The notes beneath the pieces are model-generated. The model saw only the letters and a list, made by a program, of their open reading frames with translations. It had not been told where the DNA came from and did not search any database. Positions 1 through 32,977 of a stretch of 32,977 nt of DNA are shown here, piece by piece (positions within the stretch are counted from its first letter, which is position 1; every line of letters starts with the position of its first letter). A program made the translations under genes and the position numbers. The DNA is taken from NCBI GenBank assembly GCA_013298595.1, contig JAAFIG010000045.1, positions 1 to 32,977 on the forward strand, written 5' to 3'. This DNA is from Deinococcales bacterium (GTDB lineage Bacteria > Deinococcota > Deinococci > Deinococcales > JAAFIG01).

Positions 1-101
1 TGCGGAAGTTACTTATCATGTTGAATGCGATGGCTAAGAGTGGTGAGGTTTTCGATGCGAATTGGGCGACAAAACGCAAGGGGGTAAGTGTTGAGATTTG
101 A
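1..101 (+). CDS. Transposase C-terminal end (IS110-like), 5'-truncated by window edge
   Basis: An open frame enters from the left edge and stops at TGA 99-101. The last 32 residues read RKLLIMLNAMAKSGEVFD and then ANWATKRKG. The pattern RKLL-x-LNAM-x-K-x-G-x-x-FD-x-NW resembles the extreme C-terminus of IS110-family (Transposase_20) proteins, which often end in a KLL-hydrophobic-N-x-hxK-x-x-x-PFDPN-type sequence. IS110 elements normally lack terminal inverted repeats, so no end can be recognised in 102-239. The fragment is short, so the family call is tentative. It could instead be the tail of an unrelated helical protein. Only the terminal part is in the window, so intactness cannot be judged. 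Confidence 0.4.
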   Translation, partial: RKLLIMLNAMAKSGEVFDANWATKRKGVSVEI

Positions 102-228
102 CAATTCATTACAGTTGCTACGGTTGCGTCACACACAATATTTTAACACATACCTTTGACGCATTTTACATGTTTCCCTTTTTCCTTTTAACCTTCCAAG
201 TTGCACGGCACTGAAAGTCAAAAACTCT

Positions 229-234
229 TACACT
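229..234 (+). promoter_or_regulatory. -10 box TACACT of a probable leaderless mRNA (pepF)
   Basis: TACACT lies 5 nt before the ATG at 240 and there is no Shine-Dalgarno sequence. The transcript would therefore begin at or within a base or two of the start codon, the leaderless arrangement seen repeatedly in this window. Confidence 0.5.
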
Positions 235-239
235 AAAGC

Positions 240-2033
240 ATGACTTTACCTAAGCGCTCTGAGTTACCCAAAGAACAAACATGGGCTATCGAATCTGTTT
301 TTGCTTCCGAAGCCGAGTGGCGTGTGGCGCTCGAGAAAGTTCGGGCTTCAGCGGCGAAAATAGCGGTTTTTAAGGGGCGTTTAGCCGAGTCAGGTGCGGT
401 GTTACTCGAGGCGCTTGAAACTCGGGATGCTTTGACGCTCGAGGCTTCGACGATGGGGTTGTATCCAAGTTTGCTCAGTGCCACTGAAGGTACAAATACA
501 ACGTACTCGAGTATGAGTGGTGAAGCTGGTGCGGCTGGTGCGATGTTGATGGGTGCGGCAGCGTTTATACAGCCTGAGTTGCTGAGTTTAGATGCAGCCA
601 AACTCGAGGCATTGATTGCCGAAGAACCTCGTCTGGAATTGTATCGTCAGGCGTTTGCTGTGTTGCAAGATCGTAAGGAGCATGTGCGATCTGGTGAAGT
701 GGAAATGTTATTAGCGCAAGCCAATGATCCGTTAAGTGCTGCTAGTCGGATTTCTGATGCGGCATCTGATGCCGATATGAAATTCTCGAGTATTGCTGGT
801 GGTGTGACTATTTCGCATACCAGTGTTGGTGAGTTACTGGCGGGGACGGATGCCAGTGTACGTCGGGCTGCGTGGGAATCGTATGCTGATGGGCATTTGG
901 CTTTCCAAAATACGTTGGCAGCAACATTGCAGGGTAGCATTAAAAGTTTTGTTTTTAAGATGCGTGCCAGAGGCTATAACAGCAGTTTAGAGATGTCTTT
1001 GGCACAGAATCATATTCCTGTGTCCGTGTTTGAAAATTTACTCAAAACCTTTAAAGAAAATCTGCCAACGTGGCATCGTTACTGGGCACTTCGTAAAAAA
1101 GCCATGGGTGGCAAGGTTCACACTTTTGATATTCCGATTTACGATTCACCTGCACCGTTAATTGCCAGCCCTAAAATGACGTTTGCCGAAGCCAGCAATG
1201 TCATTCTCGAAGGCATGAAACCCCTTGGTGAGCGATACACCGAACCGATGCGTAAGGGTTTGTTTGAGCAGCGTTGGGTGGATTGGGGGCAGAACGAAGG
1301 TAAGGGAGCTGGGGCATTCTCGAGTGGTACCAAGAGTACGTTTCCATTTATTTTTCAGAGTTGGTCAGATGATATGTACAGCATGTCCACTTTGGCACAT
1401 GAACTTGGGCATTCGATGCACTCGTATTTTACTCGAGCCACGCAACCAACGGTCTACGCCAATTATGGTTTATTTGTGGCTGAGGTCGCCAGTAATTTTA
1501 ATCAAGCCATGGTGCGTGCCGATTTACTCCAAAAAGCTGATAGCAAAGAAGCTAAATTGGCGATTCTCGAGGAGGCTTTCTCGAATTTTCATCGCTACTT
1601 ATTTGTCATGCCGACCCTAGCTATTTTTGAACGCGAATTGTACGAACGTATCGAACGGGGCGGAGCAATTAATGCACCATTCTTAGCTGAGCGTTTAGTG
1701 GCATTGTTTTCCGAAGGGTACGGTGGGCATGTCGAAATAGATGCAACCCGACTAGGTTCGTGCTGGATGAATTTCGGGCATTTATACGCACCATTTTACG
1801 TTTATCAGTACGCCACAGGGATTGCCGCCGCGAACGGACTTGCCAAAGATGTACTCGAGCAAGGACAACCCGCTGCCGATAAGTACTTGCAGTTCCTCAG
1901 TGCGGGCAGTTCAGATTACCCACTCGAGGTTTTAAAACTAGCAGGCATTGATATGAACAACCCCGAACCTGTCGAACGAGGTTTTGCAGTACTTAAAGAT
2001 ATGGTGGATCAACTCGAGCTATTAGTTGGGTGA
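240..2033 (+). CDS. pepF: M3 family oligoendopeptidase F-like metallopeptidase
   Basis: This 597-residue cytosolic zinc metallopeptidase is of the M3 (oligoendopeptidase F/thimet) family, which hydrolyses short peptides. The zinc-binding HELGH is at residues 387-391 (H387, E388, H391). The third ligand is E415 in the segment GLFVAEVASNFNQ, about 24 residues downstream as expected for M3. Length and all-helical composition match the PepF/M3B group (about 560-610 residues). ATG 240 is preceded by a TACACT -10 box and no ribosome-binding site, so translation is probably leaderless. The gene stands alone: a transposase remnant is upstream and a separately promoted lipoprotein gene is downstream. 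The reading frame is intact and contains about a dozen CTCGAG sites in different frames. Family identity is secure; the substrate range is not known. Confidence 0.93.
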   Translation: MTLPKRSELPKEQTWAIESVFASEAEWRVALEKVRASAAKIAVFKGRLAESGAVLLEALETRDALTLEASTMGLYPSLLSATEGTNTTYSSMSGEAGAAGAMLMGAAAFIQPELLSLDAAKLEALIAEEPRLELYRQAFAVLQDRKEHVRSGEVEMLLAQANDPLSAASRISDAASDADMKFSSIAGGVTISHTSVGELLAGTDASVRRAAWESYADGHLAFQNTLAATLQGSIKSFVFKMRARGYNSSLEMSLAQNHIPVSVFENLLKTFKENLPTWHRYWALRKKAMGGKVHTFDIPIYDSPAPLIASPKMTFAEASNVILEGMKPLGERYTEPMRKGLFEQRWVDWGQNEGKGAGAFSSGTKSTFPFIFQSWSDDMYSMSTLAHELGHSMHSYFTRATQPTVYANYGLFVAEVASNFNQAMVRADLLQKADSKEAKLAILEEAFSNFHRYLFVMPTLAIFERELYERIERGGAINAPFLAERLVALFSEGYGGHVEIDATRLGSCWMNFGHLYAPFYVYQYATGIAAANGLAKDVLEQGQPAADKYLQFLSAGSSDYPLEVLKLAGIDMNNPEPVERGFAVLKDMVDQLELLVG

Positions 2034-2064
2034 AACAAGTATTGCTTTTTTGAACAGCCAAGCT

Positions 2065-2114
2065 ACTTCTTTTGTGCTAATGGCAAGTAAAAATAAATAA
2101 CTTCTTTTGTACTA
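2065..2114 (+). repeat. Short direct repeat pair ACTTCTTTTGTRCTA
   Basis: A 15-bp sequence occurs at 2065-2079 and 2100-2114, differing at one base, 35 bp apart in the AT-rich spacer after pepF. No function is apparent; it may be a slippage duplication. Confidence 0.45.
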
Positions 2115-2163
2115 CTGGTGCAATTTTATTCATAGCTAAACAACATATCTAAGCTTTTCACCT

Positions 2164-2207
2164 ACCGTCACACCTTCGACTATCGCGTGTGACGGTTCTG
2201 TGACGGT
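2164..2207 (+). promoter_or_regulatory. Operator-like cluster of three TGTGACGGT sites upstream of the lipoprotein gene
   Basis: ACCGTCACA at 2164-2172 is the exact inverse complement of TGTGACGGT at 2188-2196, and a further direct copy lies at 2199-2207, exactly 11 bp from the second. A TAGACT -10-like hexamer follows at 2215-2220, and the SD and ATG of the lipoprotein gene come about 50 bp later. The geometry (inverted plus direct repeat, one helical turn apart) is typical of an activator or repressor operator. The TGTGA core resembles a CRP/FNR half-site, but the extended GG and the spacing differ. Confidence 0.5.
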
Positions 2208-2274
2208 AATGGGGTAGACTATGTGAGAAGTCTCGCTTCGGATAAGGATTCCGACTTGAGTAATGGAGGAATAT

Positions 2275-2889
2275 ATGAACAAAGCAGTATTATTAGGAGC
2301 TGCCCTCGGATTAAGCACCATTTTTGCAAGCTGTGGATTGATTCCACCAATTAAAGTTGATAACCCCATCGGTTTAAGTGGTGCGGTTATGAGTGCAGAT
2401 TTAAGTGCTACAGGGGCTTCATTGCGCCCGCAAGTGGCTGGACAAGGCACTGCCAGTGCGAGTGCCACTTTCGCTGACCTGACCACAAGCATTCCATTCA
2501 CACCAAGTTCGTTCAATGTGCAACTTGCTATTACCAGTGCTGCAATTTCCAATAATTGCGCCGCCCTGGGAACGAACACCAGCATTGCTGTCAATATAAC
2601 CAACATGACGGTCTCGGTCAGTGATGGCACTGGCAACACTGCACGCAGCGTCACCGCTAACATCCCAAACTTCACCTTTAACATCAGTAACACAGGTGTA
2701 GTCAGTGGTTTGAATCCTGCGGCTTTGTTGTTTGCTATTCCAAACATCGGCACTGCTATCAGCATCGTCTCCACAGCACCTACACCAAACAGTGCGACAG
2801 TAAACGCGACCATTGCCACCACTCCGCCTTTGAGTGGCTGCACCGTCAGCTTTACCTTTGGAACTGGAAGCGGCGAAATCAAACTCTAA
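2275..2889 (+). CDS. Small secreted lipoprotein of unknown function
   Basis: The start is ATG 2275, preceded by GGAGG at 2265-2269; an upstream in-frame ATG at 2263 would precede that SD. The product has 204 residues. The first 20 residues form a lipoprotein signal peptide with lipobox IFASC, so the Cys would be acylated and the protein exported to the outer face of a membrane. The mature part is rich in Ser, Thr, Ala and Asn with alternating hydrophobic residues. It has no charged catalytic pattern and holds a few Cys residues (for example NNC and SGC) that could form one disulfide. This looks like a beta-rich adhesion or structural domain. It contains no CTCGAG site, unusual for its length here. 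It has its own repeat-rich promoter region and a strong terminator. I do not recognise the family. Confidence 0.8.
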   Translation: MNKAVLLGAALGLSTIFASCGLIPPIKVDNPIGLSGAVMSADLSATGASLRPQVAGQGTASASATFADLTTSIPFTPSSFNVQLAITSAAISNNCAALGTNTSIAVNITNMTVSVSDGTGNTARSVTANIPNFTFNISNTGVVSGLNPAALLFAIPNIGTAISIVSTAPTPNSATVNATIATTPPLSGCTVSFTFGTGSGEIKL

Positions 2890-2908
2890 ACCACCTGTAC
2901 CAATTCAT

Positions 2909-2941
2909 CCCTCAACTCGAGAACAGTTGAGGGATTTTTTT
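2909..2941 (+). terminator. Rho-independent terminator after the lipoprotein gene
   Basis: CCCTCAACT (2909-2917) pairs perfectly with AGTTGAGGG (2925-2933) around a 7-nt loop, and a run of T follows from 2935. A CTCGAG site straddles the stem-loop junction (2916-2921). Confidence 0.9.
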
Positions 2942-3021
2942 ATGCTCATCCTTTAGAACGATGCTAAAAATAAGGCTGTCAACAATAATGCCTTTATCCT
3001 CGAGCCAACAGGAGTGACCAT

Positions 3022-3633
3022 ATGCAAACACTCATAAGCCAAAATTGGACGTATCGTTTTTTACTACTTGGTTTTGCAGCCCCAATTTGTTACTTTGGTA
3101 TTCAATTACTAGCAGCTCCTTGGTACGAAAATTATAGTTTCCTAACCAATGCTGCCAGCGATCTTGGCTCTGAGCAATCGGTTTACCCTATTGTTTTTAA
3201 CAGCGGCGCAATCATCACAGGTTTTATCACTGCTCTCAGCGCTTACGGTTTTTGGCATGGACTAACCAATATACGCACCCCTCGAGCCATCATTTACATC
3301 GTCTGTCTCGGTATTATCTTAGCGGGACTAAGCAGCATCTGGGCAGGAATATACCCATTACCAGACTCGAGACATGGCGCAAATCCTTTTGCAATTGGTT
3401 TATTTACCCTGCCATTTTTCATGTTTCTAGCATTTTGGCAACAAACCAAAGCTCGAGTTTATTTACTAGCGCCCATCCTGCTTTTTCTGAGTTTAGTACC
3501 CATTATGAGCGGATTAATTCCAATCAACCAACAACCCATAGCTGGTTTATTACAACGATTACTGGCATTGGCAGCATTTTCGCCATTGGCAATAGGTGCT
3601 TATTTGCTGCTAAGAAATAAGGCAAAGCAATAA
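3022..3633 (+). CDS. DUF998 family integral membrane protein
   Basis: The product has 203 residues with about six hydrophobic helices. The N-terminal segment is followed by the motif TNAASDLGS (about residues 42-50), and a later helix end carries IYPLPDSRHG. This N-x-x-SDLG plus P-x-x-x-x-x-H arrangement is characteristic of DUF998 membrane proteins, whose function is unknown. The start ATG 3022 has AGGAG at 3010-3014. The gene is monocistronic, with the terminator of the previous gene upstream and a REP-like hairpin downstream. Several CTCGAG sites lie inside, so it appears native to this genome. Confidence 0.75.
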   Translation: MQTLISQNWTYRFLLLGFAAPICYFGIQLLAAPWYENYSFLTNAASDLGSEQSVYPIVFNSGAIITGFITALSAYGFWHGLTNIRTPRAIIYIVCLGIILAGLSSIWAGIYPLPDSRHGANPFAIGLFTLPFFMFLAFWQQTKARVYLLAPILLFLSLVPIMSGLIPINQQPIAGLLQRLLALAAFSPLAIGAYLLLRNKAKQ

Positions 3634-3688
3634 AAATAGCTGTTGCTCGAGTCAACAAGATTCTAAGCAGAAAACGACATAAATTTCC

Positions 3689-3717
3689 GTAGGGCGCGAA
3701 CCTTGTGTTCGCCCTGT
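3689..3717. repeat. REP-like palindrome (GGGCGAAC type)
   Basis: AGGGCGCGAAC (3691-3701) can pair with GTTCGCCCT (3707-3715), giving a GC-rich stem with a 2-nt bulge in otherwise AT-rich spacer. Such GTAGGGCGAAC...GTTCGCCC hairpins are common as dispersed repeats in many bacterial genomes. No poly-T follows, so it is unlikely to be a simple terminator. Confidence 0.55.
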
Positions 3718-3819
3718 AACTGATAGTGATTTACAAACCATGTGAAATGCCATTGATTTGTTTGCAAAATAGGTGAAGTATCAAGGTGCAAAGCCCATCT
3801 GACTGAAGAAGCAATGAAT

Positions 3820-4539
3820 TTATATAGATTGCGGTTCTTCTAAGTTTAAATATCGAAGTAAAATATCTTTCGTTAAAGACAACATTGCAAAACGTTGAGT
3901 TGAAGTAGTTTGAGGAAATTCTATCCAATTCCCATGTCTTATAGGGTCAGCAAAGTTCTTTATGGTAGTTGTAATAGTGTTACGATCAGTACCAAGAGTA
4001 GTGTGCATATCATTCCAACTTTCGTTTCCAGTTTTAAAAACGAAAGCAGATTTAATACCTTCTATTGTACGAAAGCAGTAACTTGCACAATTGATAACAT
4101 CAGAGATAGCAGCACAGTAATCTCGAAGGGCAAGGCGAAAAAAAACATCACGTTTTGATAATTCTGCTGCACGATAAAATATATGATTATACTCGGCAAA
4201 ACCCAAAAGACTTTCTCCATCTGGGTCTATTGGTCGAACTCCAAAAACGGAGGCTGTATTATCCTCTTCAACTACTTGAATTATTTCTACAGAATAACCT
4301 GAACCAAGAGCAAACCCTAATGCACTAACAAATATTGAAGCAGCATCTTCTGCCAGTATGTTAGCATCAATGCAATTAAATATATCATCATCCCAACGAA
4401 CTATAGCTGTTAATTGAGAAGAATCAACACTAAAGATAACTGAATTATTTCGATTTTCCCTCGAATAAATCGTTTGTGGTGAGATGTGTACAGATGCTCG
4501 TTCTGGTTGCACTTTTCCAGTGACAATAAACTTTTTCAC
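3820..4539 (-). CDS. Hypothetical protein, probably horizontally acquired
   Basis: This is a 239-residue soluble protein with no signal peptide, no membrane helix and no motif I recognise. The N-terminus MKKFIVTGKVQPERA leads into a mixed alpha/beta sequence. The C-terminal half is richer in Thr and Asn (HTTLGTDRNTITTTIKNF). The start is GTG 4539-4537, with TAAACT (4546-4551) 6 nt upstream and no SD. The gene is markedly AT-richer than its neighbours and contains no CTCGAG; the nearest sites are at 3646 and 4680. It sits between a REP-like hairpin and a stray mutS2 fragment. These points suggest acquired cargo, perhaps a domain of an immune or mobile-element accessory protein, but no function can be assigned. 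Confidence 0.7.
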   Translation of the reverse strand: MKKFIVTGKVQPERASVHISPQTIYSRENRNNSVIFSVDSSQLTAIVRWDDDIFNCIDANILAEDAASIFVSALGFALGSGYSVEIIQVVEEDNTASVFGVRPIDPDGESLLGFAEYNHIFYRAAELSKRDVFFRLALRDYCAAISDVINCASYCFRTIEGIKSAFVFKTGNESWNDMHTTLGTDRNTITTTIKNFADPIRHGNWIEFPQTTSTQRFAMLSLTKDILLRYLNLEEPQSI

Positions 4540-4545
4540 TCTGTG

Positions 4546-4551
4546 AGTTTA
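4546..4551 (-). promoter_or_regulatory. -10 box TAAACT of a probable leaderless mRNA
   Basis: Read on the minus strand, TAAACT is followed by 6 nt and the GTG start of the hypothetical gene ending at 3820. No SD is present. Confidence 0.45.
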
Positions 4552-4616
4552 TATAAATTCGTGAGTAACTACATCCGTCATTTTATATAGATGTATTTGG
4601 CAATTTAACTTATGAT

Positions 4617-4688
4617 TTAAACTCGGATATTTGCCACAGTCACACCATGCTCGCCTTCGTTGGAGTCAGCTTGCTATAACTCGAGAAT
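4617..4688 (-). pseudogene. Stray copy of the mutS2 3' end
   Basis: On the minus strand 4670-4617 encodes ADSNEGEHGVTVANIRV followed by TAA, almost the C-terminus of the intact MutS2 encoded at 5368 (ANPNEGGHGVTVANIRV plus stop). At DNA level about 58 of 73 positions match the segment 5368-5440, with one gap, and both copies end in a CTCGAG about 65 bp inside. Upstream of the conserved part the frame is closed by TAG and TAA (4674-4679), so this is only a terminal fragment. Together the two copies flank the aspartic-protease gene pair as direct repeats 751 bp apart. Many differences are third-codon transitions, suggesting descent from a related functional mutS2. Confidence 0.75.
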
Positions 4689-4715
4689 ACCCTAACCTTT
4701 CTAAACATTTTGCCC

Positions 4716-4721
4716 TACAAT
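4716..4721 (+). promoter_or_regulatory. -10 box TACAAT of a probable leaderless mRNA
   Basis: TACAAT is followed by exactly 6 nt and ATG 4728. This decides the start of the small partner gene in favour of ATG 4728 over the upstream in-frame TTG at 4710. Confidence 0.55.
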
Positions 4722-4727
4722 ACCCAC

Positions 4728-4988
4728 ATGACTTACCAAGAAGTACGGCAACATTACCCCGAAACATGGCTTTTGCTCGAGGCTTTGCGCGGGCGCACAG
4801 AGGGTGAATTTCGCGTACTTGAAGATGTTTCTGTACTTGCAAGCTTCTCAGATTCGTTTGCGGCACTTGTGGCATACAGGGAATTTAAGAAAGCTGCCCC
4901 AGAGCGTGAATTATACGTTGTTCATAGTGCAAAGCCAGAATTACAAATTAAGGAACGTCAGTGGCTTGGTATTAGGAGTGCTGCGTGA
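4728..4988 (+). CDS. Small conserved partner protein of the aspartic protease unit
   Basis: This is an 86-residue soluble protein beginning MTYQEVRQHYPETWLLLEAL. It has a central acidic stretch (TEGEFRVLEDVSVLASFSDS) and a C-terminal segment ERELYVVHSAKPELQIKER. The pattern YPxxWLLxEAL...VL...F...A...Y.....P.RE.Y.VH....EL.I matches small proteins I recall encoded immediately before retropepsin-like proteases in Chloroflexota and Cyanobacteria; their function is unknown. ATG 4728 is leaderless (TACAAT, 6 nt). The stop overlaps the GTG start of the protease gene by 4 nt, implying translational coupling and probably a physical or antitoxin-like partnership. The unit is flanked by direct repeats of the mutS2 3' end. 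Confidence 0.7.
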   Translation: MTYQEVRQHYPETWLLLEALRGRTEGEFRVLEDVSVLASFSDSFAALVAYREFKKAAPERELYVVHSAKPELQIKERQWLGIRSAA

Positions 4989-5371
4989 AATTAAGGTTGG
5001 AACGTGGTTTATTGCTTGGTCAGGTGAGTATTTTTCATGCAGGTAAGACATTAGAACTTGACCGAGTTTTGATTGATACAGGTTTGGCAAGTTGTGTTTT
5101 TCAAACTGAGGAATTGCGAAAAATTGGTGTGGATTTTGAGCCTGATGATGAATTGCAGCGAATTCCAGGGGTTGGTGGTTCGGAATTTGTTTTTTCTAAG
5201 CGCTTGATGCATTTGCAAGTCGGGCGTTTGAGCGCTTTTGATTTTCAGGTTGAAATCGGTTGGATGGATTATGGTTTTGCGCTCCAAGGCATTATTGGGT
5301 TGGATTTTTTATTGCAAACAAATGCCGTGATTCATCTTGCAGACTTAGAATTGCAGTCTAGCTCGAGTTAA
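4985..5371 (+). CDS. Retropepsin-like aspartic protease family protein
   Basis: The product has 128 residues and a single-domain retroviral-type aspartyl protease fold that would act as a homodimer. The catalytic motif VLIDTGLAS is at about residues 28-36 (D-T-G). A flap-like region IPGVGGSEFVFSKR follows, then the second hydrophobic-Gly motif GIIGLDFLLQ near residue 104, as in retropepsins. The start is GTG 4985 with AGGAG at 4974-4978, and it overlaps the partner gene's stop. There is no signal peptide, so it is cytosolic. Its stop codon overlaps the mutS2 stop on the other strand. Processing targets are unknown; the co-translated small protein is the obvious candidate substrate or regulator. 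It has no CTCGAG until its last codons. Confidence 0.8.
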   Translation: MKLRLERGLLLGQVSIFHAGKTLELDRVLIDTGLASCVFQTEELRKIGVDFEPDDELQRIPGVGGSEFVFSKRLMHLQVGRLSAFDFQVEIGWMDYGFALQGIIGLDFLLQTNAVIHLADLELQSSSS

Positions 5372-7659
5372 ACCCGTATGTTTGCCACAGTTACACCATG
5401 CCCGCCCTCGTTGGGGTTGGCATCGGAATAACTCGAGATTCGTTTATCGGTTTTTAAGTAATCGCGTACCACACGGCGTAATATCCCTTCGCCTTTGCCA
5501 TGTAAGATACGAATTTGTCCTTCGCGTAAGGCTTGGGCTTCGGTGATGAAGTTGCGGACTTCTTCGATGGCTTCTTCAACATGTGCACCGCGTAAATTCA
5601 GTTCTTTGGCAAAGTTGCTGGCAGATACATACACACCACCTGTTGCCGCTTTGACGCTGATGCCGTTTTGTTGTTTGAGTTTGACATCGCGGCGTTTTAG
5701 GGTCACTTTCAGTAATCCCATTTGTACCAGCACATCGTCGCCGCGTAACTCGAGGATTTTGCCATTGGTGCCATAACTGGGTACTTCGACATTTGCGCCT
5801 GCGCGTAGGGCTTCTGGTTCGCGCTGTACCGCGCTGATTTGTGGGCGTTCGGCTTGGGCTGCGGCGCGGAGTTCGCGTAGTTCTTGCATGACTTTTGGTC
5901 GTTCGGTGAGGTCGTCTCGAGCACGGTTTTTCATTTGTCGGACTTGTTCCATTGCGTCGCGGTAAATGCTGTCAGCTTTGGCTTGGGTCTCGAGTAAAAC
6001 TTGGTTTTTTTGTTGCTCGAGTTGATCGAGTTTGGTTCGGAGTTCTTTTTGTTCGCGTTCGGCGAGGTCTTTGGCAATACGAGCTGCGGTTGCGTCAGCT
6101 TCGAGGGTTTTGCGTTCTCGCTCGAGGCTTTCGAGCAGTTTTTCGACTTGTAGCCCTTCAGGTCCGAGGATTGTTTCGGCTCGAGTGACGGTGCTGTTAG
6201 GAAAGCCTAAGCGTCTGGCGATGGCAAGGGCGTAGGAGCGTCCGGGTGCGCCGATGGTCAGTTTGTAAGTCGGTCGCAGTTCGGCGACATCAAAGCCCAT
6301 GCTGGCATTGACCACATCTTGGCGATCAGCGGCGAATATTTTTAATGGCGATAAGTGGCTAGTGATAATACCTCGAGCACCTTGTGCCAATAATTGTTCG
6401 ATCATAGCTTGGGATAAAGCTGCGCCTTCGGAGGGGTCGGTGCCGCTGCCTAACTCATCAATTAAAACGAGCGTGCCTGCTTTGGCTCGCTCGAGAATGG
6501 CTGATAAGTTTTTTAGGTGTGCGGCAAAGGTACTAAGGCTTTCCATTAGGTTTTGTCCATCGCCAACATCACAGAGGATATCTTCGACTATTGGTAATTT
6601 GGCGCTGTACGCTCGGACGTACAATCCGCTTTGGTACATGGCAACCGCTAAACCTAAACTTTTCAGGGTTACAGTTTTGCCACCCATGTTTGGACCAGTA
6701 ATTAAAAGCAAACGTCGCCTCTGGTCGAGGCGAAACGAGTTAGGTACACAATTTTCGATGAGTGGGTGCTTAACATCGATCAGTTCAAAATCACCTTCGG
6801 GATTATTTTCTGGTCGAGCTAAACCCCAGTCTTTGGTTAAGGCGGCTTTGGCGGCAATTAAATCGAGTTCGGCAACGGCGCGAATGGTTTCCCAAAGGTT
6901 TGGTTCGTCGGCAACCATACGGGTGAGCTCGAGTAAAATTCGGGCAACTTCTTGTTCTTCTTCGATGACCGTGCGGGCAAGTTCGTTATTGAGTGGAACA
7001 ACACTGGCGGGTTCAATAAAAACGGTTTGTTGAGAGGCGCTCGAGTCCACAACAATTCCGGGTACCTGATTTTCAAAACTCGAACGTACAGGTATGACGT
7101 ATCTGTCGCGGCGAATGGTAATGATTTTATCTTGTAGGTATTCGCCGTTGCGTTCCATGATACGGGTTAAACTATCTCGGATTTGGCTGCGTAAAGGCTC
7201 GAGGCGGCGGCGTAATTGGCGTAATTTTGGGCTGGCATCATCGCGGACACTGCCATCGCGGTTGAGTTTCTCGAGGATGTTGCGGGTCAAAATGGTGTGT
7301 TGCCCTATTTTGTCTGCAACGTGCATCAGCGGTCCGAGGCTATGCTGGGCAATACTGCGGCGCAAAGTCATGGCAGCTTCGAGGGTGTATGCCACCTCGA
7401 GCAGTTCTGGTGCGCCAACCAGTTGCCCTTGGGTCAGTTTATTCAGTACGCCTCGCACATCGGTAACACCACCTAAGTGCAAATTGGCTCCAACCAGTGC
7501 ATCCTCGAGTTGTTCAAGCATGGTTCGTACTGCATAAGCATCGGTGCTAGGCATTAATGCTAAGGCAAGTTCACGACCCATGGTTGTGCTGGCACGTTCC
7601 GCTAGGGCGGCTCGGACAGGGTTAAACTCAAGGACTTCTAAAGCACGGGGGGTTATCAC
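5368..7659 (-). CDS. mutS2: MutS2, ribosome-rescue/recombination-control ATPase with Smr domain
   Basis: The 763-residue product has the full MutS2 architecture: an N-terminal helical core and clamp, and a MutS-type ATPase with Walker A GPNMGGKT at residues 322-329 and Walker B LVLIDELGSGTD near residue 400. A long charged coiled coil follows (about 510-600), and then a C-terminal Smr nuclease domain with LNLRG (in place of the usual LDLRG) and HGKGEGILR. MutS2 proteins suppress homologous recombination and, in Bacillus, act on collided ribosomes. The start is GTG 7659-7657 with GGAG just upstream. The promoter region has a clean TATAAT and a small hairpin. A second partial copy of its 3' end lies at 4617-4688. 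The coiled-coil region is especially rich in CTCGAG. Confidence 0.95.
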   Translation of the reverse strand: MITPRALEVLEFNPVRAALAERASTTMGRELALALMPSTDAYAVRTMLEQLEDALVGANLHLGGVTDVRGVLNKLTQGQLVGAPELLEVAYTLEAAMTLRRSIAQHSLGPLMHVADKIGQHTILTRNILEKLNRDGSVRDDASPKLRQLRRRLEPLRSQIRDSLTRIMERNGEYLQDKIITIRRDRYVIPVRSSFENQVPGIVVDSSASQQTVFIEPASVVPLNNELARTVIEEEQEVARILLELTRMVADEPNLWETIRAVAELDLIAAKAALTKDWGLARPENNPEGDFELIDVKHPLIENCVPNSFRLDQRRRLLLITGPNMGGKTVTLKSLGLAVAMYQSGLYVRAYSAKLPIVEDILCDVGDGQNLMESLSTFAAHLKNLSAILERAKAGTLVLIDELGSGTDPSEGAALSQAMIEQLLAQGARGIITSHLSPLKIFAADRQDVVNASMGFDVAELRPTYKLTIGAPGRSYALAIARRLGFPNSTVTRAETILGPEGLQVEKLLESLERERKTLEADATAARIAKDLAEREQKELRTKLDQLEQQKNQVLLETQAKADSIYRDAMEQVRQMKNRARDDLTERPKVMQELRELRAAAQAERPQISAVQREPEALRAGANVEVPSYGTNGKILELRGDDVLVQMGLLKVTLKRRDVKLKQQNGISVKAATGGVYVSASNFAKELNLRGAHVEEAIEEVRNFITEAQALREGQIRILHGKGEGILRRVVRDYLKTDKRISSYSDANPNEGGHGVTVANIRV

Positions 7660-7679
7660 AAATTCTCCAACAAAATCTC

Positions 7680-7713
7680 GAGGTGCAAAATAACACCTCA
7701 GCCAAAGATTATA
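7680..7713 (-). promoter_or_regulatory. mutS2 promoter -10 (TATAAT) and 5' leader hairpin
   Basis: On the minus strand TATAAT lies at 7713-7708. About 10 nt later the leader can form a hairpin, GAGGTG (7699-7694) with CACCTC (7685-7680) around an 8-nt loop. The SD GGAG and GTG start follow. No good -35 is visible at 17 bp. A leader stem so near the SD could modulate translation. Confidence 0.5.
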
Positions 7714-7946
7714 AATCCCAAGCAGTCTAAAAGAATGCGCTTAACGGCGTAGAGCAGGGTCTTATTATGGCGTAAGTCGAATAAAGTAGGTTAAATCTTC
7801 TAAAAACAGACTGATTTGGTTTCGATAGCAGTGTTTTCTGAATCAACAGTATGGTTTTTGTTGTTTTGCTCGTCAATCAAAACATTGTAATTTAGTTCAT
7901 GGTTTATGTGGATCAATCTAAGTAATCTACCAATCGGCAGATAATT

Positions 7947-8525
7947 ATGGCGCGACCAAAAAAACAGGAAGCCCAAAATACAAAAGACCTCGCAATCAAG
8001 GCAGCCGACTCGTTAATGCACCAATTTGGCTATCAAGGATTTTCAATGGATGACGTTGCCACAACCATTGGAGTACGCAAAGCCACGCTTTACTATCATT
8101 TCCCCGAAGGAAAGGAGGAACTTGTACTGGCTGTTGCCGATCAAATGATGACAGATGACGAACAAGGACTCCAAAAAGGGTATGAATTGCAAAATACCGC
8201 TCGAGAACGTTTACAGGCAATCGCTGAATATGCTTTTCGTCAACGTACCGATGGTGCTCGAGTTCTGCGTGACGCATTGCGTTTCATGAGTTCAGCCCAC
8301 CAAAAAAAAGTGTACCAACGTTTTCGACTCAAACAATTTGATGTTGTGCATACCGTATTTAAGGAAGGGGTAGAAACCCAAGAATTGCGTTCACATAATA
8401 CGCTGCTCAGTGCTTGGGCATTTATGGGTTTGCTTTCAGAAATGGCTGATTTTCCCGATACTAAACCCGAAAAACTCGCAAAAGATATGGTGGATATGTT
8501 GTTGCGAGGCTTAGCCTCAACTTGA
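7947..8525 (+). CDS. TetR/AcrR family transcriptional regulator
   Basis: The 192-residue repressor-type protein has an N-terminal TetR helix-turn-helix. After a basic tail (MARPKKQ), AADSLMHQFGYQGFSMDDVATTIGVRKATLYYHF spans about residues 19-52, with the G-x-TLYYHF signature closing the recognition helix. The rest is an all-helical ligand-binding and dimerisation domain. It is first in a same-strand run with a YdeI-like protein, a GNAT acetyltransferase and a TspO-like protein, the likely targets of its regulation. The 287-bp region upstream, shared with divergent mutS2, has no SD before ATG 7947 and no clear palindrome that I could pin down as its operator. The inducer is unknown. Confidence 0.88.
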   Translation: MARPKKQEAQNTKDLAIKAADSLMHQFGYQGFSMDDVATTIGVRKATLYYHFPEGKEELVLAVADQMMTDDEQGLQKGYELQNTARERLQAIAEYAFRQRTDGARVLRDALRFMSSAHQKKVYQRFRLKQFDVVHTVFKEGVETQELRSHNTLLSAWAFMGLLSEMADFPDTKPEKLAKDMVDMLLRGLAST

Positions 8526-8612
8526 ATCTCAGGAGGTACATACCGTTAAAAATCTACCAAACAGTCGTTTGTATCTGATAACGCCACGCTCAAATTAACT
8601 TGGAAAAACATT

Positions 8613-9152
8613 ATGGAAATCACGGAAATACTCGAAGTGGAAAATCGTCAAGAATGGCGGACTTGGTTAGCCGCCCATCACCAACAGAAAACCGAAATCT
8701 GGCTGTTAAAAAGCAACTCCAAACCAACACTCACATATCTCGAGTCTGTGCTTGAAGCACTCTGTTACGGATGGATTGATGGTATTGCCAAACGCTTGGA
8801 TTCAAACCATTCGGTACAACGATTTACACCACAGCGAAAAAAAAGTCATTGGACAGAACTCAACAAAGAACGTGCTCGTCGGCTAATTGCACAAAACCTA
8901 ATGACTGAAGCAGGTCAAGCAGTTTTACCTGATCTATCAATCGAAAACCACAAAATTGCCGATGACATTCTCCAAGCCCTACAAGTAAACCCAATAACTT
9001 GGACAAACTTCCAAGCTTTTCCCAGTGTCTACCAACGTATACGTATTGGCTACATCGAAGAAGTCCGCAAACAACCAGCGATTTTTCAAATCCGCTTAGC
9101 ACACTTTCTCAAACAAACAGCTCGTAACAAAAAATTTGGCACAACGGAGTAA
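8613..9152 (+). CDS. YdeI/OmdA family protein (bacteriocin-protection-like)
   Basis: The product has 179 residues. The N-terminal part (EILEVENRQEWRTWLAAHH) precedes EIWLLKSNS and the signature SVLEALCYGWIDGIAKRLD (about residues 49-67). Next comes RFTPQRKKSHWTELNKERARRLI (about 71-93). These blocks define the YdeI/OmpD-associated family, which has been linked to resistance to cationic peptides and is of uncertain biochemistry. No signal peptide is seen. ATG 8613 has only a weak purine stretch upstream. The stop at 9150-9152 is 2 nt from the GNAT start, so the genes are co-transcribed. An orphan AGGAGGT at 8530-8536 after the tetR stop has no start codon behind it. Confidence 0.82.
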   Translation: MEITEILEVENRQEWRTWLAAHHQQKTEIWLLKSNSKPTLTYLESVLEALCYGWIDGIAKRLDSNHSVQRFTPQRKKSHWTELNKERARRLIAQNLMTEAGQAVLPDLSIENHKIADDILQALQVNPITWTNFQAFPSVYQRIRIGYIEEVRKQPAIFQIRLAHFLKQTARNKKFGTTE

Positions 9153-9154
9153 CC

Positions 9155-9832
9155 ATGAATCCTGAAATCACTGCCCGTCAAGCCACCCAAGCAGATATTC
9201 CCTTTCTTGCGTGGTGCAATGTACAAGCAACTTCACCAGCACCCGAATTTTGTTACTGGGATCCGCTCTTAGCCCATACCAAAACCTCGAGTATCGCCTT
9301 TATGGAAGCTGTTTTTCAGACCAACGCATTGGCGTGGGGACAAGTCGAAGAATTTTTTATTCTTGAACAAGCAGGTAAACCAATAGCTGGAGCATCAGCT
9401 TTCACCATGTCAAACACAGATTACCGCCCTTTACAGCTCGAGTGTTTACCCGCTATTGCCCAACATCTGAGCTGGAATCAATCTGCTACCGTGGCATTTC
9501 AAGAAGCCTACGAACAAGTTTGGCATGACCCACTAGACCCCAGTTTAGCGCCGCATACATCATGGATCATTGAATGTGTCGCTGTCATTCCAGAAGCTCG
9601 AGGGCGTGGCATGACGCGAAAATTATTTCAGGCTTTGTTTGCCGAAGGACAAAAACGTGGACACACCCATGTCGGAATTTCTGTAACCACAGGTAACCAA
9701 GCAGCCCAACGCGCTTATGAAGCCATTGGTTTCCAGTTGTATTTGCAATACGGTGCAGAGTACTTCGATCATGCTTTTCCAGGCACAACCAAATACCGAA
9801 TGCGTCTTAAAACACAAGGAGATGACCAATGA
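9155..9832 (+). CDS. GNAT family N-acetyltransferase
   Basis: The product has 225 residues. The acetyl-CoA-binding motif A is visible as ECVAVIPEARGRGMTRKLF (about residues 131-149), with the R-G-R-G-M pyrophosphate loop. Motif B follows as HVGISVTTGNQAAQRAYEAIGF (about 169-190). The N-terminal half, longer than in minimal GNATs, carries an insert (residues 20-110) likely forming part of the acceptor site. The SD CGGAG is upstream of ATG 9155. The 3' end overlaps the TspO gene by 4 nt (ATGA), showing tight coupling. The acceptor is unknown; small-molecule or peptide amines are typical. Confidence 0.88.
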   Translation: MNPEITARQATQADIPFLAWCNVQATSPAPEFCYWDPLLAHTKTSSIAFMEAVFQTNALAWGQVEEFFILEQAGKPIAGASAFTMSNTDYRPLQLECLPAIAQHLSWNQSATVAFQEAYEQVWHDPLDPSLAPHTSWIIECVAVIPEARGRGMTRKLFQALFAEGQKRGHTHVGISVTTGNQAAQRAYEAIGFQLYLQYGAEYFDHAFPGTTKYRMRLKTQGDDQ

Positions 9833-10356
9833 AAACCCTCAATGTTGCCCTCGAGAAACCATTCAAATGGTGGCACGCAGTGGCTATCTTTATGCTGGCG
9901 AATGCTGTTAGTGTACTGCCCGCTGGTGTTAACGGTGATGAAGCTTTTTACAATAATTTTGTTCGACCAGCCTTTTCACCACCAGATTGGTTGTTTTTAC
10001 CAATGTGGTTTTTCTTAAATGTCACATCATTAATTGCGCTTGGTACGATCATCAATACAAATCTCAGAACACCTCAGGCAAAAACCTTTGTCTTACTCGA
10101 GGGCGTTGGTTGGGTACTTTTTGCGATTTTCAACACCTTGTATTTCTGGATGAAAAGCCCAATTTTAGGTTCCATAGACACAACTCTGGGTTTAATCATC
10201 GCGCTGATTAATTTGCCCATTGCTTGGCGAATAAATCGGCAAGCAGGTATTTTCATTGGCTTTCGGGTACTGTGGCTATTGTTGGCTACGTATGTTTCGG
10301 CATATGTGGCTCTGAATAACATCGATATTTTCTTTGCTTCATTCTCAAAACAATAA
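9829..10356 (+). CDS. TspO/MBR family membrane protein
   Basis: The product has 175 residues with five predicted membrane helices, the size of TspO/peripheral benzodiazepine receptor homologues. The diagnostic loop after helix 1 reads RPAFSPPDWLFLPMWFFLN (about residues 44-62), matching the family's P-x-x-x-PP-x-W-x-F-x-x-x-W pattern. The last helix ends with AYVALNN. TspO proteins bind tetrapyrroles and sterol-like ligands and affect oxidative-stress responses. The SD AAGGAG precedes ATG 9829, which overlaps the GNAT stop. It is the last gene of the tetR-led run and converges on rdgB, with 6 bp between stops and no terminator hairpin seen. Confidence 0.83.
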   Translation: MKTLNVALEKPFKWWHAVAIFMLANAVSVLPAGVNGDEAFYNNFVRPAFSPPDWLFLPMWFFLNVTSLIALGTIINTNLRTPQAKTFVLLEGVGWVLFAIFNTLYFWMKSPILGSIDTTLGLIIALINLPIAWRINRQAGIFIGFRVLWLLLATYVSAYVALNNIDIFFASFSKQ

Positions 10357-10362
10357 AACCAA

Positions 10363-10968
10363 TCACTCGAGCTTACTGATTTCGCGTTTTGGTGCACCTT
10401 CACGGTACGCAGCTAACATTTGATTCAAGGCTTGTCCTCGGTGCGAAATCTGGCGTTTCTCGGCAATTGAGAGTTCAGCATAGGTTTTGCCTAAACTTGG
10501 CACATAAAATAATGGGTCGTACCCGTGCCCTTCTAAGCCTCGAGGTCCTTCGAGAATTTCACCATGCGCTTCGCCACGCCACGATTCAACGTAACCATCT
10601 GGGTAGGCAAGGGTTAACACACAAACAAATTTGGCAGCTCGAGGGGTTGGTACATGTTTGATTTTCTCGAGTAAATACAAATTTCGGTCTAAATCGGAGG
10701 TTAAATCACCAAAACGGGCACTGTACACCCCCGGTGCGCCATCTAAAACATCCACTTCAAGCCCTGAGTCATCGGCAAGGGTGGGGGTTTTTAGGGCATG
10801 ACAAACACCTGCCGCTTTGATCAGCGCGTTTTCTTCGTAGGTCACACCATCTTCTATTGGCATGGTCAAACCCAGTGGCATAGGCACAAGTTCCCAGCCC
10901 AGAGGCAATAACACATCATGAAATTCTCGGAGTTTCCCAAGATTGCTGGTAGCAACAACGACTCGCAT
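10363..10968 (-). CDS. rdgB: XTP/dITP diphosphatase (non-canonical purine NTP pyrophosphatase)
   Basis: The 201-residue cytosolic enzyme hydrolyses dITP, XTP and ITP to monophosphates, keeping damaged purines out of nucleic acids. The N-terminal substrate loop is VVVATSNLGKLREF (residues 3-16), the metal and catalytic segment is LADDSGLEVDVLDGAPGVYSARFG (64-87), and the C-terminal SHRGQAL recognises the base. I chose ATG 10968 because the protein then begins MRVVVATSN as in the family. The frame extends a further 12 codons to 11004, but TAGCCT at 10976-10981 forms a -10 box 7 nt before this ATG. It is divergent from the NSAR/OSBS gene. Confidence 0.93.
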   Translation of the reverse strand: MRVVVATSNLGKLREFHDVLLPLGWELVPMPLGLTMPIEDGVTYEENALIKAAGVCHALKTPTLADDSGLEVDVLDGAPGVYSARFGDLTSDLDRNLYLLEKIKHVPTPRAAKFVCVLTLAYPDGYVESWRGEAHGEILEGPRGLEGHGYDPLFYVPSLGKTYAELSIAEKRQISHRGQALNQMLAAYREGAPKREISKLE

Positions 10969-10975
10969 TGCTTGT

Positions 10976-10981
10976 AGGCTA
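10976..10981 (-). promoter_or_regulatory. -10 box TAGCCT, probable leaderless rdgB mRNA
   Basis: On the minus strand TAGCCT is followed by 7 nt and ATG 10968. It sits 32 bp from the oppositely oriented -10 of the neighbouring gene. Confidence 0.4.
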
Positions 10982-11012
10982 CCGTGACTCGAGCCGAGTT
11001 GCAAGTTTCGAG

Positions 11013-11018
11013 TATGCT
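11013..11018 (+). promoter_or_regulatory. -10 box TATGCT, probable leaderless mRNA (NSAR/OSBS gene)
   Basis: TATGCT lies 8 nt before ATG 11027 and no SD is present, so the start site should fall at or next to the ATG. Confidence 0.45.
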
Positions 11019-11026
11019 TAGAGCCT

Positions 11027-12130
11027 ATGAAAATCGAAAAAATCGAATTACGAGAAATTCGTATGACTATGAAAACAGCGTTTGAGACAAGTTTTGGTGT
11101 TACTCAGGAACGCCGAATTATCTTGGTTAGTATCTCGAGTGGTGGTGTTACAGGCTACGGCGAAGTCAGTTGTAACGAAACCCCAGGGTACTCCTACGAA
11201 ACCACCGAAACGGCTTGGCATATTCTCAATGATTTCATTGCACCAAACGTGATTGGCAAAACCCTCGAGCAACCCAGCGATTATCAAGCACTGGTCAAGC
11301 CATTGCGTGGACATCCTTTTGCCAAAGCAGGACTCGAGATTGCCTTGTGGGATTGGTTTGCCAAGGCAGCCAATCTGCCATTATGGAAATTTATTGGTGG
11401 CACAAAAACCGAATTACCCGTTGGCTTAAGTGTTGGTATTAAAAAAAGCCCAGAAGCCTTAGCCGAATTTGTGCTTGAGCAACAACAAATCGGTTATCAA
11501 CGGATCAAACTGAAAATTGGACGTGGACGCGATTTAAGCTATGTGGCAGCGGCTCGAGAAGCACTGGGTACCAGCATGAACTTAACCGTGGATGCCAATT
11601 CCGATTACACCCTCGAAGATATTGACATACTGCGCGAACTCGATCAGTACAACTTGCAATACATCGAACAACCTCTCGAGAACGACGACATCATCGATCA
11701 TGGCACACTGGCTAAGCACTTAAAAACCCCGCTTTGTTTAGACGAACCGATTCACAGTGCTGCTGATGTGCGCCGCGCTTTGCAAATGGGTGCAGCCAAA
11801 GTGATTAACCTGAAAATTGGACGGGTTGGCGGGCATCTCGAGTCTCATAAAATCGCCGCATACTGCCAAGCCAACAACATTGCCTTATGGTGCGGTGGCA
11901 TGCTCGAAAGTGGCGTTGGACGCGCTCATAACGTGGCATTACAAACCCTTGCGGCATTCACGATGGCATCTGATACTGCTCCAAGCTCGAGATACTGGCA
12001 CGAAGACATCATCGAACCAGAAATCACCATGCACAACGGCATAACCAAACCACTCGAGGGAATCGGGATTGGCGTGAACCTGAAACACGATTTGATTGCA
12101 AAATTAACCACTCGAGTCAGCAGTTTTTAA
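11027..12130 (+). CDS. N-succinylamino acid racemase / o-succinylbenzoate synthase, enolase superfamily
   Basis: The 367-residue muconate-lactonising subgroup enzyme has a capping domain (1-125 and the C-terminal tail) and a TIM barrel. Visible active-site residues are the KLK motif K161-x-K163, metal ligands D189 (VDANSDY), E214 (YIEQPLE) and D239 (CLDEPIH), and the second acid/base K263 in INLKIGRVGG. The positions of these residues coincide with those reported for the Amycolatopsis NSAR/OSBS enzyme (K163, K263). The family can make o-succinylbenzoate for menaquinone or racemise N-acylamino acids, and sequence alone does not separate the two roles. No other men genes are nearby, which slightly favours an amino-acid role. 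Leaderless start at ATG 11027. Confidence 0.9.
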   Translation: MKIEKIELREIRMTMKTAFETSFGVTQERRIILVSISSGGVTGYGEVSCNETPGYSYETTETAWHILNDFIAPNVIGKTLEQPSDYQALVKPLRGHPFAKAGLEIALWDWFAKAANLPLWKFIGGTKTELPVGLSVGIKKSPEALAEFVLEQQQIGYQRIKLKIGRGRDLSYVAAAREALGTSMNLTVDANSDYTLEDIDILRELDQYNLQYIEQPLENDDIIDHGTLAKHLKTPLCLDEPIHSAADVRRALQMGAAKVINLKIGRVGGHLESHKIAAYCQANNIALWCGGMLESGVGRAHNVALQTLAAFTMASDTAPSSRYWHEDIIEPEITMHNGITKPLEGIGIGVNLKHDLIAKLTTRVSSF

Positions 12131-12163
12131 GTCGTAGAAGCGAGCATCCCCGCCTCTACGATT
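12131..12163. repeat. REP-like hairpin between convergent genes
   Basis: CGTAGAAGCG and CGCCTCTACG form a 10-bp stem with one mismatch around a short loop, filling most of the 39-bp gap between the racemase gene and prfB. It has no T-run on either side. It resembles the widespread GTAGAGGCG...CGCCTCTAC dispersed palindromes and may also act as a weak bidirectional terminator. Confidence 0.5.
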
Positions 12164-12169
12164 GCCGCT

Positions 12170-13274
12170 TTAATCCTCGTCGCCTGTAGAACTGGCGGTG
12201 GCTCGTTGCCCTGCCATCCACTCGAGACCAGCCCAGATAAATTCGTCTAGGTCGCCATCGAGAACATTGGCTGGGTTGTGCTGCATCACACCTGTGCGGT
12301 GATCTTTGACGTATTGTTTATCGAGTACGTAACTGCGAATTTGGCTGCCCCATTCGATGCTTTTTTGTTGCCCTCTGGCTTTATCTTCGATTTCGCGTTT
12401 TTTCTTCATTTCCATTTCATAGAGTCTCGAGCGTAGCACCGTAAAAGCTTTGTCTTTGTTTTTTAATTGGCTGCGTCCATCTTGGCAGACCACAACAATC
12501 ATGTCGGGCGTGCCTGCTTTGTAGGTTAATCGCACAGCGCTATCGGTGGTGTTGACACCTTGTCCGCCATGTCCACCTGCACGAAATACATCTATACGAA
12601 CATCGGTTGGGTTGATTTCAACCTCAGAAGCATCTTCGATTTCGGGCATGATTTCGATGCTCGAGAAACTAGTTTGACGCTTGCCTTGGGCGTTAAATGG
12701 TGAAACCCGAACTAAGCGGTGCACACCAGCTTCGGCGCGGAGCAAACCATAAGCCCGTTCGCCTCGGACAATAAGCTCAGCATATGTAATACCTGCTTGG
12801 TCACCAGCGGTGACATCCATCAGTTCAACCGCAAAATCATGGCGTTCGGCGTAACGACGCACCATCCTAAGCAGCATCTCAGCCCAATCTTGGCTTTCTG
12901 TACCACCAGCCCCTGGTTTAATCACCATGATAGCCGCCGATTCAGCATGTCCAACATTAAATAAGGTTTCTTTGTACAACGCTTCAACTCGAGTGGTCGC
13001 TTCTAAAACATCTTGCTCGAGGGAAACAACTTCTTCTGGTGATGCCATCTCGAGCATTTCGGCTAAGCCAAGCACATCCGATTCAAGACGCATAAAATCT
13101 TCAACCACGCGGCGTAGACCAGTGGATTCTTTGGTCACACTGCGAGCATTAGCAGCATCATTCCAGAGATTAGGGTCATTCAGGGATTGATCTAAGACTT
13201 CTAAGCGAGCTGTTTTGCCGCCTATGTCAAAGATACCCCCGAAGGTTTTCAAGTTTTTCTTGTAATTCTGTCAT
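12170..13274 (-). CDS. prfB: Peptide chain release factor 2 with programmed +1 frameshift
   Basis: RF2 terminates translation at UGA and UAA. The gene is read in two frames. ATG 13274 opens a 15-codon frame, MTELQEKLENLRGYL, ending in CTT TGA at 13232-13227. The ribosome must slip +1 to read GAC at 13228 and continue to 12170, giving 367 residues. The slip site GGGGGTATCTTTGAC is essentially the E. coli one, including the SD-like G-rich stretch 3 nt before CTT. The RF2-specific SPF anticodon mimic is at residues 191-193 and the catalytic GGQ at 236-238, the same 45-residue separation as in E. coli. An SD-like AAGG precedes ATG 13274. A naive start at 13252 would miss the N-terminus and the autoregulation by RF2 level. 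Confidence 0.96.
13227..13241 (-). promoter_or_regulatory. prfB programmed +1 frameshift site
   Basis: Read on the minus strand: CGG GGG TAT CTT TGA C. The in-frame UGA (13229-13227) is followed by C, a poor termination context. CTT slips to TTT and the G-rich tract pairs with 16S rRNA. When RF2 is scarce the UGA is read slowly and frameshifting restores RF2. Confidence 0.93.
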
Positions 13275-13327
13275 ACATAACCTTCCTTTTTCGGCTTGAA
13301 GCCACAAGGCGGGATTGTATAACAAAA

Positions 13328-13750
13328 TTAATTCAAAATGCGCTTCTCGAGCATTGGAGTGTAACTTGGGGTGTTCTGCGGAACATAACCTGGTGGTTCG
13401 TACAACATAAATTCTGGTAGTTCAGCTTGGAATTCTGTGCCGTCGACTGCACGGAAAGTATACGAACCTCGCATCGAACCTGGCGGGCATTCGATTGGTA
13501 CACCACTGTGATACCGATATGTTTGCCCAGCCGCAATGGTGGGTTGTTCGCCCACGACACCATCCCCTTCGACTTCTTGTTCAAAACCATTGGCATCTCG
13601 AATAAAAAAATGCCGCCGCAACAACTTGGCTTCTTGCAAACCAGCGTTGTGCATCGTAATAAAGTAAATATAAAACAACCGTGTCGCAGTCGAATGACCA
13701 GGTGAGTAAACCACCTCGACCGAAACATCAATACGATGATTGCTATTCAT
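13328..13750 (-). CDS. apaG: ApaG domain protein
   Basis: The 140-residue single fibronectin-III-like ApaG domain starts IDVSVEVVYSPGHS. Characteristic segments are HNAGLQEAKLLRRHFFIRDANG (about residues 34-55), VVGEQPTIAAGQTYRYHSGVPIECPPGSMRGSYTF (about 64-98), and the glycine-rich loop PPGSMRGSY. ApaG is historically linked to Co2+/Mg2+ resistance and Ap4A metabolism, but its biochemical role is unresolved. ATG 13750 is leaderless, with TAAGCT at 13762-13757 and a 6-nt gap. The 68-bp region shared with the divergent DinB gene holds both -10 boxes. It lies downstream of nothing obvious functionally, and prfB follows on the same strand. Confidence 0.9.
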   Translation of the reverse strand: MNSNHRIDVSVEVVYSPGHSTATRLFYIYFITMHNAGLQEAKLLRRHFFIRDANGFEQEVEGDGVVGEQPTIAAGQTYRYHSGVPIECPPGSMRGSYTFRAVDGTEFQAELPEFMLYEPPGYVPQNTPSYTPMLEKRILN

Positions 13751-13756
13751 ATACGG

Positions 13757-13762
13757 AGCTTA
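13757..13762 (-). promoter_or_regulatory. -10 box TAAGCT, leaderless apaG mRNA
   Basis: On the minus strand TAAGCT is followed by exactly 6 nt and ATG 13750. Confidence 0.5.
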
Positions 13763-13806
13763 GACCAAATTGCCACAAAGAACAATCTCGAGGACACAGT
13801 TGTGGC

Positions 13807-13812
13807 TATACT
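13807..13812 (+). promoter_or_regulatory. -10 box TATACT, leaderless DinB-family mRNA
   Basis: TATACT is followed by exactly 6 nt and ATG 13819. It is one of the best matches to the TANNNT-N6-start pattern and decides the start of the DinB gene against a longer upstream frame beginning at 13681. Confidence 0.6.
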
Positions 13813-13818
13813 AAAACC

Positions 13819-14334
13819 ATGAACCCTGATATTGCCAAGCGATTTGCTGACCTCGAGCAAAGTAAAACCAATTTTTTAGCCGTCCTCGAGCGTCATACCC
13901 CAGAGCAACAACTTTTCAAATTAACCCCTGAAACGTGGTGCATGACCGAAGTTGGACAGCATTTGTTACAAGTCGAATACAATATTCTCGAGGCAGCCAA
14001 ACGCAACCCACCAAGCAAGATTGGTCTATTTAATCGCATGATGTTCTGGTTCCTCAAGCAGGGCTTAGGCAGTGGCGGACGAATCAAAACCCCAAGTAAA
14101 GCTGCCATACCAAGCACAATACCAACCTTTGAAGAACTCAAAACCAACTGGGCAAGCACTCGAGCAAACTTCAAAGCCTACCTCGAGCCATTGTCTGGCA
14201 CTGCTCTGAACAGCCCCGCCATGACCCACCCAATCAGTGGCGCACTCACCTTAGAAATGGGTTTTCAATTTTTTGAAAAACATATTGTGCATCACCGAAT
14301 ACAACTCGAGCGAATCCAAAAAACTTTGACTTAA
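13819..14334 (+). CDS. DinB-like domain protein (putative metal-dependent enzyme)
   Basis: This 171-residue four-helix bundle protein is of the DinB/YfiT group, which is greatly expanded in Deinococcus. The likely metal triad is visible: a His in the second-helix segment MTEVGQHLLQVE and the pair in EKHIVHHRIQLERI near the C-terminus, the usual H...H-x-x-x-H pattern. Related enzymes transfer thiol cofactors or act as hydrolases, but for this member only the fold is clear. The start at ATG 13819 is fixed by the TATACT box. CTCGAG is unusually dense (seven in 0.5 kb), often as CTC GAG coding Leu-Glu in helices. Confidence 0.82.
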   Translation: MNPDIAKRFADLEQSKTNFLAVLERHTPEQQLFKLTPETWCMTEVGQHLLQVEYNILEAAKRNPPSKIGLFNRMMFWFLKQGLGSGGRIKTPSKAAIPSTIPTFEELKTNWASTRANFKAYLEPLSGTALNSPAMTHPISGALTLEMGFQFFEKHIVHHRIQLERIQKTLT

Positions 14335-14365
14335 CCCACCTGATGCAATTTTCTGGTTTTTTTGT

Positions 14366-14371
14366 TACCCT
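14366..14371 (+). promoter_or_regulatory. -10 box TACCCT, leaderless yceH mRNA
   Basis: TACCCT is followed by 6 nt and ATG 14378. A CTCGAG (14370-14375) overlaps the end of the box and fills the gap to the start codon, showing that the palindrome tolerates core promoter positions. Confidence 0.45.
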
Positions 14372-14377
14372 CGAGTC

Positions 14378-15001
14378 ATGGATTTCTTACCCTTAAACGA
14401 ACTCGAAGTACGAGTCCTTGGCGCATTGATGGAAAAACAGGTAACAACACCCGATTTATACCCGTTATCCTTAAATAGTTTAACCAATGCTTGTAATCAA
14501 AAAAACTCGAGATCACCGATCACCAGTTATTCAGAACGTGAAATCGAAAACGCACTCGAGGTTTTGCGTTTAAAGAACTTAACAGGGTTTGTCCGCGAAC
14601 CTGGCGGGCGTGTCCAAAAATACCAGCATTACGTCTCGAGGGAAATGTTCTTAAAACCAGATGAACACGCTGTACTTTGTGTTTTAATGCTGCGCGGCGC
14701 ACAAACCATTGGCGAGTTACGAGGACGCACCGAACCCTTGCATAAATTCACTGATTTACACGGTGTAGAAAGTGTGCTCGAACGATTTGCCTCGAGGGAA
14801 TTGGTGGTTAAACTCGAGCGTAGCCCAGGTGAACGCGATCATCGTTGGACACATTTACTTACAGGTGTACCCTTGTTACCACTCGCAACAGAATCCGCTC
14901 GAGCCAGTGGTGGAGCCTCAGATTTAATCAGTCGTATCGAAGCGCTAGAGTCCGAGGTGCTGAGCTTACGAGCTGAACTCGAGACCATCAAAAATCGTTA
15001 A
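14378..15001 (+). CDS. YceH family (DUF480) winged-helix protein
   Basis: The 207-residue product has tandem winged-helix folds typical of DUF480/YceH. The first block is LNELEVRVLGALMEKQVTTPDLYPLSLNSLTNACNQK (about residues 5-41) with SRSPITSYSE. The second block is HAVLCVLMLRGAQTIGELRGRTEPLHKF (about 92-119). The C-terminus (RIEALESEVLSLRAELETIK) is a coiled coil. The function is unknown, though the fold suggests nucleic-acid or protein contact. Its stop TAA (14999-15001) overlaps the surE stop on the other strand. The start is set by the leaderless TACCCT box. Confidence 0.88.
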   Translation: MDFLPLNELEVRVLGALMEKQVTTPDLYPLSLNSLTNACNQKNSRSPITSYSEREIENALEVLRLKNLTGFVREPGGRVQKYQHYVSREMFLKPDEHAVLCVLMLRGAQTIGELRGRTEPLHKFTDLHGVESVLERFASRELVVKLERSPGERDHRWTHLLTGVPLLPLATESARASGGASDLISRIEALESEVLSLRAELETIKNR

Positions 15002-15765
15002 AGCTCTGGCAGAAAAGCTTGCACTGTTGCCATAAATTCACGATGCGTAAAATCTAAACGCAGTGGTGTGACAGAAATAAACCCTTGATCGAGGGCGGTG
15101 TAATCACTATCAGGTTCGCTGTCGCCTGTGGGTACACCACCAACCCAGTAATAGGTTTTCCCTTCGGGGTCTAAGCGCTCAGCAACATTATCTTCGTAAT
15201 GATGTGTACCTTGAACAGTGGTTCGCACACCATTGGGTTGACCGCTGGGAAAATTGACATTCAACACAGTTTTATGCGGCAAACCAAGCTCGAGTACTTT
15301 AGCAGCTAGAACCCTAGCGTAGGCAGCACTATGGGTGTAATCCATGTTGTCACTAAAAGATTGGCTAAAGGCAATACTGGGAATACCAATATGTGTACCT
15401 TCGATAGCACAAGCAAATGTGCCACTGTGGGTTAAATCGTACCCGAGATTCGGACCATAATTAATACCACTGACCACTAAATCAGGTTTACCTAGTCGGT
15501 GCACACCCATGACCACACAATCCGTTGGTGTACCATCCACCCGAAAGGCTTTGATACGCGGGTCTAAACCCTCGAGTCTGGTTGGTTTGAAACGCAATGG
15601 GCGACGTACCGTAATACCGTGTCCAACACCGCTTTGTTCAAATTCAGGAGCCACAATAAAAACTTCGCCAAGATCAGCAAGTGCATTGGCAAGAGCGCGT
15701 AATCCGTGACTAAAAACACCATCATCATTAGCAATTAAAATTTTTTTCTTCTGTAATTCGGTCAT
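14998..15765 (-). CDS. surE: 5'/3'-nucleotidase SurE
   Basis: The 255-residue survival protein E is a metal-dependent phosphatase acting on nucleoside 5'- and 3'-monophosphates in stationary phase and stress. The conserved metal ligands are D14 and D15 in ILIANDDGVFSHG, S45 in EQSGVGHG and N102 in SGINYGPNLG, with SGTFACAIEG following. The length is normal for the family. ATG 15765 is leaderless (TAAGAT, 6 nt). It follows the sugar-isomerase-like gene on the same strand by 26 bp but has its own -10 box. Confidence 0.95.
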   Translation of the reverse strand: MTELQKKKILIANDDGVFSHGLRALANALADLGEVFIVAPEFEQSGVGHGITVRRPLRFKPTRLEGLDPRIKAFRVDGTPTDCVVMGVHRLGKPDLVVSGINYGPNLGYDLTHSGTFACAIEGTHIGIPSIAFSQSFSDNMDYTHSAAYARVLAAKVLELGLPHKTVLNVNFPSGQPNGVRTTVQGTHHYEDNVAERLDPEGKTYYWVGGVPTGDSEPDSDYTALDQGFISVTPLRLDFTHREFMATVQAFLPEL

Positions 15766-15771
15766 GATTTG

Positions 15772-15777
15772 ATCTTA
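15772..15777 (-). promoter_or_regulatory. -10 box TAAGAT, leaderless surE mRNA
   Basis: On the minus strand TAAGAT is followed by exactly 6 nt and ATG 15765. It lies in the 26-bp gap after the upstream gene, so surE can be transcribed separately. Confidence 0.5.
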
Positions 15778-15791
15778 CGATAAAACCACAA

Positions 15792-16598
15792 TCAAAACCC
15801 TTGTAAATAGGCAGCCGCCACTGCAATGGCTCGAGGCTCATCAGAAGCCAAGCGCCCTTCGATAGCAATTAAACCAGTCGCTGGGATTTTCCCTAGTAAA
15901 ATCGGAATGATTTTTGCTAAGTCCAGTCGTCCTTCGCCAAGTAACGCATGGGTTTTTTCCTCGCTGGTATCGGACAAATGAGCATGAATAACCCGTGGCA
16001 CTCGAGCTAAGAATTCAAGTGGATCGCCAAGAGTACCTGCATGAGCAACATCTAAGCAGATTCCTACATTTTTAGCATCTATGGCATCGAGTAATTGGGC
16101 TAAACGCTCAAGGCTTTCGATATGGGTAATGAATTGTAACTTCTTTTTTTCCATCGCTTCAATTGCCACATGTAAACCAAGTAAGGCAGCTCGAGCATCC
16201 AGTTGCACAGCAAATTCTTCGAGACGTTGCCAGTACTCGTGTGAGTCGTCGGTGGTACTCGAGAGTGCACCTGGGTGAACAACCACAGTTTTGGCCTGTA
16301 ACTGCGCGGCTGTCTCGAGTGAATCAAGCACTAAGCGTCTGGATAAACTACGAATTTCGGGGTTGCTCGAGAGCGGGTTCAGATCGTAACTGGGTGCGTG
16401 CAAAGAAAGTGTCAAACCCAGTTCTTGAGCGTGCTGGTGAACAATTTTGGCTTTGACTCGAGTTTCGGTCAGGTGGCTTGCCCAGATTTCGGCAGCTTGG
16501 AAGCCTGCTGCTGCAATTTGATTTAATGCGCCTGTCACACCTGCGTGCCAAAGTAAACGAGTTGCTGGTGCAAATTTGGCATCAAGCGGTGTTATCAC
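15792..16598 (-). CDS. Sugar phosphate isomerase/epimerase-type TIM barrel (AP endonuclease 2 fold)
   Basis: The 268-residue product has the xylose-isomerase-like TIM-barrel fold. Recognisable strand-end motifs are LSLHAPSYDLNP, VVVHPGALSS, VAIEAMEKKK (Glu ligand), GICLDVAHAG (Asp/His ligands), VIHAHLSDTSEEKTHALLGEGRLD (His plus the family's G-E-G-x-x-D), and GLIAIEGR (terminal Glu). These fit a divalent-metal site as in endonuclease IV and sugar epimerases. The lack of DNA-intercalating loops and the H-x-H-L-S-D-T pattern favour the isomerase/epimerase branch, substrate unknown. The start is GTG 16598-16596 with TAGACT 7 nt upstream, so it is probably leaderless. Confidence 0.82.
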   Translation of the reverse strand: MITPLDAKFAPATRLLWHAGVTGALNQIAAAGFQAAEIWASHLTETRVKAKIVHQHAQELGLTLSLHAPSYDLNPLSSNPEIRSLSRRLVLDSLETAAQLQAKTVVVHPGALSSTTDDSHEYWQRLEEFAVQLDARAALLGLHVAIEAMEKKKLQFITHIESLERLAQLLDAIDAKNVGICLDVAHAGTLGDPLEFLARVPRVIHAHLSDTSEEKTHALLGEGRLDLAKIIPILLGKIPATGLIAIEGRLASDEPRAIAVAAAYLQGF

Positions 16599-16605
16599 AT
16601 GTCAG

Positions 16606-16611
16606 AGTCTA
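16606..16611 (-). promoter_or_regulatory. -10 box TAGACT upstream of the TIM-barrel gene
   Basis: On the minus strand TAGACT is followed by 7 nt and the GTG start at 16598. Confidence 0.4.
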
Positions 16612-16685
16612 ACCAATCTTAGCTAGGCAAAGTGTCATGAAGGCACACTTACCAAGAGGTCGTGACAGCTCAATTACCAAAGCCA

Positions 16686-17174
16686 TCAGGTAGCTTTATC
16701 TTCGCTGCGATCAACATTATCTAAATGGCTTTGTAATAAAGCTTTGAATTGCGTAGTAAACATGGCTCGTTGGGCGCGTAAACGCTCCATTTCGATACGA
16801 ATATCTCGGGCTTTATTGAGTGCATCACGCAGTAAATGTTCTTTTTGATTTTCGGCTTCTTGTACCAAAGTTAGGGCTTGGTGCTCAGCATTTTTGATTC
16901 GCAAGGAGGCTTCGCGCTCAGCATTGAGTTTCATTTCGTTCGCAATGCGTTCAGCGCTGACCACAGCCCGTTTCAGGGTTTCTTCGCCTTGGCGCAACTC
17001 GTTAACTTGCGCCTCGAGCATGGCAATACGTTCTTGGTTATTCCGCATGGTGCGTTCGGCTTCCTCGAGATCATCGGCAATACCCATAAGAAATTCACGA
17101 ACTTCTTTCTTTGAGTAACCAGAAAGGGCGTTAGAAAATTCTTGATGCCGAACGTCGAGTGGCGTATGCTTCAT
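16686..17174 (-). CDS. divIVA: DivIVA domain protein
   Basis: The 162-residue cell-pole and septum-associated coiled-coil protein has an N-terminal DivIVA membrane-targeting domain, TPLDVRHQEFSNALSGYSKKEVREFL (about residues 4-29). The LDV-x-x-x-EF and GY-x-x-x-EV-x-x-FL landmarks are visible. A long heptad-rich coiled coil runs to about residue 155. It directs division-site placement or polar growth, and in Deinococcus it is linked to septum orientation. It follows yggS by 29 bp in a pnp-yggS-divIVA run. TAGAGT (17189-17184) lies 9 nt before the ATG with no SD, so an internal near-leaderless promoter is possible. Confidence 0.9.
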   Translation of the reverse strand: MKHTPLDVRHQEFSNALSGYSKKEVREFLMGIADDLEEAERTMRNNQERIAMLEAQVNELRQGEETLKRAVVSAERIANEMKLNAEREASLRIKNAEHQALTLVQEAENQKEHLLRDALNKARDIRIEMERLRAQRAMFTTQFKALLQSHLDNVDRSEDKAT

Positions 17175-17203
17175 CCCAGATGCACTCTACCCGAGAAGAC
17201 GTT

Positions 17204-17839
17204 TTAGGGCAAGGGTGTAAAACACGCTCTGCCAACACGTACCAAGGTTGCACCTGCGGCAATGGCTAACTCGAGATCGTCGGACATTCCCATACTCAGA
17301 TGCTCGAGGTTGTACTGGTCGCGTACATTGCGTAAATCCAAAAAAGCTTGTTGCGCTTTTTTTTGGTCTTGAGGCGCAACTGTCATCAGTCCTCGGATAC
17401 GTAAACCCAGTTCTGAAGCGGTTTTTAACAGCCTTGGAATATCTGCAGCACTTACACCATGTTTTTGTTCTTCAAAACCCGCATTAATCTCGAGTAGCAA
17501 ATCTGGGACACGTTGCCATGTTTGGCTGCGTTTAGCAATTTCCTCGAGTAAGCGCTGGCTGTCTACGCTGTGAATCATGGTAAAACCCGCACAGAATTTA
17601 ACTTTATTGGTTTGTAAATGCCCAATCAAATGCCATTCAAGGTTTGGGTGCGCCTCGAGTTTTGGTAAGGCTTCTTGAATACGGTTCTCGCCGAGTAATG
17701 TGTGTCCGTGCGCTAAAATCGCGGTTTGGATTTCCTCGAGTGAATGTCCTTTAGTGACAGCAATCAATTTGACTGTGCTTGGGTCGCGGTTAGCAGCCAA
17801 GCAAGCCTTCTCAATTCGTTTTTGTACGTCTATTAACAT
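17204..17839 (-). CDS. yggS: PLP homeostasis protein (YggS/PROSC family)
   Basis: The 211-residue single-domain alanine-racemase-fold protein carries pyridoxal phosphate and buffers PLP and amino-acid pools. The PLP lysine is K30 in LIAVTKGHSLEEI. Other family blocks are LLGENRIQEALPKL, WHLIGHLQTNKVK and the C-terminal SMGMSDDLELAIAAGATLVRVGRA, which binds the phosphate. The start ATG 17839 is 2 bp after the upstream phosphorylase stop with no real SD, so translation is probably coupled. Association with divIVA is common in bacteria, where yggS lies in division clusters. Confidence 0.93.
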   Translation of the reverse strand: MLIDVQKRIEKACLAANRDPSTVKLIAVTKGHSLEEIQTAILAHGHTLLGENRIQEALPKLEAHPNLEWHLIGHLQTNKVKFCAGFTMIHSVDSQRLLEEIAKRSQTWQRVPDLLLEINAGFEEQKHGVSAADIPRLLKTASELGLRIRGLMTVAPQDQKKAQQAFLDLRNVRDQYNLEHLSMGMSDDLELAIAAGATLVRVGRACFTPLP

Positions 17840-17841
17840 AA

Positions 17842-18678
17842 TTACAGTTTTTTCAGAATGCCACGAACCAAGTTTTGGAAACGCGGTGCAATAGATTGGG
17901 CTGTTTCAATCACAGCTTGTTCTGTTGTACCACTGTGATCGCCTTGGTCGGCAACTGCCATATCGGTAATGGCACTTAAACCAAGTACTCGCATATTCAA
18001 GTAACGCGCCATAATCAGCTCGAGCACAGTACTCATACCAATGGTATCGGCACCTAATGTACGAAACATCCGTAGTTCGGCTCGAGGGGCATAGGTTGGA
18101 CCAGAGACTGCTAAGTACGTGCCTTCGCGTAATTCAATATTTTGTGCTCGAGCCACTTCTTTGGCGATGACTCGGTACTCGGGGTCGTAAGCATCGAGCA
18201 TTGGGACAAAGCGTTCACCCAATGGTGGGTCGTTGCTGCCAATCAGTGGGTTCATCCCTGTAAAATTAATATAGTCAGTTTGCAACATAATATCGCCTGT
18301 ATGCCAAGCTGGGTTTAAACCACCACAGGCATTACTTAAAATCAGTTTCTTAGCACCTATTGCATGAGCAAAGCGCACAGGAATTGCCGCTTCCTGAGCC
18401 GTGTAGCCTTCGTAAACATGCACCCGCCCTTGGAACGCCAATACAGTTTTCCCCTCGAGTTGACCAAGTACCGCTCTGCCAGCATGACCAGGAGCAGTGG
18501 ATAACGGAAAACCCGGTAAATCCTTATACGCAACAATCACAGGATTCTCGAGTTGCTCGGCAAGCGGACCTAAACCACTCCCCAGAATAATTGCCACATC
18601 TGGTACTAACTGAGAATGATTTTGCCAAGCGGTTTTGATACTCGAAACTCGAGCCAGGATATCAGTTGTTAAACTCAT
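17842..18678 (-). CDS. Purine nucleoside phosphorylase, trimeric PNP-I family, probable 6-aminopurine type
   Basis: The 278-residue enzyme cleaves purine nucleosides with phosphate. The family landmarks are AIILGSGLG (phosphate loop, near residue 30), GRVHVYEGY, SNACGGLNP and the GADTIGMSTV segment. Two base-recognition residues of guanosine/inosine enzymes are altered. The Glu of GPSxE (human E201) is Ala in SGPTYAPRAE, and the Asn of the ITN motif (human N243) is Asp in SAITDMAVAD. Asp at that site is associated with adenosine-type specificity. The usual MSTVPE is MSTVLE. I chose ATG 18678 because TAAAAT lies 7 nt upstream, removing a 40-residue non-conserved extension. It is first in the run with yggS and divIVA. 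Confidence 0.9.
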   Translation of the reverse strand: MSLTTDILARVSSIKTAWQNHSQLVPDVAIILGSGLGPLAEQLENPVIVAYKDLPGFPLSTAPGHAGRAVLGQLEGKTVLAFQGRVHVYEGYTAQEAAIPVRFAHAIGAKKLILSNACGGLNPAWHTGDIMLQTDYINFTGMNPLIGSNDPPLGERFVPMLDAYDPEYRVIAKEVARAQNIELREGTYLAVSGPTYAPRAELRMFRTLGADTIGMSTVLELIMARYLNMRVLGLSAITDMAVADQGDHSGTTEQAVIETAQSIAPRFQNLVRGILKKL

Positions 18679-18685
18679 GGTATTC

Positions 18686-18691
18686 ATTTTA
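18686..18691 (-). promoter_or_regulatory. -10 box TAAAAT, leaderless phosphorylase mRNA
   Basis: On the minus strand TAAAAT is followed by 7 nt and ATG 18678. It supports the short start of the phosphorylase. Confidence 0.5.
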
Positions 18692-18872
18692 CGGGTTTTT
18701 CTTGAGGACATGCTCACTTTTGACACGATTGACTCGAGTAAACTTTCGGCTGTTTGTTTGTGCTGCACAGCAAGGCTGGCTGATGAGTGGCTTCTCACCC
18801 GTACTTCACGCAGTGATTGCTAAAAACCGCCAGACTAAGCAGGCAGCAAATATATGATATTTCGGAGGGTTC

Positions 18873-21554
18873 ATGCGATTGGTACGAGGTTTATTATTCA
18901 CGTTATTATGTTTATGCGGTGTCGCCGTGGCACAAACAGGAGTTATTGATGACATTGTCGTGGTCAGTACAGCAGGTACACTCGACGATTCAATAGTGGG
19001 GCTGATCAAAGTTACAATTAACATTTCTATCGGAGATGCACTCGAGAATGTTAAACCCGAAGATATTCGCAACCAAGTTGAAAGTACTGGGTTTTTCCCA
19101 GCCAACACCACAAAAGTTGAAATTATTAAAGATGGTACTCGCAATATTGTTCGGATTACTGTTACGCCTAATCCGACCATTGAAAAAGTCGAAATTAAAG
19201 GTATTACAGTAACAGACCCAGCCCGAATTCTTGAATTTCTCGAGCAGCGTTACAATATTGCTGCTGGTGTGCTGGTCAACAATTCGCGTTTAGAAGAAGC
19301 CCGTATTGGACTTGGACAAGTCTACAAGCAAAGTGTCGGTTTTCCATTTACGCCAGATGTCAAATTTGAATTATCTAAACCCAAAGATAACAAAGTGGTT
19401 ATTACCTACACTGTTAACGAAAATGCTGCCCTACGCGAAATCAAAGTGGTTGGTGCGACCCTAGTGCCTGTACCCGAAATCGTGGCACTTTTTCAACCCT
19501 TAGCCACCAGCGGTAAATTCGATGCTAGGGGGTATTTCACAGGTTTACAAGGTACTCGAGCTTTGTACTTAAAAAAAGGATACGGTGCAAACACTGCCGA
19601 TGGTTACATTGGTTCTGGTCCAAGCATAGATAAGACTAAACTCGAGAATGGTGTGTTAACCCTCGAAATGGTTGAGTTAAAAATCGAATCCATCGATGCC
19701 ACTGCCCTTGGTATAGACCCAAGTACCCTCAGTCTCAAACCAGGGGATTATTTTAATTACCAAACATTAATTACCCAAACCAGAGGTTTAGCCAGAGGAC
19801 GTGATAAACAAGTGGGTATTCAACTCGAGCCAGCTGGTGAAAGCAGCGTGGTGGTTCGTTTTGTCCTTGTGGACGCACCTGCTGGTCCAATCCAAACCAT
19901 TCGGATTCTGGGTAATACCGCTTTACCAACTGCTAAATTACAACGTTTAATCACCCAAAAACTTGGTGATACCTATAACGCCCAAATCGCTCGAGAACTC
20001 GACTACACCGCTATTGCTCAAGCCTACAGCGAAGCCGGTTTTACCATTGTCAGTGCCCCAGATGTCAGTTATGCCGATGGTGTGTATAGCATTCGTATTG
20101 CCGAAGTTAAACTGGTGGGTTACGAAATCAAATGGCGTGGAGCACACCGTAGCCAAGACCGCATTATTTTGCGTGAATTACCAAAAGTTGGTGGTTTACT
20201 TGATTTTAATAAATTGCGTTTATCGTTTCGTAATCTCCAAGCCCTTGGTGTGCTCAAAGATATTCGCCCAGACATCAAAGCTGCCGAATCAAACAAACCT
20301 GAAGAAGTGATTCTGGTACTTGAACTCGAGGAAGGTACCACTGGCGAGATTCAACCAAATCTGGCATTCTCGACACTTGATGGTTTTACAGGTGGTTTAA
20401 GCTACAACGAACGCAATGCTTGGGGCTTAGGACACCGCTTTAGTGTTAGTTTCCAAGCCCAACCAAACGATGCAGGACAAGTGATTTCGGGTGGTTTTTC
20501 CTACTCGATTCCGTGGTTAGATTTTAATTTCCTTGATTTACGCACTAACCGCACCGATTTCTCAATTTATTTTTCTTCAACTATCGCGGGTAAGCGCACC
20601 ACCGATTTTAGTCGTAGCTTTGTGGATAACCCAGCCACTACCAATATTTACGAAGGTCCACGTTTCTTCACTACCCGTAACACAGGTGCTGGCATCAGCT
20701 TAGGCAGACAATTATTTGCTAATTTCACCATTCGTATTGCCTTTGATTTCCAATACGAACAAAACTTCCTCGAGACTCCCAATGTCACTTTTACCCCAGC
20801 CAACAACAATGCCGCTGTGACTGCTGCTAATACAGGAGCTGTTAATGGTGGTGTGCCCACCAATAACTTAACAGCCTTAGCCAGTGTCTCGGGAGAATTT
20901 AACACCAAAAACCGCGAGGATTTCCCGACTGCGGGTTGGCTTGTCCAAGGCAGCTTTGGTTACGGTTTTGGTACCGACCGCATTGATTCAACCCTCGCTT
21001 CTGCCCCACCCAAACCATTATCTTGGACACAAACCACTTTTGGTATTCGTACTTATTACGGATTTGGTTGGGATTCCCAAGGCAAATTTGGCGTTGGTGG
21101 CGACGACCGTAATTTCTCGTTGGCAGTACGTTTCAATGCTGGTGTAATTTTCGGTTCAGCACCAACTAACCGTATCTTCAATATTGGTGGCGCAACCGCT
21201 TCCGAAGCCATTAATTTACGTGGTTACGATTTTGGAGATTTACGCGGCGAAGTTTACTACACAGGTTCACTCGAATTACGCTACGATTTTGGTTTACAAA
21301 CAGCCTTTACATACGGCTTACTTGGCATTGTCTGGTTAGATTTTGGTAATGCTTGGGGTGGCGCAGAACAAAGCCGAGGACTGAAACCCGACGGCACGCG
21401 TATCCCATTCGGCATTCAAGTTGGTTATGGACTCGGTATTCAAATCAACCTTGGCTTTGGTGGTATTCAACTACCCGCCATTCGTCTTGATTACGGTTGG
21501 AGTCCGTGGAATCCTGGTGGTAAGTTCTACTTCCGATTAGGTTTCCCGTTCTAA
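18873..21554 (+). CDS. bamA: BamA/Omp85 outer-membrane assembly factor
   Basis: The product has 893 residues. The signal peptide is MRLVRGLLFTLLCLCGVAVA (cleaved about after residue 20). About five POTRA-like repeats follow (to residue about 485; for example VRFVLVDAPAGPIQTIRILGNTALP, a typical POTRA start). Then comes the 16-strand Omp85 barrel (about 490-893), with the final strand ending FYFRLGFPF and a C-terminal Phe. It inserts beta-barrel proteins into the outer membrane and shows the cell is diderm. A strong SD CGGAGGG precedes ATG 18873, with TATGAT at 18853-18858 as -10, so unlike its neighbours it has a leader. It is divergent from the phosphorylase operon. The last 0.8 kb of the gene has no CTCGAG. 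Confidence 0.93.
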   Translation: MRLVRGLLFTLLCLCGVAVAQTGVIDDIVVVSTAGTLDDSIVGLIKVTINISIGDALENVKPEDIRNQVESTGFFPANTTKVEIIKDGTRNIVRITVTPNPTIEKVEIKGITVTDPARILEFLEQRYNIAAGVLVNNSRLEEARIGLGQVYKQSVGFPFTPDVKFELSKPKDNKVVITYTVNENAALREIKVVGATLVPVPEIVALFQPLATSGKFDARGYFTGLQGTRALYLKKGYGANTADGYIGSGPSIDKTKLENGVLTLEMVELKIESIDATALGIDPSTLSLKPGDYFNYQTLITQTRGLARGRDKQVGIQLEPAGESSVVVRFVLVDAPAGPIQTIRILGNTALPTAKLQRLITQKLGDTYNAQIARELDYTAIAQAYSEAGFTIVSAPDVSYADGVYSIRIAEVKLVGYEIKWRGAHRSQDRIILRELPKVGGLLDFNKLRLSFRNLQALGVLKDIRPDIKAAESNKPEEVILVLELEEGTTGEIQPNLAFSTLDGFTGGLSYNERNAWGLGHRFSVSFQAQPNDAGQVISGGFSYSIPWLDFNFLDLRTNRTDFSIYFSSTIAGKRTTDFSRSFVDNPATTNIYEGPRFFTTRNTGAGISLGRQLFANFTIRIAFDFQYEQNFLETPNVTFTPANNNAAVTAANTGAVNGGVPTNNLTALASVSGEFNTKNREDFPTAGWLVQGSFGYGFGTDRIDSTLASAPPKPLSWTQTTFGIRTYYGFGWDSQGKFGVGGDDRNFSLAVRFNAGVIFGSAPTNRIFNIGGATASEAINLRGYDFGDLRGEVYYTGSLELRYDFGLQTAFTYGLLGIVWLDFGNAWGGAEQSRGLKPDGTRIPFGIQVGYGLGIQINLGFGGIQLPAIRLDYGWSPWNPGGKFYFRLGFPF

Positions 21555-21570
21555 AATTTACAAGTAAAAA

Positions 21571-21595
21571 AGCGAGCCACTTGGCTCGCTTTTTA
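21571..21595. terminator. Bidirectional rho-independent terminator
   Basis: AGCGAGCC (21571-21578) pairs with GGCTCGCT (21583-21590) around a 4-nt loop, flanked by A-run before and T-run after. It serves bamA from the left and the WD40 gene from the right. Confidence 0.9.
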
Positions 21596-21641
21596 TCTCG
21601 AGTAGACTGCAATAGCTTAAACCTAATACGACTCGAGTAAT

Positions 21642-22580
21642 TTATTCTTTAGCAACCAAATCCCAAATCTTGGTTCTACCATCATCACCAACCGAAACCA
21701 AGTGGCGATCATTAGCAGCAAATACCAAACCACGCACCCAGTCGATGTGCCCACGCAATACACCAACCCGCTGCACATGAACAACACTCCAAAGTTGTAC
21801 CGTAGCATCATCGCCAGCCGAAGCCAGCAGAGTTCCACTCGAGTTAAATCGCACACTGCGAATAAAATCAGCGTGTTTAAATTGCTGTAATTTCTGACCC
21901 GTTGCCACATGCCAAATTCGTGCCAGACCATCATCAGAACCAGTTGCTAAGCGCAGACCACTGACATCAAAATCCAGACTCGAGACCGTTTTTGCTACCC
22001 GAAAAACACGTTGCTGCTGCCAAGTACATATCTGAAAAATTTGTACCAAACCCTTGCCAGTACCAACCGCCAATTGATTCTTGCTTAAAGCTAAACTCAG
22101 CACCCGACTCGAGATTTGTAAACGCCGCAATTCTTGCCCAGTCTGCACCGACCAAACTCGTACCGTACCATCATCCGAACCTGTTATCAGACGCCGACCA
22201 TCAGCACTTATCACCACTGCTCGCAACCAATCGGTATGACCACGCAACTCGAGCCGCACCGTCCCACTCGAGACATCCCAAATCCGAGCGATATGATCGT
22301 CATGAGCAGAAACCAACCACTGCCCATTCGGACTCCAAGCAACACCACGCACCGAACCAAGTCCCGCTTTGAATTCTCGAGCCACTGTTTTACTGGCGAC
22401 TTGACGCAGTTGTATCAAACCATTGGTGCTGGTACTGGCTAACCACTGCCCATCGGGGCTATACGCCACCGAAAAAACAGCCCCAACAGGCTCGGACGGT
22501 AAAACACCAGAACGCGGCAAGGCAAACGCTAAAACCCAACTGAGAACACCTGTCGCAAACGCTAAAACCATGTATTTCAT
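21642..22580 (-). CDS. WD40 repeat protein with N-terminal membrane anchor or signal
   Basis: The product has 312 residues. The N-terminus MKYMVLAFATGVLSWVLAFA is a signal peptide or anchor, so the domain is exported. About seven WD40 repeats of about 40 residues follow, visible through recurring blocks such as FSVAYSPDGQWLASTSTNG, VAWSPNGQWLVSAHDDHIARIWD and VISADGRRLITGSDDGTVRVW, and GHTDW/GHIDW starts. A single seven-bladed propeller fits the length, making it a protein-binding scaffold; no enzyme domain is fused. The SD AAGGAG precedes ATG 22580. It ends at the bidirectional terminator shared with bamA. Partners are unknown; the neighbouring exported proteins are candidates. Confidence 0.88.
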   Translation of the reverse strand: MKYMVLAFATGVLSWVLAFALPRSGVLPSEPVGAVFSVAYSPDGQWLASTSTNGLIQLRQVASKTVAREFKAGLGSVRGVAWSPNGQWLVSAHDDHIARIWDVSSGTVRLELRGHTDWLRAVVISADGRRLITGSDDGTVRVWSVQTGQELRRLQISSRVLSLALSKNQLAVGTGKGLVQIFQICTWQQQRVFRVAKTVSSLDFDVSGLRLATGSDDGLARIWHVATGQKLQQFKHADFIRSVRFNSSGTLLASAGDDATVQLWSVVHVQRVGVLRGHIDWVRGLVFAANDRHLVSVGDDGRTKIWDLVAKE

Positions 22581-22690
22581 ATTGCTCCTTGTGGCAACAA
22601 TTTTCTTTCTGCCATCAGCTTATGTAAACAGCGTCTCAGCAGCGTTTCACTTCAAAAAAGAAAAGCAGGTAAATGTATGAAACATCAATA

Positions 22691-22708
22691 CAACCCAATC
22701 TTGGGTTG
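22691..22708. promoter_or_regulatory. Perfect inverted repeat CAACCCAA-TC-TTGGGTTG
   Basis: Eight-base arms meet with only 2 bp between, in the 200-bp gap between a small membrane protein gene and the WD40 gene (both minus strand). No T-run follows. A tight palindrome like this fits a dimeric repressor site for the WD40 gene as well as a weak terminator. Confidence 0.45.
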
Positions 22709-22780
22709 AACCAACTCGAGCTTGACCTTGAAAACCCAAAATAAACTGATGCGTCGTCACCAGATTTCAGGTTTTGCTCG

Positions 22781-23206
22781 TTACTCGGCTATTATTTCGT
22801 TACAACCTTGCATTTTGTCATTACAAAGCAAAACAGAAACAGAAGATTTCATATGCCGACTCAGGGATTTGGCTAAGACCTGAAAATTGCGTTTCAAATC
22901 AGGATTGGTTAACGTATCAAGGGTTATCTTCGCACTGACCACCATTGCCAATTGAAATTCATTATTGGCTTTACGCAACTGAAACGATTTATCTTCACCA
23001 GCCCCTGCTTGTGCCGCAAAAACTTCTGCACTTAAATAATCACGTATTTTGACTGCCTCGGCATTTGTCACAGGCGCTGTGTAAAAAAAATCACCACCAA
23101 GTAATTCAAGTCTCGAGCCATACGAAGGTGGCAGCAGTGCCGAGAAACGCCATATTGCTAGTCCTATTCCAATCACAATCAATACAATCCGAATTTCTTT
23201 GTTCAT
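22781..23206 (-). CDS. Membrane-anchored small protein of unknown function
   Basis: The product has 141 residues. One N-terminal membrane helix (IRIVLIVIGIGLAIW, about residues 5-19) is followed by an extracytoplasmic domain that begins GSRLELLGGDFFYTAPVTNAEAVKIRDYL and ends with two cysteines (LLCNDKMQGCNE) that could form a disulfide. The mention of a displayed residue series such as TAPVTxxEAxxIxxYL resembles small GYF-like or anti-sigma-type exported domains only vaguely; I do not recognise the family. I chose ATG 23206 because AAGG lies about 8 nt upstream and the upstream 22 codons are not protein-like. It may be co-transcribed with the WD40 gene. Confidence 0.7.
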   Translation of the reverse strand: MNKEIRIVLIVIGIGLAIWRFSALLPPSYGSRLELLGGDFFYTAPVTNAEAVKIRDYLSAEVFAAQAGAGEDKSFQLRKANNEFQLAMVVSAKITLDTLTNPDLKRNFQVLAKSLSRHMKSSVSVLLCNDKMQGCNEIIAE

Positions 23207-23262
23207 ATCTGCACCTTCTGCCGTTATGACAATCATTTTTTGTTCGGAATACACTTGATGTT

Positions 23263-23297
23263 CTCGAGTCAAGAAAATCTTGTTTGCCTGACTCGAG
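23263..23297. repeat. Inverted repeat built on two CTCGAG sites
   Basis: CTCGAGTCA (23263-23271) and TGACTCGAG (23289-23297) are perfect inverse complements around 17 nt, in the spacer between two minus-strand genes. No T-run follows. Because CTCGAG is itself palindromic and abundant, only the three extra bases per arm are informative. Confidence 0.5.
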
Positions 23298-23328
23298 CCA
23301 GTGCGAGGTGTTTAATTTGTACCAAACA

Positions 23329-23430
23329 CTAAGGTGTTTGGACTTGTACGGGGTAAAAGCTATTTTTGGTACTATCGTTACCTAATTTTCCGTAAATACC
23401 GCCACCCCAACAGTAAATATTTTTATCCAT
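23329..23430 (-). pseudogene. Relic of a single RCC1 repeat
   Basis: Minus-strand frame 23430-23329 reads MDKNIYCWGGGIYGKLG then NDSTKNSFYPVQVQTP and a TAG stop. This is one near-perfect RCC1/alpha-tubulin-suppressor-type repeat (x-x-YCWG-x-x-x-x-GxLG-N-x-x-T-x-x-x-x-x-PVxV). It begins one base after the stop of the upstream Ig-like lipoprotein gene, in another frame. RCC1 propellers need about seven repeats, so this is a leftover. The likely history is a lipoprotein with a C-terminal RCC1 propeller that lost most of it by deletion. No SD precedes the ATG. Confidence 0.75.
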
Positions 23431-23431
23431 T

Positions 23432-25084
23432 TTACGGACCACCTAAAATCGGTTGAGTTTGGAAGCTACCTGTCACTTCGTTCTCGAGACTCAGATTTTT
23501 GGTATTTTCCGTGGCGGTTGTACTGATTTTCCAAGAAACAGTTTGTCCATTGCCATAGGCAGTCCTTGGTGTGTAGGTTAGTTTTCGGCAACCAAACCAT
23601 AAAGAAGCATTGGCAACAAAAGTACAACCTGCATCCCAAGTAATCGCTCCCGATTTAATCGTGCCACCAGCTCGAACTTGCAAAGCTGCCTCGGTCAGGG
23701 TGACATCCATATCTTCGGAAAAAGTAATGGTAATTGGTGTGTTAACGGCAAGAAACCCACCAATACGAGGAATCGGCGTGTACGCAATCACTTTTGGTGG
23801 CGCATTACCAACAGCAAACGTAAAACCATAGGCTGCTTGTAAAGCATTGCCAATTACATCGGTGGCAGAAATGGCAAGTGTGATCGTGTAAGTGGTTCGG
23901 GCATCCAAACGCGCAACAGGGCGACAAGTGGCACTCGAGGATGTTGTCCAAGTCCAAACGCAAGTAATGGACGGTTGACTCTGAAAAGCGGTTTGCACCG
24001 ATTGCTGATTCATTGGTTTACTAAAATTCAGTACAATTGGCGCATCAAACCTCGTGGCTCCTGGTGCAGGATCGGCAGGACTGTAACTGGTCAAAGCTGG
24101 TTTAATCGTATCTTGAACCGTGGTAAACCGCGATGTTAGCCCAGTCGTTATTACCACACCAGCCGCACTCTGAGCACTCGAGGCAAGGGTAAAATCATAC
24201 TGGGTTAAGAACGGAAATTGGCTAGTCGGTGTGCAAGTCGCAGTTTGATCGTTATCCAACCAAACCCAAGTACACGTAATTGCTGGCACACTCGAGAAAG
24301 CACTTTCGACACTGGTTTTATTCATGGCTCTCGAGAACCGCAAGGTAATTGGGCTGTTCAGAGGCACATCCACGGCATTGTTCGCAGGTGAACTACTCGA
24401 GATACTCGGGGGCGCACTGACACTCGAGAATTGCAAGGTGGTCGCTCCAGCTAAATCGTTGCCAACAACATCTTTTCCTGCCAGTACAATTGTGTAGGTC
24501 GTATCAAATTGCAACGCAGGAGTTACAAAATTTACAACAGTATTGCCTGCACTCCAAGTGGCAGCACCCAAGGTAATACCAGCACTCGAGGCTGAAAACG
24601 TACTGGTATTGATCGCTTCTGAAAACGTCAGTTGCACTTGGGTGTTCAGCACCACACCCGTGGAATTTAAAGCTGGTAGACTCGAGATCAGCGTTGGTGC
24701 TGTGGTATCTGGTGCAATTGGCGTAGCCGAAAGCAAGTTAGTCGTACCCGAGGTATTGCCCGTGGTGTCGCTGGCTGTCAGCCGAAAGTAATACGTTGTG
24801 CCATTCGCCAAACCGGTTTTTTCAAATTGTGTCGCGGTTTTTGCAATGGTTTCCTTAGCATTTTGATTCGCAGCACTGCTACCCCAATTCAATGTGTACT
24901 TCTCCAAATCAGGTTCGGTATTGGCAGTCCACTCCAGTTTGACTTTACCATCACCTGCGGTGGCTTTAAAACCAACAGGAGCAATTGGCGCAGTAATATC
25001 GGCGGGAGGCGGTGGCTCTGGGACTGGTGTAGGCGTACAAGCCAGCAGAACCGCAAGTAATAAACAAGGCAAAAGTTTTTTCAT
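23432..25084 (-). CDS. Exported lipoprotein with FN3 and four Big_5/SbsA Ig-like domains
   Basis: The product has 550 residues. The lipoprotein signal is MKKLLPCLLLAVLLACTPTP with lipobox AVLLAC, then a Pro-rich linker. Residues about 28-125 form a fibronectin type III domain (APVGFKATAGDGKVKLEW ... GTTYYFRLTASDTTGN). Four bacterial Ig-like domains follow, each with the pattern P-x-x-x-x-x-V-x-x-x-x-x-I-x-x-x-FS-x-x-M/I (TFSEAI, RFSRAM, NFSKPM, TFSEDM). It is a surface stalk or adhesion-type protein. ATG 25084 is 3 bp after the stop of the preceding lipoprotein gene, with AGGA upstream, so they form an operon. The protein probably once continued into an RCC1 propeller, one repeat of which survives just downstream. 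Confidence 0.88.
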   Translation of the reverse strand: MKKLLPCLLLAVLLACTPTPVPEPPPPADITAPIAPVGFKATAGDGKVKLEWTANTEPDLEKYTLNWGSSAANQNAKETIAKTATQFEKTGLANGTTYYFRLTASDTTGNTSGTTNLLSATPIAPDTTAPTLISSLPALNSTGVVLNTQVQLTFSEAINTSTFSASSAGITLGAATWSAGNTVVNFVTPALQFDTTYTIVLAGKDVVGNDLAGATTLQFSSVSAPPSISSSSPANNAVDVPLNSPITLRFSRAMNKTSVESAFSSVPAITCTWVWLDNDQTATCTPTSQFPFLTQYDFTLASSAQSAAGVVITTGLTSRFTTVQDTIKPALTSYSPADPAPGATRFDAPIVLNFSKPMNQQSVQTAFQSQPSITCVWTWTTSSSATCRPVARLDARTTYTITLAISATDVIGNALQAAYGFTFAVGNAPPKVIAYTPIPRIGGFLAVNTPITITFSEDMDVTLTEAALQVRAGGTIKSGAITWDAGCTFVANASLWFGCRKLTYTPRTAYGNGQTVSWKISTTATENTKNLSLENEVTGSFQTQPILGGP

Positions 25085-25087
25085 GAT

Positions 25088-27214
25088 TTAATCCTGAATT
25101 CTGAGGTATTTGAATAGCAATTCTTTAGACGACTTATTCCCTTCTGGGTCAGATGCCGTTAATTTAATCCGAACAATTCGCAAATCTGTGGTGTTGATAT
25201 TTTGAATACCCAGAAGTGTGAAGATATTGGCTTGATTTTTGCTATCAAGGGTAATTTTGATATCAGGAGCAAAAGCACCAATTGGATTACCATTGACATC
25301 GGCTGGTCGTGAAGTTACAAACCACTCGAGTGTTACAGGGTTTAGCTCAGGGTCTTCGGCACTGCCTAAAAATGTCACTGTACCATTAAATAAGCCAAGA
25401 TTCCCTTGCAAATCCAATGTTGCCAACGGACTAGCAATCCTCAGTTTATGTGGACTTTGGTTTGCAGCAGGAGGCAACACAGTCACCTCAACACTGCGAG
25501 TATCGCTTAAACCTTGTGGGTCGGTCGCTGTGATTGTCAAGGTGCGCTTACCCGAACTCGAGAAACTCATTTCAAAATCGCAACCACCCGCAGGGAATAC
25601 ATCAGTAGCAACACTGCTGACCCAACGCAGATTATTGCAATTGACTTGATCGTTAGGTTCGTTAATATCTCGAGCACCAGCGGTAAATACATAAGTCAGA
25701 TTTTGGTAAATCACCGAAGCATCATTGGGTTCGTACACACTACTTGTTGGGGCTGTATTGATAACGTTAATCACTTGGGATAGGGTCGCACTCGCGCCAT
25801 CTGAATCGGTCACTCGAGCTGTCAGGGTACGAGGACCAGTTGTGGTAAAGGCTTTAGAAACCACTTGTCCTGTGCCAATCACACCATCGGCTGGCAGATT
25901 AGAAGTCCAAGTAATGTTAAGCGCAGAACCATCTTCTAAGTCGGTTGGAGTAACACCAAATTTCACAGGTCGGTTCAAATCGGCAGTGCTTGGCACACCT
26001 ATGGTTGCGCTGGGAGCTTGATTCCTTGATTGAGCAATTGGGAAGCGTCTTTCAAAAACTCGAGTTTCCCACTTTTCCTCAATACCCCATTTATCTATTT
26101 CAATACCAAGATCAACACCTATTCCAGCATCAAGTTTCCAGAATGGTTTGCGTGGGAATTGTGCATCTAAGGCAACAAAAACCTCTGGCTTAACATAGAA
26201 TCCAACAGCTTCGTAAAGCAACAACTCAAATTTTACATTTGCAAAAGCAGTGGCATTTAGCGCCGCTGTTAGTTTACTCGAGTCCACAGTGAAAGTATTT
26301 GAAACTTCACTGAGATTTGACCATTCCTCATCGTATTTAGCCCCTGCCACAAAGACAAATTTCTGTGAAACGCTGATATCCACTTCGCCATCAACAGAAC
26401 CTCTCACACCTATGCTGAGCTGAATTATTGGGCGAACTACAACTGGAAACCCAAGTATCGAGAATGTATAAGCCTTAAAACGAATTTCACCAACTTGTAG
26501 TGTTTTATTTAGTGCAAAATTTTCTTTACCTTTTAAGGTTAAATTCGATTGCTCAGTAAATGTTGCTTTGGCTAAAAAATCAACATCAACAGGTGGAATA
26601 CTAAATTGTGGCGATAGATCAACATCAATATCTATATCAATGGCTAAATCAAGCAGCCCACTGAGAACAATTTGATCAGCCGTTGTCGCTGAGTTACCAT
26701 CTTTGTCATATAGCACTTTATTAAACGAAAAAGACGGACTGTTCGCCTGTGGGCGCAAACCCGTACCGTTTTGCAAACGGGTCACACCAGAAGTCAGATT
26801 AGTGGCTTCGATGTCTGTGCCAAGCAATGGAAATGTTTGTTTAATTTTCCCTTGTGTAATTGCGTCGGTCAAAGCTGCCAATTGGGTCTCGAGAATCATT
26901 TTGCCGTTTTCTGTACGCATCCCTGTTACCTTACGCAGCAATCCATTAGGCGCAAAGGTTGTTGGTGCACTCACCACAACATCGCCAATCGCAATTTTCT
27001 GACCCAGTGCTTGTGCTCCAGCAAAAGTCAATGTGTTAGCTTGGACTGTCTCGAGGGCGGCTTGTAATTCAGGTGTGAAGACTTTGGTTGTGGCAGGAAT
27101 AATGACTTCTGGTGTCGGTGGTGGTTTAGGCGTTGGTACGACACCTCCTCCGCAAGCAGCTATGAGACTGCCTAAACCAATAACCAAGAGGATATTTCTT
27201 AGACCGTGTTTCAT
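25088..27214 (-). CDS. Large exported lipoprotein with C-terminal PKD/Ig-like domains
   Basis: The product has 708 residues from ATG 27214, chosen because AAGGAG lies just upstream; an earlier in-frame start at 27247 would add 11 residues. The lipobox is SLIAACGGG at about residues 16-24. A Pro-rich linker and a unique N-terminal region (about 40-390, beta-rich, several DIDIDVD acidic stretches) come next. Three PKD/cadherin-like Ig domains follow, beginning near QAPSATIGVPSTADLNRPV, NTAPTSSVYEPNDASV and NQSPHKLRIASPLATL, with motifs such as TARVTDSDGASATLS and ITATDPQGLSDT. It is first gene of the lipoprotein operon. A composite GTCC-repeat element lies 58 bp upstream of the start, matching one upstream of the BTAD regulator. 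Confidence 0.85.
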   Translation of the reverse strand: MKHGLRNILLVIGLGSLIAACGGGVVPTPKPPPTPEVIIPATTKVFTPELQAALETVQANTLTFAGAQALGQKIAIGDVVVSAPTTFAPNGLLRKVTGMRTENGKMILETQLAALTDAITQGKIKQTFPLLGTDIEATNLTSGVTRLQNGTGLRPQANSPSFSFNKVLYDKDGNSATTADQIVLSGLLDLAIDIDIDVDLSPQFSIPPVDVDFLAKATFTEQSNLTLKGKENFALNKTLQVGEIRFKAYTFSILGFPVVVRPIIQLSIGVRGSVDGEVDISVSQKFVFVAGAKYDEEWSNLSEVSNTFTVDSSKLTAALNATAFANVKFELLLYEAVGFYVKPEVFVALDAQFPRKPFWKLDAGIGVDLGIEIDKWGIEEKWETRVFERRFPIAQSRNQAPSATIGVPSTADLNRPVKFGVTPTDLEDGSALNITWTSNLPADGVIGTGQVVSKAFTTTGPRTLTARVTDSDGASATLSQVINVINTAPTSSVYEPNDASVIYQNLTYVFTAGARDINEPNDQVNCNNLRWVSSVATDVFPAGGCDFEMSFSSSGKRTLTITATDPQGLSDTRSVEVTVLPPAANQSPHKLRIASPLATLDLQGNLGLFNGTVTFLGSAEDPELNPVTLEWFVTSRPADVNGNPIGAFAPDIKITLDSKNQANIFTLLGIQNINTTDLRIVRIKLTASDPEGNKSSKELLFKYLRIQD

Positions 27215-27271
27215 CTTTTCTCCTTTTGTTACCTTAGACTTCAACAAGCGAATGTATTGTGATTTGGTGGT

Positions 27272-27320
27272 GTCCGAAAGACCAGAGGCGGTATCCTAAA
27301 GTGTCCTCTTTATTTGTCCT
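27272..27320. promoter_or_regulatory. Composite GTCC-repeat element upstream of the lipoprotein operon
   Basis: Repeat units start at 27272 (GTCCGAAAG), 27293 (ATCCTAAAG) and 27303 (GTCCTCTTT), spaced 21 and 10 bp, with AGAGGCG in the long gap. A fourth GTCC is at 27316. Positions 27272-27306 match 27 of 35 bases of the element at 30799-30833 with identical spacing. Both have the same orientation relative to the minus-strand gene they precede. Confidence 0.7.
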
Positions 27321-27343
27321 GATAAATTTGGGATAAAGCTGTT

Positions 27344-27553
27344 TCAAACAGTTTCTTGGGGTTTTTCTTGGGCAACCAGTTTGGAAAAATCCAGTCCGCA
27401 GGTAACACAGAATTTGGAAAATGGCGAGTTGATTTGGCTATCGCAACGCACGCAACGCTCGAGTAAACGAGTACCGTCGTTGGCACAGAAACGTTCTTCT
27501 GCACGAGCGGGGACAGCTCGAAAGCACTTTGGGCAAATCCGAAAGTTATTCAC
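27344..27553 (-). CDS. Small double zinc-ribbon protein
   Basis: The product has 69 residues from GTG 27553, chosen because GGGAG lies 4-5 nt upstream; a more distal TTG at 27568 would place that SD inside the gene. Two zinc ribbons are visible. CPKC pairs with a single downstream FC plus ANDG, in an incomplete first ribbon. CVRC with FCVTCG makes a complete second one. The pattern matches the DZANK/zinc-ribbon modules that often accompany signalling proteins. It follows the BTAD regulator gene by 82 bp on the same strand, and the TGGTTA array sits in that gap. It is probably a protein-protein adaptor; no target is known. Confidence 0.7.
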   Translation of the reverse strand: MNNFRICPKCFRAVPARAEERFCANDGTRLLERCVRCDSQINSPFSKFCVTCGLDFSKLVAQEKPQETV

Positions 27554-27601
27554 CACACTCCCTCTCAATTGATTTCCTTGGTTTCAATTGTGTAAGTAGT
27601 A

Positions 27602-27649
27602 TGGTTACTGCGTGGTTATATTTTGGTTATAAGTTTTAGCGGCTGGTTA
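27602..27649. repeat. TGGTTA direct-repeat array with 11-bp period
   Basis: TGGTTA starts at 27602, 27613 and 27624 (exactly 11 bp apart), and again at 27644. The last copy lies inside the final codons of the BTAD gene and forms the palindrome GGTTATAACC. Eleven-bp direct repeats of about 6-7 bp are the classic layout of SARP/BTAD-regulator binding sites. The array lies just upstream of the zinc-ribbon gene. Confidence 0.6.
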
Positions 27650-30600
27650 TAACCAAGTCTTTTTGTTGTAAAAAATCACTTGCCAGATGCGATAACTCTA
27701 TACCCACTTCGAGAAATTGGCTTCGCGCAGTATCGAATAGTTTTTTCATACTCGAGTTATGACCAGCACTTTGGTAGGCTCGCATCGTCAATTCAAGGGC
27801 TTCTAAGTCGTATGGTTCGATTTCTCGCCAGATCATGCCAAGTCGAGCAGCTTCTTGTGGGTTACTTTCTGCAAGTATTTCCACAGTGTTTTTCAGTGCG
27901 TAAAGGAGTGTTTCTTGCACAGTCGAAAACCAGCCTTGTCCGAAACCACTGAGGTACGCACCACGCCATAAACTCGAGTCTTGATTTTTTAGAAATAGCT
28001 CGATATCACTCGAGATTTCACCTAACGTGTAACCATTGGTGGTGCTTTGTATTATTTCAGTTCCTATTTGCGTTCGTATTTGAAAAACAAGTTGCTTTAA
28101 TGCCGCTTTGCTTTCGCTGTCCGAAAGCTCGGGATACAAAGCCTGACACAAGTCTGCGGTGGTTGCTTCGCTACGTCCCACAAGTCGGGTTTCGAGTAAG
28201 TAAGCCAAGCATTCAAGACGTTTTCGTCCGCGAATTTTCAACGGCTGTTGTGCATTCTCGAGGTTGATTGTTCCAAGAACATTGATTTGCATTGTGTTAT
28301 TACTAGGAGTTTGGGTGGTTGTCTGGGTAACCATAAACTCTTGGATATGACCATAAAGACTTTGTTTTTGAAAGTAATTCAATTTGTCTTGTAACGTATT
28401 CTTATTTTGTGATAAATCGGCTAGCTGCAATTCTATTAAGTGTATTTCGATTTCACTTTTGGTTTTTTGTGAAAAACTTAAAGCCTGCAACAAATCACTT
28501 TCGGCGCTCATGGTATCGTTTATTTTTTTATAAATTCTTCCTCGTAGCAAATAAGCAGCTGCTTCAAGTGGAGCGACAGATTTACTACGAATTATTTCCA
28601 AAGCTTGATTGCAAAATGTTAAAGCATCTTGACTCTGACCATAATGCGCTTCAACCTCGGCACAACCTAATAAACCCAACGTCAAACTCATCGGAGTTTG
28701 CTCTTGACGATCAAGCAACATGGCTTCTTTACTATATTTTCGAGCCATAAATTCACTATACGGTTGCTGCCAAATACAGTACAACCGCGTCAATGCCTTT
28801 GCACAAGAAGAAATAGCACTGGGGAAATTTTGTCTTAAATGAATATCTCGAGCCTCGAGCAGAGTACTTTCGGCAGCTTGGTACTCGCCAAGATCTGTTT
28901 GTAGCATACCAAGAATATTTTGCATCCATGCACCACGTACAATATGCCCAGCTTGATGGGTTAATACTAGCGCTTCTAAAATACTGTCTCGGGCAATAGA
29001 AAATTGTCCAATTACCCTTCCGATATTGGCACGGTTGTACAAGAATACAGTGATTGAATCTAGCATCTCGAGTTGTTTGGCTTTTTCCACCAGTTGCCCT
29101 AGTAAATCAAAGGCTTCTTGTAATTGCCCTTGCATTATTAAGGCATTGGCTTTTTGCTCGAGTAAACCAATATGTTCTTGTTCAGTGAGGTCAGTTCTGT
29201 TAAGTGCCTGATGTAAGATTTTGTTACCTTCGCTGTGTTGCCCAATTTCTCGGTAAGCTATGATAACTCGTTCTAGTGTGCCAGCTTGAGCAATTGCGTG
29301 TAAATCACTATTGGTTTGCCAGTAGTTCACAGCTTCTTGATAATTTGCGGCAGCTACCAGTGTTTCAAAGTAAAGCGCTTTCCAGCGGCTTGTCTCTTGC
29401 TGGTCGGCAGACACCGCTCGCAGAATCTCGAATCCGTGAGGCGTCTGCCCTGTGTTATACGTTGATTTTACTAGGATTCGTACAATATCTAAGTTGTTAG
29501 GGGAAAGAGAATTTGCCCAGTGGGCAATTTCAGTTGCATTGCGACCAACTTGCATTAATGCTTCTCCTGCTTTTATTGCAGCTAAAACTTGCTTTTCGAT
29601 TGGTAATAATTTAACAATTTGAACTTGTAACTGAGCTTGCAATGTACGTTTTCCTGTGCGTATTGCATCGGCTATTGCTAGTTCAAGAATTTCAACAGCT
29701 TGATGATTCGGTAGTTGTGCCATATCTAAGTAACTCACAGCTATTTCTGGTTGGATTGTTTTAAGAATTTGGATTAATTGCTTCGCAAATTTTTGTTTTT
29801 GTGACATCGAGATTTGCTGTTGTATTACTTCGTTAAATAATGGATGGACAAAGTTATGGTTGATTAGCAGTTTTTGTATTTGTAGAATGCCGTATTTTTC
29901 TTGCCAATCCGACGCACTGACTTCAGACAATGCTTGCCAAACGCTTTCAAAGTTCGCAAAGGGTTCGGCAGGTAGCAAAGCTCTTATTGTTAGAATAGAT
30001 TGCAAAGCACTATCTTGATTAACTTGTTGTAAACGTTGTTCTATGAGTGCTTGAACAGTGAGTGGTAAAAAATCATTGTTTGGTGCACGCCAATACCATT
30101 GTGTACCATCTGACCACAACGACCCAGCACGTGTTAGATACCTCAAAAACTCTAAAGCAAACAATGGATTACCTTGGCTGCGTTGCAGAATCCAATCCAA
30201 AGCACTTTGAGGTATCTGCGTAGCCATTTCTTTGGTCAGTAAATCGCGTATTTCTTCGGTGGTGGCTTGCTCGAGAAAAAGCTGAATCGGAAAATCCTCT
30301 GGGCAAGTTCGACTTGTGGCTAACAAACCAACACCACGAACTCGAGTAAGTGCTTGGGTTAATTGATTAAGTTCTGCTTGTTGTTCGCTACTCATTTCAT
30401 GCAAATCCTCGAGATGGAGTACAAAAGGTACTAAGTGCGTGATTACTGCGATGAGACTTTCAAATATGGCTTTTTTAGGTATTGTTTCTTGTTTATCGAT
30501 TCGTTGTAATTGTATCTGTACCCAAGTGGGCAATTTTTGTGGTTTTGGTAGTAATTTGAGAATTTTTTCAAATGAAGTAGTGGCTGCAAGACTAATTGAA

Positions 30601-30749
30601 CGACAGGCAATTTCACGCAGCGCAGCTTGGGCTGTATGGGTTTTTCCTATGCCCGGTTCGCCCCAAACTGCTAGAAAAACACTGGTTTTTTTAGAAAGAA
30701 TTGGCTGTAAACGGTTACTAATATCTTGTACGACCAAATTTCGATTCAT
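27636..30749 (-). CDS. Large ATPase-TPR transcriptional regulator with C-terminal wHTH-BTAD
   Basis: The 1037-residue one-component regulator is of the STAND type. The P-loop GEPGIGKT is at residues 30-37 and the Walker B-like VLHLEDLHEM near 140. A winged-helix region ends the ATPase module. A long helical TPR-like array spans about 330-800. A C-terminal winged-helix DNA-binding domain (INVLGTINLENAQQPLKIRGRKR, about 820-905) is followed by a BTAD domain (SDIELFLKNQDSSLWRGAYLSGF ... EPYDLEALELTMRAYQSAG, to the end). Putting the DNA-binding module last reverses the actinobacterial SARP order. I chose ATG 30749 (AGGAG 12 nt upstream). The frame extends to TTG 30878, but that would place the operator repeats inside the coding region. 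It likely regulates itself and its neighbours. Confidence 0.88.
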   Translation of the reverse strand: MNRNLVVQDISNRLQPILSKKTSVFLAVWGEPGIGKTHTAQAALREIACRSISLAATTSFEKILKLLPKPQKLPTWVQIQLQRIDKQETIPKKAIFESLIAVITHLVPFVLHLEDLHEMSSEQQAELNQLTQALTRVRGVGLLATSRTCPEDFPIQLFLEQATTEEIRDLLTKEMATQIPQSALDWILQRSQGNPLFALEFLRYLTRAGSLWSDGTQWYWRAPNNDFLPLTVQALIEQRLQQVNQDSALQSILTIRALLPAEPFANFESVWQALSEVSASDWQEKYGILQIQKLLINHNFVHPLFNEVIQQQISMSQKQKFAKQLIQILKTIQPEIAVSYLDMAQLPNHQAVEILELAIADAIRTGKRTLQAQLQVQIVKLLPIEKQVLAAIKAGEALMQVGRNATEIAHWANSLSPNNLDIVRILVKSTYNTGQTPHGFEILRAVSADQQETSRWKALYFETLVAAANYQEAVNYWQTNSDLHAIAQAGTLERVIIAYREIGQHSEGNKILHQALNRTDLTEQEHIGLLEQKANALIMQGQLQEAFDLLGQLVEKAKQLEMLDSITVFLYNRANIGRVIGQFSIARDSILEALVLTHQAGHIVRGAWMQNILGMLQTDLGEYQAAESTLLEARDIHLRQNFPSAISSCAKALTRLYCIWQQPYSEFMARKYSKEAMLLDRQEQTPMSLTLGLLGCAEVEAHYGQSQDALTFCNQALEIIRSKSVAPLEAAAYLLRGRIYKKINDTMSAESDLLQALSFSQKTKSEIEIHLIELQLADLSQNKNTLQDKLNYFQKQSLYGHIQEFMVTQTTTQTPSNNTMQINVLGTINLENAQQPLKIRGRKRLECLAYLLETRLVGRSEATTADLCQALYPELSDSESKAALKQLVFQIRTQIGTEIIQSTTNGYTLGEISSDIELFLKNQDSSLWRGAYLSGFGQGWFSTVQETLLYALKNTVEILAESNPQEAARLGMIWREIEPYDLEALELTMRAYQSAGHNSSMKKLFDTARSQFLEVGIELSHLASDFLQQKDLVITSR

Positions 30750-30798
30750 CCAAAACCGATCTCCTGTATGGCTAGTATTTCCATTGTTTATTACGAAA

Positions 30799-30839
30799 GT
30801 CCCAAATGCTAGAGGCGATGTCCCAAATTGTCCCGAAAT
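30799..30839. promoter_or_regulatory. Composite GTCC-repeat element upstream of the BTAD regulator gene
   Basis: GTCCCAAAT at 30799-30807 and 30820-30828 and GTCCCGAAAT at 30830-30839 are spaced 21 and 10 bp, about two and one helical turns. AGAGGCG lies at 30811-30817. The arrangement and 27 of 35 bases recur at 27272. It starts 50 bp upstream of the regulator's ATG, suggesting autoregulation. Confidence 0.7.
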
Positions 30840-30889
30840 CGAAATAATTTGCTTCGCACACTCAACTTTTACTTTCAATAGTTATACGT

Positions 30890-31366
30890 ACTTTGTCCAA
30901 AACGATATCGTATGGAATTAACTTAATCACTCTCGTTTGACCAAAAAAGCGATCAAACTGTCGTTCTTACTCACAAGACAGCACCGTCGCGCCTATGGAT
31001 GGACTGGTAGCACACAAAAGCGAAGCGGGCTGTTCGCTCTTCAAGCGTTAATTCCGTGTCGTTGTTACTCCTTTTCTTGCTCACAAGACAGCACCTTCGG
31101 GCTGTTCGCTCTTCTTCGGTTCATCAGTCAAAATACACGACTGATGAACACAATTCGGTATCAGCTGGTTTTCTTCACGCATCAACAGTGTGTCGTTTTA
31201 AAGGATAAATATGAGCATCTGTTGGTAAGGATATCAAATTTTTTACGGATGCAAAAAAATCAAAACGCTTTAGACTATAGGCTATACGTTTATGAAAATC
31301 CCGCAAGACAATTGGGGATAGTAAAGATATTGGTTTTGTATCTTTTGGCGACTGCGTTGCAACCAA
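30890..31366. other. Gene-poor region between regulator and peptide gene
   Basis: This stretch of about 480 bp holds the duplicated block and a perfect 9-bp hairpin (TCATCAGTC 31121-31129 with GACTGATGA 31139-31147). There is also a small stem AGCGAA/TTCGCT at 31019-31038. No CTCGAG occurs between 30413 and 31646. Open frames on both strands are low-quality. A structured untranslated RNA or a decayed insertion is possible; I see no convincing gene. Confidence 0.5.
30964..31114. repeat. Duplicated sequence block in the intergenic region
   Basis: CTCACAAGACAGCACC occurs at 30970-30985 and 31080-31095, preceded each time by TTCTT plus one base. CGGGCTGTTCGCTCTTC occurs at 31026-31042 and 31098-31114. 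In the second block the two parts are joined directly; in the first they are separated by 38 extra bp. Thus a block of about 40 bp is present twice, once interrupted. No open frame spans it credibly. Confidence 0.65.
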
Positions 31367-31495
31367 CTAATCCAATTCTAGGTAAAAGCCGCCAATTCGG
31401 TATGTTTCGGTGGTACTTGGTTGTGTATTATCAGCAAATACAGTGGCTCCAAAACATGTAAAAACGAAAATCGCTAACAAGCATATTTTTTTCAT
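31367..31495 (-). CDS. 42-residue exported peptide precursor
   Basis: Read on the minus strand: ATG 31495, strong SD AAGGAG about 5 nt upstream, stop TAG 31369-31367. The N-terminal 21 residues MKKICLLAIFVFTCFGATVFA are a textbook Sec signal peptide with cleavage after VFA. The predicted mature peptide is 21 residues, starting DNTQPSTTETYRIGG and ending FYLELD. It lies between the BTAD regulator gene and the divergent sensor kinase gene, with a GTCC repeat pair about 90 bp upstream and TTGTTG/TAGATT promoter hexamers 17 bp apart (31578-31573 and 31555-31550). A signalling-peptide role is an inference. The frame stays open for 63 more codons after the TAG, so a truncated longer protein is the alternative. 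Confidence 0.65.
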   Translation of the reverse strand: MKKICLLAIFVFTCFGATVFADNTQPSTTETYRIGGFYLELD

Positions 31496-31523
31496 AAATA
31501 CTCCTTTGGAGCACTAAATTTTC

Positions 31524-31540
31524 GTACAATTGCATTGTAC
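31524..31540. promoter_or_regulatory. Perfect palindrome GTACAAT-TGC-ATTGTAC
   Basis: Seven-base arms surround 3 bp, about 30-45 bp upstream of the peptide ATG and downstream of its proposed -10. The minus-strand sequence also has a perfect TTGACA at 31551-31546. The position fits a repressor operator over the start region of the peptide promoter. Confidence 0.55.
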
Positions 31541-31584
31541 ACCAATGTCAATCTATTTGTACTTTTTTAAATCAACAAGATATT

Positions 31585-31603
31585 GTCCCAAAATGTCCTA
31601 AAA
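31585..31603. promoter_or_regulatory. GTCC repeat pair between the peptide and kinase genes
   Basis: GTCCCAAAA (31585) and GTCCTAAAA (31595) are 10 bp apart, as in the promoter-distal pair of the two composite elements. Orientation relative to the minus-strand peptide gene is the same as at the other two sites. On the other side, TATACC at 31612-31617 could be the -10 of the kinase gene, 8 bp from the repeat. Confidence 0.6.
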
Positions 31604-31657
31604 CTTATCACTATACCTTCGGGCTAGTCTAGGCGTACAGTGAGTCTCGAGGATCTA

Positions 31658-32977
31658 ATGACCGTTGTTTCGCATAAGTTATCTGAGCAGCAGAAACGTT
31701 TTTTCTCACAATTAGCGTTTTGGCTATCTCGAGTAATTTGGGTTTTTTTTGCGGTCGTTGCTATTACTTTAATGCTTGTTTTCTCTTGGTATTTCTGGGA
31801 TTTAGCAACAACCTCCCCATGTTCAACAAATAATTGTAGTGCTTTGCTGACTTGGTTATCACAGTTTGGTTTTGGTGTTGAAGTTTTTGCAGTTTTGTAT
31901 TTAATCAGTTTTGTTGTACCGGTGCTGATTTGGCTGGCTGTGGCATTCTGGATTTATTTATCGCAACCGCATCAACTTTGGAGTGTTATTTTCTCGCTCT
32001 TTTTCTTGATTGGTTGGTATAGCGAAGTGAGTTTGCAGTATTTACGTGGCTCTATGCCACTGGCAATGGCTTATACACTCGAGTCGGTAGGCTTGCAAAA
32101 TGTGTTCTCGAGCCAAGCAGTTATTGGTTTTAGTGAGTATTTACGTGGCATTCTGAAAGTGATTGCCGATAATTTATTGGTGTTGGTGGTTTTTGCTTTT
32201 CCGAATGGTCGCTTATATCCGTTTTGGTCGCGCTATTATTTGTTGTTTTTTGCCTTGTTATCGGTTGGATATAGTTTGCCGTTTTTACGAGAAACCACGT
32301 GGAATTATGCACGCTTAGATTTTCCGTGGAATGTTGCAATCAATTTTTTGTTGTTGCTTGGCTTACTATGGGGGGCTTTGCTACGTTTTCGCCAGAGTTC
32401 CGATGCGGTGCAACAGCAAGTACGAAGTATTTTTCCAATTGTGATTGTCAGTGTTTTTGTCTATTTTTTGGATCTACTGATAGCCATTGTACGAAAAAAT
32501 GGTGGTTTCTCGAGTCAGGAAATGCAGTCACCTGTTTTGCAACCGTTGCTTGATTTATTATTAAATTACTTCAATAGTTTCACCATGATTTGGTTGGCGG
32601 TAGCAGTAGCTCAAGCCATTGTACGCCAACAACTATTTGATATTCGTTTTGTCTTAAATCGGGCTTTAGCGTACAGCACATTGGTTGTTAGTTTAGCGGT
32701 TATTTACGGTTTGATTATTGGTGGTTTAGGCAGTTTGTTTCGTCAGACGGATATCTGGCTATCGATTGTCGCCACGGGTGTTGTTGCTGTACTTTTTCAT
32801 CCGCTGCTGGTTATTTTTCGCCAAACTGCTAACCGACTTTTTTATGGTGAACGCCACGACCCGTACCGAGCCATTAGTAATTTAGGTCGGCAACTCGAGG
32901 GTGCTCATAAACCCGAGGAATTGGCATTTACGATTGTGCAAACCTTGGCTTCAACGCTGCGTTTACCATATGTGGCA
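31658..32977 (+). CDS. Sensor histidine kinase, multi-TM N-terminal part (3' end beyond window)
   Basis: From ATG 31658 (GAGGA 4 nt upstream) the frame is open for 440 codons to the window edge. There are seven or eight hydrophobic helices between residues 20 and 385 (for example VIWVFFAVVAITLMLVFSW and LLVLVVFAFPNGRLYP). The segment FDIRFVLNRALAYSTLVVSL, then ATGVVAVLFHPLLVIF, NRLFYGERHDPYRAISNLG and LAFTIVQTLASTLRLPYVA follows. This ...NRxLxYGERxDPYxxLxxLG... junction is typical of LiaS/NarL-type membrane histidine kinases in Chloroflexota and Deinococcota, where a GAF and a HisKA_3 kinase domain follow. The kinase itself is not in the window. It is divergent from the exported-peptide gene. 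Confidence 0.82.
   Translation, partial: MTVVSHKLSEQQKRFFSQLAFWLSRVIWVFFAVVAITLMLVFSWYFWDLATTSPCSTNNCSALLTWLSQFGFGVEVFAVLYLISFVVPVLIWLAVAFWIYLSQPHQLWSVIFSLFFLIGWYSEVSLQYLRGSMPLAMAYTLESVGLQNVFSSQAVIGFSEYLRGILKVIADNLLVLVVFAFPNGRLYPFWSRYYLLFFALLSVGYSLPFLRETTWNYARLDFPWNVAINFLLLLGLLWGALLRFRQSSDAVQQQVRSIFPIVIVSVFVYFLDLLIAIVRKNGGFSSQEMQSPVLQPLLDLLLNYFNSFTMIWLAVAVAQAIVRQQLFDIRFVLNRALAYSTLVVSLAVIYGLIIGGLGSLFRQTDIWLSIVATGVVAVLFHPLLVIFRQTANRLFYGERHDPYRAISNLGRQLEGAHKPEELAFTIVQTLASTLRLPYVA

Follow-up and report, generated by a model that had tools for sequence, protein, structure and literature searches.

CTCGAG, a highly iterated palindrome in one Deinococcota lineage, is denser than cyanobacterial HIP1

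CTCGAG in the window and in the genome

The window, by which we mean the whole 32,977-nucleotide stretch analyzed, contains 160 copies of the palindrome CTCGAG, which reads the same on both strands, within positions 330 to 32899. The first copy lies at 330–335 and the last at 32894–32899; of the span 330–32898 given in the sequence-only reading, the start thus stands and the end falls one base short. Gaps between sites have a mean of 205 bp and a median of 141 bp, and the longest site-free stretch, at 30408–31645, covers 1238 bp. CTCGAG ranks first among all hexamers of the window by count, in comparison with expectations of 6.3 copies from base composition, 42 from a third-order Markov model, and 123 from a maximal-order Markov model, the higher-order expectations being inflated because CTCGAG dominates its own sub-words. 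The control palindrome of the same composition, GAGCTC, was noticed once in the earlier reading, at 6925–6930, and this is indeed its sole copy in the window. The MutS2-like gene at 5368–7659 on the minus strand has an orthologue in JAAFJQ010000009.1 with an 87% identical protein, and the sister genome recognized in this way is also rich in CTCGAG, with 112 sites in 19.5 kb.

The same imbalance is found across the 4.58-Mb genome, which holds 27,159 copies of CTCGAG (one per 169 bp) versus 15 of GAGCTC, an observed-to-expected ratio of about 29.5 to 29.8 by composition and not near Markov expectation; GCTCGAGC is present in 1,814 copies genome-wide, its reversed control in 1. The sequence-only reading had reported about 160 copies in 33 kb, where about 7 were expected, and proposed an excess of 20-fold or more with a HIP1-like layout in a Deinococcota-like genome. 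The count is confirmed, the excess is larger, at about 30-fold, and extends over the whole genome, and the source genome was placed in Deinococcota. The sequence-only reading knew of no description of such a CTCGAG motif in a Deinococcota-like genome, and we found none in the literature searched.

A strict six-base unit with an exclusion zone

The sites in the window fall into coding phases 0, 1, and 2 in 68, 29, and 34 cases, and a further 29 lie in 7.9 kb of spacers. Within-gene synonymous codon shuffling of the window genes left 10.9 ± 3.1 coding sites (200 shuffles, maximum 21) in comparison with the 131 observed. In genome G000, where all three phases are used, the density is 5.8 per kb in coding sequence and 5.5 per kb in spacers, and Leu-Glu is written CTCGAG in 66% of cases against an expected 6%; the synonymous occupancy in the other phases is 63% for [SPTA]R[VADEG] and 38% for xS[RS]. 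The dipeptide odds are 2.33 for Leu-Glu, 1.03 for Glu-Leu, and 0.73 for Val-Glu, and the excess of Leu-Glu implies that the pull toward CTCGAG alters the proteins. The reading of the excess as a by-product of codon or codon-pair bias, of palindrome avoidance in other words, or of a composition artifact draws on the fact that these genomes are strongly depleted in other GC-rich palindromes, with 0.04 to 0.17 of expectation for 6-GC palindromes. A 30-fold excess cannot, however, arise from avoiding other words, codon-pair bias is ruled out by the shuffling and the spacer density, and spacers as dense as genes, the use of three phases, and a ratio of 29.8 leave this reading hardly any credence. 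The earlier proposals that CTCGAG occurs in every codon phase and in spacers and that the force acts on DNA rather than codons are thus borne out, and the one-frame codon-pair bias that would have spoken against them was not found. A cellular process must write or protect CTCGAG.

The unit of iteration is exactly six bases: the rise in conservation is confined to them, and words that differ by one base show no enrichment. Sequences with zero, one, and two mismatches to CTCGAG had observed-to-expected ratios of 29.5, 0.78, and 0.70 by composition and 55.8, 1.12, and 0.82 under a first-order model, which puts the one-base variants at a neutral level of 0.78 to 1.12. Identity to the sister species is 0.86 to 0.88 at the six positions and 0.67 to 0.84 outside them. 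A longer motif is ruled out, the flanks being without strong preference and without conservation.

Neighboring sites avoid each other. The pair correlation of CTCGAG is 0 at 6 bp, about 0.3 at 7 to 14 bp, about 0.5 at 15 to 20 bp, and 1.0 from 21 bp; in the controls, it is 1.0 for other palindromes and 0.8 to 1.2 for generic inverted repeats. The spacing had first appeared exponential in the window, which has too few sites, and the larger sample shows the exclusion. Codon usage is ruled out as its source, since synonymous occupancy likewise drops at short distance from another site. So are hairpins, since distances of 7 to 8 bp, at which a hairpin is impossible, are depleted like those of 9 to 14 bp, and at 15 to 20 bp inverted repeats in general show no depletion. 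The search for helical phasing gave no 10.5-bp signal among the strongest periods and only the codon period of 3. The exclusion zone suggests a bound reader with a footprint of about 20 bp and favors a protein-binding target as the role of CTCGAG, but it could also originate from an enzyme stalled on its own product.

Persistence and turnover among relatives

A density of about 6 CTCGAG per kb is common to four genera and two families of one Deinococcota order, with 5.9 to 6.5 per kb in five genomes (G000 to G003 and G012) of GC content 0.45 to 0.59. In a survey of 111 genomes, a weaker excess was seen in those resembling Meiothermus, where G068 and G061 were the strongest of the family, and in those resembling Trueperaceae; Thermus-like genomes and G004 had no excess. 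The conservation of sites in aligned relatives, proposed earlier as a check, is clear at short range: 134 of 194 CTCGAG sites are shared with the sister species versus 23.6% of hexamers of the same composition (P = 2e-34). At conserved Leu-Glu positions, the use of CTCGAG is associated within the genus (odds ratio 4.8, P = 3e-5), whereas between genera it is mutually independent (odds ratio 0.4 to 2.2, not significant). The sites thus persist within the genus and are continually refilled independently between genera, which together indicate that the force is still active. Conservation over long distances is thus no proof that the sites are ancient, as independent refilling explains the between-genus pattern.

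CTCGAG is a highly iterated palindrome (HIP) in the broad sense, a short palindrome in genome-wide excess in coding and noncoding DNA. It is not HIP1, defined by GCGATCGC with a GATC/CGATCG core in cyanobacteria, as both the word and the host phylum differ. Like HIP1, which earlier authors linked to methylation and repair, it occurs chromosome-wide far above expectation; unlike HIP1, it is 6 bp long, shares no core with it, has no shared methyltransferase that we could find, shows a measured 20-bp exclusion zone, and has several times the density (5.9 per kb versus about 0.5 to 2.5 per kb; PMC4390886). The alternate HIPs of cyanobacteria, GGCGCC in Calothrix PCC 7103, RCCGGY in Oscillatoria PCC 10802, and GCSGC in Cyanothece PCC 7822 (PMC4390886), are similarly short strict palindromes dominant in place of HIP1, the Calothrix word also being a plain 6-mer, but each is an exception confined to one genome, which carries a putative cognate methyltransferase, whereas CTCGAG spans four genera and two families. 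The recognition sequence of XhoI/PaeR7I-type restriction–modification systems is identical to CTCGAG; restriction, however, normally depletes its own site, and here the site is in excess.

Candidate mechanisms

We tentatively regard CTCGAG as analogous to the cyanobacterial HIPs, with a putative strict DNA-binding reader and sites kept by benefit or by biased repair, a reading to which we give appreciable weight though short of an even chance. A putative strict sequence-specific factor would occupy each CTCGAG, reading it all-or-none as type II enzymes do and covering about 20 bp, and each separately occupied site would benefit the cell or bias repair. Through selection or biased repair, mutations completing a site would be kept and decayed sites restored up to a mutation-limited ceiling of about 6 per kb, while a second site within the footprint of an occupied one would add nothing and decay. 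As no methyltransferase common to all carriers was found in the five families searched, we consider an abundant chromosome-bound reader, such as a nucleoid or repair protein, more likely than a methyltransferase. The fully methylation-independent version, in which a stringent and abundant Deinococcota chromosome-binding protein with a footprint of about 20 bp would meet CTCGAG about every 170 bp and genome and proteins would be rewritten via selection or biased repair, we consider possible but somewhat unlikely. Against a bound reader, known nucleoid and regulatory proteins usually accept one-base variants, such strictness being more typical of restriction–modification enzymes; the patchy distribution of the excess would require gain and loss of the reader; and G008 shows no exclusion zone despite an approximately 10-fold enrichment.

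Elhai's proposal for cyanobacteria, in which a methyltransferase marks the sites and methyl-directed mismatch repair keeps site-creating mutations, would here call for non-orthologous enzymes of the same specificity in different genomes. Every HIP-bearing cyanobacterial genome has a putative cognate methyltransferase (PMC4390886), strict reading of a 6-bp palindrome is typical of type II enzymes, and giant viruses have nonhomologous CTCGAG methyltransferases of N6-adenine and N4-cytosine types (PMC7253447). The carrier genomes, 91 to 94% complete, are rich in methyltransferases, but none from the five families searched (PF01555, PF00145, PF02384, PF07669, and PF02086) is common to all of them. 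The most widely shared, the C5 methyltransferase L022, occurs in 4 of the 111 genomes, each of which is CTCGAG-rich, and had seemed to be the driver. It was set aside as most likely CCGG-specific, since one of its close relatives on plasmids lies next to an MspI-family (CCGG) nuclease and its carriers are depleted in CCGG. Two further candidates of G000 stand in restriction–modification-like pairs: L005 was set aside for its resemblance to methyltransferases paired with NotI-family nucleases, and L050, with a nuclease-like frame adjacent, because its matches are weak relatives only. The search for XhoI-family nucleases (PF04555) gave no match in 12 genomes, nor in 14 control genomes. Transition decay is about equal at C3 and G6 (CTTGAG 113, CTCGAA 133), which implies no m5C hot spot, and a repair range of about 1 kb does not predict a 20-bp exclusion. 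The methylation mark suggested earlier, if kept by a conserved enzyme, has so far found no backing, and the methylation-linked mechanism as a whole appears somewhat improbable.

Two other processes seem less probable still. Biased short-patch (VSP-like) repair that converts near-misses to CTCGAG without benefit to the cell would account for an excess that ignores coding phase and refills every accessible place, for the strict recognition, and for the forced change of protein sequence. The Vsr endonuclease is, however, absent in six of six strong carriers and present in G008 and G010 only, with positive controls; T:G repair cannot turn transversion neighbors into sites, yet Val-Glu (GTCGAG) is depleted; and an exclusion zone would be expected only if the repair enzyme remained bound. 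Such repair is therefore unlikely, and with neither Vsr nor a hot spot at C3, the repair footprint suggested earlier is not upheld in its VSP form. Uptake-sequence drive, in which natural transformation prefers CTCGAG-bearing DNA and recombination spreads the word as in Neisseria and Haemophilus, is slightly more doubtful again. Relatives in Thermus and Deinococcus are capable of natural transformation, G000 has type IV pilin-like genes (C1, 36 to 41 kb and 224 to 227 kb), and foreign-looking DNA is without sites; like the Neisseria DUS and Haemophilus USS, CTCGAG is a short genome-wide word under a directional force and refilled by point mutation. Known uptake words are, however, longer and usually present at about one per kb, whereas CTCGAG is shorter, denser, and palindromic, and redundancy would be expected at the scale of recombined tracts, not 20 bp. 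One-mismatch forms, also over-represented in Haemophilus and Neisseria (PMC1939737), are neutral here.

The HIP-like element CTCGAG is real and lies outside the cyanobacteria. What HIP1 does has been a question for decades, and CTCGAG provides an independent case from a different phylum, at several times the density, whose numbers allow measures that are hard to obtain for HIP1: the six-base boundaries, the exclusion of about 20 bp, the turnover, complete between genera at constant density, and the effect on amino acids. The excess affects analyses of codon usage, dipeptides, and phylogenetic signal in this clade. Meiothermus-like genomes seem to have milder forms of it, and as cultivable organisms would be among them, cell biological tests look feasible.

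Abundance and distribution of CTCGAG

The window holds 160 copies of CTCGAG where base composition predicts 6.3, an excess already noticed in the sequence-only reading, and the word heads the hexamer count. As that reading also claimed, every codon phase (68, 29 and 34 copies) and the spacers (29 copies) are used, and the same-composition palindrome GAGCTC occurs once, at position 6925. The 131 coding copies compare with 10.9 ± 3.1 after within-gene synonymous codon shuffling. A large AAA/TPR regulator-like protein, encoded on the reverse strand at 27636-30878, has site-poor surroundings (11 sites in 4 kb). The source genome (G000; 4.58 Mb in 68 contigs, 94% complete) contains 27,159 CTCGAG, one per 169 bp or ~3.6% of all bases, versus 15 GAGCTC; a 400 kb sample puts CTCGAG at 29.8 times the compositional expectation and the runner-up palindrome, TTGCAA, at 2.2 times. 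We are nearly certain that the element is real and resembles a highly iterated palindrome (HIP).

The MutS2 of the window has one public relative, on contig JAAFJQ010000009.1 of a Deinococcales MAG, the sister genome G001. We counted CTCGAG and GAGCTC across 111 genomes of the phylum. Strong carriers, with at least about 6 sites per kb, are G000-G003 (family f1, three genera) and G012 and G016 (family f2, genus g11), and GAGCTC is nearly missing from all of them. In samples of 30-400 kb, density was near constant at 5.8-6.3 per kb in G000, G001, G002, G003 and G012, at GC contents of 0.45, 0.50, 0.59, 0.54 and 0.50, respectively. Weaker excesses were found in G008 (3.4 per kb), G068 (2.9) and G104 (2.4), in genus g13, probably Meiothermus (CTCGAG over GAGCTC about 5:1), and on the Allomeiothermus silvanus plasmid pMESIL01 (63 vs. 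15 in 50 kb); none was seen in the survey in genus g7, probably Thermus, or in G004. A several-fold preference in many genera, but not in these two, hints that a weaker form is ancestral or was gained repeatedly.

The nearest phenomenon, a signature of the same kind, comes from cyanobacteria, whose HIP1 and alternate HIPs generally have a cognate methyltransferase; methyl-directed mismatch repair has been proposed as their cause (PMC4390886). CTCGAG differs in being denser, an unrelated word, in another phylum and without a shared cognate enzyme among the five methyltransferase families searched. It also differs from DNA uptake sequences, whose one-mismatch forms are enriched (PMC1939737). No earlier description of a CTCGAG HIP turned up in the openly searchable literature, in agreement with the first reading.

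Strictness, occupancy and turnover

In the conservation test suggested by the first reading, 134 of 194 G000 sites were also present in G001, versus 23.6% of same-composition hexamers (p 2e-34). Identity was 0.86-0.88 over the six positions and 0.67-0.84 in the flanks, and one-base variants were infrequent at the G001 counterparts (4.6% vs. 32%). Genome-wide, one-mismatch words stood at 0.78 of the composition expectation and 1.12 of the first-order Markov expectation, with transition products the more frequent among them.

In 433 kb of G000, coding and spacer DNA carry 5.8 and 5.5 sites per kb; 66% of 1,816 Leu-Glu dipeptides are written CTCGAG versus 6% predicted by codon usage, 4 of 807 Glu-Leu are written GAGCTC, and protein-neutral places are filled to 63% in phase 1 and 38% in phase 2, so that occupancy approaches saturation. 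Leu-Glu is itself 2.33-fold over expectation in this sample, compared with 1.03 for Glu-Leu and 0.73 for Val-Glu; the pressure therefore changes proteins too, and proteome composition appears shifted by a DNA motif. The surplus among other Leu-Glu spellings consists of the transition products CTTGAG (113) and CTCGAA (133), as expected from ordinary decay, and the CpG cytosine showed no special weakness among the Leu-Glu decay forms of G000.

In codon alignments, G000 shared 0.62 of sites with G001, 0.41 with G003, 0.29 with G002 and 0.25 with G012, versus 0.20, 0.07, 0.08 and 0.04 for controls. At places with Leu-Glu in both species, members of the same genus showed correlated occupancy (odds ratio 4.8, p 3e-5); between genera no correlation was detectable, each species filling most places independently. 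Sites are therefore lost and rebuilt while density stays constant, and refilling must be an ongoing process rather than a relic.

Spacing of sites and candidate mechanisms

Over about 0.9 Mb from five carriers, no two sites lay 6 bp apart; pair frequency was roughly 0.3 of the plateau for spacings of 7-14 bp, rose to roughly 0.5 for 15-20 bp and reached its normal level at 21 bp and beyond. Synonymous occupancy in G000 rose with distance to the neighboring site from 0.18 (6-11 bp) to 0.28 (12-17 bp), 0.47 (18-23 bp) and then 0.57-0.71, and the G001 curve has the same shape; because occupancy was scored only where the protein permits a site, protein sequence is not the cause. A similar close-range deficit is suggested by the small samples available for G068 (0.29 vs. 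0.71) and G104 (0.29 vs. 0.60), and no exclusion zone was found in G008. At 6 bp, two sites would create the avoided GAGCTC at their junction. Other palindromes in the same DNA had pair correlations of 1.05 and 0.99. Avoidance of hairpins between neighboring sites is insufficient as a cause, since no hairpin can form at 7-8 bp and generic GC-rich inverted repeats are at most mildly depleted (0.82 at 7-11 bp, 1.1-1.2 at 15-20 bp). The simplest reading of the zone is a bound factor, or reader, covering about 20 bp.

A methylation mark or a repair footprint had also been proposed, and neither found support in the forms searched for. Among five methyltransferase families in 12 genomes (assemblies 91-94% complete), no orthologue was detected in all strong carriers. 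The C5-type enzyme L022 was found only in G000, G001, G012 and G105, all CTCGAG-rich; a plasmid relative 58% identical to it adjoins an MspI-family nuclease, and the sampled carriers of L022 have CCGG at just 0.07-0.20 of the expected frequency. The probable target of L022 is therefore CCGG, which makes it a poor candidate for a CTCGAG methyltransferase. Another methyltransferase, L005, with a neighboring 275 aa frame (G000:C34 88.6-90.5 kb; L005 1399-3245), is two-thirds identical to plasmid enzymes adjoining NotI-family nucleases, its own neighbor is of similar size, and the pair is probably a NotI-type restriction-modification system. The frame beside locus L050 has a nuclease-like DLKSGFG stretch, read by eye from the translation, and the candidate enzymes L013, L058 and L124 may have CTCGAG specificity. 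A search run without a positive control did not find a XhoI nuclease. For a Vsr-type footprint, no Vsr was found in any of the strong carriers; control genomes gave matches.

The pressure on CTCGAG acts on DNA, is strict, directional and currently active, and excludes neighbors within 20 bp. In the mechanism that we tentatively favor, at somewhat under an even chance, a highly stringent reader would be bound at CTCGAG, and each separately occupied site would be favored via selection or biased repair.

Other words and acquired DNA

In samples of G000, G001 and G003, GGCC is at 0.01-0.02 and CCGG at 0.08-0.20 of expectation, with one GGCC in the window, and most GC-rich 6-mer palindromes are heavily depleted, a restriction-like avoidance unusually strong for a chromosome.

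The site-poorest stretch of the sample, G000:C34 71-83 kb (loci L093-L094), has almost no CTCGAG at 30-37% GC; judged from its translated genes it is a 12 kb polysaccharide/O-antigen-like cluster, apparently acquired recently. Type IV pilin-like genes (GFTLIELLIVIAIIGILAA), called from translations at G000:C1 36.5-42 kb and 224.6-225.6 kb, are also CTCGAG-poor, and low-GC methyltransferase genes tend to have few sites. Foreign-looking DNA is site-poor, and filling is thus slow relative to gene transfer; CTCGAG density could serve as a residence clock for acquired DNA.

Follow-up and report, generated by a model that had tools for sequence, protein, structure and literature searches.

A conserved local operator in an uncultured Deinococcales family, probably bound by a NarL/LuxR-type response regulator

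Within 4.3 kb of a Deinococcales genome, a composite repeat recurs at promoters, and one of the genes behind it encodes a large regulator; which protein reads the repeat? The locus lies in a 32,977-bp stretch of DNA (contig JAAFIG010000045.1 of assembly GCA_013298595.1; "the window" denotes this whole stretch). Two extended copies of the element are present on the minus strand, one in the promoter of a lipoprotein operon (27271–27307; 35-bp form 27272–27306) and one in that of a gene for an AAA-TPR-SARP/BTAD-like regulator, here termed the BTAD gene (30798–30834; 35-bp form 30799–30833). The first-pass annotation had put the identity of the 35-bp forms at 27 of 35 bases, with repeats spaced by 10 and 21 bp, and both values held. 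The best other match to either 35-mer in the window reaches 21/35, and the top match in dinucleotide shuffles (n = 100) was 23/35, below the real value. When the 4.58-Mb genome was scanned with the full pattern (up to two mismatches allowed), exactly two matches were found, both of them these elements. The extended element consists of three GGGAC repeats at offsets 0, 10 and 31 plus a CGCCTCTAG core, and the consensus of its 37-bp form is GGGACA-N4-GGGACA-tCGCCTCTAG..ATT-GGGACA.

A third, shorter copy, likewise reported earlier, contains two repeats 10 bp apart (31584–31602, minus strand; GTCCCAAAATGTCC at 31585–31598) and is located between a gene for a short exported peptide (minus strand) and a histidine kinase gene (plus strand). 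The distances between element and ATG on the minus strand agree with the annotated arrangement: 49 bp for the BTAD gene (ATG 30749), 57 bp for the lipoprotein operon (ATG 27214) and 89 bp for the third copy. The latter is also situated 54 bp upstream of the plus-strand kinase ATG (31658), a neighbour absent from the first-pass annotation. Exact matches to the short form, RTCCNAAANNGTCC, number four in the genome, three of them inside these 4.3 kb; the reversed control of this pattern likewise has four, and the signal therefore lies in co-location and not in the count.

The equal counts would suit a chance similarity or a dispersed repeat, but the probability of such an explanation is negligible: the match of 27/35 exceeds all shuffles, and the element is conserved in four genomes amid unrelated flanks, which contradicts chance. 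A search of 61 relatives with the 25-bp left part of the element gave matches with 0–1 mismatch only in four genomes of one Deinococcales family (G000, to which the window belongs, and G001–G003). Among these, the mean pairwise identity of the 37-bp element is 0.86, compared with 0.32 and 0.28 for the 45-bp flanks. Each genome carries one to three copies, all at promoters, and the spacing of 10 and 21 bp is kept in all six extended copies of the family. An Rfam search for an RNA element gave no family, and a promoter scan around the elements detected neither a usable sigma-70 consensus nor a convincing −10 sequence. The conserved local operator is genuine.

Two further repeated sequences were observed in the window. 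Two copies of a CTCACAAGACAGCACC(G/T)TCG stretch are intergenic (30963–30990 and 31070–31105), one of them overlapping a terminator-like hairpin. The hexamer CTCGAG is about 29-fold over-represented relative to base composition (872 occurrences in 162 kb, 30.5 expected; 160 in the window). Its density is 5–8 per kb in the G000–G003 family and in G012 and G016, and about 1.5–2.2 per kb in the other sampled families; it resembles a highly iterated palindrome.

The BTAD gene (27636–30749, minus strand) most likely starts at ATG 30749 and not at TTG 30878 of the mechanical ORF. It encodes a 1037-aa protein with Pfam AAA_16 and TPR matches, whose residues 809–918 match the AfsR SARP region model (E = 3e-8); a BTAD domain was found among its relatives only as a below cut-off match in that of G003, and the scan for its nearest named relatives turned up none. 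The gene is followed by one for a 74-aa double zinc ribbon protein (Pfam DZR; 27344–27568, minus strand), a homologue of which adjoins the BTAD gene in G001 and in G003. AAA-TPR-SARP/BTAD proteins form a large paralogous family (about 1000 aa each, mostly ~30% identical), with at least nine members in G000, that is at least eight further copies in this genome, and nine in G003. The lipoprotein operon (minus strand) begins with a gene for a PKD-domain lipoprotein (25088–27214) and continues with one for a lipoprotein with bacterial Ig-like and fn3 domains (23432–25084), the products being 51% and 60% identical, respectively, to their G003 orthologues, which stand behind the same element. The exported peptide of 42 aa (31370–31495, minus strand) is a possible further target. 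Very short exported proteins (42 aa in G000; 66 aa in G002, on the minus strand of L096 just downstream of 6032) are encoded directly behind the element, divergently from the kinase; the idea that the 42-aa peptide is a conserved signal to the kinase was rejected, as a search of the family gave no convincing relative.

The histidine kinase gene, of which the window holds the 5′ part (31658–32977, plus strand; HisKA_3/HATPase_c type), runs off the window end and continues on contig C52. The kinase/regulator pair was overlooked because it is cut by this end. The ends of the two contigs overlap exactly over 125 bp. Once joined, the kinase measures 722 aa, its N-terminal half containing about seven hydrophobic segments; on C52 the kinase gene is followed directly by the ATG of a response regulator gene (C52:13948–14589). 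Related kinases contain HisKA_3 and HATPase_c domains, and related response regulators a receiver and a GerE domain. Contig overlap and alignment show the gene pair in G000, a two-component system with a NarL/LuxR-type response regulator.

Comparison of the four family loci, the sample on which the linkage argument is based, separates these two candidate owners of the element. A histidine kinase and a NarL/LuxR-type response regulator adjoin it at all four loci, and every genome has a copy immediately in front of the kinase gene. This copy is short in G000 and G003 (in the latter at L051:10208–10226); in G001 and G002 it is extended and shared with a divergent gene for an exported protein. The PKD and Ig-like lipoprotein operon is found behind the element in G000 and G003, a gene for a 1540-aa exported WD40 protein in G001, one for the 66-aa exported protein in G002, and a BTAD gene in G000 and G001.

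According to the first-pass annotation, the BTAD protein regulates its own gene, the contact with the element being made by the SARP-type winged helix at its C terminus. The match to the AfsR SARP region and the position of the element ahead of the BTAD gene in two genomes speak for this proposal, as does the known spacing of SARP repeats, typically 11 or 22 bp (PMC10936776), which is near the observed 10 and 21 bp. It is nevertheless unlikely. The G002 locus (contig C25) contains the element and the kinase/regulator pair without a BTAD gene, and the BTAD gene of G003 has a promoter of its own that lacks the element. Moreover, the BTAD proteins encoded behind near-identical elements in G000 and G001 are only ~30% identical and belong to different branches of the paralogue tree, where G003_L052 and G000_L037 cluster with the G001 protein, and G003_L048 with those of G000 and G003; the BTAD proteins of the locus are non-orthologous and differ in their DNA-binding regions. 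BTAD autoregulation was accordingly dropped as the first choice on grounds of linkage and phylogeny. What stands of the annotated regulon is a small, local set of promoters whose direct repeats are helically phased and which connect the lipoprotein operon to the BTAD gene. The motif is, as had been proposed for verification, common to related genomes (all four of the family), but its presence tracks the kinase/regulator pair and not the BTAD gene.

The response regulator is present at all four loci. The family proteins are 77–81% identical to that of G003, and all four share the recognition helix KTVRNYVSNI, which argues for this protein as the owner of the element. On this basis, the NarL/LuxR-type response regulator encoded together with the kinase that starts at 31658 is probably the protein that binds the elements, and the BTAD gene is best explained as one of its predicted targets. 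The membrane kinase would sense a signal and phosphorylate the response regulator, dimers of which may recognize paired GGGACA half-sites, repeated directly at a distance of one helical turn (10 bp). The third half-site, two turns further (21 bp), would probably overlap the −35 region. The two-repeat copy at the kinase would mediate autoregulation of the kinase/regulator operon, and the three-repeat copies with the CGCCTCTAG core would switch on the genes for exported proteins and lipoproteins, activation appearing more plausible than repression. The BTAD regulator of G000 and G001 would then stand downstream in the hierarchy, as a target and not as the operator-binding protein.

The composition of the element allows a variant of this scheme in which two proteins read it, the response regulator recognizing the GGGACA repeats and an additional factor the CGCCTCTAG core. 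All six extended copies contain GCCTCT without variation, and the core is restricted to three-repeat copies, being missing from the short kinase-side copies of G000 and G003. The core could, however, serve the same protein as a spacer or as promoter sequence; no candidate for a second factor was identified, and the BTAD protein does not occur at all loci. We consider the participation of two proteins rather improbable. A two-input operator has a similarly low probability; here the kinase operon would answer one input, the surface-protein and BTAD genes would need both, and a cascade would lead from the two-component system to the AAA-TPR-BTAD regulator.

Another regulator of the family, not linked to the locus, is a very unlikely binder of the element. 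Close examination covered the linked genes, and binding by the linked response regulator is a prediction, which leaves some room for such a protein. Within each family genome, however, exact element copies and two-repeat halves are confined to these loci, as fits a pathway-specific, linked regulator, and one-mismatch matches to the two-repeat form elsewhere are at control level.

The proposed binding by the response regulator can be compared with three known systems. The ComP-ComA system of Bacillus subtilis resembles it in combining a membrane histidine kinase with a NarL/LuxR-type regulator and in having direct-repeat hexamer half-sites with a 4–5-bp spacer. ComA binds direct repeats separated by 5 bp (best) or 4 bp, and a direct-repeat site at a class II position is required for efficient transcription (PMC4797271). 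The corresponding spacers are N4 in the family and N5 in the more distant Deinococcota genome G017. The systems differ in that the ComA half-site is TTGCGG and that here GGGACA, and in the presence here of a third repeat 21 bp away, a CGCCTCTAG core and a local surface-protein regulon. In DosR/DevR of Mycobacterium tuberculosis, Lys179, Lys182 and Asn183 contact bases (PMC4082495), and the binding motif begins with GGGAC (PMC6448022), as does the half-site described here. The DosR helix (KTVKNYVS, chain 3c3w) resembles that of the family, with the common pattern K-T-V-K/R-N-Y-V-S. However, overall similarity is no closer than that of the NarL family in general (DosR ranks fifth among solved structures), and the DosR motif is an inverted repeat, whereas the family repeats are direct and thus do not constitute a DosR box. 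The AfsR/SARP regulators of Streptomyces share ATPase, TPR and SARP-like parts with the BTAD product, and their sites are also direct repeats in helical phase. Here, however, the SARP-like part is C-terminal, the spacing is 10/21 and not 11/22 bp in all six extended elements, and the element and the BTAD gene do not travel together between genomes, parting company in G002 and G003. Literature searches yielded nothing relevant on such a motif in Deinococcus and no binding experiment on this kinase/regulator/element system.

Beyond the family, GGGAC/GTCCC clusters were identified upstream of seven other Deinococcota kinase/regulator loci (G017, G010, G016, G012, G038, G032 and G110), and none upstream of five further loci of this phylum. 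The clusters at the seven loci are each matched by at most 2.5% of background windows (Fisher combination 5e-10, or 1e-7 once the five cluster-free loci are included), figures that are generous, since certain promoter windows were defined once the sequences had been inspected (operon starts in G017 and G010, a corrected start in G032), and that may rest on paralogues, since in the regulator tree the connection of the other Deinococcota with the family clade is not firm. In G017, the GGGACA repeats are 11 and 22 bp apart; this near-identical architecture, at a kinase/regulator operon that lacks a BTAD gene, is a further argument against the BTAD protein as the reader of the element. No BTAD gene was detected in the fetched parts of any of the seven loci.

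A GGGAC rule outside Deinococcota was rejected. At 68 loci from Chloroflexota and other phyla, GGGAC is not enriched upstream of the kinase (27 sites vs 33 expected), and the nearest outgroup, L213, has no GGGAC sites there. The regulators of the 68 loci are 46–64% identical, most with KTVRNH or KTVRNY helices; the lack of enrichment despite similar helices indicates that the half-site cannot be predicted from the helix alone. The 6-mers ATTATA, GAGTAA and ACTCAT are enriched in the kinase upstream regions of loci L213–L290 from other phyla, where they are perhaps the half-sites of those systems or AT-rich promoter sequence.

The system is ordinary in kind and well defined. It illustrates that an operator can be wrongly assigned to an eye-catching neighbouring regulator when the gene travelling with the element across genomes indicates a different protein. 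For an uncultured Deinococcales family, it provides a precise, testable pair of operator and regulator, in which a membrane sensor would be linked to surface lipoproteins and to a large ATPase-TPR regulator.
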